From Oceanobacter kriegii DSM 6294 (GTDB lineage Bacteria; Pseudomonadota; Gammaproteobacteria; Pseudomonadales; Oceanobacteraceae): DNA of 64,000 nucleotides. Position 1 is the first letter of the stretch. The number at the start of each line of letters is the position of its first letter. This document shows, one piece after another, positions 1 through 64,000 of the stretch. The stretch lies in contig NZ_KE383935.1 of assembly GCF_000422845.1 (NCBI RefSeq), forward strand, positions 1,976 to 65,975. Reading direction: 5' to 3'. The notes below the pieces were generated by a model. That model was not told the origin of the DNA. It searched no databases and worked only from the letters and a program-made list of their open reading frames with translations. Position numbers and translations under genes: made by a program.

Positions 1-1971
1 CGTACTGAAACTACTGCTGAAGATACTCCTGCGAGCATTGATCTGCTGGCGGGTAGCAATGATGCAGATGGCGATACGGTCACTGTCGACTCAGCTTCTG
101 CCCTGAACGGCACGGTATCCGTGGATGCCAACGGTGTTGCTACCTACACGCCAAATTCCGACTTCAATGGCACCGACACCATCACCTACACCTTGAGTGA
201 CGGTAATGGCGGTACGGTAACCGAGACGATTACAGTCACTGTCACTGCTGAAAACGACGCTCCGACTACGCCAAGTGGCCGAACTGAAACAACCGCTGAA
301 GATACCCCGGCGTCTATTGATCTGCTGGCCGGCTCTGCCGATGTAGATGGCGACACTGTTACCGTCGACTCCGCCTCGGCTCTTAACGGTACCATCACCG
401 TCGATGCCAACGGCGTTGCGACCTATACGCCGAATCCGGACTTCAACGGCACCGATACCATCACCTACACCGTGAGTGACGGTAACGGCGGCACCACGAC
501 GGAAACCATCACGGTAACGGTTACTGCTGAAAACGATGCCCCAACCAACAGCACCAGTGGCCGTACGGAAACCGTAACGGAAGACACCCCAGCGGCTATT
601 GATCTGCTGGATGGCATTACGGATGCCGACGGTGATGCCCTGACCTTAGACGCGGCAGATGCGCTGAACGGCACGGTTACGGTGGATGACAATGGCGTAG
701 CAACCTACACCCCGAATCCGGACTTTAATGGCACCGACACCATCACCTACACCGTGAGTGACGGTAACGGCGGTACCACGACGGAAACCATCACGGTTAC
801 CGTCACCGCTGAAAACGATGCCCCAACCAACAGCACCAGCGGTCGCACTGAGACCGTAACGGAAGACACCCCTGCGGCTATTGATCTGCTGGATGGCATT
901 ACGGATGCCGACGGCGATGCCCTGACCGTAGACGCTGCAGATGCGCTGAACGGCACGGTCACGGTAGATGACAATGGCGTAGCCACCTACACGCCGAACC
1001 CGGACTTCAACGGCACCGACACCATCACTTACACCGTGAGTGACGGTAATGGCGGCACCACGACGGAAACCATCACGGTTACCGTCACCGCTGAAAACGA
1101 TGCCCCAACCAACAGCACCAGCGGTCGCACGGAAACCGTAACGGAAGATACTCCGGCGGCTATTGATCTGCTGGATGGCATTACGGATGCCGACGGTGAT
1201 GCCCTGACCGTGGACACTGCAGATGCCCTGAACGGCACGGTCACGGTGGATGACAACGGCGTTGCCACCTACACGCCAAACCTGGACTTCAACGGCACGG
1301 ATACCATCACCTACACCGTGAGTGACGGTAGCGGCGGTACCACTACTGAAACCATTACAGTCACCGTCACCGCTGAAAACGATGCGCCAACCAGCAGCAC
1401 CAGCGGCCGCACCGAAACCGTGACGGAAGACACTCCGGCGGCTATCGACCTGTTGGATGGCATTACGGATGCCGACGGTGATGTTCTGACCGTAGACGCG
1501 GCAGATGCGCTGAACGGTACGGTCACGGTAGATGACAACGGCGTTGCCACCTACACGCCAAACCCGGACTTCAACGGCACGGATACCATCACCTACACCG
1601 TGAGTGACGGTAGCGGCGGTACCACTACTGAAACCATTACAGTCACCGTCACCGCTGAAAACGATGCGCCAACCAGCAGCACCAGCGGCCGCACCGAAAC
1701 CGTGACGGAAGACACTCCGGCGGCTATCGACCTGTTGGATGGCATTACGGATGCCGACGGTGATGTTCTGACCGTAGACGCGGCAGATGCGCTGAACGGT
1801 ACGGTCACGGTAGATGACAACGGCGTAGCCACTTACACGCCAAATCCGGACTTCGTTGGTGAAGACACCATCACTTACACCGTTGATGACGGCAATGGGG
1901 GCACCATTACCGAAACCATCACCGTGATTGTGGAAGGTGTAAACGACAATCCGGTTGTTGCGGATCTCGAT
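1..1971 (+). repeat. Seven tandem coding repeats, 282-bp period
   Basis: Units begin at 1, 280, 562, 844, 1126, 1408 and 1690; the first is 279 bp and the others 282 bp. Bases 1284-1544 are identical to 1566-1826 (261 bp with no difference). This points to recent unit duplication or gene conversion and makes the array prone to copy-number change and assembly collapse. Confidence 0.9.
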
Positions 1972-2955
1972 AATGTGTCGGTGGAGGAAGACACCCAGGT
2001 TGAGATCGACATTACCGATCAAATCTCTGATCCGGACGGCACCACTCCGCGTATTGAGGAAGTCACCGCAGGTGCCGGAACCGCAGAGGTGTCTGAAGAC
2101 GGCACCATCACTTACACACCACCTGAGGATTTCACCGGCACCGATACCATCGAGCTGGTAATCACCGATGACGAAGGTGGCCAGACAACCACCACCATCG
2201 TGGTGGATGTCACCCCGGTCAACGATGCACCGGTTGTCGACAACAATCCTGATGTTGTGGAAGTGGTGGCTGCCGAGCCAATCGAGATCGATCCGATCAC
2301 GATTGTATCCGACCCGGATGGCGACGAACTGACGCTCGAATCGGCCACGTCTGACCAGGGTACCGTCGAGATTACCGACGACAACACCATCATTTTCACC
2401 CCCGATCCTGACAGCAGCGGTGAAGGCATCATTGAGTTCACTGTGACCGATGGCGAAACCACCGTTACCGGCACGATCCCGGTCGACATTGATGGTCCTG
2501 CGTTTGTCACAGAGGCTCAAGATTCAGACAGTGACATTCCTGTCCCGGAAGCGGCAGAACAGGTTGAACTGCAATTGGACGACTATTCTGAAGTATTACT
2601 ACAGGCCGTTGACGGCGTGAAACGTCTGAACGGTTTGGCCGACCTCAGCAGTGGTTCTCCGACTGCCGCTTTGGTGGCCAGCCTGGGGAATGGTGATACT
2701 CAAACGGTTGAGCTGGGAGCCACAGATAACAACATCATGCAGCAGGCCGTGGGCGACTTGAATGAAAGTGCCCGTACGCCGCTGGATGTCACGGAAGACG
2801 TTGCAGGCATCAGTGATACGGATGCCGCAGAAACCATTGAGCAGCGCGGTACACCGTCGGAACAGTTGGCCAAAGCGCCACTGGGACGCCAGTTGGAAAC
2901 CGCCGATAACCAAACCCGAGAGGCTATGGAACGAATCTATAAAATTCTGAGTTAA
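1..2955 (+). CDS. Giant tandem-repeat surface/secreted protein, 3' end (5' end outside window)
   Basis: The frame is open from the first base, so 984 C-terminal residues of a larger protein are visible. Residues 1 to about 655 are seven Ig/cadherin-like beta-sandwich units of 93-94 residues, each with EDTPA, D-x-DGD and NGVATYTPNPDF motifs, as in Cadherin-5/tandem-95 repeat adhesins. Two or three more diverged units reach about residue 835. The last 150 residues are non-repetitive, acidic then helical (ending MERIYKILS). No RTX nonapeptides are visible, unlike classical type I adhesins. Five genes for export-like machinery follow from 27 bp downstream, which makes this the probable cargo. The Asp-rich loops suggest calcium binding (inference). 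Family call is confident; adhesion or biofilm function is inferred. Confidence 0.85.
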   Translation, partial: RTETTAEDTPASIDLLAGSNDADGDTVTVDSASALNGTVSVDANGVATYTPNSDFNGTDTITYTLSDGNGGTVTETITVTVTAENDAPTTPSGRTETTAEDTPASIDLLAGSADVDGDTVTVDSASALNGTITVDANGVATYTPNPDFNGTDTITYTVSDGNGGTTTETITVTVTAENDAPTNSTSGRTETVTEDTPAAIDLLDGITDADGDALTLDAADALNGTVTVDDNGVATYTPNPDFNGTDTITYTVSDGNGGTTTETITVTVTAENDAPTNSTSGRTETVTEDTPAAIDLLDGITDADGDALTVDAADALNGTVTVDDNGVATYTPNPDFNGTDTITYTVSDGNGGTTTETITVTVTAENDAPTNSTSGRTETVTEDTPAAIDLLDGITDADGDALTVDTADALNGTVTVDDNGVATYTPNLDFNGTDTITYTVSDGSGGTTTETITVTVTAENDAPTSSTSGRTETVTEDTPAAIDLLDGITDADGDVLTVDAADALNGTVTVDDNGVATYTPNPDFNGTDTITYTVSDGSGGTTTETITVTVTAENDAPTSSTSGRTETVTEDTPAAIDLLDGITDADGDVLTVDAADALNGTVTVDDNGVATYTPNPDFVGEDTITYTVDDGNGGTITETITVIVEGVNDNPVVADLDNVSVEEDTQVEIDITDQISDPDGTTPRIEEVTAGAGTAEVSEDGTITYTPPEDFTGTDTIELVITDDEGGQTTTTIVVDVTPVNDAPVVDNNPDVVEVVAAEPIEIDPITIVSDPDGDELTLESATSDQGTVEITDDNTIIFTPDPDSSGEGIIEFTVTDGETTVTGTIPVDIDGPAFVTEAQDSDSDIPVPEAAEQVELQLDDYSEVLLQAVDGVKRLNGLADLSSGSPTAALVASLGNGDTQTVELGATDNNIMQQAVGDLNESARTPLDVTEDVAGISDTDAAETIEQRGTPSEQLAKAPLGRQLETADNQTREAMERIYKILS

Positions 2956-2982
2956 ACCCTGACACAGGGAAGGGGTGCTGCT

Positions 2983-4758
2983 TTGCGGCCGACCACTGGA
3001 ATACTGCTTACCACATCAGTCCTGATGCTGGCGGGCTGTGCAACCAAAATGCCTGAGATCGACTACGGTCAGCAGGCATTGGAAGCCTACGACCGGGTTG
3101 ATGCAATCATTGCCAAACAGGAACCGGTCGAAGGCGCCATTGGCTTGTACGAAGCCATGGCGCGGGCACTCAAATACAACCTCGATGAAAAGATCGAAGA
3201 AGCATCCATGCTGTATCGAACCGAGCAAATGGAGTCGGTACGGCTTGGCATGCTGCCAATCATTCAGGGTAATGCCCAGTGGGGTGGCCGTAGCAACAAG
3301 GCGGCGTCCAGCTCGGAATCCCTGCGTACCGGTACGGAATCGCTCGAACCCTCGTTTTCCAGCCCGCAGCAAGGTTACACCGCCGATCTGACGGCCAGCT
3401 GGAGCTTGCTGGATTTTGGCTTTGCCTACATTCAATCCCAGCAAGCGGAAGACGAACTCACCATTGCCCGTCAGCAACGGCGTAAGGTGATTAACCGCAT
3501 TCTGGAAGATGTCCGTACGTCATACTGGCGTGCGGTCTCGGCCGAGCGGACCCAACAGCGTCTGTTGAAGCTGGAAGCCGATGCCATTCAGGCGTTGGGT
3601 AAAGCCCAGGAGCTGGAACAGCGTGGACGGGTGTCACCGCTGGTGGTGCTGGCGTATCAACGCGAATTGCTGCAAATCCAGGCCAACGTACAAAAACTGC
3701 AACGGGAACTGCTGCTGTCCAAGCGTCAGCTGGCGGCCCTGATGAACCTGTCTCCCAACGAACGCTTTTCACTGGAATTACCAAGCCGCAGCGAAGTGGC
3801 CCCCGACCTGCCCGGTTCTGCCACCCAAATGGTGCTGATTGGCCTCAGATACCGCTCGGAGCTGGCCGAATCCTTTCTGCGCCGTCGAATCAACGAAAAA
3901 GAACAGCAGCTGGCATTGGTGAAAGCCTTGCCCAGCTTCACCTCGGTATTCGGCCTGAACTACGACAGCAACCCGTTCCTGTACAACAACCAATGGCAAA
4001 GCTACAGCGCCCGTGTGTCCTGGGATCTGATGTCGCTGTTCCGCTATCCATCGGAACGCGATGCGGCCAAAGGCGAGGGCAATTTGCTGCTGGCCCGTGA
4101 GAACTCACTGGTGATGGCCATCATGACCCAGATTCATGTGGCACGGGCCCGCTTTATTCGCATGAGTCATGAGCTGCGCACCATTCGCCTGAAGCACGAA
4201 GTGCAGTCGCGCATCCTGCAGCTGAGCCAATCCCAGGCCAACGTCGGCTTTCTGGGTCAACAGGATCTGGTGAAGGAATACATGACCAGCATTCTGACCG
4301 AAGTGGAATACGACGCGGCCTTCGCTGACTTGCAAAACGCCTACGCCAACCTCTATGCCTCCATGGGTCTGGATAACTTTGCCTTTGATCCAAACAGCGG
4401 CGAAAGCGTCACTGACCTGGCCGCGCGGCTGGAAGACCACTGGACCGAGCAGGCCATCACCCTGCCAGAGCCTCCCAAACGCATCCCGCAGTTGGATGAA
4501 CAGATAGAAGCGGAAAACAGCGCCTCCATGAGCGCCGTCGGCGGGCAGGGCAACCTCAGCGACGCAGAATTCCAAAAGCGGTTACAGGCTTTTCTGGGCG
4601 AAAACGCCGAACAACCGGATTCAGTTACTGACCCGGATGCCGATATAGAAGATGAGACCGACGATGACGCGGCTCGTGATGAATCGCTCAAGCAAGGTAA
4701 CGACAGCGACGTGTCATTTGATCGCCGTCGACTGCAATTCCAGAATGGAGACAACTGA
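2983..4758 (+). CDS. TolC-family outer-membrane channel lipoprotein
   Basis: 591 residues from a TTG start with an AGGGAAGGGG ribosome-binding site just upstream; no better start precedes the signal. The N-terminus is a lipoprotein signal with lipobox LAGC (Cys at about residue 19). The body is long alpha-helical coiled-coil segments typical of TolC/OEP proteins, with paired helical repeats around residues 65-260 and 270-460. The C-terminus (about 490-591) is an acidic, low-complexity periplasmic extension. Expected role: outer-membrane exit duct for the repeat protein encoded upstream. It overlaps the next gene by one base (TGATG), indicating translational coupling. An efflux role is the alternative, but the adjacent giant protein favours secretion. 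Confidence 0.85.
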   Translation: MRPTTGILLTTSVLMLAGCATKMPEIDYGQQALEAYDRVDAIIAKQEPVEGAIGLYEAMARALKYNLDEKIEEASMLYRTEQMESVRLGMLPIIQGNAQWGGRSNKAASSSESLRTGTESLEPSFSSPQQGYTADLTASWSLLDFGFAYIQSQQAEDELTIARQQRRKVINRILEDVRTSYWRAVSAERTQQRLLKLEADAIQALGKAQELEQRGRVSPLVVLAYQRELLQIQANVQKLQRELLLSKRQLAALMNLSPNERFSLELPSRSEVAPDLPGSATQMVLIGLRYRSELAESFLRRRINEKEQQLALVKALPSFTSVFGLNYDSNPFLYNNQWQSYSARVSWDLMSLFRYPSERDAAKGEGNLLLARENSLVMAIMTQIHVARARFIRMSHELRTIRLKHEVQSRILQLSQSQANVGFLGQQDLVKEYMTSILTEVEYDAAFADLQNAYANLYASMGLDNFAFDPNSGESVTDLAARLEDHWTEQAITLPEPPKRIPQLDEQIEAENSASMSAVGGQGNLSDAEFQKRLQAFLGENAEQPDSVTDPDADIEDETDDDAARDESLKQGNDSDVSFDRRRLQFQNGDN

Positions 4759-5597
4759 TGAAACACGTGTTAGCGCTACTGATGTTGCTGGTGCCGCTGG
4801 CCGTGCAGGCCGATCGGGTACTGCAAGACGGTGGTCTGGTAGAGCCATTACGGCCCTATCTGTACGACTTCGAACAGCAGCGAAATCCATTTGTGGGTAA
4901 CGTCACACGGGGCGTACTGCGCTCCACCCGTTCGTCGACCCTGTCGGCGCAAATCAACAGCCAGGTACTGAATGTTCCTTACCGCGAAGGTAAACCCTTT
5001 TCCAAGGGCGACTTGCTGGTGGTGTTTGACTGCGCCTTGCCGGAGGCCCGCCTGAAGGCGGCAACCGAAGCCGCCGAAGTGCTGCGCAACCGCATGCTGA
5101 TCTCGCAGGAACTGGCCAACTTCCAGTCGATTGGTTCCTACGAGCTATTGGAAGCGGAGTCTGCCTATCGTCAGGGAATCTCCGAACAGGAGGCACTGCA
5201 AATTCAGGCCAACCACTGCGAAGTGCGAGCGCCGTACTCCGGACGCGTTCAAAAATGGCTGATCATGCCTTACGAACTGGCAGCTCCGAACCAGCCATTG
5301 ATTGAGATCGTTGATACTCGCCGGCTGGAAATTGAACTCATCATCGACTCGGTACGACTGCCTGATGTGCTGAAGTCGCCTGAGTTTGAGTTCACCGTCG
5401 ACGAAACCGGTACGGTTCTTAAAGGCAAGGTGGTGCGCAGCCTGCCGGAAGTCGATCCCATCAGTAAAACCGTCAAGGTTATTGGCCGTATTCAGGGGGC
5501 GTTTGCCAGCACGGAATTGCCGGGTATGAGCGGCACGGCAACCTTCGATTTACAGGAAACCGCTGCATTGAGGCAGCCGCCAGCGGCGGGGGAGTGA
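4758..5597 (+). CDS. Periplasmic adaptor (HlyD/RND-type membrane fusion protein)
   Basis: 279 residues. A cleavable signal peptide (MKHVLALLMLLVPLAVQA) is followed by a short adaptor: a lipoyl half-motif near residues 55-85 (LNVPYREGKPFSKGDLLVVFDC), a short helical hairpin (about 95-150), the second lipoyl half (about 152-185, NHCEVRAPYSGRVQKW) and a beta-barrel domain to about 260. It is shorter than typical HlyD (about 400-480) and has no membrane anchor. It probably links the TolC-like duct to the inner-membrane proteins encoded downstream. It is translationally coupled to the gene before it and lies 3 bp from the gene after. Confidence 0.85.
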   Translation: MKHVLALLMLLVPLAVQADRVLQDGGLVEPLRPYLYDFEQQRNPFVGNVTRGVLRSTRSSTLSAQINSQVLNVPYREGKPFSKGDLLVVFDCALPEARLKAATEAAEVLRNRMLISQELANFQSIGSYELLEAESAYRQGISEQEALQIQANHCEVRAPYSGRVQKWLIMPYELAAPNQPLIEIVDTRRLEIELIIDSVRLPDVLKSPEFEFTVDETGTVLKGKVVRSLPEVDPISKTVKVIGRIQGAFASTELPGMSGTATFDLQETAALRQPPAAGE

Positions 5598-5600
5598 GGC

Positions 5601-6983
5601 ATGGGAAACATGAATACAGGTGCCAGCGACAACAGCGCCCGCCCAGCGGCAAATCAGGCGGCGATGTCGGCAATGAAACTGCTGGCCTTCGAAGCCGATG
5701 TACGTCAGCAAAGCACCCGTGACGACTTGCTCGGGCATCTGCTGAACCAGTCGCGCTCTGTGTTGGACTGCAATCAGGTCATGCTTCTGCGGCCATCCGG
5801 TCGCGGCTGGCATGTGGAACGCGCCTCCGATGTCCGCAGTGTGGATTCCAGTTCGGAGCTGGTCAGCACGGTAGAACATCTGGTGAAAGAGAGCTGGGAT
5901 CTCCGGGGAACCGATGAAAGCCGGCTTGAATTTACTCTCGAAGGTGACCAGAAGGGCGTCTCTGAATATCCCTTTCCTTATGGCTGCCTGACCTGTCTGG
6001 GCGATGCCGAGAACCCCAACACCCTGCTGGTGCTGTTTCTGCGGGAAACCCCATTCAATGAGCAGCAGAAGGCCCTTATCGAACGACTGTCTGACGTCTA
6101 CGGACACGCGCTGACGGCGGTGTCCGGCCGTCGTCATTTTGGCAGTGGCGGCAGTTCGAGCCGTTGGTGGCGACGTGGTTTGTTGCTGTTTGCCATCGCG
6201 GTTGCCTGCATTCCGGTGCATCTGTCGGTACTGGCGCCCGTCACCGTATTGCCCGCCGATGGCTGGCAGCTGAAGTCGCCGCTTAATGGGGTCATCCGCC
6301 GTATGAACGTGGCCCCCAATGAGACGGTAAAAGCCGGTGACCTGTTGCTGGAATTTGAAGACCTGGAGCTGCGCAGCAGCGCCAGTCTGGCACGGCAGGA
6401 GCGGGCTATTGCCAAAGCCCGGGCCGAGCAAGTCAACGTTGAAGCCTTCTCCAGTCAGGACGCTGCTTATCTGTTGCCGATTCGACAGGCCGAGTACCTG
6501 CTGGCGGAAGAAAAGGCGCGCTATACCGAAGCCAAGTTCAAACAAGCCCGTATCTACGCGCCGATGGACGGCATGGTGATGTACTCCTCTCGTCGGGATT
6601 GGGAAGGCAAAAGCGTGATGGTTGGGGAAGAAATCCTGCAGGTTGCGACAGGTAAGAAGATTCGCTTCGCCATTGACCTGCCAACCTCGTCTGCGGTGCA
6701 GGTCAGTACCGGACAATCGGTGCGGGTGTTGTTGAACGACAGCCTCAATGGCGGCTTACCCGCCAAGCTGACGGTCATCAGCTACAGCCCGGTGGTGTCG
6801 GACGCTGGCGGTATGGTGTATCGGCTGATGGCTGAGCTGGATCAATCGCGTTTGCAGGCCGATGCTCCCTTACCGCGACTGGGCAGTCAGGGAACCGCGC
6901 ATTTAACCGGCGAGCGGGTACCTCTGATTTATCAGTTGGTACGCCACCCTTTGCAACTGCTGCGTCAGCAGATCGGGTGGTGA
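5601..6983 (+). CDS. GAF-like domain fused to inner-membrane HlyD-type adaptor
   Basis: 460 residues. Residues about 20-175 form an alpha/beta cytoplasmic domain resembling GAF sensors. A single transmembrane segment follows (about 192-212, GLLLFAIAVACIPVHLSVLA). The periplasmic part has a lipoyl domain (SPLNGVIRRMNVAPNETVKAG), a short coiled-coil hairpin and a barrel (about 215-440). A sensor domain on the cytoplasmic face of a membrane-fusion protein is unusual and could gate export by a ligand or by the partner protease (inference). The gene sits 3 bp after the previous and 3 bp before the next, so it is clearly one operon. GAF assignment is by pattern only. Confidence 0.75.
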   Translation: MGNMNTGASDNSARPAANQAAMSAMKLLAFEADVRQQSTRDDLLGHLLNQSRSVLDCNQVMLLRPSGRGWHVERASDVRSVDSSSELVSTVEHLVKESWDLRGTDESRLEFTLEGDQKGVSEYPFPYGCLTCLGDAENPNTLLVLFLRETPFNEQQKALIERLSDVYGHALTAVSGRRHFGSGGSSSRWWRRGLLLFAIAVACIPVHLSVLAPVTVLPADGWQLKSPLNGVIRRMNVAPNETVKAGDLLLEFEDLELRSSASLARQERAIAKARAEQVNVEAFSSQDAAYLLPIRQAEYLLAEEKARYTEAKFKQARIYAPMDGMVMYSSRRDWEGKSVMVGEEILQVATGKKIRFAIDLPTSSAVQVSTGQSVRVLLNDSLNGGLPAKLTVISYSPVVSDAGGMVYRLMAELDQSRLQADAPLPRLGSQGTAHLTGERVPLIYQLVRHPLQLLRQQIGW

Positions 6984-6986
6984 GCT

Positions 6987-9113
6987 ATGGCAACCAGCTT
7001 CAGCCTGACCGAAGGCTTGCAGGGAGCGACCCGGCAAGCCGCGTCGCAACAGGACCCGCGTGACTTTGAACCCTTGCCGCCACTGCGCCAGGAGCTGCGT
7101 CTGGAAGCTGCTCCGGCCGCTCGTGACGGCAGTCGACGCTGGCACTTGTTCGATCCACTGAATAATCGATTTTTTATCGTTTCTGAACTCGATGTGCAGT
7201 TATTGCGTTATTTCGGCGATATGACCCGTGACTCCGTCATTCGGGCGCTGGAAAACGAAGGCTACGACGATGCCCGCAACCGCTTGCAAAGCCTGGAAGA
7301 GTTCCTGGTCGATAACGGCTTGCTGGTGGATCACCGCCCGGCGGAGCCAACACCGGTGTCCCCGGCGGTGTACATCCCGCTGTGGGACCCGAAACCGTTT
7401 TTGGCGCCGTTTGCCAGCTGGCACAAGCGCCAGTGGCGGGTGTACATGCTGGGTTGGAAGATTCTGACACTGGTCGCACTGTTGTTGATTTCTGAACAGT
7501 GGCAGGAGTTTCTCGACACCTTCTCCTACTTTTTTAATTGGCTGGGCCTGCTGGCGTATTTGTTGGCTCTGGTTGTGCTGAAGCTGGTGCACGAAATGGG
7601 TCATGCGCTGGCCGCCATGCGCAGCGGGGCACCGCCCGGCAAGATCGGGGTGGCGTTTATCTTTGGCTTCCCGATGGCCTACACCGAACTGGATGGTGTG
7701 GCCCGAATTCGCAGCCGTCGCAAACGCATGATGGTGGCCGCCGGTGGCGTGTACGCTGAAACCATGGTGGCAGGCATGGCCTTGCTGGCCTGGGCGGTAC
7801 TACCGGACGGCGTGATGCGCAGTCTGGCGTTTGTGCTGGCTACCACCAGTTTGGCGACGTCCTTGCTGATCAATATGAACCCCTTGTCGCGTTTTGACGG
7901 CTACTACTTTTTGGCCGACTGGTGGGGCAAGGAAAACCTGCAAACCCGCTCTCTGGAACTGCTGCGCTGGCGCGTCGCCAGTCTGTTTTTGGGCCACAAG
8001 GCCATGGCCAGTGTGCCCGATGCCACTGACGATCCGGACAAGCGCTGGATGTTGCTGTACGGCTGTGGTGTCTGGCTTTACCTGATGCTGGTGATGTCGA
8101 GTCTGGGGTACCTGATTTATGAATTTATTGCGGTTTGGTTGGGCCTGTTGGCCTGGGGAGCGATTGCTGTGAAATTTTTGATCATGCCGCTGGCTCGTCT
8201 GACAGGGTCCGGTTGGCAGCAGCGCCGGGCCATGTCGATTCGCCGCAAAGTGATTCTGCTGGGGCTGTTCGGAGCTTTTCTGGCGGGCATCTTTATGCCG
8301 CTGGACGATCGGCTGGTGGCACCGGCCGTTGCACGCTACGAATTGCAGCATCGTTTTCTGGTGCCCCACGACAGTCGGGTCACGTCGTTGCGGGTCGCCA
8401 ATGGTGAGTGGGTAGAAGCCGGTCAGCTGTTGCTGACACTGGAGTCGCCAGCGCTTGAGCACCAGCTCAGAACTGCTCGACTGGACGGCGAGTTGATTCG
8501 TCGGCGCATGCACCGGGCCTCCGCAACCGATCTGGACCGGGTCGAGTGGCAGGTGCTGAACGAGCAAATCCAGCAGGCCAGTGTCGAGATTGAGGCCATC
8601 CAGAACCAGATGCGGGCCTTGCGGGTGGTTGCCACGGCGGCGGGACGGGTTGAAAACCTGCCATTGCAACTGAAGCCGGGTGACTGGCTGGCAAAAGACA
8701 GCGAGCTGCTGGAAATCAAGAATCCGGCGGTGGTGGAAGTGTTGGCCTATGTGCCGGAAAACTACATGAGTCGGCTGCGTGACGGCGTCGAAGGGCTGTT
8801 TATTGCCAACGACCCTGAATTACCGCCGCTGGCAGCCAGCCTGCAGCAGGTGGATGCTGCTGCGGTGGAATCCCTTGCGGAGCTGCAACTCAGCTCTAAT
8901 TTTGGTGGCCCGGTAGCGGCCTACCAAAACGCCGACGGAGCTCAGGTTCCGGTGCAGGCGTTGCACATTGGCCGCTTGACGGCGGCCGGCAGCGATTGGC
9001 CAGCGGATTTGTCGCTGACCGGAAAAATAAACATTCAGGTAGATGCGGTATCTGTTTGGCAGCGAGTGGCCCGCCACGTGTGGAGCATCCTGCTGACGGA
9101 TCTGGAGGGATAG
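6987..9113 (+). CDS. PqqD-like / M50 zinc metalloprotease / HlyD fusion membrane protein
   Basis: 708 residues. Residues about 45-120 resemble a PqqD-like winged helix (FDPLNNRFFIVSELDVQLLRYF). A multi-span membrane region follows with the M50 motif HEMGH (about residues 203-207) and the second motif NPLSRFDGYYF (about 296-306) carrying the expected Asp. Further transmembrane helices run to about 440. The C-terminal 270 residues are periplasmic lipoyl/barrel segments of HlyD type (VTSLRVANGEWVEAGQ, then VVATAAGRVENLPLQLKPGDW). The layout matches YydH-like putative peptide zinc metalloproteases. Both catalytic motifs look intact. Its position suggests it processes the exported protein or a partner, or builds the inner-membrane platform. 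Confidence 0.8.
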   Translation: MATSFSLTEGLQGATRQAASQQDPRDFEPLPPLRQELRLEAAPAARDGSRRWHLFDPLNNRFFIVSELDVQLLRYFGDMTRDSVIRALENEGYDDARNRLQSLEEFLVDNGLLVDHRPAEPTPVSPAVYIPLWDPKPFLAPFASWHKRQWRVYMLGWKILTLVALLLISEQWQEFLDTFSYFFNWLGLLAYLLALVVLKLVHEMGHALAAMRSGAPPGKIGVAFIFGFPMAYTELDGVARIRSRRKRMMVAAGGVYAETMVAGMALLAWAVLPDGVMRSLAFVLATTSLATSLLINMNPLSRFDGYYFLADWWGKENLQTRSLELLRWRVASLFLGHKAMASVPDATDDPDKRWMLLYGCGVWLYLMLVMSSLGYLIYEFIAVWLGLLAWGAIAVKFLIMPLARLTGSGWQQRRAMSIRRKVILLGLFGAFLAGIFMPLDDRLVAPAVARYELQHRFLVPHDSRVTSLRVANGEWVEAGQLLLTLESPALEHQLRTARLDGELIRRRMHRASATDLDRVEWQVLNEQIQQASVEIEAIQNQMRALRVVATAAGRVENLPLQLKPGDWLAKDSELLEIKNPAVVEVLAYVPENYMSRLRDGVEGLFIANDPELPPLAASLQQVDAAAVESLAELQLSSNFGGPVAAYQNADGAQVPVQALHIGRLTAAGSDWPADLSLTGKINIQVDAVSVWQRVARHVWSILLTDLEG

Positions 9114-9117
9114 TCCT

Positions 9118-10158
9118 ATGACGATCAGTCGTCGACGTTTGCTCAAGCAGGGGCTGGGTGGTCTGGCAGCAGCCAGTCTGCCGCTGTGGAGTTATGCCGA
9201 GGAGGGCAGTCAGGCACTGCAGCCGGGCTGGGAACGCAAGTTTGGAGTGGCACCCAGCGGCAAACCTTCGGGTCGCATTTTGACCGCCTTTGGTGAAGAA
9301 AGCCTGGCATCGCGGCTGGCTCATGCCGGTGCTGAGCAGATGCAGAAGTTCTATCCCCCGATCGAATATCAGCACGTCAGCATGCCGGGGGATAACACCA
9401 TTCGGGCGACCCTTAATGCCAAATACGCACCGGCCGATGGCACCACCATTCTGGAGGTGCATTCACCTACGTTTAACTCATTCCCGGCGCTGTATCGTGA
9501 GTTGCCTTATGCGCAAACCGACTTCAAACCGCTGGCCATCATGTCCGAATACACGCTGTTTTTCACCGTCGGTCCGGTGGTGGACGACTCGGTTGAAACC
9601 ATTGACGACTACATCGACTGGGTGCGAGACAACCCGGAATACGCCTCCATGGGCTTCACCCAGTACGGTTCTCCCGGGCACTTTGCCCAGTTGATTTTTG
9701 CCCGCGCCAAACAACCGGCCATTCGGCCACAGCCGTACCGTGAAACCGCCATGATGGTCGAGGACATGCTCGACGGGGTACTGGCTGCCGGTATGGTGAT
9801 TGGCGGGACTCGTCTGGACTTGTATGAAAACGATACCTTGCGGGTCTTGGCGACCACATCCCGGACTCGCTATGGCGATTGGGATCATGTTCCGACATGC
9901 CGCGAGCAAGGCATCGACGACATGGACGTCGGCGGTTGGTACGGCTGGTTTGTACACCAGCAGGTCCCCGACGCGATTTACAGCGAGCTGAAAACCGCAG
10001 TGGAATTCACGGTGTCTGCGCGCGACTATTCAAAGTTGCTCAGCGCGAATGCCCTGCAACCCTCATACGACACCGACTTTGAACTCTTCTTCCGGCTGGA
10101 AGAAGAAGCCGAAAAGTATCGGGCACTGGCTCAGTCTTTCCGGTTGGGTAAGGTGTAG
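9118..10158 (+). CDS. TctC/Bug-type periplasmic binding protein with Tat signal
   Basis: 346 residues. The N-terminus carries a twin-arginine signal (SRRRLLKQGLGGLAAASLPL), so export in folded form is likely. The mature part (about 50-330) has the two-lobed tripartite-tricarboxylate binding-protein fold, with segments such as TILEVHSPTFNSFPALYRELPY, MGFTQYGSPGHF and a C-terminal GWYGWFVH block. No tctA/tctB membrane genes are nearby; instead it closes the secretion-like operon, 4 bp after the M50 fusion gene. Many Bug proteins are orphans that sense carboxylates. Here it may be an accessory chaperone or sensor, but the role is unknown. Confidence 0.75.
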   Translation: MTISRRRLLKQGLGGLAAASLPLWSYAEEGSQALQPGWERKFGVAPSGKPSGRILTAFGEESLASRLAHAGAEQMQKFYPPIEYQHVSMPGDNTIRATLNAKYAPADGTTILEVHSPTFNSFPALYRELPYAQTDFKPLAIMSEYTLFFTVGPVVDDSVETIDDYIDWVRDNPEYASMGFTQYGSPGHFAQLIFARAKQPAIRPQPYRETAMMVEDMLDGVLAAGMVIGGTRLDLYENDTLRVLATTSRTRYGDWDHVPTCREQGIDDMDVGGWYGWFVHQQVPDAIYSELKTAVEFTVSARDYSKLLSANALQPSYDTDFELFFRLEEEAEKYRALAQSFRLGKV

Positions 10159-10175
10159 AGGCCCACTATTCGACC

Positions 10176-10202
10176 GTGCTATGCCGCACTGCGGCATAGC
10201 AC
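10176..10202 (+). terminator. 12-bp perfect hairpin after the secretion-like operon
   Basis: GTGCTATGCCGC and its exact complement are separated by a 3-base loop, 18 bp after the stop codon. A weak T-rich tract follows, so termination is likely but not textbook. The rest of the gap to 10465 holds a Fur-like site and no convincing gene. Confidence 0.6.
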
Positions 10203-10385
10203 ATTGCTTGAATTTTCACGCGGATTCTTCGCATTTTAATCCTCTCTTTAACTCTTTCTTTACCTGTGTCTTGCCATTCTTGACCGTACCAAGTTGGGTC
10301 TGGGGGCCCGCTTTGTTATTCAAGCGTCAGGATCAATCAGGAAACCCTGTGTTTCTATGAATAAAAACGCCTGACATTCACTGAA

Positions 10386-10400
10386 TGTGAATTGTTCTTA
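10386..10400. promoter_or_regulatory. Fur-box-like site upstream of the DUF3649-PepSY-DUF3325 operon
   Basis: TGTGAATTGTTCTTA resembles the 7-1-7 Fur consensus TGATAATNATTATCA and is almost identical to the site at 13518 upstream of the first receptor (two differences). It lies about 66 bp before the first gene of the operon. Confidence 0.55.
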
Positions 10401-10465
10401 CTTGTATTGTGTTTTATTTTTGCGCGCTTTCCGGCCGCTGCCGGACGTGTTGAACAGGAAAGGGG

Positions 10466-10753
10466 ATGGTTATGACCTTGGCAATGGACAAGGTGCTGTT
10501 AAGCGGACGGGTACTGGCGGCCGCGGTTGGGGGCTATGCCCTGTCAGTTGTGATTTGCTTGCTGTTGGGGCAAGCCATGGAGCTGACCGACCGCGAAGCC
10601 CAGACCTTTAACAGCATGGTATTTTTTCTGGTGTATCTGGTGCTGGTGATTGTGATGTTTTCCATCGCCTCCCATAAAAAAGCCATTCTCGGAATGATCA
10701 TCGCCAATGGCGTGGTGTGGGAAATCTGGTACGCCCTTGGAGGTGCTCTGTGA
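10466..10753 (+). CDS. Small two-helix membrane protein, DUF3649 family
   Basis: 95 residues with two hydrophobic helices (about 10-35 and 50-72) and a third short hydrophobic stretch (GMIIANGVVWEIWYALGG). A second ATG six bases on (10472) fits the AGGGG ribosome-binding site equally well, so the N-terminus is uncertain by two residues. DUF3649 proteins regularly precede PepSY-type and DUF3325 genes beside siderophore receptors in pseudomonads; the biochemical role is unknown. The stop overlaps the GTG start of the next gene by 3 bases, showing translational coupling. A Fur-like site lies upstream. Confidence 0.75.
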   Translation: MVMTLAMDKVLLSGRVLAAAVGGYALSVVICLLLGQAMELTDREAQTFNSMVFFLVYLVLVIVMFSIASHKKAILGMIIANGVVWEIWYALGGAL

Positions 10754-12720
10754 AAGGAGGACTGCGTAAATCCATGACCTGGCTCCATACCTGGAGCAGT
10801 CTGATTGTTATCTGGTTGCTGTTTGCCATCTTCCTGACCGGCACCACAGCGTTTTTCAAAGACGAAATCACCCACTGGATGACACCGGAACAGCACGCCT
10901 CGGTACCCTCCGAGCACACGCTGGATGTGGCGGTCGAGCGGCTGCAAAGCGTGGCACCTTTTGCCCAAAGCTGGAGCATTAACCTGCCGGACGATCGTAG
11001 CCGTACCCTGGGCCTGAGCTGGCTGGGCGAAGGCGAAGAACAGCAGCGTCGTCGTGGGCCGCGTGAAGAACTGGACGCTGGTACAGGTCAGCCTATTGAA
11101 GGCCGGGAAACCGCTGGCGGCGATTTCCTCTACCGCTTCCACTTCGAGTTGTGGGCCATTCCTCGTGACATCGCTCGTACCATTGTGGGTGCCGCGACCA
11201 TGCTGATGTTCATTGCCATCATCAGCGGCATCATCATGCACCGTAAGATTTTTGCTGATTTCTTCACCTTCCGTCCGGGCAAGAAAACCGCTTCCTGGGT
11301 CGACGCGCACGTGGTGGGCAGTGTTCTGGCGCTGCCATTCCATATCATGATTACCTTCTCTGGATTGATCCTGCTGGCGGGTACCTTGCTGTTCTGGCAG
11401 GGCGGTGGTCACGGTGGCGGCGGCGGTGGACAAGGCGGTCAAGGAGGCCAGGGCCGTGCACCGATGGAACAACCAGGTGGCCCACAAGCGGGTGCCGAGC
11501 GCGGTGGTGCTGAGCGTGGAGGTGCTGAGCGTGGAGGTGCTGAGCGTGGAGGTGCTGAGCGTGGAGGTGCTGAACATGGTGGGCAGATGGCTATGCGTGA
11601 AGGTGCAGTGAATGGTCAAAACCCTGAAGGACGTGGCAAGCAAGGTGGCCATGCCGATATGGCAGCACTCAACGAAGTGGCCAGCACAGGTCGTCAGGGC
11701 CGCCAACCAATGGCTGACGGTGCCGGCGAACGTGGCCAACAACGCGTTGGCCGAGGTGAAGCCGCTGGTAACGGTGCCTCCGGTGACGGTATTCGCGCAG
11801 GACGTGGTGCCCGTGCAGAAGGTGAAGGCCCTCGTGGAGAACGCGGCCAGCGTCGTCAGGCGGTTCAGCGTGAAGCGGTTGAACTCGACTTGCGTGCCAT
11901 GCTGGCGGTTGCTGAACAACGTTGGCAACAACCAAGCTACAACATTTCCATCAGCAAGCCGATGACCGAGGACGCTCAGGTTACCTTGCAGCCAGCCCAT
12001 CGTACCAAGCTGAACAATGGTAAATGGGGTGTGCCATCGATGACCTTCGACGCCAGCGGCAACGTGGTTGAAGAAACCGCGACCCCGGAAGCCGACTCGG
12101 TGCTGGGTGCCTTGCGCGGCATGTTCAAGATTCTGCACGAAGCCAAATTTGCCGATATTTTTGTGCGCTGGATGTTCTTCTTCTCGGGCGTGCTGGGCAC
12201 TGTGATGGTGGGCAGTGGCGCGCTGTTGTGGAGCATCAAGCGTGAGCGTCAGCAAGCCGGAAACAAGGGCTTTGAGCTGGTCAGTGCCTTGAACCTGGCG
12301 GGTGTTGCCGGCTTGTTTGTAGCGCTGGCAACGTACTTCTGGGCTAATCGCTTGCTGCCGGTCGAAATGGCCGAGCGCCGCGATGCCGAAATCTACTGTT
12401 TCTTTGCAGCCTGGGGCCTGTGCTTGCTGCACGCTGCGGTCCTGCGTCAGAAACAAGGCTGGTTGATTCAGTTGTCGATTGCAGCAGCCATGTTCCTGTT
12501 GCTGCCAGTGCTCGACTTTATGACCTCGCCGGTAGGCTTCATTGGTGCCGTTGGCGGTGGTGACTGGATGCGCCTGAGCTTTGACCTGGTGGCCTGGTTT
12601 ACGGCGGCGGGCCTGACCACGGCGGTGCTGCACCAACGCAAGAAAGCCAAACAGCCACAACGTGGCAAGCGCAAGGACAGCAAGCCTGCGAAACCACAAT
12701 TGAAGGAGGGCCAGGCATGA
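10750..12720 (+). CDS. PepSY-associated membrane protein with long Gly-rich insert
   Basis: 656 residues from GTG 10750, which has a GGAGG site 6 bases upstream and overlaps the previous stop; an internal ATG at 10774 is less well placed. The N-terminal helix (SMTWLHTWSSLIVIWLLFAIFLTGTTAFFK) and further spans match the PiuB/PepSY-associated TM family, thought to act in siderophore-iron reduction at the inner membrane. Between the third and fourth membrane regions (about residues 215-370) is a Gly/Arg/Glu/Gln-rich insert with GAERG pentapeptide repeats and RG-rich tracts. The family is usually 400-500 residues without it. Last base overlap with the next gene is ATGA. Confidence 0.8.
   Translation: MKGGLRKSMTWLHTWSSLIVIWLLFAIFLTGTTAFFKDEITHWMTPEQHASVPSEHTLDVAVERLQSVAPFAQSWSINLPDDRSRTLGLSWLGEGEEQQRRRGPREELDAGTGQPIEGRETAGGDFLYRFHFELWAIPRDIARTIVGAATMLMFIAIISGIIMHRKIFADFFTFRPGKKTASWVDAHVVGSVLALPFHIMITFSGLILLAGTLLFWQGGGHGGGGGGQGGQGGQGRAPMEQPGGPQAGAERGGAERGGAERGGAERGGAERGGAEHGGQMAMREGAVNGQNPEGRGKQGGHADMAALNEVASTGRQGRQPMADGAGERGQQRVGRGEAAGNGASGDGIRAGRGARAEGEGPRGERGQRRQAVQREAVELDLRAMLAVAEQRWQQPSYNISISKPMTEDAQVTLQPAHRTKLNNGKWGVPSMTFDASGNVVEETATPEADSVLGALRGMFKILHEAKFADIFVRWMFFFSGVLGTVMVGSGALLWSIKRERQQAGNKGFELVSALNLAGVAGLFVALATYFWANRLLPVEMAERRDAEIYCFFAAWGLCLLHAAVLRQKQGWLIQLSIAAAMFLLLPVLDFMTSPVGFIGAVGGGDWMRLSFDLVAWFTAAGLTTAVLHQRKKAKQPQRGKRKDSKPAKPQLKEGQA
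11491..11580 (+). repeat. Six tandem 15-bp coding repeats (GAERG)
   Basis: Units begin at 11491, 11506, 11521, 11536, 11551 and 11566. Units 2-5 are identical (GGTGCTGAGCGTGGA); the first and last are degenerate. The repeat is in frame inside the PepSY-family gene, so copy-number change would lengthen or shorten the insert without a frameshift. Confidence 0.9.
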
Positions 12721-13046
12721 TTGTGCTGACGATTTTGGTGCTGGTGCTGGGTTTTGTGCACTTCGCGGTATCGACCCGCTCGTTCTACAAAGTGGTGTTT
12801 GGCAAAGGCTTCCCGAGCAAGGCAGCCCGTAACTGGCTGCATTTGGTGGGGTACGGTTATCTGGCACTGGGGCTGTGGCTTTGCTATCAGTTCCGCCAGG
12901 ACCACGTGGCGATTCTGATCTGGGTTGGATTGCTGCATCTGGCGGCTGTTCTGGTTGCCATGATGCTGACTTACGCTCCGGCCCTGTTCAAACAGAGCTG
13001 GCGCTTTGGCTGCCTCGGACGCTTGGGGCAGAAGTGGTTGGCATAA
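12717..13046 (+). CDS. Small membrane protein, DUF3325 family
   Basis: 109 residues with three hydrophobic helices (about 1-20, 45-65, 70-95). The start overlaps the previous stop by four bases (ATGA). DUF3325 proteins occur next to DUF3649 and PepSY proteins in Fur-controlled siderophore loci; their activity has not been worked out. A strong terminator 29 bp after the stop ends the three-gene operon. Confidence 0.75.
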   Translation: MIVLTILVLVLGFVHFAVSTRSFYKVVFGKGFPSKAARNWLHLVGYGYLALGLWLCYQFRQDHVAILIWVGLLHLAAVLVAMMLTYAPALFKQSWRFGCLGRLGQKWLA

Positions 13047-13074
13047 CGCAATAGCGATAAGCTCGCATCGAAAT

Positions 13075-13101
13075 AAAACCGGCAAATTTGCCGGTTTTTT
13101 T
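13075..13101 (+). terminator. Rho-independent terminator
   Basis: A perfect 24-base palindrome (arms AAAACCGGCAAA and TTTGCCGGTTTT) runs into seven Ts, just after the DUF3325 gene. Confidence 0.9.
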
Positions 13102-13631
13102 ATGTTCGGAATTTATAGAGGGTATATGTGGCTGTTCTTCTTCTGATAATTGTCAGGATTAAATAATCTGAGGGTGGGGTGGTGGTCGTGTTTTTATATG
13201 TATCCCGGTGTCATTAAATGTCGGATTCCTAAAAATTCGATGGGTCTTTTTTTAGCTGTTTATTCACTGTTTTTTATAAGGGTATTTGGGCTAGTGTCTT
13301 TGTTGTGTGTTTTTACATTTATTTCTACATGTTCAGGCTGTTTTCAAAACGGATAAACAGCGTTTCTATGCAGATTTTTCCTCACAAACCCTGACGGTGC
13401 CTGACGTTTTGATGCGTTGTAAGACCTGATGATTCAAATATTTATTAATTTTTGTTTTGTAAATATATGACGTGTTAATAGCAACGGAATGTTGCAAATA
13501 AACAGCATAATAATTAATGCGAATTGTTTTTATTTCGATGTTTTGCGGTGGTACGCTGCGACTCCTTTTTTGAGCCTTTGCTCATATCTCTGACGAATTA
13601 ATTTGCTCTGCATTATATAAAGGAGTTTTGA
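13102..13631. other. AT-rich intergenic region before first FepA-like receptor
   Basis: About 530 bp, clearly lower in GC than the surrounding genes. It holds a Fur-like site at 13518-13532 and an AAGGAG ribosome-binding site at 13619-13624. The only open frame (about 13150-13356) has no ribosome-binding site or family resemblance and I do not call it. Confidence 0.6.
13518..13532. promoter_or_regulatory. Fur-box-like site before first receptor
   Basis: TGCGAATTGTTTTTA matches the site before the DUF3649 operon at 13 of 15 bases and lies in the AT-rich promoter region of the receptor gene, about 100 bp before its start. Confidence 0.5.
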
Positions 13632-15857
13632 ATGGCCCCTTCCCGACACTCAGTATTTCTGGCAACCCTGTTGCCATTGGCTGCGGCAATTACAGCGGTT
13701 AATGCTCATGCAGCAGATGACGGTTATGACGACCCCATCATGCTGGATACCCTGAAAGTAGAAGCCGCGTCCGAAAAGCTGAAACAAGCCCAGGGGGTGT
13801 CGGTCGTCACTGAAGAAGACATGAAGCGTCGGCCGGTATCGAACGATATTTCCGAGATCGTGCGCACCATGCCGGGCGTTAACCTGACCGGTAACTCCAG
13901 CACCGGTCAGTACGGTAACAACCGTCAGATTGATATTCGTGGCATGGGCCCGGAAAACACCCTGATCCTGATTGACGGCAAGCCGGTATTGTCGCGTAAC
14001 TCCGTCAAGATGGGCCGTTCCGGTGAGCGCAATACCCGCGGCGACAGTAACTGGGTACCGGTCGAAATGATCGAAAGCATCGAAGTGATTCGTGGCCCGG
14101 CAGCGGCCCGTTACGGTTCCGGTGCGTCCGGTGGTGTGGTCAACATCATCACCAAGAAGCCAGATACCGGCATGGCGCAAATCTCTGCTCAATACGAAAT
14201 GCCGCAGAACTCTGACGAAGGTGCCAGCAAGCGTCTGAACATCCTGATGGCAGCGCCGATGGGCGACAACGCCTCCTTGCGCACTTACTTCAACTACAAC
14301 AAGACCGATGGCGATGATCAGTACGTCAACGCCGACGATACCGTTGAAGGCAGCAGCATTGCCGCCGGTCGTGAAGGGGTGATCAACCTCGACTGGAAAT
14401 CGACCCTGACCTACCACGTTAACGACGAAAACAGCGTCGACTTTGATGTGGCCCTGAGCAAACAAGACAACATCTACGCTGGTGACAACTCCTTCCAGGG
14501 TGTGGAAAACAGCGATTACACCACCAGCAACATTGGCAGCACCACCAACAAGATGGACCGCAGCACCGCCGCCGTGACCCATCATGGCAGCTACGATTTT
14601 GGTAAATCCTTCAGCTACATCCAATACGAACGCACGGTTAACCAGCGTTTGGGTGAAGGCTCGGCTGGTGGCGGTGAAGGTGCCATCAACAGCGACGAGT
14701 GGACCACGGTTGAGATGAAAAACGTCAGCGCCAAGTCGGAGTGGGATCTGGCCTTTGAAACCCATACGCTGACGCTGGGTGCGGAAGTTCGCTACGAAAA
14801 CATGTACGACGACGTCAACAACCAGACCGATGCGCGCGTGGCAGATGATGTTGATCTGGGTGATACCGAGCTGAATGCCGAAGACCGTGATCCGGAAACC
14901 GATGCGCTGTTGCTGGGTATTTACGTCGAAGACAACCTGCAACTGCTGGACAGTCTGACCGCCACCGCGGGTCTGCGTTATGACCACCACGACATCACTG
15001 GCAGCAACTGGTCCCCAAGCCTGAACCTGTCCTGGGCCACCACTGACGAACTGACCTTCCAGGCCGGTGTGTCCAAGGCCTTCAAAGCGCCTAACCTGTA
15101 CCAGCTGAACCCGAACTACGTTTATGCGACTCGTGGTAACGGTTGTCCAAGTGACTACCCAAGCCTGGGTGGCGGTTGTTCGATTCTGGGTAATCCGGAC
15201 CTGCAAAACGAAACCTCCATCAACAAGGAAATCGGTTTCAACTACCTGGCGGCGTCTGGCTTCAACGCCGGTCTGACGTACTTCCACAACGACTACAAAA
15301 ACAAGGTCAGTACCGAAGGGACTGATCCGGTTTACACGGTTGCAGCCTCAACCGGTGATGCTGCTGACAGCACCCAGGTATTCCGTTGGGACAACATTCC
15401 GGAAGCCGTGATTGAAGGTATGGAAGGTAACCTGATGGTGCCAGTGGGTGAGACCATCGACTTCAGTCTGAACGCCACCGTGATGCTGGATTCCGAAAAC
15501 AAGACCACTGGTGAGCCGCTGTCTCTGGTACCGGATTACACCATCAACAGCAGCATCACTGCTCAGCTGAGCGACAGTGTTGAATCCACTCTGAGTGCGG
15601 TGCACTACGGCCGTACGCCAAGTGCGACCACCACTACCAGCGGTGATGAAGTTGAAAACCAGGAAGATCGCGCGCCGTACACCATCACCAACCTGGCGAT
15701 GACCTGGATGGCACCGAACGATTTTGACGTTACCTTCTCTGTGAAAAACCTGCTGAACGCCTCGGTAAAACGTGAAGGCACGTCCCTGAACGCCGGTGCC
15801 AACACCTATAACGAACCGGGCCGTAGCTTCCTGGCAGGTTTCACCAAGAAGTTCTGA
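13632..15857 (+). CDS. FepA/PfeA-type TonB-dependent siderophore receptor, copy 1
   Basis: 741 residues with a signal peptide ending AHA (about residue 27). The N-terminal region has a TonB-box-like DTLKVEA. The plug domain (about 45-170) carries GPENTLILIDGKPV, the FepA-characteristic RSGERNTRGDSNWVP block and the IEVIRGPAAARYGSGASGGVVNIITK signature. The 22-strand barrel ends in F (TKKF) as expected for outer-membrane insertion. The RSGERNTRGD block points to a catecholate siderophore such as enterobactin. It is followed after 286 bp by a close paralogue. A Fur-like site upstream predicts iron repression. Confidence 0.85.
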   Translation: MAPSRHSVFLATLLPLAAAITAVNAHAADDGYDDPIMLDTLKVEAASEKLKQAQGVSVVTEEDMKRRPVSNDISEIVRTMPGVNLTGNSSTGQYGNNRQIDIRGMGPENTLILIDGKPVLSRNSVKMGRSGERNTRGDSNWVPVEMIESIEVIRGPAAARYGSGASGGVVNIITKKPDTGMAQISAQYEMPQNSDEGASKRLNILMAAPMGDNASLRTYFNYNKTDGDDQYVNADDTVEGSSIAAGREGVINLDWKSTLTYHVNDENSVDFDVALSKQDNIYAGDNSFQGVENSDYTTSNIGSTTNKMDRSTAAVTHHGSYDFGKSFSYIQYERTVNQRLGEGSAGGGEGAINSDEWTTVEMKNVSAKSEWDLAFETHTLTLGAEVRYENMYDDVNNQTDARVADDVDLGDTELNAEDRDPETDALLLGIYVEDNLQLLDSLTATAGLRYDHHDITGSNWSPSLNLSWATTDELTFQAGVSKAFKAPNLYQLNPNYVYATRGNGCPSDYPSLGGGCSILGNPDLQNETSINKEIGFNYLAASGFNAGLTYFHNDYKNKVSTEGTDPVYTVAASTGDAADSTQVFRWDNIPEAVIEGMEGNLMVPVGETIDFSLNATVMLDSENKTTGEPLSLVPDYTINSSITAQLSDSVESTLSAVHYGRTPSATTTTSGDEVENQEDRAPYTITNLAMTWMAPNDFDVTFSVKNLLNASVKREGTSLNAGANTYNEPGRSFLAGFTKKF

Positions 15858-15906
15858 TCTGCTTCGGGATTAACACTCAGCCACAACGCTGTGTTTCATG
15901 ATGATT

Positions 15907-15935
15907 GGCCACTCCTTGCGAGTGGCCTTTTTTTT
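15907..15935 (+). terminator. Rho-independent terminator after receptor copy 1
   Basis: GGCCACTC and GAGTGGCC arms with a 5-base loop are followed by eight Ts. Confidence 0.9.
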
Positions 15936-16030
15936 GCCCGGATTACAGGAATTGTCTAGCAAAAAATGGTGCTAATAGATAGCTCTATTAGTGGAAACTG
16001 ATCGTTTCTTAATGAAAGCAAATATACAAA

Positions 16031-16045
16031 TGATAATGATTTACA
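16031..16045. promoter_or_regulatory. Fur box before second receptor
   Basis: TGATAATGATTTACA has a perfect left half (TGATAAT) and a recognisable right half of the 7-1-7 Fur consensus. It is the best Fur match of the three iron promoters and lies about 100 bp before the start codon. Confidence 0.7.
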
Positions 16046-16143
16046 TAATACTTCACATGAGTGTTAAGATGCGCCAACTTTTATGACACTCGTTGCTGTA
16101 AGTTGACAAATTGTGACCTACAGCACTTCAAAAGGAGTCCTGG

Positions 16144-18375
16144 ATGGCACGCTCTCGCAGTTCTGTAGTGTTTGCAACACTGCTTCCCCTGGCCGCCGCA
16201 ATCACGGCAATCAATGCACATGCAGCAGATGACGGATTTGAAGATCCGATCATGCTGGATACCCTGAAAGTGGAAGCGGCTTCCGAGAAGCTGAAGCAAG
16301 CACAGGGTGTGTCGGTAGTGACCGAAGAAGAGCTGCGTCGTCGTCCTGTTTCCAACGATATTTCAGAAATCGTTCGTACCATGCCGGGCGTTAACCTGAC
16401 CGGTAACTCCAGCACCGGTCAGTACGGTAACAACCGTCAGATTGATATTCGTGGCATGGGCCCGGAAAACACTCTGATCCTGATCGACGGCAAGCCGGTT
16501 ATGTCCCGTAACTCCGTCAAAATGGGTCGTTCCGGCGAGCGTAACACCCGTGGCGACAGTAACTGGGTGCCGGTTGAAATGATCGAAAGCATCGAAGTGA
16601 TCCGTGGTCCGGCAGCGGCCCGTTACGGTTCCGGTGCATCCGGTGGTGTGGTGAACATCATCACCAAGAAACCAAGCGAATCCATGGCGCAGATTTCTGC
16701 CCAGCTGGAGCGTCCGCAAAACAAACTGGAAGGCGGTTCCCGTCGTTTCAACGTGCTGGTGGCTGGCCCGGTCAGTGAGAAAGCCTCCCTGCGCACCTAC
16801 ATGAACTACAACAAGACCGACGGTGACGATCAGTACGTCAACGCCGAAGATACCGTCGAAGGCAGCAGCATCGCCGCCGGTCGCGAAGGTGTGAGAAACA
16901 TCGACATCAACTCCACCCTGAGCTACCAGCAGGACGAGCGCAACAACTGGGATGTGGAAGTCGGCGTCAGCAAGCAGAACAACATTTACGCTGGCGATAA
17001 CTCCTTCCAGGGTGTTGAGCGCAACGACTACACCATCAATAACATTGGTGGTACTACCAACAAGATGCAGCGCGCCACCGCCGGTGTGACTCACCATGGC
17101 AGCTACGACTTCGGTAAAACCTTCAGCTACATCCAGTTCGAGCGTACTGTTAATACCCGTCTGGGTGAAGGTAATGCTGGGGGCGGCGAAGGCCTGATCA
17201 ACAGTGACGAGTGGACCACGGTGGCGATGAACAACATCAGCGCCAAATCCGAGTGGGACCTGGCGTTTGATACTCACACCCTGACCCTGGGTGCTGAAGC
17301 CCGTTACGAAACCCTCAACGATGGTGTTAACAACCAGAACGGCATTAACGTTCCTGAAGGCACCGATCTGGATGGCACGACTCTGGATGCTTCCGAGCGT
17401 GATCCAGCCACCGAAGCCACTCTGCTGGGCGTGTACCTGGAAGACAACCTGCAGCTGGGCAGCATGCTGACCGCAACTCTGGGTCTGCGTTTTGACCACC
17501 ACGACGTAACAGGTAACAACTGGTCTCCAAGCTTGAACCTGGCGTTTGCTGCTACCGACGAGCTGACCTTCCAGGCCGGTGTGTCCAAGGCGTTCAAAGC
17601 CCCTAACCTGTACCAGTTGAACCCGAACTACGTATACACCACCCGTGGTCGTGGTTGTCCTACCGATTACCCAAGCGGCGGTGGCGGTTGTTCCATTCTG
17701 GGTAACCCGGATCTGGAAAACGAAACCTCCATCAACAAGGAAATTGGTTTCAACTACCTGGCGGCGTCCGGTTTTAACGTGGGTCTGACCTACTTCCACA
17801 ACGACTACAAGAACAAGGTAAGCACGGAAGGTGAAGCACCGCTGTGGTCTGTTGATATCGGCGAAGGCGACGACGGCGTGATGGATTACACCCAGGTCTT
17901 CGTATGGGGCAACATCCCGGAAGCCGTGATCGAAGGTATGGAAGGTAACCTGTTGGTGCCATTCGGTGACACTGTTGACTTCAGCCTGAACGCCACTGTG
18001 ATGCTGAACTCCGAGAACAAGAGCAACGGCGAGCCGCTGTCTCTGGTACCGGACTACACCATCAACTCCAGCATCACTGCGCAGTTGACCGACAGCATTG
18101 AGTCCACCCTGAGCGCGGTTCACTACGGCCGTACGCCAAGCCCGACCTACACCACTGGTGGTGGCGAAGTGGCGAATCAGGACGACCGCATGCCGTACAC
18201 CATTACCAACCTGGCAGCGACCTGGATGGCTCCAAACGATCTGGACGTGACGTTCTCCATCAAGAACCTGTTCAAGACCGAGATCAAGCGTGAAGGTACT
18301 TCCCTGAACGCCGGTGCCAACACCTACAACGAACCGGGCCGCAGCTTCCTGGTGGGCTTCACCAAGAAGTTCTGA
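16144..18375 (+). CDS. FepA/PfeA-type TonB-dependent siderophore receptor, copy 2
   Basis: 743 residues, start preceded by AAGGAG. It is a tandem paralogue of the gene just upstream: signal peptide, plug (residues about 45-170, same RSGERNTRGDSNWVP and RGPAAARYGSGASGG blocks) and C-terminus are nearly identical, while divergence is concentrated in barrel segments around residues 180-210, 255-270, 385-410 and 575-600, which are likely extracellular loops. That pattern suggests duplication followed by change of siderophore specificity. It has its own Fur box and terminator, so it can be regulated separately. Confidence 0.85.
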   Translation: MARSRSSVVFATLLPLAAAITAINAHAADDGFEDPIMLDTLKVEAASEKLKQAQGVSVVTEEELRRRPVSNDISEIVRTMPGVNLTGNSSTGQYGNNRQIDIRGMGPENTLILIDGKPVMSRNSVKMGRSGERNTRGDSNWVPVEMIESIEVIRGPAAARYGSGASGGVVNIITKKPSESMAQISAQLERPQNKLEGGSRRFNVLVAGPVSEKASLRTYMNYNKTDGDDQYVNAEDTVEGSSIAAGREGVRNIDINSTLSYQQDERNNWDVEVGVSKQNNIYAGDNSFQGVERNDYTINNIGGTTNKMQRATAGVTHHGSYDFGKTFSYIQFERTVNTRLGEGNAGGGEGLINSDEWTTVAMNNISAKSEWDLAFDTHTLTLGAEARYETLNDGVNNQNGINVPEGTDLDGTTLDASERDPATEATLLGVYLEDNLQLGSMLTATLGLRFDHHDVTGNNWSPSLNLAFAATDELTFQAGVSKAFKAPNLYQLNPNYVYTTRGRGCPTDYPSGGGGCSILGNPDLENETSINKEIGFNYLAASGFNVGLTYFHNDYKNKVSTEGEAPLWSVDIGEGDDGVMDYTQVFVWGNIPEAVIEGMEGNLLVPFGDTVDFSLNATVMLNSENKSNGEPLSLVPDYTINSSITAQLTDSIESTLSAVHYGRTPSPTYTTGGGEVANQDDRMPYTITNLAATWMAPNDLDVTFSIKNLFKTEIKREGTSLNAGANTYNEPGRSFLVGFTKKF

Positions 18376-18404
18376 TCCCTGTTCGGATGTTTTCATGATG
18401 AATT

Positions 18405-18430
18405 GGCCACCCAATCGGGTGGCCTTTTTT
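18405..18430 (+). terminator. Rho-independent terminator after receptor copy 2
   Basis: GGCCACCC and GGGTGGCC arms, 4-base loop, then six Ts. The stem sequence is a variant of the terminator after copy 1, consistent with tandem duplication including the 3' end. Confidence 0.9.
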
Positions 18431-18452
18431 ATGCCTGTTGGCCAACCCGAAA

Positions 18453-19073
18453 TCAAAGACGGTCGCGGCGATGGCCGGGTGGGGCGTGGTGCATCAACGA
18501 CGACTGCAGGGCAATGATGCGAGCATCCTGTTTGTGTAATACCCCTTTGAACGACTCGTGGTTATTTCGCACCCGGTAGGCCAAATCTCCCAAACCGCCA
18601 GGGAACAGAGCAACGATCAAGGCCCGCGGAGCATCGCCGGGATCGAGCTGATAGCGGCGCAAAAGCAGCACCCGACTGATATCGTCGTTGGGGGTTAGCT
18701 GTTCGAAACCGGCCACCGCAAGGTCCCGAAAATGGCTTTTGACATGCTGGCCAAAACGCGAGATCAGCCGTAAATGAAAATCCAGATAATCGTTGATGTC
18801 TTCAATGTGCTGCTCGAATTCCGCTTTGCTCAAACGGCCGTTCTGGTCGTCGTCGAAATGGCGTAACTGCACATGATCAAGGGTGGTGGTAACGGTTACC
18901 GTGCGGCCGTTGACCAGAACGTTCAAGCGTTGGTCGGGCCCTCTGAGGTCAGCGATCTCTATTCTGGCATCAGCCATCACGATGCCCGGCAGCAACCACA
19001 ACAAGGTGGCCAACAGAAACGGCAAGCTGCGAAAGAAACCAACCAGTGCCCATATAGTGAATGGATGTGACAT
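18453..19073 (-). CDS. Exported protein with single EF-hand motif, function unknown
   Basis: 206 residues. The N-terminus has a long hydrophobic signal or anchor (about 8-34, ending VMADA). Residues about 73-85 (DDDQNGRLSKAEF) fit an EF-hand loop with Asp at positions 1 and 3, Asn-Gly at 5-6 and Glu near position 12. No other domain is recognised. It lies between the receptor genes and another small exported protein on the same strand 47 bp upstream, so the two may be co-transcribed. Calcium binding is an inference from the motif. Confidence 0.6.
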   Translation of the reverse strand: MSHPFTIWALVGFFRSLPFLLATLLWLLPGIVMADARIEIADLRGPDQRLNVLVNGRTVTVTTTLDHVQLRHFDDDQNGRLSKAEFEQHIEDINDYLDFHLRLISRFGQHVKSHFRDLAVAGFEQLTPNDDISRVLLLRRYQLDPGDAPRALIVALFPGGLGDLAYRVRNNHESFKGVLHKQDARIIALQSSLMHHAPPGHRRDRL

Positions 19074-19120
19074 ACGGCAAACTCTTCAGCGATAAATCAG
19101 GTGATGGAAGAGTCACAGGG

Positions 19121-19534
19121 TCAGGCGGGATTGAGCGTTTGCGGTTCGGTGGGCTGGCGAACGGTAATCGCAACCTGGTCGGAACCGGTGTTACCGCCAT
19201 CCGTGGCAGTTAACTCAAACACAATCGTCTGGTTGTTTGCGGGCGCGACAAACCGTACCTGGCCACTGAACTGCAGCAGCGTCACCGTCGCCCCACCAAC
19301 CTGATGCCAATACAAGGAACCAGCATTGCTGGTGCCGCTGAGAATCACGGTAGTGCCGGTAACAACCACCTTGTCGTAACCGGCATCCACCGTGATTGCA
19401 CGACGCCCCTTGCGTCCATGATCTTCCGTGAAAACAGTCCCGATGGGCTTAATCAGCGCTGCTTGCCGGCTTTCGGGTTCGGCTGCCTGACTGGCTGACG
19501 TTGTTAACAGCAGCGCGCAAAACACCTTATGCAT
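19121..19534 (-). CDS. Small exported protein with PKD/Ig-like domain, function unknown
   Basis: 137 residues. A short signal peptide (MHKVFCALLLTTSASQA) is followed by a linker and one beta-sandwich domain (about 48-128). The segments VDAGYDKVVVTGTTVILSGT, WHQVGG and VFELTATDGGNTGSDQVAITV fit the PKD/K319L-like fold seen in extracellular proteins. It is probably periplasmic or surface-exposed and may form an operon with the EF-hand gene after it. No catalytic motif is visible. Confidence 0.55.
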   Translation of the reverse strand: MHKVFCALLLTTSASQAAEPESRQAALIKPIGTVFTEDHGRKGRRAITVDAGYDKVVVTGTTVILSGTSNAGSLYWHQVGGATVTLLQFSGQVRFVAPANNQTIVFELTATDGGNTGSDQVAITVRQPTEPQTLNPA

Positions 19535-19569
19535 GAAGCAGCCTCTTCTGAATTAGCCCACAGGTAATA

Positions 19570-19834
19570 GGGGACATCTATCTAATCCGGTGCTCGCTCT
19601 GGACTACCGGATGGTTTCGAATCACGAAGCCGACTTGCAGGCCTGACGGGTCAAGTCAAAAGTCGGCGACAAAGAGTCGAGATCATCCGGCAGCCCCCGC
19701 AGGGCGCGGGTTGCCGCTGTCCATTGCTGTGTTGACGAACTTGGAAAGGACTCGTCATTCCGCTGCATTCGTCGCCTTGCACTGAACAACGGCAACACTC
19801 GCGCAGAGCCGTGCAGGATTAAATAGATGTCCCC
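19570..19834. repeat. 265-bp structured dispersed element, copy A
   Basis: The ends are inverted repeats: GGGGACATCTATCTAATCC at 19570-19588 pairs with 19816-19834 (18 of 19). An internal stem GCCGACTT (19629-19636) / AAGTCGGC (19660-19667) encloses a 23-base loop. The second copy at 42075-42339 has the same length, loop and layout, but different stem bases that still pair. This fills most of the 404-bp gap 19535-19938, in which I see no gene. It may be a MITE- or REP-like element or a structured RNA; no transposase is nearby. Confidence 0.75.
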
Positions 19835-19938
19835 TTAGAGTAATGACTGCTCTTGCGACAACCCACGCGCAAAGTGTGGCCATTTGTGGCATTCTTGCGA
19901 CAAATTGCGACATTTAGGCCGGCGAGTGGAGAGTTTCA

Positions 19939-20658
19939 ATGGCGACTTCAGCAACACGCATACTGGTACTGGATAACGACGAAGCCACCCGGGATCTGCT
20001 GGCAGACCAGCTGGTGATTAACGGCTTCGATATCCTGTTGGCCGCCACCGCCGAACAAGCGCGACAACTGTTGGATCAGCATCAAACGGATCTGGTGGTG
20101 ATGGACGTGATGCTGGCTGGAGAGGACGGGATGGGGGTATGCCGTCACCTGTGTTCCAGTCGTCAGCTGCCGGTGATTATTGTGTCGGCGATGGCCACTG
20201 AAATGGACCGTATCATTGGTCTTGAAATGGGCGCCGATGACTACGTTGCCAAACCCTTTCATCCTCGTGAAATGCTGGCGCGTATTCGTGCGGTATTGCG
20301 ACGGGGGATAGAGCCGGCGGGCGTGGCGCCACTGGCCAACCGCTATGAGTTTGACGATTGGCAGCTGGATGTTCGCCACGGCGAGTTGAGTCACCGGCGC
20401 AAGGAACAGCTGGTGAAGTTATCGACCGGCGAAGCACGCTTGCTGGAAGTGTTATTGGCGTTTCCCAACCAGGCGCTCAGTCGCGCCCAGCTGATGAATC
20501 TGGTTCGCGGCCGCGACAGCCTGCCATTCGAACGGGGGATAGATAACACCATCAGTCGTTTACGGCGCAAGATGGAAGCCGACCCGGCCAATCCGAGACT
20601 GATCAAAACCGAGTGGGGTTCCGGCTACAAGCTGGTGGCCGAAGTTCGTAGCTACTGA
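19939..20658 (+). CDS. OmpR/PhoB-family response regulator (orphan)
   Basis: 239 residues. The receiver domain (about 7-120) has the acidic pair DND near residue 12, phospho-acceptor Asp in VVMDVML (about 55), conserved Ser in VSA and Lys in AKPF (about 105). The winged-helix DNA-binding domain (about 135-237) contains LSTGEARLLEVLL, LSRAQLM and GSGYKL. No histidine kinase is encoded nearby on either side, so its partner is elsewhere. The betaine-type binding-protein gene starts 235 bp downstream on the same strand, which may be a target (inference). A hairpin (AGCGTCA/TGACGCT, 20719-20737) lies between them. Confidence 0.85.
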   Translation: MATSATRILVLDNDEATRDLLADQLVINGFDILLAATAEQARQLLDQHQTDLVVMDVMLAGEDGMGVCRHLCSSRQLPVIIVSAMATEMDRIIGLEMGADDYVAKPFHPREMLARIRAVLRRGIEPAGVAPLANRYEFDDWQLDVRHGELSHRRKEQLVKLSTGEARLLEVLLAFPNQALSRAQLMNLVRGRDSLPFERGIDNTISRLRRKMEADPANPRLIKTEWGSGYKLVAEVRSY

Positions 20659-20893
20659 ATGGCCGTTACAGACGCAGGGCAAGCCGCCATTCGGGTCAAT
20701 CGATGCAGTGCATGCGCCAGCGTCACAGGCTGACGCTAGTGGCACCAGCTTCCCTCCACTGGCGGTAGATGATGCTCATAACCGCCTGCAGCCCAGATCC
20801 GGCTAACGCTCGATAGCAAACAAAGAACAGGGACGGAATGGGTCAGTGACGACCGCATGCTGCAGGGTTTTTCGACTCTGACAGGTACTCTTC

Positions 20894-21925
20894 ATGCGCT
20901 ATTCCTCTCTCTATTTTTCGATGCTGAAGGCGTCGATGCTGACCTTGGCACTCACGCCTTTGGTTGGAACCTCCTCTGTTCAAGCGACAACGCTCGCACC
21001 AGCCAGCAACCTTGAACCAGACAGTAGTGGCCAATGCCGCGATGTACGGCTGGGGCAAGTGGCCTGGACCGACTTGCAAGTGGTCACGGCCATTGCCGAT
21101 ATTCTGCTCGACCGAATCGGCTATCAGTCCCAGGTGAAAGACCTTGCCAGCCTTGGCGACGTCTATCAGGCCATGTCGCAAGATGAGCTGGATGTGTTCA
21201 TGGGCTATTGGCAGCCATCGCAGCAAAGCATGGCGGCGCCCTATATTCAGGAAGGTGACTTTGCACCGGTGGCCACCAATATGGATCAGGCCCGCATGAC
21301 CCTGGCGGTGCCTGCCTATGTTTACGATCAAGGCATTCACACCCTCGCCGACCTGGCCCGTAACAAGGACAAATTCGAAGGCCGTATTTACGGTGCCGAA
21401 GCGGGCAGCAGTGCCCATCAGAAAATCCACGACATGATCAACAAGGATGCCTTTGGGCTGGGCGACTTCAAGCTGATCGAAACCTCTGAACGCATCATGC
21501 TGGCCCAGCTGAAGGGACGAATTAAAAAAGGTGAGTGGGTGGTGATTCTGGGCTGGTCACCACACCCGATGAATCAGAATTTCGATATTCGCTATTTGGG
21601 CGGTGGCGACGATTACTTTGGCCCGCAACAGGGCAAGGCGTCGGTTTCCACCAATATGCGACCGGAGTTCGACCAGCGCTGCCAGAACGTCGCCCGCTTG
21701 ATGCGCAATTTGCAATTTGATGCATCGGTGGAAGAAACCATCATGGATCAGGTCAGCAACGAGTTTGTGCCGCTGCAACGCGCGGTGCGCATCTGGATGC
21801 ACGACAATCCGGGGCAAATCCAACAATGGCTCAGCGGCGTGACCACCGCCGACGGTGGCGCAATTGATGTGCCGAAACTGACCGCATCCCTGAAAGTGGG
21901 CTGGGGACGACTGCAAGACGATTAG
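20894..21925 (+). CDS. Glycine betaine/choline-type ABC substrate-binding protein (orphan)
   Basis: 343 residues with a signal peptide ending SVQA (about residue 31). The mature protein fits the OpuAC/ProX/ChoX family: VRLGQVAWTDLQVVTAIADILL, ELDVFMGYWQPS, AGSSAHQKIHDMI and VVILGWSPHPMN, with Trp residues expected to cage a quaternary ammonium group. No permease or ATPase genes are adjacent. In pseudomonads several such proteins (CaiX, BetX) are orphans that use a core transporter encoded elsewhere. Its proximity to a BCCT transporter fits a quaternary-amine theme. Ligand not decidable from sequence. Confidence 0.8.
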   Translation: MRYSSLYFSMLKASMLTLALTPLVGTSSVQATTLAPASNLEPDSSGQCRDVRLGQVAWTDLQVVTAIADILLDRIGYQSQVKDLASLGDVYQAMSQDELDVFMGYWQPSQQSMAAPYIQEGDFAPVATNMDQARMTLAVPAYVYDQGIHTLADLARNKDKFEGRIYGAEAGSSAHQKIHDMINKDAFGLGDFKLIETSERIMLAQLKGRIKKGEWVVILGWSPHPMNQNFDIRYLGGGDDYFGPQQGKASVSTNMRPEFDQRCQNVARLMRNLQFDASVEETIMDQVSNEFVPLQRAVRIWMHDNPGQIQQWLSGVTTADGGAIDVPKLTASLKVGWGRLQDD

Positions 21926-22481
21926 CAGATCATTTGCAGCATCAATCTCGTACTGCATAGGATGGGCACTCGTGCCCATCGCCAGTATCACCAGACTGCA
22001 TCCGCAATATCACCAGACATAAGTCAGGCTGTCAGCAATCAGGCCTCTGGAAATCAAGCCGCCAGAACACGTGGCACACATGAAACACAGGCTGAATCCT
22101 TCAAGACACAGCCTGTGCTTGGGAAGGGTGCACACTGTCGCAAAAACAGTGTGCTGAAAAAGATCAACAACATCGCTACCTGCACACTAGGCAATTCTGC
22201 CGCCCGGTTTTTCCCTGCCAGCGTCACTCGATGACGTTTTGTCCGCTTTTGCCTTTCTTTGTGCGCTTGTTCAATTGCTGACGTTTTGAACGATTGTACC
22301 CAAACGGGTCACCCGCATGACAAAGCGATCAATGCCTGTTGGTCGCTGAAATTTTGAGTGGTATACCATAATACACAACATCGCTAACACGAGTTTCAGA
22401 GCAGCTGCTCCGCTACGGTGGCCGTTCCTGATGCAAAAAACAAACAGCCGCTCAGTCGGTATAAAAAGGGAGCACGGATCG
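21926..22481. other. Intergenic region with three hairpins and an operator
   Basis: It holds three perfect stem-loops: GATGGGCAC/GTGCCCATC (21961-21980, a dispersed palindrome also seen near 27925), CACAGGCT/AGCCTGTG (22086-22117) and GCACACTGT/ACAGTGTGC (22130-22154). The TGGTATACCA operator sits at 22359. No gene is seen. The first hairpin may end the binding-protein transcript. Confidence 0.6.
22359..22374. promoter_or_regulatory. Shared operator, site 1 (BCCT transporter)
   Basis: TGGTATACCATAATAC: the 10-base core TGGTATACCA is a perfect palindrome of the kind bound by GntR/FCD regulators. It lies about 110 bp before the transporter start. The same 15-16 bases occur at 24521, 34556 and 36697. 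Confidence 0.8.
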
Positions 22482-24104
22482 ATGCAACCCAAAAACATGT
22501 TAGTTAGCAACGGGATGTTCGCTGGCATTCACAAGGGTATGAGTATTGCTGCAAAAGCCATGATTCTGGCATTTGTACTCTTTACCGTTCTCAACGTGGA
22601 TTTTGCCAACGGGATCTACAGCGACGTCAAAAGCTGGATTCAAACCACACTGAACTGGTACTACGTGACCGTGGTGAGTGTGGTGCTGTTCTTCTCTATC
22701 TGGGTGGCGTTCAGCCGCTACGGCAACATCAAGCTGGGCGCCGACGATGAAAAACCGGAGTTCGGTTTCTTCACCTGGTTCTCCATGCTGTTCAGCTGCG
22801 CCATTGGCGTTGGCATTCTGTTCTGGAGCATCGCCGAGCCGATCTACCACTTCCAGGGCAACCCCTTTATTGAAATGGCGGGCATCGCCGCCGGTACTCC
22901 GGAAGCGGCTCAAGTCGCCCTGCGCATTACCCTGTTCCACTGGGGCCTGCATGGCTGGGCTATCTACATCATCGTTGGTTTGATGATTGCCTACTTTGCC
23001 TGTCGTCGCGGTTTGCCGATGACCATTCGCTCGGCTCTGTATCCGATTCTGGGTGACAAAATCTACGGCCCGGCCGGTCATGCGGTCGATCTGCTGGCGA
23101 TTTTCAGCACCTTGTTCGGTACCGCCACGGCACTGGGTCTGGGCGTTTCGCAAATGAATGCGGGCTTGAACTACCTGTTTGGTATCGAAGTCTCGAAAAC
23201 CACCCAGATTCTGCTGATTGCCGGTATTACCGTGATTGCCACACTGTCCACCATGAGTGGTTTGCAACGCGGCATCCGTCTTCTGAGTGTGTGGAACATT
23301 CGCCTGAGCCTTATTCTGATCGGCTTCTTTGTGATTGCCGGCCCAACCGTCTACCTGTTGGGTCTGGTGCCGACCAGCATCGGCGACTACTTGTGGAACA
23401 TGATTCCAATGGGCTTCTGGACCGATCCGGACCCGAAAGGTCAGTGGCAGGGCTGGTGGACCATTTTCTACTGGGGCTGGTGGTTGTCCTGGGGCCCGCT
23501 GGTTGGTCTGTTTATCGCCCGTATTTCCCGTGGCCGCACCATCCGTGAGTTCCTGTTGTCGGCACTGATCATCCCACCTCTGGGTGGCTTCCTGTGGATC
23601 ATCGCCTTTGGCGGTACCGCGCTGAACATCGAACTGTACGGTGCCGGTGGCATTGTTGACGCAGTGAACAACAACATGACCATGGCGCTGTACCACACCA
23701 TTGAAGCCATTGGTGTTGAAGCTCTGACCTGGCCGATGGCGCTGCTGGCCACACTGATGATCGTGACCTGGTTTGTGACCTCTGCCGACTCCGGCACTCT
23801 GGTGATCTGTACCATCCTGTCGATGGGTGCCAAAGAGCCACCACTGAGCCTGCGTGCGGTATGGGGTGTATTGCTGGGTGCGGTTGCGGCGGTACTGTTG
23901 CTGGCCGGTGGTTTGAAAGCCTTGCAGTCGGCCACCATTGCGGCGGCCTTGCCTTTCTCGGCGGTGTTGCTGCTGATGTGTGTGGCGCTGGTGAAAGGCT
24001 TCCGCGATGAACGCGATGGTGTGTTCTATGGCAAGGATGACCTTGCGAATCCGGAGGCGTTAAAAACGGCTGCAGAAGCGGCGGCGGTAGAAGCCAAAGC
24101 TTGA
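22482..24104 (+). CDS. BCCT-family betaine/choline/carnitine-type transporter
   Basis: 540 residues from ATG 22482, which has AAGGGAG nine bases upstream; an ATG at 22431 would add 17 residues without a good site. Twelve hydrophobic spans are apparent. The family signature lies at about residues 327-340 (FYWGWWLSWGPLVG), followed by FIARISRGRTIREF. BCCT proteins import quaternary amines and betaines, driven by sodium or proton motive force or by exchange. It shares its promoter operator with the flavin-monooxygenase genes, so the likely substrate is the compound those enzymes degrade, a betaine such as trigonelline or homarine (inference). A terminator follows. Confidence 0.88.
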   Translation: MQPKNMLVSNGMFAGIHKGMSIAAKAMILAFVLFTVLNVDFANGIYSDVKSWIQTTLNWYYVTVVSVVLFFSIWVAFSRYGNIKLGADDEKPEFGFFTWFSMLFSCAIGVGILFWSIAEPIYHFQGNPFIEMAGIAAGTPEAAQVALRITLFHWGLHGWAIYIIVGLMIAYFACRRGLPMTIRSALYPILGDKIYGPAGHAVDLLAIFSTLFGTATALGLGVSQMNAGLNYLFGIEVSKTTQILLIAGITVIATLSTMSGLQRGIRLLSVWNIRLSLILIGFFVIAGPTVYLLGLVPTSIGDYLWNMIPMGFWTDPDPKGQWQGWWTIFYWGWWLSWGPLVGLFIARISRGRTIREFLLSALIIPPLGGFLWIIAFGGTALNIELYGAGGIVDAVNNNMTMALYHTIEAIGVEALTWPMALLATLMIVTWFVTSADSGTLVICTILSMGAKEPPLSLRAVWGVLLGAVAAVLLLAGGLKALQSATIAAALPFSAVLLLMCVALVKGFRDERDGVFYGKDDLANPEALKTAAEAAAVEAKA

Positions 24105-24155
24105 TCCTGATTGCCCACACCGGCTCGTTGGTTCATTGAACTGATGGGCCACCTC

Positions 24156-24190
24156 AAAATGGCGCTGCGGTTTACGTAGCGCCATTTTTT
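24156..24190. terminator. Bidirectional terminator between BCCT and DUF1330 genes
   Basis: AAAATGGCGCT and its exact complement AGCGCCATTTT are separated by 11 bases and continue into a T run. The A tract on the left lets it serve the convergent minus-strand gene as well. Confidence 0.88.
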
Positions 24191-24209
24191 ATGTCCGTCA
24201 GTCAGGAAA

Positions 24210-24500
24210 TCACATGCCCTTCAAAATCAGAATTCGGGCGTTGGCGACTTCAAGGCGGTGTTGGCGGGCTTGTTGGTATTCGTCCGAGTGGTAGCAGGCC
24301 ATCGCCTGGTCGTAGCTGTCGAATTCAAACACCACGGCCCGGTCGGGGGTGCGGTCGAAGCCTTCCAGGCAGGTGATTTCCCGGCCTCGGGCAAGGATGC
24401 GGGCACCGTACTTTTGCAGTGCCGCCGGGGATTGTTCCATGTAACGGGCGTACTGTTCCGGCTCGTCAATATCAACAAATGCTATCCAGTAGGCTTTCAT
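24210..24500 (-). CDS. DUF1330-family small protein
   Basis: 96 residues from ATG 24500, with GGAG eight bases upstream on the minus strand. The sequence (MKAYWIAFVDIDEPEQYARYM, then VVFEFDSYDQAMACYHSDEYQ) fits the dimeric alpha-beta barrel DUF1330 family. It is transcribed divergently from ribBX across a shared TGGTATACCA operator, so it belongs to the same regulon. Such small barrels often accompany catabolic monooxygenases; its reaction is unknown. Confidence 0.8.
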   Translation of the reverse strand: MKAYWIAFVDIDEPEQYARYMEQSPAALQKYGARILARGREITCLEGFDRTPDRAVVFEFDSYDQAMACYHSDEYQQARQHRLEVANARILILKGM

Positions 24501-24520
24501 CGTATTCTCCAAAAGGTTAT

Positions 24521-24536
24521 TGGTATACCATAATAC
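24521..24536. promoter_or_regulatory. Shared operator, site 2 (divergent DUF1330 / ribBX)
   Basis: TGGTATACCATAATAC lies between two divergent genes, 21 bp from the start of DUF1330 and about 25 bp before ribBX. That is close enough to both starts to act as a repressor-type operator. Confidence 0.8.
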
Positions 24537-24558
24537 AAAATCACACGAGGAGAAGGTG

Positions 24559-25692
24559 ATGGGCAGTAAAATGAATAGCATCCCGGAAATCATTGCCGAC
24601 ATTCAGGCAGGTAAAATGGTCATCCTGATGGATGACGAAGATCGTGAAAATGAAGGCGATCTGATTCTGGCGGCGGAAGCCGTTACCCCGGAAGCCATTA
24701 ACTTTATGGCATTGCATGCGCGTGGGCTGATTTGTCTGACCCTCAGCGAACAGCGCTGCGAGCAGCTGGGTTTGCACGCCATGGTGCCGCAAAACGGTTG
24801 CACCTATGGCACTGCCTTTACCGTCTCCATCGAGGCCGCCGAAGGCGTTACAACCGGCATTTCGGCGGCGGATCGTGCCCGTACAGTTCAGGCTGCGGTA
24901 GCCGCGGATGCCAGGCCAACCGACCTGGTGCAGCCTGGCCATATCTTCCCATTGCGCGCCCGTCAGGGTGGCGTACTGAATCGCGCCGGCCACACCGAAG
25001 CGGGCTGTGATCTGGCCGAATTGGCCGGGTTTGAACCTGCCAGTGTGATTGTTGAAATCATGAACGCCGACGGCACCATGGCCCGCCGCGATGATTTGCT
25101 GGCGTTTTCCGCCGAGCATGATTTGAAGATCGGCACCATCGCCGACCTGATCCAGTACCGCATGGAAAATGAATCCACCATCACCCGCGTTGGCGAGCAG
25201 CAGCTGGCCACCATGCACGGTGAATTCACCATGGTGACCTACGAAGACAAACTCAGCAGCGCCGCGCATATTGCATTGGTGATGGGGGATATCCAGCCGG
25301 ATGAACCTGTGCTGGCACGGGTACATGCCATCGACCCACTGCGTGACCTGATTGGCGCTAATTACACCGGCCCCTCTAACTGGAGTTTGTGGTCGGCGCT
25401 GGAAGCCGTCGCCACCGAAGGCAAGGGCATTGTGGTACTGCTGGACCGTGAAGACTCCGCCAGTGCGCTGCTGCAACGTGCTCCGCAGCTGACCCAACCC
25501 AAACCAAGCACCTCGCACAAGGTATTCAGTGACGTCGGCACCGGCGCGCAGATTTTACGCGATCTGGGCGCGGGCAAAATTCGTCATCTGGGCGCTAACT
25601 GGCGCTTTGTCGGGCTGGAAGGTTACGACCTGGAACTGGTCGACAGCGTGCCGTTTGATGAGTCTATGATCAGCGGCAAAGTGGCTGGGTAA
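24559..25692 (+). CDS. ribB: RibBX-type 3,4-dihydroxy-2-butanone 4-phosphate synthase with degenerate GTP cyclohydrolase II domain
   Basis: 377 residues from ATG 24559 with GAGGAG six bases upstream. Residues 1 to about 205 are a complete RibB domain with the DDEDRENEGD metal/substrate loop and a GHTEAGCDL motif. The C-terminal half aligns with GTP cyclohydrolase II, but the zinc-binding Cys cluster is absent (the region reads RVHAIDPLRDLIGANYTG), so that activity is probably lost. This is the RibBX arrangement described in Proteobacteria. Placed under the same operator as a flavin monooxygenase and reductase, it probably boosts FMN/FAD supply when the pathway is on. Confidence 0.85.
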   Translation: MGSKMNSIPEIIADIQAGKMVILMDDEDRENEGDLILAAEAVTPEAINFMALHARGLICLTLSEQRCEQLGLHAMVPQNGCTYGTAFTVSIEAAEGVTTGISAADRARTVQAAVAADARPTDLVQPGHIFPLRARQGGVLNRAGHTEAGCDLAELAGFEPASVIVEIMNADGTMARRDDLLAFSAEHDLKIGTIADLIQYRMENESTITRVGEQQLATMHGEFTMVTYEDKLSSAAHIALVMGDIQPDEPVLARVHAIDPLRDLIGANYTGPSNWSLWSALEAVATEGKGIVVLLDREDSASALLQRAPQLTQPKPSTSHKVFSDVGTGAQILRDLGAGKIRHLGANWRFVGLEGYDLELVDSVPFDESMISGKVAG

Positions 25693-25728
25693 GCCGCGTT
25701 GCGTGAATGATCGTTTGATCACATGTTC

Positions 25729-25825
25729 GGTGCGCAGTGCGCACCCTACATCTGTAGGAGGGAATTTATTCCCGAATGGGCTTCGCGTTCCTGAATGAGC
25801 TTCGCGGTTAAAACTGCTCCTACAG
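25729..25825. repeat. REP-like palindromic repeats
   Basis: GGTGCGC/GCGCACC hairpin (25729-25745) followed by a TGTAGGAGGGAATTTATTCC unit ending GCTCCTACA. The same doubled unit precedes the GntR 3' end near 28090-28172. Confidence 0.75.
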
Positions 25826-25858
25826 AGAGTCACAGGGTATGCACCGATTACTGAAACC

Positions 25859-25888
25859 TTATTCGCCGGCGTAACTCGGCGCGATCTC
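25859..25888 (-). pseudogene. Remnant of a GntR/FCD gene 3' end
   Basis: Read on the minus strand these 30 bases encode EIAPSYAGE-stop, against SIAPIYAGE-stop at the end of the GntR gene at 28212. The bases before it (CTGAAACC and a REP unit) are also shared. It is a duplicated tail with no gene attached. Confidence 0.6.
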
Positions 25889-26070
25889 ACTGGCCGCCTA
25901 CAAGGATGTGGGTGGCTACAGCGATCATATGCCGGAGCTGATGACCACCTCGCCGGATGCTCACTACAAACTGCAGAGTGTTGCTGTTAATGATTCCAGT
26001 CATACGGTAATGGCCTACGCACTTTTCTGCGGTACTCATACCGGCCCGGGTGGGCCAGTACCACCAAAAC
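25887..26070 (+). pseudogene. Truncated remnant of a possible SnoaL/NTF2-like gene
   Basis: An open frame reads SLAAYKDVGGYSDHMPEL, continuing through VNDSSHTVMAYALFCGTHTG to GGPVPP. The composition and GTHTG...PP pattern look like a SnoaL/NTF2-fold enzyme, but there is no start region and it breaks off where the convergent GlxA gene's conserved part ends. The last residues of that regulator are read from this remnant's opposite strand. Family assignment is tentative. Confidence 0.45.
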
Positions 26071-27049
26071 GGCGCCGGTACTCTCCCGGCGACAAGCCGA
26101 CAATCCGCACGAACACCTTGCGAAAGAATCCCGGGTCCTGATACCCCACCTCCCAGGCAATGCTTTCTACTGACTGACGGCTGAAGCGCAGCAACTCCTG
26201 GGCGCGACCAACTCTCAGGCGCTGGCAATAATCCGACAGGGTCATGCCGGTGGCCTTCTGAAAGCGTCGCTGCAGTGTGCGCTCATGCAATCCGGCAACG
26301 CTCGCCATATTGGCCAGTTCCGTTTCCTTCCCTTCGTTTTGTTGCAGCCAGTGCTGCAGTTTCAGGATGGCCGCATCGCCGTGCATGAGTTTGGGGGAAA
26401 ACACACTGTAGTAACGCTGCTCCCTTCCGGGAGGATCGATCAGCAGAATACGAGCGGTGTGAATCATGGCCGCTGAGCCCATGAAGCGGTCCACCAGCTT
26501 CAGCCCCAGATCCGTCCAGGCCATTGCGCCACCTGCGGTCAGAACATCGCCGTCATCAATAATCAGCTGATTGATGTCGAGTTTCACTTGCGGAAAGCGG
26601 CGCTGGAATTGTTCTTCGTAAACCCAATGGGTGGTCGCCTTGCGCCCCTCTAGCAAGCCGGACTCGGCCAGAATAAAAGAACCCGCACAAATAGAAGCCA
26701 GTGTCGTTCCGGCCTGGTGAAGCTGTTGCAGCCACCCCGTGTAAGTAGCCCCGACATCGCAGTCCGGTGGTTCTCCCAAACAGGGCGGCAGAATCAGCAC
26801 GTCGGGTATGTCTGTCGGTTGGGTGCCAGTGTCGAAACAGCGTTCGATGACTCCCTCCGCGGATGGTTGCCAATGGCTCACACGAATAACAACGTCGCTC
26901 TGTGCCGTGTTGCCATTGGCCGTATTCAGAGTCGTGGTTCTGGCGTAGCGGTTGGCCAGTTCAAACAGGTCTGTTAACCCCAGCACCGCAGACATTTGTG
27001 CACCGGAATACAGTATCAGACCCACCTCATAGGCGCGGCAGTTGCTCAT
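26036..27049 (-). CDS. GlxA-family AraC transcriptional regulator (DJ-1/PfpI domain)
   Basis: 337 residues. Residues about 1-190 form a DJ-1/PfpI-like domain with the nucleophile-elbow-like ASICAGSFILAESGLL. The AraC helix-turn-helix pair is at about 230-330 (LHERTLQRRFQKATGMTLSDY, then SIAWEVGYQDPGFFRKVF). The conserved part ends near LSPGEYRRRF; the final nine or so residues (GGTGPPGPV) appear to be read from the opposite strand of a gene remnant. It is divergent from the isochorismatase-type hydrolase gene, a common pairing, and probably controls it. Confidence 0.82.
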   Translation of the reverse strand: MSNCRAYEVGLILYSGAQMSAVLGLTDLFELANRYARTTTLNTANGNTAQSDVVIRVSHWQPSAEGVIERCFDTGTQPTDIPDVLILPPCLGEPPDCDVGATYTGWLQQLHQAGTTLASICAGSFILAESGLLEGRKATTHWVYEEQFQRRFPQVKLDINQLIIDDGDVLTAGGAMAWTDLGLKLVDRFMGSAAMIHTARILLIDPPGREQRYYSVFSPKLMHGDAAILKLQHWLQQNEGKETELANMASVAGLHERTLQRRFQKATGMTLSDYCQRLRVGRAQELLRFSRQSVESIAWEVGYQDPGFFRKVFVRIVGLSPGEYRRRFGGTGPPGPV

Positions 27050-27176
27050 GTGTCGTAATAGCCCCTGATTATGTCGATAAAGACATCTGTCAGAATCTGC
27101 TCATACCGCGATGATGTCAAAACACCTTGGGGCCACTGGGCACCCGAGCTCTTTCCTTGAATCAGGACACAGAAGT

Positions 27177-27728
27177 ATGACCAAGCGCGCGATTGTTGTT
27201 GTCGACATCCAGAATGAGTATTTCCCACCGGCTGGCAAGCTGCCGTTGAACGGGGTTGAAGAGGCCGCCGCCAACGCTGCCAAAGTGATTGCCCATGCTC
27301 GTAGTCTGGGGGAGCCCGTCATCCATGTACGCCATGAATTCCCGGACCCGAATGCGCCATTTTTTGCCGCGGGCACGGAAGCGGTAGACATTCATCCGGC
27401 GGTTGCGCCGTTAGCAGGGGAGTTGGTGATTACCAAGAACTACCCGAACTCGTTCCGTGAAACGGCCTTGAAAGAGAAGCTGGATCTGCTCGGAATTACC
27501 GATGTGGTGGTTATCGGCTCCATGAGCCATATGTGCATCGACGCCACCAGTCGCGCCGCCGTCGACTTCGGCTACACCACCACGGTGGTTCATGATGCCT
27601 GTGCCACCCTCGACCTTGAATTCAATGGCGTCACAGTACCCTCTGAACACGTGCATGCTGCGTTTATGAGTGCGCTGGCGTTTCTGTATGGCACGGTGAC
27701 CACGACAGAAGCATTCATAGCAGGTTGA
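27177..27728 (+). CDS. Isochorismatase-family cysteine hydrolase (amidase-like)
   Basis: 183 residues from ATG 27177, where alignment to the family begins (MTKRAIVVVDIQNEY). The catalytic triad is visible: Asp in VVDIQNEY (about 11), Lys in VITKNYPNSF (about 85) and Cys in SHMCIDAT (about 119). Such proteins hydrolyse amides, for example nicotinamide, N-carbamoylsarcosine or ureidoacrylate. Context suggests an N-containing catabolite, but its promoter lacks the TGGTATACCA operator. It is controlled presumably by the divergent GlxA regulator. Substrate unknown. Confidence 0.82.
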   Translation: MTKRAIVVVDIQNEYFPPAGKLPLNGVEEAAANAAKVIAHARSLGEPVIHVRHEFPDPNAPFFAAGTEAVDIHPAVAPLAGELVITKNYPNSFRETALKEKLDLLGITDVVVIGSMSHMCIDATSRAAVDFGYTTTVVHDACATLDLEFNGVTVPSEHVHAAFMSALAFLYGTVTTTEAFIAG

Positions 27729-27767
27729 ACCGCCATCAGCAGGTAATCCCTGGATGTGAAACATACT

Positions 27768-28200
27768 GCTGTAGGAGGGAATTTATTCCCGAACAGGCTC
27801 GCGGTTAAAACCGCTCCTGCAGGTAATTTCGGGATTCGCACGGCGCACCTGATCCGCAGGCAAGCCAGATGGGCGCAAGCGCACCATCCTATGTTGGCTG
27901 AATATGTTCGTCATGGTTATAGGGTGGGCACTCGTGCCCACCGTTATCGCAGGCAAGCCAGCTCGTACGTACCGCACTGCCGTAGGAGGGAATTTATTCC
28001 CGAACGGGTTTGCGGTTAAAACCGCTCCTGCAGGTAATTTCGGGATTCGCACGGCGCACCTGATCCGCAGGCAAGCCAGCTCGTACGTACCGCACTGCTG
28101 TAGGAGGGAATTTATTCCCGAATGAGCTTCGCGTTCCTGAATGGACTTCGCGGTTAAAACCGCTCCTACAGATAGACGCACGGTGCGCATTGCGCACCGG
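27768..28200. repeat. Cluster of REP-like repeats, three units
   Basis: Units starting GTAGGAGGGAATTTATTCCC occur at 27771, 27982 and about 28090. Each is followed by CGCGGTTAAAACCGCTCCT-type arms; the first two share a further 50 bp including GCACGGCGCACCTGATCCGC. A GGTGGGCAC/GTGCCCACC palindrome lies near 27925-27944 and GGTGCGC/GCGCACC near 28183-28199. I see no gene in the 483-bp gap. Confidence 0.8.
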
Positions 28201-28211
28201 TATCTGAAACC

Positions 28212-28943
28212 TTATTCGCCGGCGTAAATCGGCGCGATGCTGGCGGGGTCGATGTCGCTTTGTTCGGCCATCACGGTTAATGCTACGGCGGCGGCTTTCT
28301 GAACGTGTTCAACGCAGGCGCGGTGGGCGGCTTTCGGGTCGCGGGCCTGGATGGCGTCGAAGATGGCGCTCATTTCGGCACCGCTGTCTTTGTAACGGTC
28401 GTTATGGGATACCGAGGTGGCACGCAGGAAGCTGATGCGAGCTTGCAGCTGGCGCAGCAGGTTGCAGGCGGTGCTGTTGCCACAGCCGGTGAACAGTACG
28501 TCGTAGAAGTCGCTGACCGCGCTGATGATGGCGCTGATATCGGCACTGTTCAAACGGCTGTGCAATTTCTTGAGGGCGTATTCGAGGTCGAGCATTTGCT
28601 CATCGGACGCCCGTACGGTGAACAGCTCGACGATCAGGCTTTCCAGTGAACAGCGCAGCTCGTAGATTTCACGGGCCTGCTCCATGGTAATCACAGCTAC
28701 CCGCGGGCCTTTGCCATCGAGGTATTCCACCAGACCTTCAGATTCCAGATGACGCAGGGCTTCGCGTACCGAGGTACGGCTGACGCCCAGCAGGTCACAC
28801 AGGTCGCGTTCAACCAGACGGTCTCCGGGCAAGAACTGGAAGTTCATAATGGCACCGCGCAGCGCCTCGAGGACTTTTTCACGCAGTGTCATGGCTGATC
28901 GTTCAATCTTGCCCAGTTCTTCCCTGGCTTGTCGTTGCAACAT
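28212..28943 (-). CDS. GntR-family (FadR/FCD) transcriptional regulator
   Basis: 243 residues. The N-terminal winged helix (about 18-85) has FLPGDRLVERDLCDLLGVSRTSVREALRHLESEGLV. The all-helical FCD ligand-binding domain covers about 95-225 (YELRCSLESLIVELF through AAHRACVEHVQKAA). FCD regulators bind short palindromes with GT and AC half-sites, so the four TGGTATACCA sites in this region are the natural targets. It probably represses the BCCT, ribBX, PF06684-operon and monooxygenase promoters until a pathway metabolite binds (inference). It heads or follows the catabolic genes on the same strand and has no such site of its own. Confidence 0.85.
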   Translation of the reverse strand: MLQRQAREELGKIERSAMTLREKVLEALRGAIMNFQFLPGDRLVERDLCDLLGVSRTSVREALRHLESEGLVEYLDGKGPRVAVITMEQAREIYELRCSLESLIVELFTVRASDEQMLDLEYALKKLHSRLNSADISAIISAVSDFYDVLFTGCGNSTACNLLRQLQARISFLRATSVSHNDRYKDSGAEMSAIFDAIQARDPKAAHRACVEHVQKAAAVALTVMAEQSDIDPASIAPIYAGE

Positions 28944-29028
28944 AGTGTGGTTCCAAATCTCAGTCGGGTGCTGGTGGCACGCTGTTCAGGTAATCATGGT
29001 GCGGTTTCGCGGCCGTTGTTCTGGGCCA

Positions 29029-29439
29029 TCAGGCGACGGGTTTGCTGTCGCTGGTGCCGTTTTCGGCTTCCATCTCGGCGAAGACGCTTTTGGCTATTCT
29101 AAAGCTATCTATCGCTGCTGGCACACCGCAATAGATGGCAGTTTGCAGAAAGATTTCCCGAATCTCTTCTTTGCTGAGGCCATTATTGATCGCGCCACGC
29201 ACATGCACCTTGATCTCATGGGGGCGATTCAGTGCTGTCAGCATGGCCAGATTGATCATGCTGCGTTGCTGGCGGCTGAGGCCGTCGCGGTTCCAGACAT
29301 CGCCCCAGCAGTATTCGGTCACCAGTTCCTGCATCGGCCAGGCGAATTCGTCGCGGTTGTTGTTGATGCTGTTGTCGACGTATTCGTCGCCCAGTACATC
29401 GCGGCGGGTTTGCAGGCCAATATCAAATTTATCGGTCAT
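29029..29439 (-). CDS. Carboxymuconolactone decarboxylase (CMD) family protein
   Basis: 136 residues from ATG 29439, with GGAG six bases upstream. The body matches the CMD/AhpD-like helical fold (WNRDGLSRQQRSMINLAMLTALNRPHEIKVHVRGAINNG, with IYCGVPAAIDSF). It lacks a CxxC pair, so it is closer to gamma-carboxymuconolactone decarboxylases than to AhpD. It is the last gene of the minus-strand catabolic operon, 16 bp after the aldehyde dehydrogenase stop. Its step in the pathway is unknown; a decarboxylation or lactone step is possible. Confidence 0.8.
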   Translation of the reverse strand: MTDKFDIGLQTRRDVLGDEYVDNSINNNRDEFAWPMQELVTEYCWGDVWNRDGLSRQQRSMINLAMLTALNRPHEIKVHVRGAINNGLSKEEIREIFLQTAIYCGVPAAIDSFRIAKSVFAEMEAENGTSDSKPVA

Positions 29440-29455
29440 GTTTGGCTCCATTGAG

Positions 29456-30913
29456 TCAGCTTGGGCGGGCATTCAGCCCACCCATCATCATGTATTTGAT
29501 TTCGGTGTAGTCGTCGATGCCATAGCGTGAACCCTCGCGGCCAAGGCCAGACGTTTTGACACCACCAAATGGTGCAACGGCGGTAGAAATCAGTCCTTCG
29601 TTGATGCCTACCATGCCGTATTCCAGCGCTTCGCCGACGCGCCAGGCTCGGCCAAGGTCGCGGGTGAACAGGTAGGCGGCCAGCCCGGCATCAGTGTTGT
29701 TTGCCAGCGCAATGGCTTCGGCTTCGGTGTCGAAGGTCATCACAGCGGCTAACGGTCCGAAGGTTTCTTCGTTGGCGACGGCCATGTCGGTGGTGATGCC
29801 GCTCAGCAGTGTCGGCTGGAAGAAGTGTTGACCTGCCGGGTGCGGCTCGCCGCCGTGCAGCAGTGTAGCGCCGTGTTGCAGGGCATCCTGTACGTGGCGT
29901 TGGACGGTGGCGACAGCGTTGGCGTTGATCAGCGGGCCTTGTTCTGTGCCCGGTTCCAGACCGTTGCCTACCTTGAGGTCGGCAATGGCGGCGCGGAAGC
30001 GTTCGACAAAGGCATCGTGAATGCCGCGCTGTACCAGAAAACGGTTGGTGCAGACGCAGGTTTGGCCCGCGTTGCGGAATTTCGACACCATGGCGGCTGC
30101 AATGGCGATGTCGATATCGGCATCATCAAAGACAATAAACGGCGCATTGCCGCCCAGCTCCAGTGAGACCTTCTTCACTGTGTCGGCACACTGTCGCAGC
30201 AGCAATTTGCCGATGCGGGTAGAGCCGGTGAAGCTGAGTTTGGCAACCGTCGGGTTGCTGGTCAGTTCGTTACCAATTTCCACTGCATCGCCTGTGATGA
30301 CGTTGAAAATACCCGCAGGCACACCGGCGCGATGGGCCAGTTCGGCCATCGCAAGGGCCGTGAATGGGGTGTCGGGAGCAGGTTTACAGACGAAGCTGCA
30401 GCCGGCTGCCAGTGCCGGGCCGCACTTGCGGGTAATCATGGCGGCGGGGAAGTTCCACGGCGTAATGGCTGCCACCACACCAACCGGTTGACGCACCACC
30501 ACAATGCGGGCGTTCGGGTTCGGACTGGGGATCACATCGCCATACACCCGCTTGGCTTCTTCAGCGAACCACTCCAGAAAACTGGCGGCATACAGAATTT
30601 CGCCATGGGCTTCGGCCAGCGGTTTGCCCTGTTCCAACGTCAGAATGCGCGCCAGTTCGTCGGCATGGGCGACCATCAGTTCGTACCAGCGGTACAGCAC
30701 CTTGCTGCGCTGCTGGGCTGTTTGGGCGGCCCAGTCATGACGGGCGTTAGCCGCGGCTTCGATGGCCTGCTGGGTTTCGGTGGTGCCCATGCGTGGCACC
30801 GTGCCCAGTTGCTCGCCGGTGGCCGGGTTATACACAGGGTCGCTGGCGCCATTAATGGCATCGCGCCATTCGCCGTTGAGGTATGCCTGCTGTCGGAACA
30901 GTTGGGTAGTCAT
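29456..30913 (-). CDS. gabD: Succinate-semialdehyde dehydrogenase-like aldehyde dehydrogenase (TgnE-like role)
   Basis: 485 residues from ATG 30913, overlapping the flavin reductase stop by one base. It has the NAD(P)-binding and catalytic motifs of GabD: ITPWNFPAAMITRK, SFTGSTRIGK, Glu in LELGGNAPFIVFDDADID, Cys in NAGQTCVCTNRF, and C-terminal GLGREGSRYGIDDYTEIKY. GabD oxidises succinate semialdehyde to succinate for the TCA cycle. In trigonelline degradation the terminal enzyme TgnE does this after ring fragments are released, which fits the operon. A second GabD-like gene serves the polyamine island at 48255. Confidence 0.82.
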   Translation of the reverse strand: MTTQLFRQQAYLNGEWRDAINGASDPVYNPATGEQLGTVPRMGTTETQQAIEAAANARHDWAAQTAQQRSKVLYRWYELMVAHADELARILTLEQGKPLAEAHGEILYAASFLEWFAEEAKRVYGDVIPSPNPNARIVVVRQPVGVVAAITPWNFPAAMITRKCGPALAAGCSFVCKPAPDTPFTALAMAELAHRAGVPAGIFNVITGDAVEIGNELTSNPTVAKLSFTGSTRIGKLLLRQCADTVKKVSLELGGNAPFIVFDDADIDIAIAAAMVSKFRNAGQTCVCTNRFLVQRGIHDAFVERFRAAIADLKVGNGLEPGTEQGPLINANAVATVQRHVQDALQHGATLLHGGEPHPAGQHFFQPTLLSGITTDMAVANEETFGPLAAVMTFDTEAEAIALANNTDAGLAAYLFTRDLGRAWRVGEALEYGMVGINEGLISTAVAPFGGVKTSGLGREGSRYGIDDYTEIKYMMMGGLNARPS

Positions 30914-31494
30914 CAGGCCATCGCCTCTTCTGGCGTGTGCAGGGCACTGAACGCGCCACGGCAATACACCATTGGGGTTTGCTCGTCGTTGCAGTGCATG
31001 TGTTCGATACGGCCAATCAGGATGGCGTGGTCGCCACCTTCGTATTCGTGCCAGTGGGAGCATTCCATGGTCGCTACAGCACCGGCCAGTACCGGCGCGC
31101 CAGACGCACCGCTGGTGATGTCCAGTGCGCTAATGGCGTCGCGCTTGGCGTCGCCTTTTTTGGCAAAAGCAAAGGCTTCCGTCGCCTGACCGTCGGCCAG
31201 AATGTTGATGCTGAAATGGCTGGCACTGGTCAGGGTACGGTAGCTTTCGGAGTTGTACTGCGGGCACACCAGCACCAGCGGCGGGTCCATCGACAGCGCG
31301 GTAAAGGCACTGGCGGTAAGACCGTTCACCTGGCCATCCTCGTCGTGGGCCATCACCACGGTGACGCCGGTGGGGAAGGAGCCTAACGTGCGCTTGTATA
31401 ACGCCTGCATGGCTTCCTGCTGTTCTGCCGAGGTCGCTGCTGTTTGTGTCGCTGTTGTTTCGGTAACTGTTGTTTCAGTATTAGCCTGGCTCAT
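30913..31494 (-). CDS. Flavin reductase component of two-component monooxygenase (TgnA-like)
   Basis: 193 residues. The first 27 are Thr/Ala/Gln-rich and probably disordered. The rest matches the FMN-binding split-barrel flavin-reductase family (RTLGSFPTGVTVVMA, GLTASAFTALSMDPPLVLVCP, SHFSINILADGQ, then HAILIGRI). It should supply reduced FMN to the luciferase-like oxygenase encoded at 35594. It is packed between two aldehyde dehydrogenase genes in one operon. The pairing with the oxygenase is inferred from context. Confidence 0.85.
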   Translation of the reverse strand: MSQANTETTVTETTATQTAATSAEQQEAMQALYKRTLGSFPTGVTVVMAHDEDGQVNGLTASAFTALSMDPPLVLVCPQYNSESYRTLTSASHFSINILADGQATEAFAFAKKGDAKRDAISALDITSGASGAPVLAGAVATMECSHWHEYEGGDHAILIGRIEHMHCNDEQTPMVYCRGAFSALHTPEEAMA

Positions 31495-31526
31495 TATTGT
31501 TCTCCTCGTGTGGGCCGTTACTGCGC

Positions 31527-33017
31527 TCAGCGCATCACGAATGGGTCGGCCATTGGGGTGTCTGACAGGTTGATCCAGACGGTTTTCTTTTCGGTGTAAG
31601 ACAGCACGGCATCAATGCCGCACTCGCGGCCATAACCGCTCTCACCAAAGCCGCCGATCGGCGCCATGGCGGAAACCACTCGATAGGTATTCACCCAGAT
31701 GATGCCGGAGCGAACATCGCGGCAAAGGCGATGGGCGCGGGCCAGATCGCGGGTCCAGATGCCGGCAGCCAGACCAAAACGGCTGTCGTTGGCCAGTGCC
31801 AGGGCTTCTTCTTCGGTCTTGAACGGAATCGCCGCTGCCACAGGGCCAAACACTTCTTCCTGCATCAGGGTGTCGGAAGGTTTGGGGCATTCCAGCAGTG
31901 TTGGCTGGTAATACCAGCCGGTCAGGCTCGCATCGCCAAGCTCAGGGCGTTGACCGCCGTGGCGCAAGGTCGCACCTTCTTCCAGCGCGGTCGCCACCAG
32001 TTTTTCCGCAATATTGAGCTGGGCTTCGGTGGTCATTGGGCCCATTTCAGTGGCGGCGTCTTTCGGGTTACCGATCTGAATGCGAGCGGCGCGATCGGCA
32101 ATCTTCTGCACCACTTCTTCATAGATAGATTCGTGAATCAGCAAGCGCGAACCGGCCACACAGCTCTGACCAGAAGCGGCGAAGACACCGGCGACAATGC
32201 CATTCACGGCGCTGTCGATGTCGGCATCGGGGAATACGATTTGTGGCGACTTGCCACCCAGCTCCAGTGACAGGTGAGCAAAGTTTTCAGCGCTGGCACG
32301 GACTACGTGGCGGGCTGTTGCTGAGCCGCCGGTAAAGGCAATGTGGCGCACCAGTGGGTGTGAGGTCAGCGCCGATCCGGCGGTTGGGCCAAAGCCGGTC
32401 ACCACGTTCAGCACACCGGCCGGGAAGCCAGCTTGCTGGGCCAGTTTAGCCAATTCAATGATGGAAGCGGAGGCGTGTTCCGACGGCTTGATCACCACCG
32501 TGTTACCTGCTGCCAGTGCTGGCGCCACCTTGATGGCGGTCAGGTACAGCGGGCTGTTCCAAGGAATAATGGCCGCCACCACGCCGATCGGTTCGCGGAT
32601 GGTGTAGGCCATCATGTCGGGCTTGTCGATTGGCAGGGTTTCGCCTTCGACCTTGTCGGCCAAGCCAGCCATGTAATAGAAAAATTCTGGCAGGTAACCC
32701 ACCTGACCGCGGGTTTCACGAATCAGTTTGCCGTTCTCCTGGCTTTCCAGCTGCGCCAGCAGTTCGGTGTTTTCACTGATCAGGTCGCCCAGTTTACGCA
32801 GCAACTTGCCACGTGCAGTAGCGGTCAGGCTACGCCATTCCTTGCCATAAAACGCCTGTTCGGCGGCTTTCACGGCAATATCCACGTCGGCGGCGCTGGC
32901 GTCGGGAAAGGTTGCCCAGGCCGAGGCCGTGGCGGGGTCCATGCTGTCGTAGCGTGCATCGTTGGTGGCGTCACACACTTCGCCACGTATAAACATCTGG
33001 AAACGTTGCAGGCTCAT
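31527..33017 (-). CDS. Aldehyde dehydrogenase (TgnC-like role)
   Basis: 496 residues. Motifs are complete: IIPWNSPLYLTAIKVAPALAAG, FTGGSATARHVV, Glu in LELGGKSPQIVFPDADID, Cys in ASGQSCVAGSRLL, and EVFGPVAAAIPF. It belongs to the broad betaine/aromatic aldehyde dehydrogenase group rather than to GabD. In the trigonelline pathway the enzyme after ring opening (TgnC) oxidises an N-methylformamido-methylene aldehyde/lactone. This gene, coupled by an ATGA overlap to the hydrolase that would act next, fits that place. Confidence 0.82.
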   Translation of the reverse strand: MSLQRFQMFIRGEVCDATNDARYDSMDPATASAWATFPDASAADVDIAVKAAEQAFYGKEWRSLTATARGKLLRKLGDLISENTELLAQLESQENGKLIRETRGQVGYLPEFFYYMAGLADKVEGETLPIDKPDMMAYTIREPIGVVAAIIPWNSPLYLTAIKVAPALAAGNTVVIKPSEHASASIIELAKLAQQAGFPAGVLNVVTGFGPTAGSALTSHPLVRHIAFTGGSATARHVVRASAENFAHLSLELGGKSPQIVFPDADIDSAVNGIVAGVFAASGQSCVAGSRLLIHESIYEEVVQKIADRAARIQIGNPKDAATEMGPMTTEAQLNIAEKLVATALEEGATLRHGGQRPELGDASLTGWYYQPTLLECPKPSDTLMQEEVFGPVAAAIPFKTEEEALALANDSRFGLAAGIWTRDLARAHRLCRDVRSGIIWVNTYRVVSAMAPIGGFGESGYGRECGIDAVLSYTEKKTVWINLSDTPMADPFVMR

Positions 33018-33868
33018 AGGCTGGCCTCCTTCGACAAGTGGGATTGGGTTTGGCTGTTATTGTTGTTGGCCGGGCTTTTGAGGAAGCTCAGTAGCGCATC
33101 GTTCACACGCTGGGGGGATTCCATCGGCATCATATGGCGCTGGCCGGGCATCACCAGGCAGCGTCCGTCTGGCAGTTTGGCGGCCAGTTCCTGCGCCATC
33201 GCCGGGGTCGAGCCCGGGTCGAGTTCGCCGGTCATCACCAGCGTTGGGCAGCTGATGTTCTGAACCTGATCGGCAAGGTAGTTATCGCCGCCAGCGAACA
33301 GGCGATAGGCACGCAGGTAGCCGGTGGGGTTGTTGCCCAGCACCAGTTCCCGAATGCGTTCAATCTGGCCTGGGCTGGCAGCACGGTATTCCGGGCTGAA
33401 CCAGCGTTCCAGAGCGGTTTGCAAATTGGCGTTGGCACCGTCGCGGGCAACTTCTTCGGTGCGCGCCAGAATGGCATTGCGCACTGCATCCGAGCGGTTG
33501 AAGACACTGCCCAGAATCACCAGTCGGGCCAGCTTTTGTGGATAACGCAGGGCAAATACACGGGCGACCAGGCCGCCCATGGAAAAGCCGACCACATGGG
33601 CCTTGCTGATGTTCAGGTGTTGCAGCAGTTCGAACAGCTGTTCGGCATAGTCTTCCAGTGTGGCGTCGGCGCTCTGCAATGGGCTGCGACCATGACCGAG
33701 CATGTCGTAGGTGATCACGCTGTAGTGACGTTGCAGTCCCTCGCATTGGCCGCCCCAGATGCTCTGGTCCAGGCCAACACCGTGAATCAGCACCAGTGCC
33801 TCGCCCTCACCGCACATCGACCAGGCCGTGCCTGCAGGTGTGGTTCCGGTTTGTTTTGTCATGGTCAT
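33014..33868 (-). CDS. Alpha/beta hydrolase (TgnD-like role)
   Basis: 284 residues. It has the oxyanion segment LIHGVGLDQSIWGG, the nucleophile elbow GFSMGG (Ser about 95), an Asp in GELDPGS (about 224) and a His in PGQRHMMPMESP (about 248). The last 20 residues are Asn/Ser/Gln-rich. Members act as C-C or amide hydrolases; (acetamidomethylene)succinate hydrolase from vitamin B6 degradation has this fold. The expected role is amide cleavage of the opened ring product, giving succinate semialdehyde, formate and amine. Substrate is inferred from neighbours only. Confidence 0.8.
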   Translation of the reverse strand: MTMTKQTGTTPAGTAWSMCGEGEALVLIHGVGLDQSIWGGQCEGLQRHYSVITYDMLGHGRSPLQSADATLEDYAEQLFELLQHLNISKAHVVGFSMGGLVARVFALRYPQKLARLVILGSVFNRSDAVRNAILARTEEVARDGANANLQTALERWFSPEYRAASPGQIERIRELVLGNNPTGYLRAYRLFAGGDNYLADQVQNISCPTLVMTGELDPGSTPAMAQELAAKLPDGRCLVMPGQRHMMPMESPQRVNDALLSFLKSPANNNNSQTQSHLSKEASL

Positions 33869-33880
33869 CGCCTTGCCTGA

Positions 33881-34477
33881 TTACTTCGCCAGCTGGGCTT
33901 CGGCTTCCAGTTCTTTCAGATCCTGGTAGCGGTTGCCAATACGTGGGTGCAGACGGCCGCCAGTAGAAGCGCCCAGACATACCACGATTTCGTTCGCCCG
34001 TGGGGCATCTTCAATCGACATTTCCAGCGTCACGTAGTGGGAACGGAAGCCTTCGTCGTCCTTGTGCATCATCGGGATCTGGATAGAAGTGCCCGGGCCA
34101 CCACGCTTGTTGGTGAACGACAGGTAGCTCTTGGCGTTCACTGCGTTGCGGTAGTGGTTGCCAAAGCGCAGGGTGTGGATAACTGCAGAGGCGTGTTCGA
34201 TTTCGCCTTCGGCACCTACTACAGCGGCTTTGCCATAGGCTTCGATCTGGTCGTGACCGCCGATGTAGCGACCGATGTATTCCACAATGGTCTCGCCCAG
34301 CTCGGAGCAGTGGTCACGAATTTCCGGGTTCAGGTCTTCAACAAAGCCACGGCCTGCCCATGGGTTGGTGATGATGGCGGCGACGCCAACCATGGTAACC
34401 GGGGTGTCGGTGGCTTTGCCGCCTTCAATAAAGGTTTCTTCGATGGTGGTAACGATCTTGCGAATTTCAAAGGCCAT
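33881..34477 (-). CDS. PF06684-type 'amino acid synthesis' family protein, function unknown
   Basis: 198 residues from ATG 34477 (AGGA upstream; the longer frame to 34573 would run across the operator). The sequence reads MAFEIRKIVTTIEETFIEGG, with later blocks GVAAIITNPWAGRGFVEDL, HASAVIHTLRFGNHYRNAV, GGPGTSIQIPMMHK and EIVVCLGASTGGR. This matches the poorly characterised PF06684/DUF1185 family found in N-heterocycle and amine catabolic clusters. It is the first gene of the minus-strand operon and lies directly behind the shared operator, so it is probably an enzyme of the pathway, possibly a hydrolase or isomerase of the ring-opened product. Confidence 0.75.
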   Translation of the reverse strand: MAFEIRKIVTTIEETFIEGGKATDTPVTMVGVAAIITNPWAGRGFVEDLNPEIRDHCSELGETIVEYIGRYIGGHDQIEAYGKAAVVGAEGEIEHASAVIHTLRFGNHYRNAVNAKSYLSFTNKRGGPGTSIQIPMMHKDDEGFRSHYVTLEMSIEDAPRANEIVVCLGASTGGRLHPRIGNRYQDLKELEAEAQLAK

Positions 34478-34549
34478 GAGTCGTTCCTGCAGGCTGAGTG
34501 TTGAACGGTGTGCGAAGGTGTGTCCCGGATGGAGCTTATCTTTCGCTCT

Positions 34550-34571
34550 GTATTTTGGTATACCATAATAC
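34550..34571. promoter_or_regulatory. Shared operator, site 3 (catabolic operon / GlxA-like regulator)
   Basis: This copy is an almost perfect 22-base palindrome around TGGTATACCA (34556-34565), with outer GTATT and AATAC arms and one mismatch. It lies between the divergent PF06684 operon and an AraC-type regulator gene. Confidence 0.8.
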
Positions 34572-34627
34572 AAAATAAATAATCTTCAATATCAAAATAC
34601 CCGTTATCGCTGCTGGAGGTCTGTAAT

Positions 34628-35440
34628 ATGCCCCGTTATGTAACATCCCGAACCGCGGCCTGTGACTATATTGTTGTATTAAGACCCGGTTTTCGGTTGT
34701 CGGATCTGGTGCGGGTGACGGAATGGTTATCGGCACGTAAAGGAATATCCGATGCACCGGTTAATTGGACACTTTGTTCAATGGAAGGTGGTTTGGTGCG
34801 CGATAGCGACGATATGTTGATTATGGCCCCCGATACTCTCAGCCGCAGTTTGGATGAAGAGTCCCTGTTACTGGTATTAAGCGGTCAGGATGACTACCAG
34901 CGCGACTTTGAGCTGGTCAGCCTGTTGCAACAGCGGGGCAAACGGCCGCTGCTGTGGGTTGGGCCCGGTCAGTTGGTCAGCGACTATTACCTGTTTCATG
35001 AAATGGCCAGCCGGGCGCGGCTCGATGAAATCATGATCCGACTGTTTATGTCCGATCTGAGTGTTGAGCAGGGAGACTTGCTGGTGGCCCAGCTGGAAGT
35101 CGCGCCGGTGGCGCTGGGGCCTTGTGATTCCAGGGTGCAGCGGGCATTGGCGCTGATGCGTCGGGACATTGACCAGCCGCTCGACCGCGAGCTGATTTCC
35201 CGCCAGGCCTGTTTGTCGGTACGCCAGCTGGAGCGCCTGTTCCAGAAGCATTTTGAGATGACGCCGGGCAAATACTTTACCCGTATGAAGATGGATTTTG
35301 CCCGTTACTGCCTGCAAAACAGCAGTCAGAACGTCACGGATGTGGCTTACCGGTTGGGTTTCAATTCGGTGTCGCATTTCTGCAAGGTGTACAAAACCCG
35401 CTTTGGTGTGGCCCCTGGTCGCACGCCGGTGATTGTTTAA
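34628..35440 (+). CDS. AraC-family regulator with degenerate GlxA-like N-terminal domain
   Basis: 270 residues. The C-terminal helix-turn-helix pair (about 170-265) is typical (LDRELISRQACLSVRQLERLFQKHFEMTPGKYF, DVAYRLGFNSVSHFCKVYKTRFG). The N-terminal 160 residues have the alternating strands of a DJ-1/PfpI domain but lack the nucleophile Cys, and are shorter than in GlxA (about 320 residues total). It is divergent from the catabolic operon across operator site 3, so it is a candidate activator of that operon and may itself be GntR-controlled. Confidence 0.8.
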   Translation: MPRYVTSRTAACDYIVVLRPGFRLSDLVRVTEWLSARKGISDAPVNWTLCSMEGGLVRDSDDMLIMAPDTLSRSLDEESLLLVLSGQDDYQRDFELVSLLQQRGKRPLLWVGPGQLVSDYYLFHEMASRARLDEIMIRLFMSDLSVEQGDLLVAQLEVAPVALGPCDSRVQRALALMRRDIDQPLDRELISRQACLSVRQLERLFQKHFEMTPGKYFTRMKMDFARYCLQNSSQNVTDVAYRLGFNSVSHFCKVYKTRFGVAPGRTPVIV

Positions 35441-35466
35441 ATTTGATAGCGCTTGTCCTGCCCTTT

Positions 35467-35505
35467 GCCGCGATATAACACCTCTGTTTATCGCGGCCTT
35501 TTTTT
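35467..35505 (+). terminator. Terminator after the AraC regulator
   Basis: GCCGCGATA and TATCGCGGC arms around a 13-base loop, followed by seven Ts. Confidence 0.85.
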
Positions 35506-35537
35506 AAATAAATATCCGGTTTTATAAACTCCAGCAC

Positions 35538-35572
35538 AAAAAGGAAATCCGGTTGCCCGGATTTCCTTTTTT
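35538..35572. terminator. Bidirectional terminator before the monooxygenase 3' end
   Basis: AAAAGGAAATCCGG and its complement are separated by TTGC. A T run on the plus side and an A run on the minus side let it stop transcription from both directions; it mainly serves the minus-strand monooxygenase gene. Confidence 0.88.
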
Positions 35573-35593
35573 ATATATTAAAACCTGTCGGTT

Positions 35594-36631
35594 TTATTTA
35601 AATGCTGGCATTACCTTGTCGATGAATAACTGCAGCGACTTTTTCTTTTCTGCATGAGAAAGGCTGTTATCGCTCCAGAAGCTGTATTCGGTCAGGCCAG
35701 TGGATTCGTAATACTTCAAACGCTCAATCACTTCGTCTGGCATACCAATGACAACATTGCGACGCAGGACGTCCGGTTGCAGCGCTTCAAACTCATCCAG
35801 TTCGGCATCGGAAATGGGTTTGCAGAAGCCGTTTTCAGGGGTTTGGTCGTTCTTGGCCCAGCCCTGGAAGTGCGCGTACCAGTTGCGAATGCCGTCAACA
35901 CCAATGCGCCAGTCTTCTTCGGCTTCATGCACAAAGGTATGACGCAGGCACATGATTTTTGGCTTGGGCTTTTCCGGGTGCTTGGCACAGGCGGTGTAGT
36001 ACTTATCCATTAATACACCGACTTCTTCGTCGGATTTGAACAGCGGCGTCACCATCAGGTTGCAGTCGTTGGCAACGGCGTAGTCGTGGGAATCCTGTTC
36101 ACGGGCAGCCACCCAAATGCCCGGGCCACCTTGCTGTTGTGGCTTCGGCACTGAGGTAGAGGTTGGGAATTGCCAGTGTTCACCCTCGTGTGCAACGTCG
36201 CCTTGCCACAGTTTTGGCAACAGCGGGATCATTTCACGCAGATGTCCGGCGCCGTTTTTGGCCGGAATGCCACCCGCCATGCGGTCGAATTCACACTGGT
36301 AGGCACCCCGGGCAATACCGAATTCCAGTCGGCCATCAGACATGATGTCGACCAGCGCAGCTTCGCTGGCCAGCTTGATCGGGTTCCAGAAGGGGGCAAT
36401 AACGGTTCCCAGACCCAGTCGGATGGATTTGGTTAGCGGCGCCAGGTAGGCCAGAAAACTCAGTGGATTGGGGCCAATGGTGAATTCCATGGCGTGGTGT
36501 TCACCAATCCAGACGGTTTCCATGCCACCGGCTTCGGCGATTTGCACCAGCTCGGTCAGTTCGTCCAACAGCTCTTTATGGGATTTATCCTGGCTGTAGC
36601 GTTCCATTTGCAGAAACAGGGAAAACTTCAT
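35594..36631 (-). CDS. Luciferase-like FMN-dependent monooxygenase (TgnB-like oxygenase)
   Basis: 345 residues. It matches the bacterial-luciferase family: MKFSLFLQMERYSQ, WIGEHHAMEFTIGPNPLSFLAYLA, IRLGLGTVIAPFWNPIKLASEAALVDIMSDGRLEFGIARGAY, and VIGMPDEVIERLKYYE. These enzymes use reduced flavin and O2; in TgnAB and in pyridine monooxygenase they open the pyridine ring. It is transcribed alone, with its own TGGTATACCA operator about 66 bp upstream, and would be fed by the flavin reductase encoded at 30913. Substrate is inferred. Confidence 0.85.
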   Translation of the reverse strand: MKFSLFLQMERYSQDKSHKELLDELTELVQIAEAGGMETVWIGEHHAMEFTIGPNPLSFLAYLAPLTKSIRLGLGTVIAPFWNPIKLASEAALVDIMSDGRLEFGIARGAYQCEFDRMAGGIPAKNGAGHLREMIPLLPKLWQGDVAHEGEHWQFPTSTSVPKPQQQGGPGIWVAAREQDSHDYAVANDCNLMVTPLFKSDEEVGVLMDKYYTACAKHPEKPKPKIMCLRHTFVHEAEEDWRIGVDGIRNWYAHFQGWAKNDQTPENGFCKPISDAELDEFEALQPDVLRRNVVIGMPDEVIERLKYYESTGLTEYSFWSDNSLSHAEKKKSLQLFIDKVMPAFK

Positions 36632-36696
36632 CTTGCGGGTCCTTCTTGCTGTTCTGTGATTGTGACCAGACGGCTCGTCTAATCTAAGTTGTCTGA

Positions 36697-36712
36697 TGGT
36701 ATACCATAATAT
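36697..36712. promoter_or_regulatory. Shared operator, site 4 (monooxygenase)
   Basis: TGGTATACCATAATAT differs from sites 1-3 only in the last base. It is about 66 bp before the monooxygenase start. The remaining gap to dadA (36713-37096) is AT-rich near its end and holds no gene I can support. Confidence 0.8.
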
Positions 36713-37096
36713 CGTTTGCGGTCATGGGGCAGAAATACGTTTGGCCTCAATGGCCACATTGACCCTCGCAGCGGTTGAGATGCGTCAGCCTGTGAAAGGA
36801 ATCCGCTTGTGTGCGGCGGTTTTTGCGGCGGGGCATTGATTTCGCCCATTTGCCAATCTGCTTAGCGTGAATTGTGCCAATCCATGATGTTCATCAAGCT
36901 CTTGGTCGATATTGTCCATTCCTTTTTTTTGTAGAATTAATAGCTGGCTATTTTCTAAAAATAGGTATTTCCATCTGCAAAATCTTTAAATACGCAGTCT
37001 TTTCCTGCGAATGTTTATCTAGAATTTAAAAATAGACAAAGCGCAAGTAAGTGCTTGCTCACATTCAAATAATGATACTGCAGTGAGATAGAAACG

Positions 37097-38353
37097 ATGA
37101 AAATTCTGGTATTGGGTGGTGGTGTGCTGGGCGTGTCGTCTGCCTGGTATCTGGCGAAGTCTGGCCATGAAGTTACCGTGATTGAGCGTCAGACCGGTGT
37201 CGCGGACGAAACCAGCTATGGCAACGCGGGCATGCTCTCCTATGGCTATACCAACCCATGGGCAGCACCTGGTGTGCCATTCAAGGCGATGAAATGGATG
37301 ATGCAGGACCTGGCGCCCATTCTGGTCAGCTCCTCTGCCATGAACGGCCACACTGCAGGCTGGATGATGAAAATGCTGCACGAGTGCACCGGCGAGGCGT
37401 ACCGTACCAACAAGAACCGCATGCTGCGTATTTCCGAATACAGCCGTGTGTGCATGGACCGTCTGACCGCGGAAACCGCGCTGGATTTTGATCATCGTAA
37501 CCAGGGCACCATCGAGCTGTTCCGCGATCAGGAAAAGATGGACTCCATCGGTGCCGACCTGGAATCCCTGCGTGAATGTGGCGTAGAGCACGCCGTGATT
37601 GATCACGATACCTGTATCAAGCACGAGCCGGCGCTGGCCAACGTGTCCGAGAAGTTCGTCGGTGGCTTGCTGTTTCCGAAAGACGCGACTGGCGACTGTC
37701 ACAAATTCACCATCGGTCTGGCGGAAGAGTGCAAGAAGCTGGGCGTGAAGTTCGAGTTCAACACCAAGGTGATGGCGCTGGAGTCGGAAGACGACGAAAT
37801 CCAGTCGGTGATTACCTCCCGTGGCAAGCGCCGTGCTGACGCCTACGTACTGTGTCTGGGTAGCTACTCACCGATGCTGGTACGCCCGTTAGGCATCAAG
37901 TTGCCAATCTACCCGATGAAAGGCTACTCGCTGACGCTGCCGATCATCGATGCCGACAAGGCACCGCAATCCACTGTGATGGACGAAGCCTTCAAGGTGG
38001 CGGTAACGCGCTTTGATGATCGTATTCGGGTGGGCGGCACCGCTGAAATTGCCTCCTTCGACCTGAGCCTGAAACCGGAACGCCGTAAGCCGACCGAATT
38101 CGTCGTGAACGACCTGTTCCCGGGCGCTGGTGATATTGAAAATGCCGAGTTCTGGTGTGGCTTGCGGCCTATGACACCGGACTCTGTGCCGGTGATTGGC
38201 AAGTCGCCAATCAAGAAGCTGTACATGAACACCGGCCACGGCACCCTCGGCTGGACCATGTCGCAAGGCTCCGCCAAGCTGTTGGCCGACATCATCAACG
38301 AGCAGGAAACCGAAGTGTCTACCGAAGGCCTGTCGGTGGATCGTTATATCTGA
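37097..38353 (+). CDS. dadA: D-amino-acid dehydrogenase small subunit
   Basis: 418 residues. The N-terminal FAD-binding motif is VLGGGVLGVSSAWYLAKSGHEVTVIERQ. The DadA signatures ETSYGNAGMLSYGYTNPWAAPG and GLRPMTPDSVPVIGKSP are present, and the C-terminal FAD motif is TGHGTLGWTMSQGSAKLLADII. It oxidises D-amino acids (classically D-alanine) to keto acids plus ammonia at the cytoplasmic membrane. A RidA gene follows on the same strand 206 bp downstream, where it would remove the reactive imine product. No racemase gene is adjacent. Confidence 0.92.
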   Translation: MKILVLGGGVLGVSSAWYLAKSGHEVTVIERQTGVADETSYGNAGMLSYGYTNPWAAPGVPFKAMKWMMQDLAPILVSSSAMNGHTAGWMMKMLHECTGEAYRTNKNRMLRISEYSRVCMDRLTAETALDFDHRNQGTIELFRDQEKMDSIGADLESLRECGVEHAVIDHDTCIKHEPALANVSEKFVGGLLFPKDATGDCHKFTIGLAEECKKLGVKFEFNTKVMALESEDDEIQSVITSRGKRRADAYVLCLGSYSPMLVRPLGIKLPIYPMKGYSLTLPIIDADKAPQSTVMDEAFKVAVTRFDDRIRVGGTAEIASFDLSLKPERRKPTEFVVNDLFPGAGDIENAEFWCGLRPMTPDSVPVIGKSPIKKLYMNTGHGTLGWTMSQGSAKLLADIINEQETEVSTEGLSVDRYI

Positions 38354-38445
38354 TTGCAGCCCGCCGGCGTGGGGCGATACGGCGCTCCGGGGGAAGGCCT
38401 CCCCAAAGAGGCAAGTTCTTCAGATCAGATGCCTGATTAATCAAC

Positions 38446-38483
38446 AAACCGACGGCCCTGAGTATCCCCGGGGCCGCCGGTTT
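38446..38483 (+). terminator. Strong hairpin between dadA and ridA
   Basis: Arms AAACCG-x-CGGCCC and GGGCCG-x-CGGTTT pair with a 12-base loop. There is no T run, so it may attenuate rather than stop dadA transcription. Confidence 0.5.
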
Positions 38484-38559
38484 CGATATAAACTCCGAAC
38501 CCACATTGTCCAGTCGTTACCACACTGGACCACGAATGGACCTATTAACTGAGGTTATT

Positions 38560-38943
38560 ATGAGCAACAAGACCATCATCAGCACCGAAAATGCACCAGC
38601 CGCGATCGGCACTTACTCCCAGGCCGTTAAGGTTGGCGACATGGTATTCGTTTCCGGTCAGATCCCGCTGAACCCTGAAACCATGGAAATGGTTACCGAG
38701 TCTTTCGAAGCTCAGGCCGTACGCGTGTTCGAAAACCTGAAAGCCATCGCTGAAGCGTCTGGTGGTTCTCTGGCCGACGCCGCCAAGCTGACCATCCTGC
38801 TGTCTGACATGAGCTTCTTCCCACAGGTGAACGAAGTGATGGCGCGCTACTTCGACGAGCCATACCCGGCCCGTGCTGCGTTTGCTGTAAAAGCGCTGCC
38901 AAAAGATGCCGACATCGAAGTGGAAGCCGTACTGGCGCTGTAA
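38560..38943 (+). CDS. ridA: RidA enamine/imine deaminase
   Basis: 127 residues from ATG 38560, where family similarity begins (MSNKTIISTENAPAAIGTYSQAV). The signature YPARAAFAVKALPKDADIEVEAVL contains the catalytic Arg (about 106). RidA hydrolyses reactive enamines/imines such as 2-aminoacrylate and imines released by amino-acid oxidases, which suits its place behind dadA. A strong terminator follows 14 bp after the stop. Confidence 0.92.
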   Translation: MSNKTIISTENAPAAIGTYSQAVKVGDMVFVSGQIPLNPETMEMVTESFEAQAVRVFENLKAIAEASGGSLADAAKLTILLSDMSFFPQVNEVMARYFDEPYPARAAFAVKALPKDADIEVEAVLAL

Positions 38944-38957
38944 TCGCCCGTGCAGAG

Positions 38958-38992
38958 AAAACCGGACCCTGTTCGCAGGCTCCGGTTTTTTT
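38958..38992 (+). terminator. Terminator after ridA
   Basis: AAAACCGGA and TCCGGTTTT arms around a 14-base loop, then a T run. Confidence 0.85.
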
Positions 38993-39102
38993 GTTTGCCG
39001 AGGTTTTGCTGGCTGTGAGGAATGGCTGGTGATGAATAGGGGTTGATGACAAAGCCATCAAAGTAGAAAAACGCGATCACCGTCGCCTTTGGAAGCCCCA
39101 AT

Positions 39103-39118
39103 TACCCCCTGGGGGGTA
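39103..39118. promoter_or_regulatory. TACCCCC palindrome before the polyamine-type binding protein
   Basis: TACCCCCTGGGGGGTA, a 16-base near-palindrome, recurs with one change at 43921 before a PuuB-type gene. A possible operator. The rest of the gap 38993-39268 is AT-rich upstream sequence with no gene seen. Confidence 0.4.
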
Positions 39119-39268
39119 TATATCCAACGTGCTTGTAAATTAAACAATTTGTAAGTAATCAAAGCAGTGCAAACAATCATAACGGCTACCATCCGCACCG
39201 GGCCCTTACCGTGTGCCGGTCACGCCCTGTGACCATTCCAACGAGTGGCCGAGCCGGAGAACATCAAG

Positions 39269-40399
39269 ATGAACCCTTTTCGACAGCTTGCCCTGGTGGC
39301 AGGTCTGGTGGCGGCATGCGTGTTGCCGTCCCATAGCTTTGCCGAGTCCAGCAACGAACGGCCGGTATTAAAAATTCTCAACTGGGACGACTACATTGCC
39401 CCGGAAGTGATCACCGCCTACGAGCAGCAATACGGCGTGCAGGTGGAGTACAGCTACTACGCCAACCTGGACGGTTTTGTAGAGCAGTTTCTGGACCCCG
39501 AGAAGCAGTTTGACCTGATCTTCCCGCCGTCCCATGTGGTGAACAAACTGGCCGAGAAAAAGCTGATTCGTGACCTCGATAGCGAGCGTCTGCCTGAACT
39601 GGGGGCCATTCGGGCCGACATCACCAATGAATACGACATGCTCGACGAAGGCGCCCGCTCTGCCGTGCCTTATATGTGGGGCACCACAGGCCTGGGCGTC
39701 AACATCGCCAAATTGCAGGCATTGGGGCTGGGTGACTACATCGATTCCTGGGCGCTGGTGTTTGACCCGGAAGTGCGCGCCAAAGCCAAACAGTGTGGCA
39801 TTGGTCTGCTGAACGAACGTGATGAGCTGTTTGCCGGTGCCTTGGCGTATCTGGGCTATTCCGTGAACACCATGAACAAGGACGAATTGCAGCAAGCAGG
39901 GGAGCTGCTGAAAGCCACCGCCGCCGACGTGACCTACCTGCACACGGTGCAGTTTCGTCAGGACCTGACCGACAAGAAAATCTGTGTGGCCGTGGGCTAT
40001 TCCGGTGACTTGCTGGTCGCCGCCGGGGATGACCCGGAGCTGGCCTACTTTATTCCCCGCGAAGGCAACGCCCTGTGGATTGACGCCATGGCCATCCCGA
40101 CCAATTCGCCGTCACCGGATCGCGCCTACGAGTTTATGAATTACCTGATGCAGGCCGAAGTGGCGGCGGAAAACTCCAACTACCTGGAATACCCAAACCC
40201 GATGGCCAGCTCGGCGCCGTATGTCGACCCGGATATCCTCAACGACGAAACCATCTACCCGGCGCTGACGGCCCTCAACCACATGGAAGCCTTGGCGCCA
40301 CGGGATCGCAAGACCACCCGCATGATGCACAAGTTGTGGGTGGGAGCGCTGTGTAACCGCGGCGGCTGGTGCTCTGTGCCGATGATGTCGATGTTCTAG
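39269..40399 (+). CDS. Polyamine-type ABC substrate-binding protein (orphan)
   Basis: 376 residues from ATG 39269, with GGAG nine bases upstream; the GTG at 39245 is less likely. A signal peptide ends SFA (about residue 25). The mature part fits the PotD/PotF family (LKILNWDDYIAPEVITAYEQQYGVQVEY, FDLIFPPSHVVNKL, VPYMWGTTGLGVN, AVGYSGDLLVAA). No transport genes are adjacent; another binding protein of the family is encoded convergently at 40896. The acidic pocket residues suggest a cationic amine ligand, but the exact polyamine cannot be told. Confidence 0.8.
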   Translation: MNPFRQLALVAGLVAACVLPSHSFAESSNERPVLKILNWDDYIAPEVITAYEQQYGVQVEYSYYANLDGFVEQFLDPEKQFDLIFPPSHVVNKLAEKKLIRDLDSERLPELGAIRADITNEYDMLDEGARSAVPYMWGTTGLGVNIAKLQALGLGDYIDSWALVFDPEVRAKAKQCGIGLLNERDELFAGALAYLGYSVNTMNKDELQQAGELLKATAADVTYLHTVQFRQDLTDKKICVAVGYSGDLLVAAGDDPELAYFIPREGNALWIDAMAIPTNSPSPDRAYEFMNYLMQAEVAAENSNYLEYPNPMASSAPYVDPDILNDETIYPALTALNHMEALAPRDRKTTRMMHKLWVGALCNRGGWCSVPMMSMF

Positions 40400-40426
40400 G
40401 ATGTCGATGTTCCAGGTAATCTGATC

Positions 40427-40720
40427 CAGGGGCGCACTGCGCCCCGTTTCCGGGTACAAGATTCGGGAATAAATTCCCTCTTACAGGCGCTGCTACACGT
40501 GATTATCACGCTCGTTGCAGGGTGCGCATTGCGCCCCGTTCCCGGGTACAAGATTCGGGAATAAATTCCCTTCTACAGGCGCTGCTACACGTGATTATCA
40601 CGCTCGTTGCAGGGTGCGCATTGCGCCCCGTTTCAGGGTACAAGATTCGGGGATAAATTCCCTCCCATAGACGTTGCTGCACGGGATTTTCACGCTCACT
40701 GTAGGGTGCGTACCACGCAC
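40427..40720. repeat. Three tandem ~95-bp REP-like units
   Basis: Units start near 40431, 40526 and 40618. Each has a GCGCAxTGCGC palindrome, then GGGTACAAGATTCGGGAATA, AATTCCCT and GCTGCTACACGTGATTATCA segments. The first two are nearly identical; the third is diverged. They fill most of the 496-bp gap between two convergent binding-protein genes, where I see no gene. Confidence 0.8.
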
Positions 40721-40803
40721 CGATTTTGGCTGTTGATTGGTAAATAGTTCGGCCCATAGGATGGTGCGCTTGCGCCCATCACATCTGCCAATATGCCAGC
40801 CAC

Positions 40804-40827
40804 AAAAAAGCCACCCCTTGGGGTGGC
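40804..40827 (-). terminator. Terminator for the minus-strand potF-like gene
   Basis: GCCACCCC/GGGGTGGC with a 2-base loop; the adjacent A run (40804-40809) reads as Ts on the minus strand. Confidence 0.88.
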
Positions 40828-40895
40828 AACACGAGATTCCGGTGTGAATACCAGAATGCGGTGGGCGCTGCGGTTGAGCGCAGCGCCAAAGGGGA

Positions 40896-42014
40896 TCAGC
40901 GGCCGGTTTTGATGTCGGCCCAGCTGCGGTTACGAATACGGGCAACCTTGGGATCTTCTTCGTCGCTGACGAACAGCTTGGCCATCACGTCATCGGTCGG
41001 GTAGATCGCCGGGTCAGACACAATGTCTTCTTCCAGCATAGGCTTGGAGGCTGGCGTCGGGTTGGCGTACCACACGTAGTTGGTCACTTCGGCAATCACG
41101 TCCGGACGCAGCAGGTAGTTGATGAACTTGTGGGCGTTGTCGGCGTTTTTGGCGTCGGCCGGGATCATCAGCATGTCGAACCACACTTCCGAGCCTTCTT
41201 TTGGAATCACATAGGATACTTCTACGCCGTTTTCCGCTTCTTCAGCGTTCCAGGCGGCCTGGAAGACGTCACCCGAGAAACCCACCGCCATACAGATATC
41301 GCCGTTGGCCAAATCGCTGATGTAGCCGGAAGAGGTGAACTGCTTGATGTATGGGCGCACCGATTTCAGGGTCTGGCTGGCGACGCTGTTGGATTTGAAT
41401 TCTTTCACCGACTTGCTGTTTGGATCGATGCCCTTGTACAGCATGGTGAAGGGGTACATTTCGTCGGAAGAGTCGAGGAAGGTCACGCCACACTTGGACA
41501 GCTTTTCCATGTATTCCGGCTCAAACACCAGTGCCCAGCTGTCGATCGGGGTGTCTTCACCCAATACTTCGGCCACCAGTTCGGCGTTGTAGCCCAGGCC
41601 GGTGGTGCCCCACAGATACGGTACGCCGTATTCATTGCCGGGGTCTTTCTTTTGCAGGCGCTTCATCAGCTCAGGGTCGAGGTTGTCGAGGTTGCTGAGC
41701 TTGCTCTTGTCGAGCTTCTGGAAGATACCGGCCTTGATTTGCAGTGCCATAAAGTTGGAGGTTGGAACCACGAGGTCGTATCCGGTGTTACCGGCCAACA
41801 GCTTGCCTTCCAGTGCTTCGTTGCTGTCGTAGACGTCGTAGTTCACTTTGATACCGAACTCTTTCTCGAAGTTGGCGATGGTTTCTTCGCCAATGTAATC
41901 CGACCAGTTGTAGAAATTCAGTACCTCTTCCGCCTGGCTAACCGGTGCCAGAGTGGAAGCTGCCAGCAGGATTGAGGAAAGCAGGGTCGTGCGCGTGGAA
42001 TTACTCTTCTTCAT
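40896..42014 (-). CDS. potF: Putrescine-binding periplasmic protein (PotF/SpuD type)
   Basis: 372 residues from ATG 42014 with AGAGG upstream. The signal peptide ends SQA (about 28). The sequence follows PotF closely: NFYNWSDYIGEETIANFEKEFGIKV, YDSNEALEGKLLAGNTGYDLVVPTSNFM, LSNLDNLDPELMKRLQKKDPGNEYGVPYLWGTTGLGYN and SWALVFEPEYMEKLSKCGV. It should capture putrescine or spermidine in the periplasm. Its permease partners are not adjacent; the nearest are the ydcTUV-type genes at 55-58 kb. A structured repeat element separates it from the glutamine-synthetase-like gene upstream. Confidence 0.85.
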   Translation of the reverse strand: MKKSNSTRTTLLSSILLAASTLAPVSQAEEVLNFYNWSDYIGEETIANFEKEFGIKVNYDVYDSNEALEGKLLAGNTGYDLVVPTSNFMALQIKAGIFQKLDKSKLSNLDNLDPELMKRLQKKDPGNEYGVPYLWGTTGLGYNAELVAEVLGEDTPIDSWALVFEPEYMEKLSKCGVTFLDSSDEMYPFTMLYKGIDPNSKSVKEFKSNSVASQTLKSVRPYIKQFTSSGYISDLANGDICMAVGFSGDVFQAAWNAEEAENGVEVSYVIPKEGSEVWFDMLMIPADAKNADNAHKFINYLLRPDVIAEVTNYVWYANPTPASKPMLEEDIVSDPAIYPTDDVMAKLFVSDEEDPKVARIRNRSWADIKTGR

Positions 42015-42074
42015 GCGGTGTTGCCTCTTTTCTTCATGGGCATATGGAGTCAATGGTTTTTAAGGGTCAATTAT

Positions 42075-42339
42075 AGGGACCCTCTGAATAACTCGCTGCC
42101 CGCTCTGGATGACAGGGCGAAGCTGAATCACGAAGCTGATTTGCAGGCCTGACGGGTCAAGTCAAAAATCAGCGACACAGAGTCAGCACTGCCCTGCCAT
42201 CCCCGCAGGGCGCGGCCTGCAAGCCGCCAGAACGGTGTTGGCGAATTTGGAAAGGGCCAGCCATTCCGCTGCATTCGCCGCCTTGTTCTGACAACCTGCA
42301 GGACTCGCGCAGAGCTGTGCAGAGTTGTTCAGAGGGTCC
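42075..42339. repeat. 265-bp structured dispersed element, copy B
   Basis: Same length and orientation as copy A at 19570. The ends GGACCCTCTGAATAACT (42076-42092) and 42323-42339 pair at 16 of 17, although their sequence differs from copy A's ends. The internal stem GCTGATTT (42135-42142) / AAATCAGC (42166-42173) differs from copy A at two positions on each side, with pairing preserved. The 23-base loop is identical. It fills most of the gap 42015-42445. Confidence 0.75.
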
Positions 42340-42445
42340 ATAGTTCTTTATTTTGTTTTATCGGGTTTTTAAATCGACGTTGCCCATGCCTGTGGCAGAA
42401 CCACAGGAACAGGCAAGCGGCTATCAGCTATCAGGGTGTAACGGG

Positions 42446-43792
42446 TTACACGTTCATCAGCAGGTATTCCCGTTCCCAGGAGCTGATCACGCGGTTAAAG
42501 GTTTCAAACTCGGCACGTTTGACGCCGATGTAGGCTTTGACGAAGTGCGGGCCAATAACGTCCTGCAATTCCGGGCAGTCTTCCAGCTGACGCAAGGCTT
42601 CTTCGAGAGTACGGGACACTTCCACGGTATCGCCTTCTTCGGCGGCGATGCCTTCGGTGGGCGCACTTGGCTTGATCTTGTTCTTCATGCCCAGATAACC
42701 ACAGGCCAGACTGGCGGCGATGGCCAGATACGGGTTGCAGTCGGCACCGGGGAAGCGGTTTTCAACCCGGGTGGCGTTCAGTGGCGCATGTGGTGCACGC
42801 AAACCGGCGGTGCGGTTGTCGATGCCCCATTTGAAGTTCACTGGCGCGGCGTTTTCCGGCACAAAGCGACGGTAGGAGTTGACGTTGGGGGCGAAGAACG
42901 GAATTGCCGCAGGAGTGAACTGCTGCAAGCCACCCATGTAGTGATAGAAGGCTTCCGAGAATTCACCTTCCTGCGCACCAGCAAAGATGTTCTTACCGGT
43001 TTTGATGTCGACCAGGCTCTGGTGCAAGTGCATCGAGCTGCCTGGCTCGTTCTTCATCGGCTTGGCCATAAAGGTGGCGTACATGTTGTGCTTCAGAGCG
43101 GTTTCACGCAGCGCCCGTTTGAACACAAACACCTGATCGGCCAGGCTCAGGGCGTCGCCATGGAGGAAGTTGATCTCCATTTGGGCGGCGCCGGATTCGT
43201 GAATCAGGGTATCGACGTCCAGACCCAGTACATCGCAGTAGCTGTAGAGGGTGTCGATCACCGGGTTGAATTCGTTGGCGGCGTCAATGCTGTAGGACTG
43301 ACGGGCGTTTTCGCGACGGCCAGAGCGACCAGTGGCTGGTTTCAGCTCGTAGTCGGGGTCGATGTTTTTCTGCACCAGATAAAACTCGACTTCCGGGGCA
43401 ATGATCGGCTTCAGGCCCTCGTCTTCGTACAGCTTCAGAATACGGCGCAGTACCGCGCGGCTCGACAGCGGGTGTGGCGCACCGCTGGGCGCGAAACAGT
43501 CGTTAATAACCAGCGCCGTTGGCTCGTCGGCCCAGGGCACAATGCGCATGGTGCTGGCGTCGGGCACCAGGTTCATGTCGCGGTCGCTGGAGTCGACCAG
43601 GTCGTAGTGGTTGTCGGCCCAGTCGCCGGTCACTGTCTGAACCAGCAGGGTTTCAGGAATCTTGCCGCCTTGTTCGGCCAGAAACTTCTGGGTTGGGTAA
43701 AACTTGCCACGGGCATTGCCGGTCATGTCCGGGAATGTGGATTCGACTTCGCTGATGCCGTTTTCTTCGAGAAAGCGTTTGACGGCTTCCAT
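42446..43792 (-). CDS. puuA: Glutamine synthetase-like gamma-glutamylpolyamine synthetase (PuuA/SpuI type)
   Basis: 448 residues. Glutamine-synthetase motifs are present: APEVEFYLVQ, GAAQMEINFLHGD, HLHQSLVD, NSYRRFVPENAAP and RVENRFPGADCNPYLAIAA. The short N-terminal domain and length fit the GlnA3/PuuA group, which joins glutamate to putrescine or other amines using ATP, rather than housekeeping GlnA (about 468 residues with an adenylylated Tyr loop). Context (PuuB-type oxidases, polyamine-binding proteins) supports polyamine glutamylation. It is divergent from a PuuB-like gene across a promoter region with paired palindromes. Confidence 0.75.
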   Translation of the reverse strand: MEAVKRFLEENGISEVESTFPDMTGNARGKFYPTQKFLAEQGGKIPETLLVQTVTGDWADNHYDLVDSSDRDMNLVPDASTMRIVPWADEPTALVINDCFAPSGAPHPLSSRAVLRRILKLYEDEGLKPIIAPEVEFYLVQKNIDPDYELKPATGRSGRRENARQSYSIDAANEFNPVIDTLYSYCDVLGLDVDTLIHESGAAQMEINFLHGDALSLADQVFVFKRALRETALKHNMYATFMAKPMKNEPGSSMHLHQSLVDIKTGKNIFAGAQEGEFSEAFYHYMGGLQQFTPAAIPFFAPNVNSYRRFVPENAAPVNFKWGIDNRTAGLRAPHAPLNATRVENRFPGADCNPYLAIAASLACGYLGMKNKIKPSAPTEGIAAEEGDTVEVSRTLEEALRQLEDCPELQDVIGPHFVKAYIGVKRAEFETFNRVISSWEREYLLMNV

Positions 43793-43920
43793 AAATCACC
43801 TGTCTGACGTTGTTGTGCGCAATGGCGCGGATGGGCTTGAACAACGCCAGCTTGCGCCTTTGCCGCTCAAAAGTAATCCCGGTTGTTTGGGAAGTTACGA
43901 CTGATTCCTGAACAAGTCGC

Positions 43921-43936
43921 TACCCCCTGGAGGGTA
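43921..43936. promoter_or_regulatory. TACCCCC palindrome before PuuB-like gene
   Basis: TACCCCCTGGAGGGTA matches the site at 39103 in 15 of 16 bases. It directly abuts the CCGAA/TTCGG palindrome that follows. Confidence 0.4.
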
Positions 43937-43959
43937 AAACCGAAATATCATTCGGTTTT
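43936..43959. promoter_or_regulatory. Candidate TetR operator 1 (puuA-like / PuuB-like promoter)
   Basis: Perfect 9-base arms AAAACCGAA and TTCGGTTTT are separated by ATATCA. A near copy lies 100 bp downstream. Both sit between the divergent puuA-like and PuuB-like genes. Confidence 0.6.
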
Positions 43960-44035
43960 TAAAGTATGTGTGTGACCCTTTTGAGTCAATCCAAAAATTG
44001 CAACTTTGCCCAAAATGACCATCTTGTTGTTTTCT

Positions 44036-44061
44036 AAAAGCCGAACTATCATTCGGTTTTT
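44036..44061. promoter_or_regulatory. Candidate TetR operator 2
   Basis: AAAAGCCGAA and TTCGGTTTTT arms (one mismatch) with spacer CTATCA. Same core CCGAA-xTATCA-TTCGG as operator 1. It lies about 30 bp before the PuuB-like start codon. Confidence 0.6.
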
Positions 44062-44089
44062 GAACGGTCACCTACGTGGAGAACAGCCG

Positions 44090-45373
44090 ATGACTGCTAC
44101 ATCTGCTCACGGCAGCTACTACCTTGCCAGCGCCAACCAGACGCTGCCGACGGAATCCCTTGAGGGAGAAGTGGACGCCGACGTCTGTGTGATTGGCGGC
44201 GGTTATACCGGGCTGTCGGCAGCGTTGCATTTGTCGCAGCAAGGCTATTCGGTTGCCTTGCTGGAAGCTGAAACCCTTGGTTATGGCGCGTCGGGCCGCA
44301 ATGGCGGGCAGGTCGCACCGGGTCACAATATGGACCACGAGAGTCTGGTTAAAAAGGTCGGCAAGGAGATTGCCGACCTGCTGTGGCAGATATCGTTGGA
44401 GTCGGTTGAGCTGGTACGCGAGCTGATCGACCAGCACCAGATTGAATGCGACAAAAAAGACGGCGTGATGCACGTGGCGGCCAAGCCGGCCCATAACCAC
44501 CACTTTGAAGAATCGGTGGAATATGCCCGTCGGGTGTTGAACTACGACGACGTGGAATACGTTGCTCCGGCCGACGTGCAACAGATGTTAGGCACGGATA
44601 AGTACCACGCCGGCGAACTCTATACCAGGGCGCTTCACCTGCACCCGCTGAACTATGCACTGGGGCTGGCCAAAGCGGCCCAGCAGGCGGGCGCGCGGCT
44701 GTTTGAGCACAGCCGGGTGACCGGCTACCAGTCCGGTGCCAAACCGCGCGTTGAGACCGCCACCGGTGCGGTCAACTGCAAGTACATCTTGCTGGCTACC
44801 AATGGCTACCTGGGCAAGCTGGAGCCGCGGGTGGCGGGCAAGATCATGCCGATCAACAACTTCATTCTGGCAACCGAGCCGTTGTCAGACGAGCTGGTAA
44901 AACAGATTAACGCCAACGACTACGCGGTGGCGGATTCGCGCTTTGTGATCAACTACTTCCGTATCTCTGGCGACAACCGCCTGTTGTGGGGCGGTGGGGA
45001 AAACTACAGCCCCAACTTCCCGGCCGACATTCGCTCGTTTGTGCGCAAGTACATGCTGGAGTTTTATCCACAGCTGGAGAACACCCGCATCGACTACGGC
45101 TGGGGCGGTACACTGGCGATTACGCTGAATCGCATGCCGCATTTTGAACGGCTGGATCAAACCCTGTTTGTTGCCCACGGCTACTCCGGCCACGGTGTGG
45201 CGATGGCGACACTGGGCGGCAAACTGATGGCCGAAGCCATTGCCGGTTCGGCCGAGCGTTTTGACGCCTTTGCCAAAGTACCAACGCCAACGTTCCCGGG
45301 CGGCACCTTGCTGCGCTGGCCGGGGCTGGTGGCGGGCATGTTGTACTACTCCATGCGTGACCGCTTTTTCTGA
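44090..45373 (+). CDS. PuuB-type FAD-dependent gamma-glutamylamine oxidase, copy 1
   Basis: 427 residues from ATG 44090 (GGAGAA upstream; the longer frame would start inside operator 2). The FAD motif is DVCVIGGGYTGLSAALHLSQQGYSVALLEAE and ASGRNGGQ follows. The C-terminal GHGVAMATLGGKLMAEAIAG and PFPGG-like TFPGGTLLRWPGL blocks match the DAO/PuuB family. It should oxidise gamma-glutamyl-polyamines to aldehydes. It differs from the clearer PuuB at 46556, so it may act on another amine. It is upstream of a TetR gene on the same strand. Confidence 0.8.
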   Translation: MTATSAHGSYYLASANQTLPTESLEGEVDADVCVIGGGYTGLSAALHLSQQGYSVALLEAETLGYGASGRNGGQVAPGHNMDHESLVKKVGKEIADLLWQISLESVELVRELIDQHQIECDKKDGVMHVAAKPAHNHHFEESVEYARRVLNYDDVEYVAPADVQQMLGTDKYHAGELYTRALHLHPLNYALGLAKAAQQAGARLFEHSRVTGYQSGAKPRVETATGAVNCKYILLATNGYLGKLEPRVAGKIMPINNFILATEPLSDELVKQINANDYAVADSRFVINYFRISGDNRLLWGGGENYSPNFPADIRSFVRKYMLEFYPQLENTRIDYGWGGTLAITLNRMPHFERLDQTLFVAHGYSGHGVAMATLGGKLMAEAIAGSAERFDAFAKVPTPTFPGGTLLRWPGLVAGMLYYSMRDRFF

Positions 45374-45420
45374 GCGCCCTGGTATTAACCTGTGGGTTCA
45401 GAGTGCAATAGTATTTGACA

Positions 45421-45447
45421 CACAAGCGTTGCGGCCCGACGCTTGTG
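45421..45447. promoter_or_regulatory. Inverted repeat before the TetR gene
   Basis: CACAAGCGT and ACGCTTGTG are separated by 9 bases, directly after a TTGACA hexamer and 28 bp before the TetR start. It could be an autoregulatory operator or a weak terminator of the gene before; there is no T run. Confidence 0.45.
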
Positions 45448-45475
45448 GGTCTGATATTTCCGGATTTGTACTTCC

Positions 45476-46180
45476 ATGAGCGACACCCGCAGTCCCGCTT
45501 CTGATATTACCGACGACGCCAATACTGTTAGCGGAGAACCGCAAAAATCCCGCAAGCGCGACAACCTGAAACCGCGCAGTGCACCGGTGCAGGGCCGTTC
45601 CATCAAGCGCTCGAAAGAAATCCTCGACGTTACTGGCGAGCTGTTGGAACGGGTCGGAATGCACGACCTCACCACCAATGTGATTGCCCGCGAAGTCGGT
45701 ATTTCCGTGGGCTCGCTGTACCACTACTTTCCCAACAAACATGCCATCCTCTACGCCATGGGCCAACGCTGGCTGGAAGACATCACCGCCATGCTGGCGG
45801 ACGTCGAAGCCCTGCCGGTAGAAACCCTCAGTGTTGAACAGCTGGTGGAACAGCTGACCACCCGTAACCTGCGCGTGTACAAACGCCAGAAAGCCGTACT
45901 GGCACTGGTGCAGGCGATGTTTTCGATTCCGGAATTGCATGAGCTGGACGAACGTCACGACGACCAGGTGATCCAGAGCCTGGCGCGGGTGTTCAAACGG
46001 TTGGGCATCAACCGCCACGTGAAAGAGCGGGAACGGATTGGCCGTTTTGTGCTGGAAGTCAGCCACGCGGTGTATCTGGTGATTGTGAACCAGAATCCCA
46101 ACCGGGCGGCACGGACGTTGGAAGATTTGCGTTTTACGCTGGAGAACACCCTGCATCGGCATTTGCAGGATACGGAGTGA
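45476..46180 (+). CDS. TetR-family transcriptional regulator
   Basis: 234 residues. The first 40 are charged and probably disordered. The helix-turn-helix is at about 45-92 (SKEILDVTGELLERVGMHDLTTNVIAREVGISVGSLYHYFPNKHAIL). The C-terminal helical domain (about 95-225) is ligand-binding and unrecognised. Located behind the PuuB-like gene, it probably represses that gene and the divergent puuA-like gene via the paired CCGAA/TTCGG palindromes, and responds to a polyamine metabolite (inference). The ribosome-binding site is weak. Confidence 0.85.
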   Translation: MSDTRSPASDITDDANTVSGEPQKSRKRDNLKPRSAPVQGRSIKRSKEILDVTGELLERVGMHDLTTNVIAREVGISVGSLYHYFPNKHAILYAMGQRWLEDITAMLADVEALPVETLSVEQLVEQLTTRNLRVYKRQKAVLALVQAMFSIPELHELDERHDDQVIQSLARVFKRLGINRHVKERERIGRFVLEVSHAVYLVIVNQNPNRAARTLEDLRFTLENTLHRHLQDTE

Positions 46181-46204
46181 TTAGCAGGGCCGGTGTTGGC
46201 TGTT

Positions 46205-46555
46205 TATCGCGAGCAAGCTCGCTCCCACATGAATAAGCGCGAGCGCTGATGCGGTGAACTGTAGGAGGGGTTTTAACCCCGAACGGTTTCGCGGATAAAT
46301 CCGCTCCTACAGTGGTATTGCTGTGTGTAGGAGGGATTTCATTCCCGATTGGATTCGCGGTTGAAACCGCTCCTACAAGCAGATTGCTGTAGGAGAAATC
46401 GGGACGCGCAGTCTTATTCCCGATCGGGCTTCGCGGTTGAAACCGCTCCTACAAAAGACAGCCGACCCTGTAGGGTGCGCACTGCGCACCGCTTATCCGG
46501 AAAAACGCTCCCACATGAATAAGGAGGGTGTGGGAGAGAGCTTGCTCTCGAATGA
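46205..46555. repeat. Cluster of REP-like palindromic repeats
   Basis: Three TGTAGGAG...CGCTCCTACA units (about 46260-46312, 46326-46376, 46389-46452), a GGTGCGC-type palindrome (about 46475) and GAGCAAGCTCGCTCCCACA / GGGAGAGAGCTTGCTCTCGA elements at the ends. They occupy the whole convergent gap; no gene seen. Confidence 0.8.
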
Positions 46556-47836
46556 TCAAATCCCCAGCTTGTCACGCATGTCGTAGTAGAACGCACCCAT
46601 GGCGGTGTAAGGCACCCGCATGATGCGGCCACCCGGGAATGGGTGCTGGGGCAGGCTGGCCATGATGTCGAAACGCTGGGCCTGACCCTGAATCGCGCTG
46701 GCAATCAGCTCACCTGCCAAATGGGTCGACGTCACACCGTGGCCGGAGTAGCCCTGGGCGTAGTACACATTGCTGCCGATCCGACCAAACTGCGGCAAGC
46801 GCATCAGTGTCAGCAGGAAGTTACCGGTCCAGGCGTAATCCACTTTGACGTTTTTCAGCTGCGGGAAGGTCTTCAGCATCTTCGGCTTGATCAGCGCTTC
46901 AATCTTGTCTGGCTCACGGGCGCCGTAGGTGACGCCACCGCCGTAAATCAGGCGGCCGTCGCCACTCAGACGGAAGTAATCCAGCAGGTAGTTGCAGTCT
47001 TCAACGCAGTTGTCTTTGGGCAACAGCTGTTCTTGCAGGTCTTTGCTCAACGGCTCGGTGGTGATGATCTGGGTGCCGCACGGCATCGACTTCTGTTCCT
47101 GCTGTGGCAACAGGCCAGTCAGGTAGGCGTTACCAGCCACCATGACGAAATCACAGGTCACCTGACCGCTGGCGGTTTTCACCACCGCCGGTTCGCCCTT
47201 CTGGATTTCCGTCACGGAGGACTGCTCGTAAATCTTGCCGCCGAGGCTTTCAAACGCCTTGGCTTCGCCACGGGCCAGGTTCAATGGGTGCAGGTGGCCG
47301 CCGCTGTTGTCCAGCAGAGCGCCTTCGTAGCGTTCGGTGCCAACGTAATTCTGGGTCTGTTTGGCATCCAGCAACTCCAGGCTGGTGTTGCCGTGCTTTT
47401 CCCACAGGGCTTTTTTGCCTTCCAGCTCTTTCATCTGCTTGCGGTTGCAGGCCGCAAAAATACCGCCGTCTTTCAGGTCGCAGTCGATCTTGTACTGGTC
47501 GACAAAGCGGCGAATGATGCGGCCTCCTTCAAAGGCCATTTTGCCCATTTCAACGGCCATGTCCTTGCCGTAGTTACGTTCAATAAAGTCCATGTCGCGG
47601 CTGTAGCTGTGGACAATCTGGCCACCGTTGCGGCCGGAGGCACCAAAGCCCACGCGGCCAGCTTCCAATACCACCACCTTGAAGCCACGTTCGGCCAGAT
47701 GCAGGGCGGTCGACAGGCCGGTAAAGCCAGCGCCAATCACACACACGTCTGCTCGGGTGTCACCGACCAGAGGCTCACGCTGGTCGGCTTCGTTGATCGA
47801 GGCAGCGTAATAGGAATCCGGATAGGTTGTGGTCAT
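46556..47836 (-). CDS. puuB: Gamma-glutamylputrescine oxidase
   Basis: 426 residues, the same length as E. coli PuuB and similar throughout: SYYAASINEA, VCVIGAGFTGLSTALHLAERGFKVVVLEA, GFGASGRNGGQIVHSYSRD, ALLDNSGGHLHPLNLARGEA, SMPCGTQIITTEPLS, VEDCNYLLDYFRLSGDGRLIYGGGVTYG and GYSGHGVTSTHLAG. It oxidises gamma-glutamylputrescine to the aldehyde plus H2O2 and ammonia. It is divergent from the gabD gene at 48255, consistent with a shared polyamine-to-succinate route. Confidence 0.9.
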   Translation of the reverse strand: MTTTYPDSYYAASINEADQREPLVGDTRADVCVIGAGFTGLSTALHLAERGFKVVVLEAGRVGFGASGRNGGQIVHSYSRDMDFIERNYGKDMAVEMGKMAFEGGRIIRRFVDQYKIDCDLKDGGIFAACNRKQMKELEGKKALWEKHGNTSLELLDAKQTQNYVGTERYEGALLDNSGGHLHPLNLARGEAKAFESLGGKIYEQSSVTEIQKGEPAVVKTASGQVTCDFVMVAGNAYLTGLLPQQEQKSMPCGTQIITTEPLSKDLQEQLLPKDNCVEDCNYLLDYFRLSGDGRLIYGGGVTYGAREPDKIEALIKPKMLKTFPQLKNVKVDYAWTGNFLLTLMRLPQFGRIGSNVYYAQGYSGHGVTSTHLAGELIASAIQGQAQRFDIMASLPQHPFPGGRIMRVPYTAMGAFYYDMRDKLGI

Positions 47837-48254
47837 GTCGTTCTCTCAGTGGTTGCGGCCCCGATGGGGCATCTTGCGCTAACAATAGTCGCGCTTGGCC
47901 AGATTGCTCCATACCTACCCAGGGATATATCGGCTGCTGGTCCCGAATGCTTTCATAACTAGCGCTTTGATAACCAGCGTGAGACGACGCCTTTTAGTTG
48001 TTCTGAGGTCTGAATAATTGGCGGCTTTGGCACTTTGCTGGTGGTCGATCTGGCCATCAAACCGGCTCGCGCAGGCAATCCATCCACAAACACTCGCCCG
48101 GCAATAGCGGCAAGTGCCCGATTTTATTGCTATTCAGGGCTGTAAACGCGATTGCGTTAAGGCTTTTCAACGTAAGCGGTGGAATGGACTTATTTAACGG
48201 CCCTTTGAGGCCCGCTATAACAACCTAAAACAAACCTGAAACAGGATTAGCGCC
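47837..48254. other. Divergent promoter region, puuB / gabD
   Basis: 418 bp with no gene. Near 47916-47931 lies TACCTACCCAGGGATA, loosely related on the other strand to the TACCCCC palindromes at 39103 and 43921. Nothing else stands out apart from an ACAGGATT ribosome-binding site before gabD. Confidence 0.4.
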
Positions 48255-49715
48255 ATGGCATTTGCACTTCAGAACAGCCAGCTGCTGGTAACCAAAGGCC
48301 TGATTAACGGCCAGTGGGTCGACGCCGATGACAGCACCACCGTACCGGTTCATAACCCGGCCAACGGCGAGCTGGTCGCAGAGGTCGTGAACATGGGAGG
48401 CGCTGAAACCAAGCGTGCTATTGAAGCTGCTGAAGCCGCTTTCCCGGCCTGGTCTGGCAAAAGCTCCAAAGAGCGCAGCGATATTCTGGAGAAATGGTTT
48501 GATCTGGTGATGGCCAACCAGGACGACCTGGCTGCCATCCTGACTGCCGAGCAGGGCAAGCCACTGTTCGAAGCCAAGGGCGAAATTGCCTACGGTGCCT
48601 CCTACATCAAATGGTTCGCCGAAGAAGCTCGTCGTGTTTATGGCGACATCATTCCAGCGGCCCAGAAAGACCGTCGCAACCTGGTGATCAAACAGCCAGT
48701 GGGTGTGGTGGCTGCGATTACGCCGTGGAACTTCCCGAACGCCATGCTGGCACGCAAGATTGCTCCAGCGTTGGCCGCAGGTTGCACCATCGTTTGCAAG
48801 CCAGCCATTGAAACGCCAATTTCCGCGCTGGCGATTGCCAAGCTGGCGGAAGAAGCCGGTGTACCGGCAGGCGTGATCAATATCATCCCAGGTGCCGATG
48901 CCCCTGCGATTGGCGGTGAAATGACTTCCAACCCGGTGGTGAAAAAGCTGACCTTCACGGGCTCCACGCCAGTGGGCAAGCTGTTGATGAAGCAGTGTGC
49001 CGATACCGTCAAGCGCACCTCCATGGAGCTGGGTGGCAACGCGCCAATCATTATTTTTGACGACGCCGACCTGGATGCCGCCATTAACGGTGCGCTGATT
49101 TCCAAATTCCGTAACTCCGGCCAAACCTGCATCTGCTCTAACCGGGTGATGGTTCAGGCAGGTATTTACGACGAATTCATCGAGCGTCTGGCCGCCGAAG
49201 TGAGCAAGTTCAACGTGGGTAACGGTCTGGAAGAAGGCACTACCCATGGCCCGCTGATTACCGAAAAAGCCGTCAACAACGTTGCTGGTCTGGTCGACTC
49301 TGCCATTGCCGATGGCGCCCGCGCCGTGATTGGTGGCGCACGTGGCGACGCCGCTGGCTTCTTCTTCCAGCCGACGATTCTGGCCGATGCCAAGCCGTCC
49401 ATGCGGGTGTTCAAGGAAGAAATCTTTGGCCCGGTGGCTCCCGTGTTCAAGTTTGAAACCGACGAAGAAGCCGTTGCCATGGCCAACGACACCGAATTCG
49501 GTCTGGCGGCTTATATGTACACCAACAACCTGAAGCGCATCTGGCACGTATCCGAAGCGCTGGAATACGGCATGGTGGGCGTGAATGAAACCGCCATCAG
49601 CTCTGAAGTGATTCCGTTTGGTGGTGTGAAGGAGTCTGGCCAGGGCCGTGAGGGCTCCAAGTATGGTCTTGAGGACTATATGGAGACCAAGTTGATCTGT
49701 CTGGGCGGCCTCTGA
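48255..49715 (+). CDS. gabD: Succinate-semialdehyde dehydrogenase (GabD type)
   Basis: 486 residues. Motifs: ITPWNFPNAMLARKIAPALAAGCT, TFTGSTPVGK, Glu in MELGGNAPIIIFDDADLD, Cys in NSGQTCICSNRVM and GREGSKYGLEDYMETK. It would oxidise the succinate semialdehyde formed from GABA at the end of putrescine breakdown. A SpuC-like transaminase gene follows 356 bp later on the same strand. It is a distant paralogue of the GabD-like gene at 29456. Confidence 0.85.
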   Translation: MAFALQNSQLLVTKGLINGQWVDADDSTTVPVHNPANGELVAEVVNMGGAETKRAIEAAEAAFPAWSGKSSKERSDILEKWFDLVMANQDDLAAILTAEQGKPLFEAKGEIAYGASYIKWFAEEARRVYGDIIPAAQKDRRNLVIKQPVGVVAAITPWNFPNAMLARKIAPALAAGCTIVCKPAIETPISALAIAKLAEEAGVPAGVINIIPGADAPAIGGEMTSNPVVKKLTFTGSTPVGKLLMKQCADTVKRTSMELGGNAPIIIFDDADLDAAINGALISKFRNSGQTCICSNRVMVQAGIYDEFIERLAAEVSKFNVGNGLEEGTTHGPLITEKAVNNVAGLVDSAIADGARAVIGGARGDAAGFFFQPTILADAKPSMRVFKEEIFGPVAPVFKFETDEEAVAMANDTEFGLAAYMYTNNLKRIWHVSEALEYGMVGVNETAISSEVIPFGGVKESGQGREGSKYGLEDYMETKLICLGGL

Positions 49716-50071
49716 TAGATCGCTGAACTTCGTCAGCCAGCGCACTGCTGCGTTGTGTCCTCGCAGAACTCCGGCGCCTACCAATATGGTATGTCTTGGA
49801 GATTCTGCTGCGGGACGCCTTGCATTGCATCTGCCTGACTGTGTTCAGGGCTGGGATTTCATCTGACAGCCAAAGCCAATCGGCAGCAAGCTGCCTCCCA
49901 CAGCCTTGTTATTCCTGCGGGAGAGAGCTTGCTCTCGAAAAGAAGTTCGGCACTTGCCTTTGGGCAGGCGCCAACCAAAAAAACAACGCTCCGCGGCCTT
50001 GCTACCGAACTCCGCCGCCGGGGTATTTTTGATTCGCAGCTGAGCACAGCTGGCGTGATTGGGAGCAGCGT
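49716..50071. other. Intergenic region with REP-like elements before the transaminase
   Basis: It contains GCAGCAAGCTGCCTCCCACA (about 49883-49902) and GGGAGAGAGCTTGCTCTCGA (about 49920-49939), the latter shared with 46530-46550. A GGGAG ribosome-binding site lies six bases before the transaminase ATG. No gene seen. Confidence 0.55.
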
Positions 50072-51406
50072 ATGTCTCACATGGTTTATCCAACCACCAA
50101 CTTCAAGGCGGTTGAGCAACTGACAATTGAACGTGGCGATGGCGTTTACGTTTATGACAACAACGGCAACCAGTACCTCGAAGGTATGTCTGGTTTGTGG
50201 TGTGCGTCCCTCGGTTTCAACAATGCCGAGTTGATCGAAGCAGCCACCAAGCAGATGGAAAAGCTGTCCTACGCCCACATGTTCGGTGGCAAGGTACACG
50301 AGCCTGGCATGCAGTTGGCCGACAAGCTGGCTGCCATGGTGCCTGTGGACAACGCCCACATCTTCATGGGTAGCTCCGGTTCCGATGCCAACGACTCCCA
50401 CATCAAGATGCTGCGCTACTACTTCAGCGCCATCGGCAAGCCAGAGAAGCGCAAGATCATCGCCCGTGAGCGTTCTTACCACGGTGTGACCGTTGCAGCT
50501 GCCTGTCTGACTGGCCTGCCAGTGAACCAGACCGGTTTTGACCTGCCAATCGATGCCATCGGCGTACTGCGTACCGACGCGCCACACTATTACCGTGGTC
50601 GTCTGGAAGGCGAAACCGAAGCCCAGTTTGTTGACCGTATTACCGGCAACCTGGAAGCCATGATCCTGCGCGAAGGCCCGGAAACCATTGCGGCCTTTAT
50701 TGCTGAGCCAATCACTGGTGCCTCTGGCGTAATCGTGCCGCCAGCCGGTTACTACGAGAAAGTACAGGCGATCCTGGCCAAGTACGACATCCTGTTCTGG
50801 GCAGACGAAGTGATCACCGGCTTTGGCCGTACCGGTAACGACTTTGGTGTCACCACCATGGACATCAAGCCGGACCTGATGAGCTTCGCCAAGCAGCTGT
50901 CTTCTTCCTACGTGCCAATCTCTGCCTCCGTGATTCCGGGCAAGATGTACGACGCCATGATCGAAGAAACCGCCAAAAACGGCGTCTTCGGCCACGGTTA
51001 CACCTACTCTGCGCACCCGGTTGCCGCGGCAGTAGCACTGAAGACCCTGGAAATTTACGAGCGTGAAAACCTGTTCGCCAAAGCCGCTGAAACCGGTGAC
51101 TACCTGCAAACCCGTCTGGCTGAATTCCGCGACCACCCACTGGTCGGCGAAGTCCGTGGCGCCGGCATGATTGCCGCCGTTGAACTGGTTGCCAACAAGG
51201 AAACCGGTGCTGCGTTTGAAAACGCCGGTGCGGTTGGTGGCTTCGCTGCTAACGCCTGTCAGAACCACGGTTTGATCAGCCGTCCGGTTGCAGGTAGCTC
51301 TTTGGCGCTGTGTCCTCCGCTGATCACTACCAAGGCCCAGATCGACGAAATCGTTGAGAAGATGGGTAAAGCGCTGGACGACACGCAAGCGTTCGTCAGC
51401 AAGTAA
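50072..51406 (+). CDS. Class III aminotransferase, putrescine--pyruvate type (SpuC-like)
   Basis: 444 residues. PLP-enzyme class III motifs: GMSGLWCASLGFNN, FMGSSGSDANDSHIKMLRYY, RERSYHGVTVAAA, the cofactor Asp in FWADEVITGFGRTGN and the Schiff-base Lys in MSFAKQLSSSYVPISA. SpuC moves an amino group from putrescine to pyruvate, giving 4-aminobutyraldehyde for PatD. Neighbouring gabD and the ydc-patD operon support that substrate, but other diamines or beta-alanine are possible. A good terminator follows. Confidence 0.85.
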   Translation: MSHMVYPTTNFKAVEQLTIERGDGVYVYDNNGNQYLEGMSGLWCASLGFNNAELIEAATKQMEKLSYAHMFGGKVHEPGMQLADKLAAMVPVDNAHIFMGSSGSDANDSHIKMLRYYFSAIGKPEKRKIIARERSYHGVTVAAACLTGLPVNQTGFDLPIDAIGVLRTDAPHYYRGRLEGETEAQFVDRITGNLEAMILREGPETIAAFIAEPITGASGVIVPPAGYYEKVQAILAKYDILFWADEVITGFGRTGNDFGVTTMDIKPDLMSFAKQLSSSYVPISASVIPGKMYDAMIEETAKNGVFGHGYTYSAHPVAAAVALKTLEIYERENLFAKAAETGDYLQTRLAEFRDHPLVGEVRGAGMIAAVELVANKETGAAFENAGAVGGFAANACQNHGLISRPVAGSSLALCPPLITTKAQIDEIVEKMGKALDDTQAFVSK

Positions 51407-51419
51407 ACGCGTTCCTCGC

Positions 51420-51485
51420 AGTCGTCAAATTGGGCGGCGCTGGCTTTCAGGCAAGCGCCGTAGCTGAGAGAGTGACGACTTTTTT
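51420..51485 (+). terminator. Terminator after the transaminase
   Basis: AGTCGTCA (51420-51427) pairs with TGACGACT (51473-51480), with an inner GGCGC/GCGCC stem, and a T run follows. Confidence 0.8.
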
Positions 51486-51692
51486 GAGTCTGGCTGTGGT
51501 GAATCACAGCGGTACAGGCAGGCCTCTGATTGCTGTTCAGACTGCCTGAGGTTGGGGTTCCTGTTCTCCCCGGATCAAGCCCGGCCAGGCTCGTTTTTCA
51601 GCTTCATCCTGTTGAGCTATGCAACCCTGTGTATAGCTCTCACCTTGCCTACAAAGGCCCTCACCTGCGTTCGTTTGAACGCGGGTTTTTTT
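51486..51692 (+). ncRNA. Candidate small RNA with its own terminator
   Basis: Between the transaminase terminator and 51692 there is no recognisable protein gene. Yet a second terminator is present: GCGTTC/GAACGC with flanking CC/GG and seven Ts, 51664-51692. It is preceded by a stem GAGCTAT/ATAGCTC (51614-51639). This suggests a short independent transcript. No promoter is identified, so it is tentative. Confidence 0.35.
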
Positions 51693-51746
51693 CGTTTAGG
51701 GGCTGGGGTTTCCGGCACAAATCGTAGGCCTGATACCGGTTTGAGG

Positions 51747-51828
51747 TAGGTCAGATAAAGACGCGAAGCGGCTGCCATCTGACATTACGTTGTTAGATGG
51801 CACTCACTGCGTTCGCTTATCTAACCTA
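51747..51828. repeat. Long imperfect inverted repeat
   Basis: Left arm TAGGTCAGATAA...GCCATCT and right arm AGATGGC...TTATCTAACCTA are both 34 bases and complementary mainly at their ends, forming a large imperfect hairpin. ACGGCCT/AGGCCGT (51828-51842) follows at once and may end the convergent exporter gene. Confidence 0.55.
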
Positions 51829-51845
51829 CGGCCTCAGGCCGTCGA

Positions 51846-53042
51846 TCAAACCGCCAGCCACCACCAGGCGCCAAAGCCCACCACAAAAGCCGGAATCGCA
51901 CTGTACAGCGTCGCCTTGGCGGCCGCTTTGGGCGTTAGCGCCAAGGCCGGGAACAGGGCGTCGCCATCGTTGCTGATGGCATTGGCCAGCAGCGCCGCGA
52001 ATGGAATAACGCCATTCAGATACAGGGTGGTGACCAGAATCTGTGGCCCGCAGCCTGGCACAAAACCAATTACAATCGCCAGCAGTACGGCGTAGGCGCC
52101 CATGCTGGCAAACAGGTTGTGGAAATCGAGGCCGGTGTAAAACGCCAGCAGCTCATAGGCGAGAAAGCCGACGATCACCCACACGGTAATAAAGCTGGTT
52201 TCGGCCACCACCGAGTTGTTCAAACAGGTGCTGCGGCCACTTTGGGCAAAGCGCGACGACCAGGAATCCAGCGGCTGGCTGGTCCACAGCAGCAAGCAAC
52301 ATACGGCCCCAAGAAACCCCATCCATTCAATCAGGCTTTCGGCATGAGCGTGGTTCATCCAGGGCGTCAGCCACATCGCGGTGTCCCACTGCATGGCACT
52401 CGCCAAACCAATTACCGACCCTGGAGCCAGCAACGCCATAAAGGCCCACACCAGGCCTCTGGGCAGCGGAGGAATCGGGTGTTTGCATTGATCCGTACTG
52501 ACGTTGCTGTGGCGCAGGTAATCGCGGCCATGGCAGGCGTCGACCAGATAGCCGGTCACAATACCGGCCACCAGGCTGATGGCGTATACCAGCAGGGCGG
52601 TTTGCGGCTCCCGTGCCAACAGCAGAAACGCGGCGTCGCCCATGGTCGAGATCAGCACCGCCACCAGCGAACCAAAACTCATATGGCCATTCACAAAGCG
52701 GGTCACCACGATGATGGCGGTGCCGCAGCCGGGCAAGGCTCCCAGAATGGCTGCCACTGGCACCTGCCAATTCTGGTGATGGGCCAGCAGTTGGCTCAGG
52801 CCCCGCTTGAAGTAGCGGTCCATGGCATAAAAGCCCGCCAACGTGACCGCCACAAACACACTGACGCCATACCAGGCATCGGCCATGGTGCTGACAACCA
52901 GCTGGAACAGCGCCGGGTTCAACAGCTGAACCGCCAATAACGATGCCATCAACAGCGGGATTTGGAACTGGTATTGGCGCATGTGAAAAGGTCTTAGCTT
53001 GCTGCCGACCATGCGCAGCAACAGGTTCAGGCTGGCAGCCAT
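51846..53042 (-). CDS. 10-TM putative heavy-metal (manganese-type) exporter, PF11449-like
   Basis: 398 residues with about ten hydrophobic spans in two homologous halves. Each half has a conserved PGCG motif: ILGALPGCGTAIIVVTRFVNG (about 97-117) and VIGFVPGCGPQILVTTLYLNG (about 340-360). Paired motifs like these mark the ArsP_2/DUF2899 'putative manganese transporter' family. It is 3 bp after a ferritin-like gene on the same strand, and that operon has a Fur box, so a role in metal balance under iron control is likely. The transported ion is not known. Confidence 0.78.
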   Translation of the reverse strand: MAASLNLLLRMVGSKLRPFHMRQYQFQIPLLMASLLAVQLLNPALFQLVVSTMADAWYGVSVFVAVTLAGFYAMDRYFKRGLSQLLAHHQNWQVPVAAILGALPGCGTAIIVVTRFVNGHMSFGSLVAVLISTMGDAAFLLLAREPQTALLVYAISLVAGIVTGYLVDACHGRDYLRHSNVSTDQCKHPIPPLPRGLVWAFMALLAPGSVIGLASAMQWDTAMWLTPWMNHAHAESLIEWMGFLGAVCCLLLWTSQPLDSWSSRFAQSGRSTCLNNSVVAETSFITVWVIVGFLAYELLAFYTGLDFHNLFASMGAYAVLLAIVIGFVPGCGPQILVTTLYLNGVIPFAALLANAISNDGDALFPALALTPKAAAKATLYSAIPAFVVGFGAWWWLAV

Positions 53043-53045
53043 GGA

Positions 53046-53585
53046 TCAGATGCTCCGCTGCTGGGCCAACAGATCGGCGGCGGTTTCAAGGTGCAGCAGG
53101 TTTTCCTGCAAATGACGGTAGGCCAGATCGAACAGTCGATAGTCCTGCTCCAGCGTCAGGGTGCACAAACGACGGCAAGCGCCTACGGCGGCCAGTTCGC
53201 TTTGATACAGCTGTTGCAGGATATCTTCGTTGCCAGACGCCGCTAGCGGCTGACACAGATCGGTGGTTGAGGTAGCTGGCAGCGCAGTGTACTGAATGTG
53301 CTCGCTGTTGCTCATCAGCTGCTGACGCACCTTGGGATCAAGCTGGTCGGTCAGCTCATCGACATGGGCGGCGTCTTCTTCCAGCGCTTGCTTGAAGTAA
53401 TCCCGCTGCGGGCTTTGGGCAATCTCCGGGTGGCACAACAGGGCTGCGTACAAAAAGCGGGTGCTTTGTTCATGACGAATCATATGCACCAGCAACGCCA
53501 GCGAAGACTGACTCAAACCCTGAGCGGATTCAGTCAGTGAGTAACGGCCCGATGACGGGTTGGTCAATGTGTGGTGCGACAGCAT
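53046..53585 (-). CDS. Ferritin-like four-helix protein
   Basis: 179 residues from the ATG at 53585; a longer frame would cross the Fur box. Helices carry Glu/His patterns of ferritin-like domains (MIRHEQSTRFLYAALL, ALEEDAAHVDELTDQL, LYQSELAAVGACRRL, YRHLQENLLHLETAADLL). It may bind or oxidise metal for the exporter encoded next. It is the first gene of a two-gene operon directly behind a strong Fur-box match. Metal-site geometry is inferred from pattern only. Confidence 0.65.
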   Translation of the reverse strand: MLSHHTLTNPSSGRYSLTESAQGLSQSSLALLVHMIRHEQSTRFLYAALLCHPEIAQSPQRDYFKQALEEDAAHVDELTDQLDPKVRQQLMSNSEHIQYTALPATSTTDLCQPLAASGNEDILQQLYQSELAAVGACRRLCTLTLEQDYRLFDLAYRHLQENLLHLETAADLLAQQRSI

Positions 53586-53615
53586 AGCCAGCCTTCCGTT
53601 TGAGAAAACTATAAA

Positions 53616-53630
53616 CGATAATAATTCTCG
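53616..53630. promoter_or_regulatory. Fur box before the ferritin-like/exporter operon
   Basis: CGATAATAATTCTCG, flanked by AA and TT, is a close 7-1-7 Fur-box match and lies about 30 bp before the ferritin-like start. Confidence 0.75.
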
Positions 53631-53702
53631 TTCATGGTTGTGCTCATGTAAAGTGAAAGGCTGCAATGTTTTGTGAATTCGTCGCAAGATGTGGCGTGAA
53701 CC

Positions 53703-53734
53703 AAAAAAGCCCACAACACCTTTGTGCTGTGGGC
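53703..53734 (-). terminator. Terminator for the minus-strand ydc-patD operon
   Basis: GCCCACA and TGTGGGC arms with an inner CAC/GTG pair; the A run at 53703-53708 is a T run on the minus strand. It lies 29 bp after the patD stop. Confidence 0.85.
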
Positions 53735-53762
53735 AATGGCATGGGACTGCCGAAATTGCGTT

Positions 53763-55187
53763 TCAGTGTTTGATCATCACGTGGCGAATGGCGGTGTAGT
53801 CCTCGAGGCCATACATCGACATGTCCTTGCCGTAGCCGGACATCTTCATGCCGCCGTGTGGCATTTCGGTGGCCAGCATAAAGTGGGTGTTGACCCAGGT
53901 GCAGCCGTATTGCATGCGGGCACTGAGGCGAGCAGCGCGGCCGGTATCGGTAGTCCAGATGGAAGAGGCGAGGCCGTATTCGGAGTCGTTGGCCATCATC
54001 AGGGCGTCGGCTTCGCTGTCGAATTCGGTGATCGACACCACCGGGCCAAACACTTCCTTGCGGACAATCTCGTCGTCTTGCAGGGCGCCGGCAATCACGG
54101 TGGGCTCGTAGAAATAGCCAGCGCGATCGGCTTTTTTGCCGCCGGTGGTGATGCTGATGTGCGGCAGCGCGCGGGCGGCCTCAACCATGCTGGCGACTTT
54201 CTCCAGTTGCGCTGCAGATACCAACGGCCCCATCTCAACGCCTTCTTCGTCCTGACTGCCAATCTTGATGGTGGCCACCGCGGCGGTAAGCTTTTCGACC
54301 AGCTGTGGATAAATCGACTTCTGGGCGTAGATACGGCAGGCGGCTGTGCAGTCCTGACCGGCGTTGTAAAAACCGAAGGCACGCAGTCCGTCGACCACTT
54401 CGTCGAGGTTGGCATCCTCGAACACCAGTACCGGTGCCTTGCCGCCCAGTTCCATATGAGTGCGCTTCATGCTGGCAGCACCGCTTTCAACGATTTTCTG
54501 GCCGGTCGGAATTGAGCCGGTCAGGGATACCATGCGAACGCCCTTGTGGCTGGTCAGAGGTGCGCCAACGTTGGCACCGCCACCAAACAGCACGTTTACT
54601 ACACCAGCAGGGAAGATTTTCTGCAGCACTTCGCTCAGCTTGAGGGTCGTCAGTGGAGTGATTTCCGATGGCTTGATCACCACGCAGTTACCGGCAGCCA
54701 GTGCTGGCGCCAGTTTCCAGGCGGCCATCATCAGTGGGTAGTTCCAAGGCGCGATGGAGGCGACAACACCGACCGGATCACGACGGATCATCGAGGTAAA
54801 GCCGGGCAGGTATTCGGCGGTGGCCGAACCATTCATGCAGCGGCAGGCACCAGCGAAAAAGCGGAACACGTCGGCGATGGCCGGAATTTCATCTTCCAGC
54901 GCAGCGCTGTATGGCTTGCCGACATCGTTGGATTCCAGCCGTGCGAATTCTTCTCCCATGGCTTCAATCTGGTCGGCCAGTTTCAGCAGCAGTGCCGAAC
55001 GCTCTGATGGCGTGGTCTGGCTCCAGCTTTCAAACGCCACATTGGCGGCGCTGACGGCATCATCGACCTGTTCGGCACTGGCTTCAGCGATTTGACACAG
55101 CACTTCTCCGCTGGCCGGGTTGAACACGTCCAGCAGGGCTCCGGTGCCGGTTACCAGCTCACCGTTAATCAGCATTTTGTTGAGCAT
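53763..55187 (-). CDS. patD: 4-aminobutyraldehyde dehydrogenase
   Basis: 474 residues from ATG 55187 (AGAGGA upstream), the same length as E. coli PatD (YdcW) and alike from end to end: [66 protein letters not shown], Glu in [18 protein letters not shown], Cys in [16 protein letters not shown] and [35 protein letters not shown]. It oxidises 4-aminobutyraldehyde to GABA. It is the last gene of the ydcSTUV-patD order known from E. coli. Confidence 0.92.
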
Positions 55188-55242
55188 GAGTTGTCCTCTC
55201 TTTGCAGGTCGTTGCGAATGTGTTTTTGCTTCGGTGTCAGAA

Positions 55243-56064
55243 TTATTTGCCGCTGCCGGCAACACTGTCGCCGTCGCGGGTTAACAGGTAGGCCAGGCTG
55301 ACCGGAATCATGGTTGCCAGCATCACCATCAGTGCCACCACGTTGGTGACAGGCACGTCACGGGGGCGGGTCAGCTGGTTCAGCAGCCAGATGGGTAATG
55401 GCTTCTCGTGGCCAGCGGTAAAGGTGGTGACGATCAGCTCGTCGAACGACAGCGCGAACGCCAGCATGCCGCCAGCCAGCATCGCCGAGCCAAGATTCGG
55501 TAGCAGGATGTAGCGAAAGGTTTGCCAGCCATCGGCACCCAGATCCATCGAAGCCTCAATCAAACTGGCCGAGGTGCGACGAAAACGCGCCACCACGTTG
55601 TTGTACACAATCACCACACAAAAGGTCGCGTGGCCAATAATGATGGTCAGCATGCCCGGCTCCAGCCCGATGGCCTTGAAGCCGTTCAGTAACGCCAGAC
55701 CGGTAATGATGCCCGGCAGCGCGATCGGCAGAATCAGCATCAGGGTAATGCTTTCCTTGCCGAAGAAAGAATGGCGATACATGGCAGCCGCGGCCAGCGT
55801 GCCTAACACCAGTGCGATTAATGTCGCGAAGCAGGCAATCTGCAACGACAGGCCGATGGCTTCCAGCACGTCCTGACGTTGAAAAGCGACGCTGAACCAT
55901 TCGGTGGTAAAGCCCTTGGGCGGAAAGCTGAAGGCCGATTCCTCGGTGTTGAAGGCGTAAATGGCGATCACCACAATTGGGAAATGCAGGAACAGCAGGC
56001 CACCCCAGGCGGCCAGTTTCAGCCATGGGCTGGCGGCTGGTGATGTTTGCGAATCAGAGCGCAT
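55243..56064 (-). CDS. ydcV: ABC transporter permease (YdcV/PotC-PotI type)
   Basis: 273 residues from ATG 56064, overlapping the previous gene by 11 bases. Six membrane spans are apparent, with the ATPase-contact EAA loop near [32 protein letters not shown] (about 165-195). With the permease upstream it forms the inner-membrane channel of a polyamine-type importer. Gene order (binding protein, ATPase, two permeases, patD) equals E. coli ydcSTUV-patD. Confidence 0.85.
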
Positions 56065-57022
56065 CGAAAGCCCCCATACGTTTGACGATCGACAGGTACA
56101 CGGCAATCAACACAATCGGCACCAACGTAAAGGCGGCGGCCATCGGCATATTGCCAATTGAACCCTGCTGCACGTACACCATGCTGCCAAGGAACAGCCC
56201 TGGCGGGCCGACCAGCTGCGGCACGATGTAATCGCCCAGGGTCAGTGAAAAAGTGAAGATCGAACCGGCGGCAATGCCCGGCACCGACAACGGCAGAATC
56301 ACATGGCGGAAGGTTTTCGCGGGTGTCGCGCCGAGGTCGGAGGAGGCTTGCAACAGCGACGGTGGCAGGCGCTCCAGCGAGGCCTGAATCGGCAGAATCA
56401 TGAACGGCAGCCAGATATAGGTGAACACCAGAAAGCGGCCCAGATTCGAGGTCGACAAGGTGTTGCCGCCAATGCCCGGCAAACTCAGCAGCCAGTTCAG
56501 CACGGGCGTCAGATGTAACAGTTCGATAAACCAGTGGGTCACGCCTTCCTGCGCCAGTAACAGGGTCCAGGCATAGGCCTTGACGATGTAGCTGGTCCAC
56601 ATCGGCAGCATCACTGCCAGATAGAAAAACGCCTTGGTTTTGCCACTGGCGTAGCGGGCCATGTAATAGGCCACCGGAAAGGCAATCAGGGCACTGAACA
56701 CCGACACACTCAGCGCCATCAGCAGGGTGCGCACAATGATGTCGAAATTGGCGGCGTCAAACAGTTGCACGTAATTGCTGAGGGTCAGGGTATCGCTGAC
56801 CAGCATGGTGAAGTCATCAAAGGTGTACAGGCCTTGCCACAGCAGCGCCAGCAGAGAGGCAATGTACACAGAACCAAACCACAGCAATGGCGGCGTCAGC
56901 AGCAACAGCAATAACAGCCGGGGTTGCAGGTACAGCCGGTCGCTGAACCGTTGCAGAAGGTTACGTGGTGGCTCTGATACGGCTGCGGGACCGGACGGGT
57001 GGATCGACATGACACTGCTCAT
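56054..57022 (-). CDS. ydcU: ABC transporter permease (YdcU/PotB-PotH type)
   Basis: 322 residues. A cytoplasmic N-terminus of about 35 residues is followed by six spans; the EAA loop is [39 protein letters not shown] (about 212-250). It pairs with the following permease, with which its 3' end overlaps. The ATPase gene ends 2 bp upstream of its start. Confidence 0.85.
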
Positions 57023-57023
57023 T

Positions 57024-58124
57024 TCAGGCTCCTGCCGACTCGGTCGTTATTTCTGTGTTGGTTGGGGATACCGCAGCCGTTTGCAGCGCCACCATGGCTT
57101 CTGGCTGCCAACCAATACGCACTGCTGAACCGATTACAGGTAACGCCTGTTCGGTACTGTCGTCAGGAGCAGAGTTGAACGCAGAGCCGGAAGCAAGCGC
57201 GTGAAGCACATTGGGCTGCAGAGCGGCGATGATGATGCCGGGACCGACTTCCACTTCAATACGGGTGTTGGCACCCTGATACTGGATGTCCGTCACTGTG
57301 CCGTCGAGGCTGACGGTATTGGTAGAGTCGTTCAGGGATACAAATTCTGGCCGTACCGTAAAGGCATCCACTGCTGCCAGCTGCTGCGCCAACTCACCGC
57401 GCACCACATTGGCGGAGCCAACAAAGCTGGCGACGAACTCAGTGGCCGGGCGGTTATACAGATTTTGTGGCGTGTCCAGTTGTTCGATGCGGCCCTGATT
57501 GAACACGGCGACACGGTCGGACATCGACAGCGCTTCGGTCTGGTCGTGGGTGACGAACACAAAGGTGATGCCTAACTGGCGTTGCAGACGTTTCAGCTCG
57601 GACTGCATCTGTTCGCGCAGCTTGAGGTCCAGCGCCCCCAGCGGTTCATCCAGTAACAGCACTTTGGGGCGGTTAACCAATGCCCGCGCCAGCGCAATAC
57701 GCTGCCGCTGACCACCGGAAAGCTGGGCCGGCTTGCGACTGCCATGATCCTTCAGCGCCACCAGTTCCAGCGCCTCTTGCGCCCGCGCCAAGCGTTCCTT
57801 TTTCGCTACCCCTTTGACCATCAGACCGTAAGCGATGTTGTCGATCACGTTCATGTGCGGGAACAGCGCGTAGTCCTGAAACACGGTGTTGACGTTGCGC
57901 TGGTAGGGCGGCAAGCCGGTAGCGTCCCTGCCATGAATAACGATCTGGCCATCGTCTGGCTGTTCGAAACCGGCGATCAGTCGCAAGCAGGTGGTTTTGC
58001 CGGAACCAGACGGCCCCAACATTGAGAAGAACTCACCCTCGGCAATCTTCAGGGAAACCTGATCGACCGCGGTGACATCGCCAAAGCGGCGGCTGGTGTG
58101 AATAAATTCGACGGCGTTGGTCAT
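57024..58124 (-). CDS. ydcT: ABC transporter ATPase (YdcT/PotA-PotG type)
   Basis: 366 residues. Walker A is GPSGSGKTT (about 38-46), the signature is LSGGQRQRIALARAL (about 136-150), Walker B is VLLLDEPLGALD (about 157-168) and the switch His is in FVTHDQTEALSMSDR. The C-terminal TOBE-like regulatory domain (about 240-350) has a slightly longer tail than E. coli YdcT (337). It energises import with the two permeases. Confidence 0.88.
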   Translation of the reverse strand: MTNAVEFIHTSRRFGDVTAVDQVSLKIAEGEFFSMLGPSGSGKTTCLRLIAGFEQPDDGQIVIHGRDATGLPPYQRNVNTVFQDYALFPHMNVIDNIAYGLMVKGVAKKERLARAQEALELVALKDHGSRKPAQLSGGQRQRIALARALVNRPKVLLLDEPLGALDLKLREQMQSELKRLQRQLGITFVFVTHDQTEALSMSDRVAVFNQGRIEQLDTPQNLYNRPATEFVASFVGSANVVRGELAQQLAAVDAFTVRPEFVSLNDSTNTVSLDGTVTDIQYQGANTRIEVEVGPGIIIAALQPNVLHALASGSAFNSAPDDSTEQALPVIGSAVRIGWQPEAMVALQTAAVSPTNTEITTESAGA

Positions 58125-58199
58125 GGCGATTCTCTTTGTTATGGGTGCCTGGGGTTTAATTCCGGTATTCGGTTGTTCGGGAATGAGACTGCGCAGCGT

Positions 58200-58285
58200 A
58201 TGTCTTTCGGGAATGAATTCCCTCCTACAAACCTGCTTGTAGGAGCGGATTTATCCGCGAAACCGTTCGGGGATAAATCCGCGCT
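58200..58285. repeat. REP-like palindromic repeat
   Basis: GGGAATGAATTCCCTCCTACA and CTTGTAGGAGCGGATTTATC-type arms between the binding-protein and ATPase genes; same family as at 25.7, 27.8 and 46.3 kb. The hairpin could lower expression of the downstream ydcTUV-patD genes relative to ydcS. Confidence 0.7.
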
Positions 58286-58290
58286 GGCGC

Positions 58291-59454
58291 TTACCTGCCG
58301 CCCATGATGGCGATGTAATCTTTCGTCCAGCGGGCGTAGGAAACGCAGCTGCCCTGGCTCTCACACTTGCTGGTCGGGGTTTTCCAGAAATGCACCTGGT
58401 CGAAGTTATCGAAGCCATTGGTGGCGCAACCCTCGGCACCCAGCAGCTCGTTGCCGTCGCAGGCGGCAGGTACGGATGGCACGGCACCGAACCAGGCCGC
58501 CAGATCGCCCTGCAGTTTTGGTGTGATCGACCAGTTAAGCCATTCGTAGGCACAGTTCGGGTGGGCGGCATCGGTGGCCATCATGGTGGTATCGGCCCAG
58601 CCGGTAACGCCTTCTTTCGGGAAGGTCTGCCCAATCGGTGCGCCTTCGGCAATCAGAATGTTGGCCATAAACGGCCAGCTGCTGGAAGCCACCACGCCTT
58701 CGTTCTTGAAGTCGCTCATTTGCACGTTGTAGTCGTGCCAGTAACGGTGGATCAGCTGGTGTTGGCTGCGCAGCAGTTCGAGCACCGCGGCGTATTGGCT
58801 TTCGTTGAGTTCGTAAGGGTCTTCAATACCGAGTTCGGGTTTGGCCGATTTCAGGTACAGCGCGGCGTCAGCCATGTAGATGGCGCCGTCGTAGGCTTGC
58901 ACACGACCCTTGTTGGCCTTGCCATCCGGCAGGGTGGTTGGCTCGAACACCACACTCCAGCTGTCTGGTGCCTGTTTGAAGGTATCGGTGTTGTACATCA
59001 ACACGTTTGGACCCCATTCAAATGGTACGCCGTAGTGTTTGCCGTCGACCGTGTGCCATGGCGCGTTTTGCAGTCGCTTGTCGATGCTATCCCATGCCTT
59101 GATCTTGCTGATGTCGATGGCCTGAACCCGTTTGCCGTACACCAGACGCAGCGAGGCATCGCCGGATGCGGTCACCAGATCGTAACCGCCTTTGGCCATC
59201 AGGCTGACCATTTCATCGGAGGTGGCGGCGGTTTTGACGTTCACGCTGCAGCCGGTGTTGGCTTCGAATTCGGTTACCCAATCAAATGCCGGGTCGGTTT
59301 CACCGCGCTCGATGTAGCCCGGCCAGGCGACGATATCGACGCGGCCTTCGTTGGCACCGGCAGCCATGGCCGGTGCCGTACTGGCGAGCATTAAGGGCAA
59401 GAGCGTGACAGGAGAGCGCAGCAGGGTGGAAAACAGCGAACGGTGTTTCGACAT
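58291..59454 (-). CDS. ydcS: ABC substrate-binding protein YdcS
   Basis: 387 residues with signal peptide ending AMA (about 31). It matches E. coli YdcS over its whole length: DIVAWPGYIERGETDPAFDWV, GCSVNVKTAATSDEMVSLMAKGGYDLVTASGDASLRLVYGKRVQ, GRVQAYDGAIYMADAALYLK, HRYWHDYNVQMSDFKNEGVVASSSWP, FPKEGVTGWADTTMM and the C-terminal RWTKDYIAIMGGR. YdcS belongs to the spermidine/putrescine-binding family and has also been linked to polyhydroxybutyrate synthesis. Here it is the first gene of the ydcSTUV-patD operon. Confidence 0.92.
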   Translation of the reverse strand: MSKHRSLFSTLLRSPVTLLPLMLASTAPAMAAGANEGRVDIVAWPGYIERGETDPAFDWVTEFEANTGCSVNVKTAATSDEMVSLMAKGGYDLVTASGDASLRLVYGKRVQAIDISKIKAWDSIDKRLQNAPWHTVDGKHYGVPFEWGPNVLMYNTDTFKQAPDSWSVVFEPTTLPDGKANKGRVQAYDGAIYMADAALYLKSAKPELGIEDPYELNESQYAAVLELLRSQHQLIHRYWHDYNVQMSDFKNEGVVASSSWPFMANILIAEGAPIGQTFPKEGVTGWADTTMMATDAAHPNCAYEWLNWSITPKLQGDLAAWFGAVPSVPAACDGNELLGAEGCATNGFDNFDQVHFWKTPTSKCESQGSCVSYARWTKDYIAIMGGR

Positions 59455-59618
59455 GGTGAATCCTCGGCCTGATGGTTGTTAGGTGAGCACCGCTGAGCGG
59501 GGCGTCCCAGCGATGATCTGTGCTCAGGCTAAGCCGGATAAAAGTTCTGCGGCCAATTCCAATTATCGAAACTTGCATTCTGAAAAAACGATAGTCTGAT
59601 ATTTAAGGCTGCTGGTAT

Positions 59619-59631
59619 ATCGAAAACCGAT
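59619..59631. promoter_or_regulatory. Candidate LysR-type site in divergent ydcS / LysR promoter
   Basis: ATCGAAAACCGAT (arms ATCG/CGAT, 5-base spacer) is in the 353-bp divergent region. A second wider pair, TATCG (59565) and CGATA (about 59589), lies 50 bp away. LysR proteins commonly bind such dyads between their own gene and the target. The rest of the gap 59455-59807 holds no gene I can support. Confidence 0.4.
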
Positions 59632-59807
59632 GGTGTAAAACCTCAGTAACCCTTGTAAATACAGGCTTCCCGCATGGTTCAGCGATGGATCGAACAACAC
59701 ATGCAGCAGTGGTGTCTCTTCTATGACGTCGGGTTTGGCTGCCATGACATTGCCAACAATCCATGGTTATCAGAACTGTTGGCAAAGCGGACGAGAGGTG
59801 GCGGGAG

Positions 59808-60719
59808 ATGATGAGCCTGAAGCAACTGCGCTATTTCATCGCCATTGCTGAAACCGGTTCGGTATCGGCGGCGGCACAGGCGGTACACATTTCCCAATCA
59901 ACACTGACCACCGCCATCAAACAGCTGGAAGACGATCTGGCGGTGGCATTGTTCAGTCGTCATGCCAAGGGCATGGAGTTAACCCATCAAGGGCACCAGT
60001 TTCTGCGTCAGGCCTATCTGGTGATGGCCTCGGTCGAGAATGCCCGCCGAAGTTTGCAGCAGGGCACAGACCGGGTGGCCGGAGAGCTGACCATCGGCGT
60101 AACCAGTCTGGTGTCGGGCTACTATCTGGCCGATCTGTTATCCCGTTTTCAGCGTATTTATCACGATGTGCAGGTGCGGGTGGTGGAAGACGACAGGGAC
60201 TATATCGAGCACCTGTTAGTCAGTGGTGAGATTGATGTAGGGGTACTGATTCTGTCAGACCTCAGTCACGCCAGCGCCCTCAATACCGAAGTCCTGAATT
60301 TCTCCCATTACCGGCTTTGGCTGCCGCCCGGCCACGAGCTGCTGAATCGCGACAGCATCAGCCTGCGGGATATCGCCGCCGAGCCGATCATTCAGCTTAA
60401 CGTCGATGATATGGAACAGCGTATCCGGCCGCTGTGGCAGCAGGCCGGTATTCGTCCCAACATCAGTTTGCGCACGGCCTCGGTGGAAGCGGTTCGCAGT
60501 CTGGTGTCGGCGGGCATGGGACTGGCGCTGATGCCGGACATGACCTTTCGGCCCTGGTCGGTGGAGGGCGATATGGTAGAAGCGCGGCGTTTGCTGGACG
60601 TTGGCGAGACTCTGGATATTGGCCTAGGTTGGCGTCGCGGCGGTGCTCGTAACCCGCTGATTGATTACTTCTTGCCGGTGGCCCGCGAGGTGCTGCCGTT
60701 GCGTAATCGCCAATTGTAA
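59808..60719 (+). CDS. LysR-family transcriptional regulator
   Basis: 303 residues from ATG 59808 (or 59811), where family similarity starts (MSLKQLRYFIAIAETGSVSAAAQAVHISQSTLTTAIKQLEDDLAVALFSRHAKGMELT). The effector-binding domain spans about 90-295. It is divergent from ydcS and upstream of a second PatD-like gene, so it probably controls both polyamine units in response to an intermediate. In E. coli the ydc operon has a GntR/MocR-type neighbour (YdcR) instead, so the regulator differs. Confidence 0.85.
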   Translation: MMSLKQLRYFIAIAETGSVSAAAQAVHISQSTLTTAIKQLEDDLAVALFSRHAKGMELTHQGHQFLRQAYLVMASVENARRSLQQGTDRVAGELTIGVTSLVSGYYLADLLSRFQRIYHDVQVRVVEDDRDYIEHLLVSGEIDVGVLILSDLSHASALNTEVLNFSHYRLWLPPGHELLNRDSISLRDIAAEPIIQLNVDDMEQRIRPLWQQAGIRPNISLRTASVEAVRSLVSAGMGLALMPDMTFRPWSVEGDMVEARRLLDVGETLDIGLGWRRGGARNPLIDYFLPVAREVLPLRNRQL

Positions 60720-60762
60720 TTAGCGTCAACGTTTAATGCCGCTAACTTTGATGGCCTGAGCC

Positions 60763-62271
60763 ATGAATCACGACCTGACTATGGACGCTGCTATGAATGA
60801 TTCCCCGGATTTCGAATCTGTGTCTGAAGCTGTACCACAACCCATGCCCGAACTGCTGCTGATCAATGGCCAACGCATACTGGGTGATGGTGATCCAGAG
60901 GCGGTGATTAATCCCCGCACCGGCGAATCATTGGCACATATTCCACAGGCGTCGATAGAGCAAGTCGATGCTGCGGTTGCCGCTGCCCAGACCTCTGCAA
61001 AGGCATGGAAGCAGACCTCGGTAGCCCATCGTGCAGCCTGTTTGCTGGCGATTGCCGATGGCATAGAACAGGCAGCCGATGAGCTGGTGGTGCTGGAAGC
61101 CCTTAACTGCGGTAAACCGCGCTATCAGGTTGCTGAAGACGACGTCCCTTCGTCGGCGGATGTGTTCCGATTTTTTGCTGCCGTCGTACGTAATCAGCAG
61201 GCACCAGCTGCCGCCGAATACATTGCTGGCCAGACCAGTATGATCCGCCGTGATCCGGTGGGGGTGGTGGCGGCCATTGCGCCGTGGAATTACCCGTTGA
61301 TGATGGCCGCCTGGAAGATCGCGCCAGTGATTGCTGCCGGTAATACCATGGTGTTCAAACCGTCTGAACAAACTCCGCTGACGGCCCTGCGGCTGGCCGA
61401 TATTCTGGCGGATGTGCTGCCCGCTGGCGTGATCAATGTGGTGCTGGGCCGTGGTGAAAGTGTTGGCAGTCAGCTGATCAATCATCCGGGGGTGCGGATG
61501 GTGTCGTTGACCGGCGACGTATCAACCGGCCAAAAGGTATTGCAGGCGGCTCGTCGCAGCGTCAAACGCACGCATCTGGAGCTGGGTGGCAAGGCGCCGG
61601 TGCTGGTGCTGAACGATGCCAACATCGATGCCATGGCAGAGCATGTGACCCGTTACGGTTTTTACAATGCCGGTCAGGATTGCACCGCAGCCTGTCACCT
61701 GTATGTGGAAAACGAAGTTTATGATCCCACGGTCGAGCGGTTGTCAGCGTGCATTGGCGCATTACGGTTTAACCAGGCTGACGATAACCATAACGATCTT
61801 GGACCGCTGATCAGTCAGCGCCAACGCAACAGCGTCGCCAGCTTTGTCGAACGGGCGTTGGAGTTACCGCATATCGAGTTAGCCGTTGGTGGCCGGATTC
61901 CGGCCGGTGAGGGGTTTTATTATCAGCCGACCTTACTGGTGGGCGCACGGCCAGAAGACGAAATTGTTCGTCGCGAGGTGTTCGGGCCAGTGGTCTCGGT
62001 AACCCGTTGTGATTCCGCCGAGCAGGCCATTCAATGGGCCAACCAGTCGGATTACGCGCTGGCGTCGTCGGTGTGGTCAGGCAATATTGGTCGTGCCATG
62101 CAGACCGCCAGTGAGCTGGAATACGGCACCACCTGGATCAACAATCACTTTGCCTTGCCCAGTGAAATGCCCCATGGCGGCCTGAAAAGCTCGGGCTACG
62201 GCAAGGACCTGTCGCGTTACGCGCTGGAAGACTTTTCGGTGGTGCGCCACATTATGCTGTCGCATCAGTAA
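60763..62271 (+). CDS. PatD-like aminoaldehyde dehydrogenase, second copy
   Basis: 502 residues; alternative starts at 60781 and 60793 would drop 6 or 10 residues. After a 28-residue acidic extension it follows Pat[45 protein letters not shown], Glu in [18 protein letters not shown], Cys in [48 protein letters not shown]. It may oxidise 4-aminobutyraldehyde or 3-aminopropanal. It lies 43 bp after the LysR gene; its 3' end overlaps the convergent LysR gene by 20 bp. Confidence 0.82.
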
Positions 62272-63181
62272 CTTGCAGCTGCTGCAGTAACCACTGAATG
62301 CCGGTGTCCTGTTGATATAACGGGTGTTGGATCAGTTTCATGCTCCAGTTGGGCAATTCGTCCGGGGCTTCAACCACGCGCACGGGCAGCCAGCTACTGA
62401 ACATTTCCGCCATCTGCCGTGGCAGCGTCAGTACGGTTTTACGGTTGGCGACCATGCGGGCGGCAGCCAGGTAGTTGATCATTTGCACCACCACCTGACG
62501 CTTCAGCTTGCGGCTCGATAACCAGCGGTCAACGCTGTCGATGCTGATGGAGTCGGCGTCGGTCTGATCGACCATTACCACATGGGGCAGGGCAAGGTAG
62601 CCGTCCAGATCGAGCTGGTCTGGTATATCGTCAAACTGCTCGCCGACAAGGCATACGGGTTCTTCATCGCGCCAGTTGGTTATCAACAGATGCGAGGGGA
62701 TTTTGAAGCTGTCGTCGAGGCCAACCACCAGATCGACATCGCCGCTCTCCAGTCGCTCCAATGAGGCCTGTGGGCCGATCATTTCGAGGTTGAACACCAG
62801 CCCAGGTGCCTGCTGGTTAAGAGCTGGCATCAGATCAGGCAGCACCACGGCTTCAAAGTAGTCGGTTACCGCCAGGGTAAATACGCGTTTGCTGGTGGCC
62901 GGGTTAAATACCTTCGGTGGTGCCAGTGTCTGTTCCAGCTTGCGCAGTACCTCGCGCACTTCCCCTAGCATGGCCATGGCTCTGGGGGTGGGCTGTAAGC
63001 CATTACCGCAGCGCACCAGAATCGGATCATCAAGTTGGCTGCGCAGACGGTTGAGGGCGTGGCTGGTGGCCGACTGGCTGAGGAAGACTTTCTCTGCCGC
63101 ACGGGTAACGTGGGCTTCGGATACCAGCGCCTCGAAGACGCGTAACAGGTTCAGGTCAAACTGATGGAACGACGCGGGCAT
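62252..63181 (-). CDS. LysR-family transcriptional regulator
   Basis: 309 residues from ATG 63181 (AGGAAGG upstream). Helix-turn-helix at about 8-66: [61 protein letters not shown], the NodD/PcpR-like subgroup. The effector domain covers about 95-300. It is divergent from speB, so agmatinase is the probable target (inference). Its tail overlaps the tail of the PatD-like gene. Confidence 0.85.
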
Positions 63182-63312
63182 AGGGCCTTCCTGTAACTTC
63201 AGTATTAATGCTGTGCATGTCTTCAGGAATATTATGCATTTCAAGAATTAAAGAACAGCGACTAATCTGCACCCAGTCACTTATTTCTGGCCAATGCCAA
63301 ACAGGATTCATC

Positions 63313-64000
63313 ATGTCTCAGGCTGCTGTTCACACCATGCTCGCTCCTTCTGCTCCGACTGGAGGTTCCGCCAATGCCGATCTGGCCCTTTACGGCATGA
63401 TGGGCATGGGCTTTATGAAGAGCCCGATTCTGCGCAACGCTGAAGAGATCCGCCAAAGCGACGCCGATGTGATTGTTGCCGGTGTACCGTTTGATATGGC
63501 GACTTCTGGCCGCCCTGGCGCGCGCCTTGGCCCGACTGCGGTACGCCAGGCGTCCGCCAATTTGCTGTGGGAAGGTGCTCGCTGGCCGTGGAATTTCGCT
63601 CTCGATGAGCGCCTGAAAATGGCCGATGCCGGTAACGTGGCGTTCAAGCACGGTGAGCCACAAACCATGGTGGATAACCTGCAAGCGCTGGTGCGTGAGA
63701 TTGCTGAAAGCGGCAAGAAAAGCCTGGTGTTTGGCGGTGACCACTTTATCGCCCTGCCGGTGATTCGTGAGGTAGCCAAAGTGCATGGCCCGCTAGCGCT
63801 GGTGCATTTTGATGCCCACACCGACACCTATGATGGTGGCAGTGCCTACGATCACGGCACGCTGTTTCATCATGCCGTGCAGGAAGGCCTGATCGATACC
63901 GAACACAGCATCCAGATTGGTATTCGTACCAACTGGGATCGCGACGGCCATCCGTTCGAAGTACTGGACGCGGCGGAAACCAACGACCTCGGTGCCAAAG
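63313..64000 (+). CDS. speB: Agmatinase (3' end outside window)
   Basis: 229 residues visible. After a short Ala-rich leader, the sequence follows SpeB: VAGVPFDMATSGRPGARLGPTAVRQAS, WEGARWPWNF, the manganese ligands in LVFGGDHF and VHFDAHTDTY, and QIGIRTNWDRDG. It hydrolyses agmatine to putrescine and urea, which would feed the puu, spuC and patD routes encoded upstream. It is divergent from a LysR gene. The remaining C-terminal ligand region is beyond the window. Confidence 0.9.
   Translation, partial: MSQAAVHTMLAPSAPTGGSANADLALYGMMGMGFMKSPILRNAEEIRQSDADVIVAGVPFDMATSGRPGARLGPTAVRQASANLLWEGARWPWNFALDERLKMADAGNVAFKHGEPQTMVDNLQALVREIAESGKKSLVFGGDHFIALPVIREVAKVHGPLALVHFDAHTDTYDGGSAYDHGTLFHHAVQEGLIDTEHSIQIGIRTNWDRDGHPFEVLDAAETNDLGAK

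Follow-up and report, generated by a model that had tools for sequence, protein, structure and literature searches.

The window, 64,000 nucleotides of Oceanobacter kriegii DSM 6294, contains a gene cluster in which the families named in an earlier note were confirmed with Pfam and NCBIfam profiles. An operon on the minus strand starts with a PF06684 protein (33881..34477), treated as homologous to TgnF of Acinetobacter baylyi ADP1 in PMC7913881. It continues with an alpha/beta hydrolase (TgnD counterpart, 33014..33868), an aldehyde dehydrogenase (ALDH; TgnC counterpart, 31527..33017), and a short form of flavin reductase (putative TgnA counterpart, 30913..31494). Next is a succinate semialdehyde dehydrogenase (SSADH; TgnE counterpart, 29456..30916), which scores 719.9 bits in TIGR01780 (cut-off 646.35) and 758 of the 828 required by the NADP-dependent SSADH equivalog PRK11241, below that cut-off. 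A PcaC-like CMD-family protein (29029..29472), slightly below the PcaC cut-off, precedes the last gene, a GntR/FCD regulator (28212..28943) with a GntR helix-turn-helix (PF00392, 62.9 bits) and an FCD domain (PF07729, 83.8 bits).

Upstream of the operon, an AraC-family regulator on the plus strand (34628..35440) converges on a luciferase-like monooxygenase (LLM; PF00296, TgnB counterpart, minus strand, 35594..36631). On the other side of the operon are a BCCT-family importer (plus strand, 22431..24104; PF02028, 601.7 bits), a DUF1330 protein (minus strand, 24210..24500; PF07045), and RibBX (plus strand, 24559..25692). RibBX comprises a DHBP synthase and a GTP-cyclohydrolase-II half, the latter scoring weakly against RibA. 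Two neighbouring gene groups were considered as members of the regulon and rejected. DadA/RidA (37097-38943) start approximately 390 bp from the nearest box, box 4, and each gene is found at 60 % identity or more in just 1 of 71 non-actinobacterial loci. The AraC/isochorismatase pair (26036-27728) is flanked by repeat copies, and two congeners (L018/L161 and L019/L162) lack it in the interval from RibBX to GntR.

Four exact copies of the 15-mer TGGTATACCATAATA are present, all on the plus strand and all in promoter gaps, as the earlier note had described. Box 1 (22359..22373; 22-mer context TTTGAGTGGTATACCATAATAC) precedes the BCCT gene, which also holds for its counterparts in two of the congeners, L161 and L162. 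Box 2 (24521..24535) is common to the divergent DUF1330 and RibBX genes, box 3 (34556..34570) lies between the PF06684 operon and the divergent AraC-family gene, and box 4 (36697..36711) precedes the LLM. The targets listed in that note stand, with the addition of the AraC-family gene, which it had omitted and which is possibly under box 3 as an accessory. In 100 dinucleotide-preserving shuffles the mean number of copies was 0.00. Neither the 15-mer nor its first 14 bases has a further copy in the 4,505,834-base genome, and TGGTATACCA, the core of 10 bp, is found once more in the genome besides the copies in the window, on contig C1. The flanking sequences of the four boxes differ, so the boxes do not represent a single stretch that was duplicated.

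The 15-mer is a portion of a longer conserved box, RTATTATGGTATACCA, with the core TGGT-AT-ACCA. Comparison of 85 loci from relatives identified 102 core sites, 98 of which are beside tgn genes, supporting the proposal of a dedicated regulon; 20 block shuffles gave 0 to 2. The RTATTA 5′ of the core is conserved at 93 % or more in each column of these 102 sites, although they were oriented with the better arm to the left and the alignment favours that arm. Two of the 102 have the complete form, RTATTATGGTATACCATAATAY, which is a perfect palindrome over 20 bp and has an outer pair that does not match. The core is found in 65 of the 71 non-actinobacterial loci, and in five of the other six there is a match of 15 out of 16 bases, the sixth being a contig of 3.4 kb. 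The box was seen in Oceanobacter, Marinobacterium, Zobellella, Photobacterium, Pseudomonas, Acinetobacter, Leisingera, and Rhizobium loci. The 15-mer TATTATGGTATACCA is present in 4 of 55 relatives, the same four that hold an LLM orthologue. In all six loci in which GntR and PF06684 are adjacent and divergent (L097, L098, L099, L155, L156, and L159), GGTATACC lies between them. It is absent throughout the 9.8 kb of L154, an Acinetobacter-type locus, and is not found before the tgn-like genes of L160, where one genome from the Pseudomonas-containing family carries an additional copy of the LLM.

The TATTAT arm of the box resembles a -10 element. In the loci compared it points at the gene in 34 of 36 LLM sites (the other two being even) and 27 of 32 PF06684 sites, and for RibBX in 20 of 22. 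In the window it faces DUF1330 rather than RibBX, and faces away from BCCT; by eye, there is no -35 element at the right distance. It is therefore not claimed as a -10 element. Four sigma-70 promoter matches were found in the region, compared with a mean of 8.5 in shuffles. One of these, on the plus strand and directed towards AraC, overlaps box 3; the region scan recognised none at any box on the strand of the operon. Terminator-like sites number 20 against 17.5 expected. The longest stem (15 pairs with a T tail, 35538..35571, plus strand) is between the convergent AraC and LLM genes and is a likely terminator.

Taken as a whole, the locus is probably a tgn-type regulon for the catabolism of trigonelline (N-methylnicotinate). 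The earlier note had proposed a trigonelline-type N-heterocycle pathway, and this is supported by a gene-for-gene match to the tgn cluster on plasmid NZ_CP094644.1 of Acinetobacter sp. PK01, in which tgnA, tgnB, and tgnC are annotated. The reaction steps assigned here are those that have reportedly been published for A. baylyi ADP1. The betaine trigonelline would be imported by the BCCT protein, for which the role of betaine importer is likely, as aromatic motifs of solved BCCT transporters are retained in it. The short flavin reductase would feed reduced flavin to the LLM (TgnB), which would open the pyridinium ring. ALDH (TgnC), hydrolase (TgnD), SSADH (TgnE), and PF06684 (TgnF) would then finish the conversion to succinate, and methylamine and formate would be released.

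The GntR/FCD protein is likely to be the repressor, as had been suggested, and would bind RTATTATGGTATACCA at the four promoters until released by the substrate or an intermediate. The operon, with gntR at its end and a box at its head, is thus proposed to be autoregulated. The consensus given in PMC4494728 for the FadR subfamily of GntR regulators is the palindrome TKGT/ACMA, in which GT and AC are 2-3 nt apart; TGGT-AT-ACCA fits this with a spacing of 2 nt. GntR homologues accompany the boxes: at 38 % identity or more, GntR is present in 33 of the 34 non-actinobacterial locus pieces that contain PF06684, the remaining one being cut by a contig end. It is improbable that the boxes are instead bound by an AraC-family (34628) or GlxA-like (26036) protein, with GntR serving something else. 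The AraC gene adjoins box 3 and is present in four of the nearest marine loci, but these are 4 of the 71 non-actinobacterial loci, with the GlxA-like gene in 2, whereas GntR is found at 45 % identity or more in 37 (pieces of at most 31 kb). In addition, the exact core and the GntR group of the window are missing together from all 14 actinobacterial loci, where GntR is just 26-31 % identical to that of the window. Within 300 bases before PF06684, 10 of 13 actinobacterial loci have a TKGNATNCMA site (mostly TKGCATRCAA), compared with 0-1 of 13 in shuffles, the pattern having been chosen post hoc. A TKGCATRCAA-type core, related to the tgn core, may serve a different GntR in these clusters.

It is unlikely, though a more serious alternative, that the LLM groups have diverged in substrate and that the same architecture serves another N-methylpyridinium acid, such as homarine, N-methylisonicotinate, or a different marine betaine. 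The identity of the window LLM to the 37 family rows compared is 45-90 %, and that to five outgroup LLMs is 23-33 %; the relatives have other LLMs, which match it only locally or at low identity. In the tree it falls outside the well-supported Acinetobacter-type TgnB clade, which has a stem of 0.85 changes per column, and a shift in substrate is therefore possible. The marine set is weakly supported (89/84), the Pseudomonas and actinobacterial rows are left unresolved, and one of the five outgroup rows (L011) is misplaced on a branch of 9.7. No genome was clearly seen to hold both LLM types, with matches in 10 of 390 and 82 of 298 genomes, but this has no power, because only one of the 82 is clearly Acinetobacter-type. 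Homarine is also reported to be abundant in marine particles. Against this, transporter genes cross the borders of the LLM groups in three pairs. A window-like BCCT is present in L154 (56 % identity), together with an Acinetobacter-type TgnB, and in L157 (59 %), and the Pseudomonas NCS1 permease is 56 % identical to that of PK01. Homarine, which the earlier note had allowed as a substrate, is disfavoured by the SSADH in the operon, which is above its subfamily cut-off. If the ring is cleaved as the product name of tgnC implies, homarine would be taken directly to 2-oxoglutarate, with no need of SSADH, so the presence of SSADH favours trigonelline. Likewise, a marine-metabolome paper judges activity of the Tgn enzymes on homarine to be unlikely, and Ruegeria pomeroyi is recorded as growing less well on homarine than on trigonelline. 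Degradation of pyrimidines (Rut) or of plain pyridine, rather than of an N-methyl betaine, is the least probable of these readings. LLM, flavin reductase, alpha/beta hydrolase, isochorismatase, and RidA families do lie near each other, but the scores are far below the cut-offs of the Rut models (RutB 43.5 against 378, RutF 66.5 against 255, RutD 97.7 against 238.5, and RutC 64.1 against 169.1), on which a Rut-like pathway was rejected. The isochorismatase and RidA of the window, at 45 % and 60 % identity, each occur in one of the 71 non-actinobacterial loci.

For a trigonelline regulon, RibBX is likely to raise flavin supply, as had been claimed, and would do so on demand. It is under a tgn box and carries no FMN riboswitch, none being present in the window, and another ribB of the same genome has one. 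There is an even chance that the tgn box, together with its GntR, constitutes a regulon widespread in the Pseudomonadota, undescribed in the literature searched, in which a dedicated RibBX has been moved from FMN-riboswitch control to that of a substrate-responsive tgn repressor, so that flavin is made only when the two-component flavin monooxygenase needs it. The presence of a methylamine-assimilation locus of the N-methylglutamate type on the same contig, approximately 110 kb from the cluster, fits an N-methylated substrate, and the methylamine released would be taken up through it. The exact core is absent from this locus. A second gene of its synthetase family is on contig C5, without such neighbours.

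Trigonelline and its isomer homarine are carbon and nitrogen sources in the sea, the degraders of which are hard to recognise from their genes. Among the literature matches listed, judged by title and the start of the abstract, there was no operator or BCCT carrier for trigonelline and no gene cluster for homarine. The box is a specific candidate operator for trigonelline-type catabolism, from which the regulon may be callable by sequence, and the SSADH argument may help to separate degraders of trigonelline from those of homarine. The locus suggests that some marine bacteria would import a trigonelline-type betaine through a BCCT carrier. If the proposal for RibBX is true, it would be a clean case of flavin biosynthesis controlled by a catabolic repressor instead of FMN.

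Trigonelline catabolism in Rhizobium meliloti was reportedly treated by Goldmann and colleagues in 1991. The Rhizobium etli plasmid locus L100 shares PF06684, hydrolase, reductase, LLM, ALDH, SSADH, and GntR genes with the window and has a nearly complete palindromic box, but has an ABC transporter instead of BCCT and no RibBX in the piece examined. Pseudomonas-type clusters, such as L034 and L091, share the order of PF06684, hydrolase, ALDH, reductase, CMD, and GntR. L034 and L091 both have the box before PF06684, and in both a variant differing by one base lies before the reductase that is followed by the LLM; L034 also has the box before the LLM and between DUF1330 and RibBX. They differ in having an NCS1 permease and a second reductase beside the LLM, and SSADH is often outside the locus piece examined. 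According to PMC8012715, the NanR regulon of Escherichia coli likewise has a GntR-type repressor acting at several promoters with GGTATA in the operator. There the operator consists of direct GGTATA repeats, whereas here there is one palindromic core for each promoter, and the ligand is different.

The closest comparison is with PK01, which is the reference here rather than ADP1 sequences, and in which the tgn names are annotation. Identities are 51 % for the LLM (343 aa, annotated as tgnB), 53 % for ALDH (tgnC), 64 % for SSADH, 66 % for CMD, 56 % for PF06684, 45 % for DUF1330, 38 % for GntR, and 37 % for both hydrolase and flavin reductase, the low values of these last three counting against the tgn assignment. 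The hydrolase gene of PK01, which we take to be tgnD, encodes the same fold family in the same place after PF06684. The flavin reductase has 193 aa compared with 310 in PK01 TgnA, and lacks the stretch of approximately 150 residues that follows the domain there. In PK01 the box is in the gap between GntR and PF06684, with a one-base variant before SSADH. The earlier note had taken PF06684, DUF1330, and CMD for additions, which they are not, as all three are in the PK01 cluster. BCCT and RibBX are real additions, BCCT standing where PK01 has an NCS1 permease, but BCCT is not unique to the window, being present in L154. The window also adds the AraC gene, the LLM is transcribed alone, GntR is inside the operon, and the methylamine genes, adjacent in PK01, are distant. 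Judged by its sequence, this set of genes is a tgn cluster for trigonelline, and the locus is a well-equipped form of the known tgn pathway, not a new pathway.

The regulon proposed in the earlier note, with one shared operator at four promoters, is real. The 15-mer TATTATGGTATACCA occurs at exactly four places in the window (22359, 24521, 34556 and 36697), where 100 shuffles averaged 0.00, and all four copies lie inside promoter gaps: before the BCCT transporter, between DUF1330 and RibBX, between PF06684 and AraC, and before the luciferase-like monooxygenase (LLM). A genome search found no further copy of its first 14 bases elsewhere, and the 10 bp core occurs at five places genome-wide, four of them in the window.

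Pfam and NCBIfam confirm BCCT, DUF1330, RibBX, GntR/FCD, CMD, succinate semialdehyde dehydrogenase (SSADH), flavin reductase, aldehyde dehydrogenase (ALDH), alpha/beta hydrolase, PF06684, AraC, and LLM. Scanning named genomes with the LLM turned up 409 relatives, and the best 80 were analysed. Within this set of 80, the gene order PF06684, hydrolase, ALDH, reductase, (SSADH), CMD, GntR is seen repeatedly in loci of Oceanobacter, Marinobacterium, Photobacterium, Zobellella, and Pseudomonas, some of which have GntR and RibBX relocated; actinobacteria have a diverged form of it. Because the locus pieces are short (up to about 21 kb around LLM; 19–31 kb for five plasmid-collection records), gene absences are weak evidence. 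At set identity thresholds on these short pieces, PF06684 was present in 34, CMD in 36, GntR in 37, DUF1330 in 28, RibBX in 28, SSADH in 13, and BCCT in five of the 71 non-actinobacterial loci.

The operator survey comprised 85 loci, 80 from named genomes and five from the plasmid collection. The core was found at 102 sites, in 65 of the 71 non-actinobacterial and none of the 14 actinobacterial loci; 20 block shuffles of all 85 gave 0 to 2 sites. Nearly all (98 out of 102) are beside tgn genes, defined as −80 to 450 bases from the match start. Of the six core-less non-actinobacterial loci, one is a 3.4 kb contig; each of the other five has a site that agrees at 15 of 16 bases. The RTATTA arm of the box is conserved and the opposite arm loose, a result towards which picking the better arm is biased; the full two-armed form is present at two of the 102 sites. 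The 15-mer itself is confined, among 55 relatives searched, to four genomes of one genus, the same four that have an LLM orthologue; the three remaining congeners have neither. GGTATACC is in the GntR–PF06684 gap in all six loci where these genes are adjacent and divergent. Counting against the operator, L154, a 9.8 kb locus with an Acinetobacter-type LLM, is without any GGTATACC, and in L160, which is the second copy within a single genome, no such site precedes the tgn-like genes.

Among the loci compared, GntR (28212–28943) is the only one of the window's three regulators conserved with the cluster. The core fits, with a 2 nt gap, the FadR-subfamily consensus TKGT/ACMA (PMC4494728). NanR is among the better NCBIfam matches of GntR, though far under cut-off, and its operators are GGTATA repeats (PMC8012715). 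By the habit of the family, putative GntR action would be repression rather than activation. In actinobacterial clusters, GntR is just 26–31 % identical to that of the window, and of the 13 loci that have PF06684, 10 show in place of the box a TKGNATNCMA site (mostly TKGCATRCAA) at most 300 bases ahead of this gene (shuffle control, 0–1 of 13); since the pattern was picked after viewing the loci, and these are related, it is a lead. Actinobacterial loci such as L026, L035, and L045 have two adjacent PF06684 paralogues, and some of these clusters have a BCCT that shares about 39 % identity with that of the window.

A gene pair, one member GlxA-like of the AraC family and the other of the isochorismatase family, is flanked by repeat copies, both direct and inverted (25737–25885 and 27765–28238; direct ones 85–96 % identical). 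In two congeners (L018/L161 and L019/L162), no such pair lies between RibBX and GntR, which looks like insertion in this strain or loss in the others. Divergent from LLM are a D-amino acid dehydrogenase and RidA (37097–38943), a pair found at 60 % identity or more in L018 only, among the loci compared.

The RibBX of the window scores 245 against the RibB cut-off of 177; its GTP-cyclohydrolase half reaches 38 bits against the RibA cut-off of 206, though it passes Pfam PF00925 (103 bits), and one bifunctional model, PRK14019, passes its cut-off. A second RibBX (contig C7, 55 % identical) has neighbours that by eye look like nrdR, ribD, and thiL, and ribB on contig C1 follows, by about 130 bases, the sole FMN riboswitch found in the genome. 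The window gave zero Rfam hits at gathering score. In a tgn-like cluster on an Arthrobacter plasmid (L101), the place of RibBX is taken by a flavin-supply gene of another kind, for riboflavin kinase (1878–2348).

The BCCT transporter retains HWGLHGWAIY and WGWWLSW, the regions of the BetP aromatic cage, and its best solved-structure matches bear the names trimethylamine transporter and choline transport protein. Upstream is a choline/betaine-type substrate-binding protein (20894–21925; TIGR03414, 348 bits against a cut-off of 379), with no tgn box before its gene in the window; it has a 72 % identical counterpart, likewise upstream of BCCT, in a congener (L161, 9612–10532) and a 53 % copy beside LLM in L019.

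The pathway was rightly called tgn-type in the earlier note: an Acinetobacter locus (strain PK01, NZ_CP094644.1) that came up in a search of plasmids has annotated tgnA, tgnB, and tgnC and shares the gene families. In the LLM tree (43 rows, five of them outgroups), Acinetobacter, Leisingera, Rhizobium, and four further rows make up a firmly supported clade (100/100; its stem is 0.85), and the window LLM falls with marine gammaproteobacterial rows in a weak group (89/84); the placement of Pseudomonas and actinobacterial rows is not settled, and outgroup row L011 is misplaced (branch 9.7). Comparison with only three rows gave identities of at least 44 % inside the family and at most 34 % to outgroup rows; short local matches to the relatives' other LLMs go up to 42 % over 60 residues, and one genome carries a second copy that shares 43 % identity with that of PK01. 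Transporters are exchanged across the LLM groups: the BCCT of L154, an Acinetobacter-type locus, is 56 % and that of L157 59 % identical to the window's, and NCS1 in Pseudomonas (L034 and L091) shares 56 % identity with PK01 NCS1. This exchange suggests that the groups act on one substrate class.

Genes adjoining the PK01 tgn locus are read as an N-methylglutamate route for methylamine. The O. kriegii genome has a methylamine locus on contig C10 (148 000–158 000), in which no exact core was found. It has counterparts of the three N-methylglutamate-dehydrogenase-like genes of PK01 (77, 52, and 61 %, the last over a cut end), a glutamate-synthase domain protein, a GXGXG protein, folD, purU, and a glutamine-synthetase-family gene above the cut-off of TIGR03105 (675 bits; cut-off 470), the model for gamma-glutamylmethylamide synthetase. 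A second gene above this cut-off, on contig C5, is without methylamine-type neighbours. The glutamine-synthetase-family gene at 42464–43780 in the window adjoins a PotF-like binding protein, and this pair is probably for polyamine use.

The PK01 tgn locus also has DUF1330, GntR, PF06684, hydrolase, an NCS1 permease, SSADH, and CMD. PMC7913881 describes its authors' PF06684 protein as a homologue of ADP1 TgnF. The latter stimulates TgnE, an effect that they could not see with their own protein. Of the five additions previously claimed, PF06684, DUF1330, and CMD are therefore standard, and BCCT and RibBX stand as distinct. The substrate is most likely trigonelline, with room for a related acid because the LLM differs. 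This cluster is set apart by the way BCCT and RibBX are wired in, by its short reductase, and by an LLM that forms a unit of its own.
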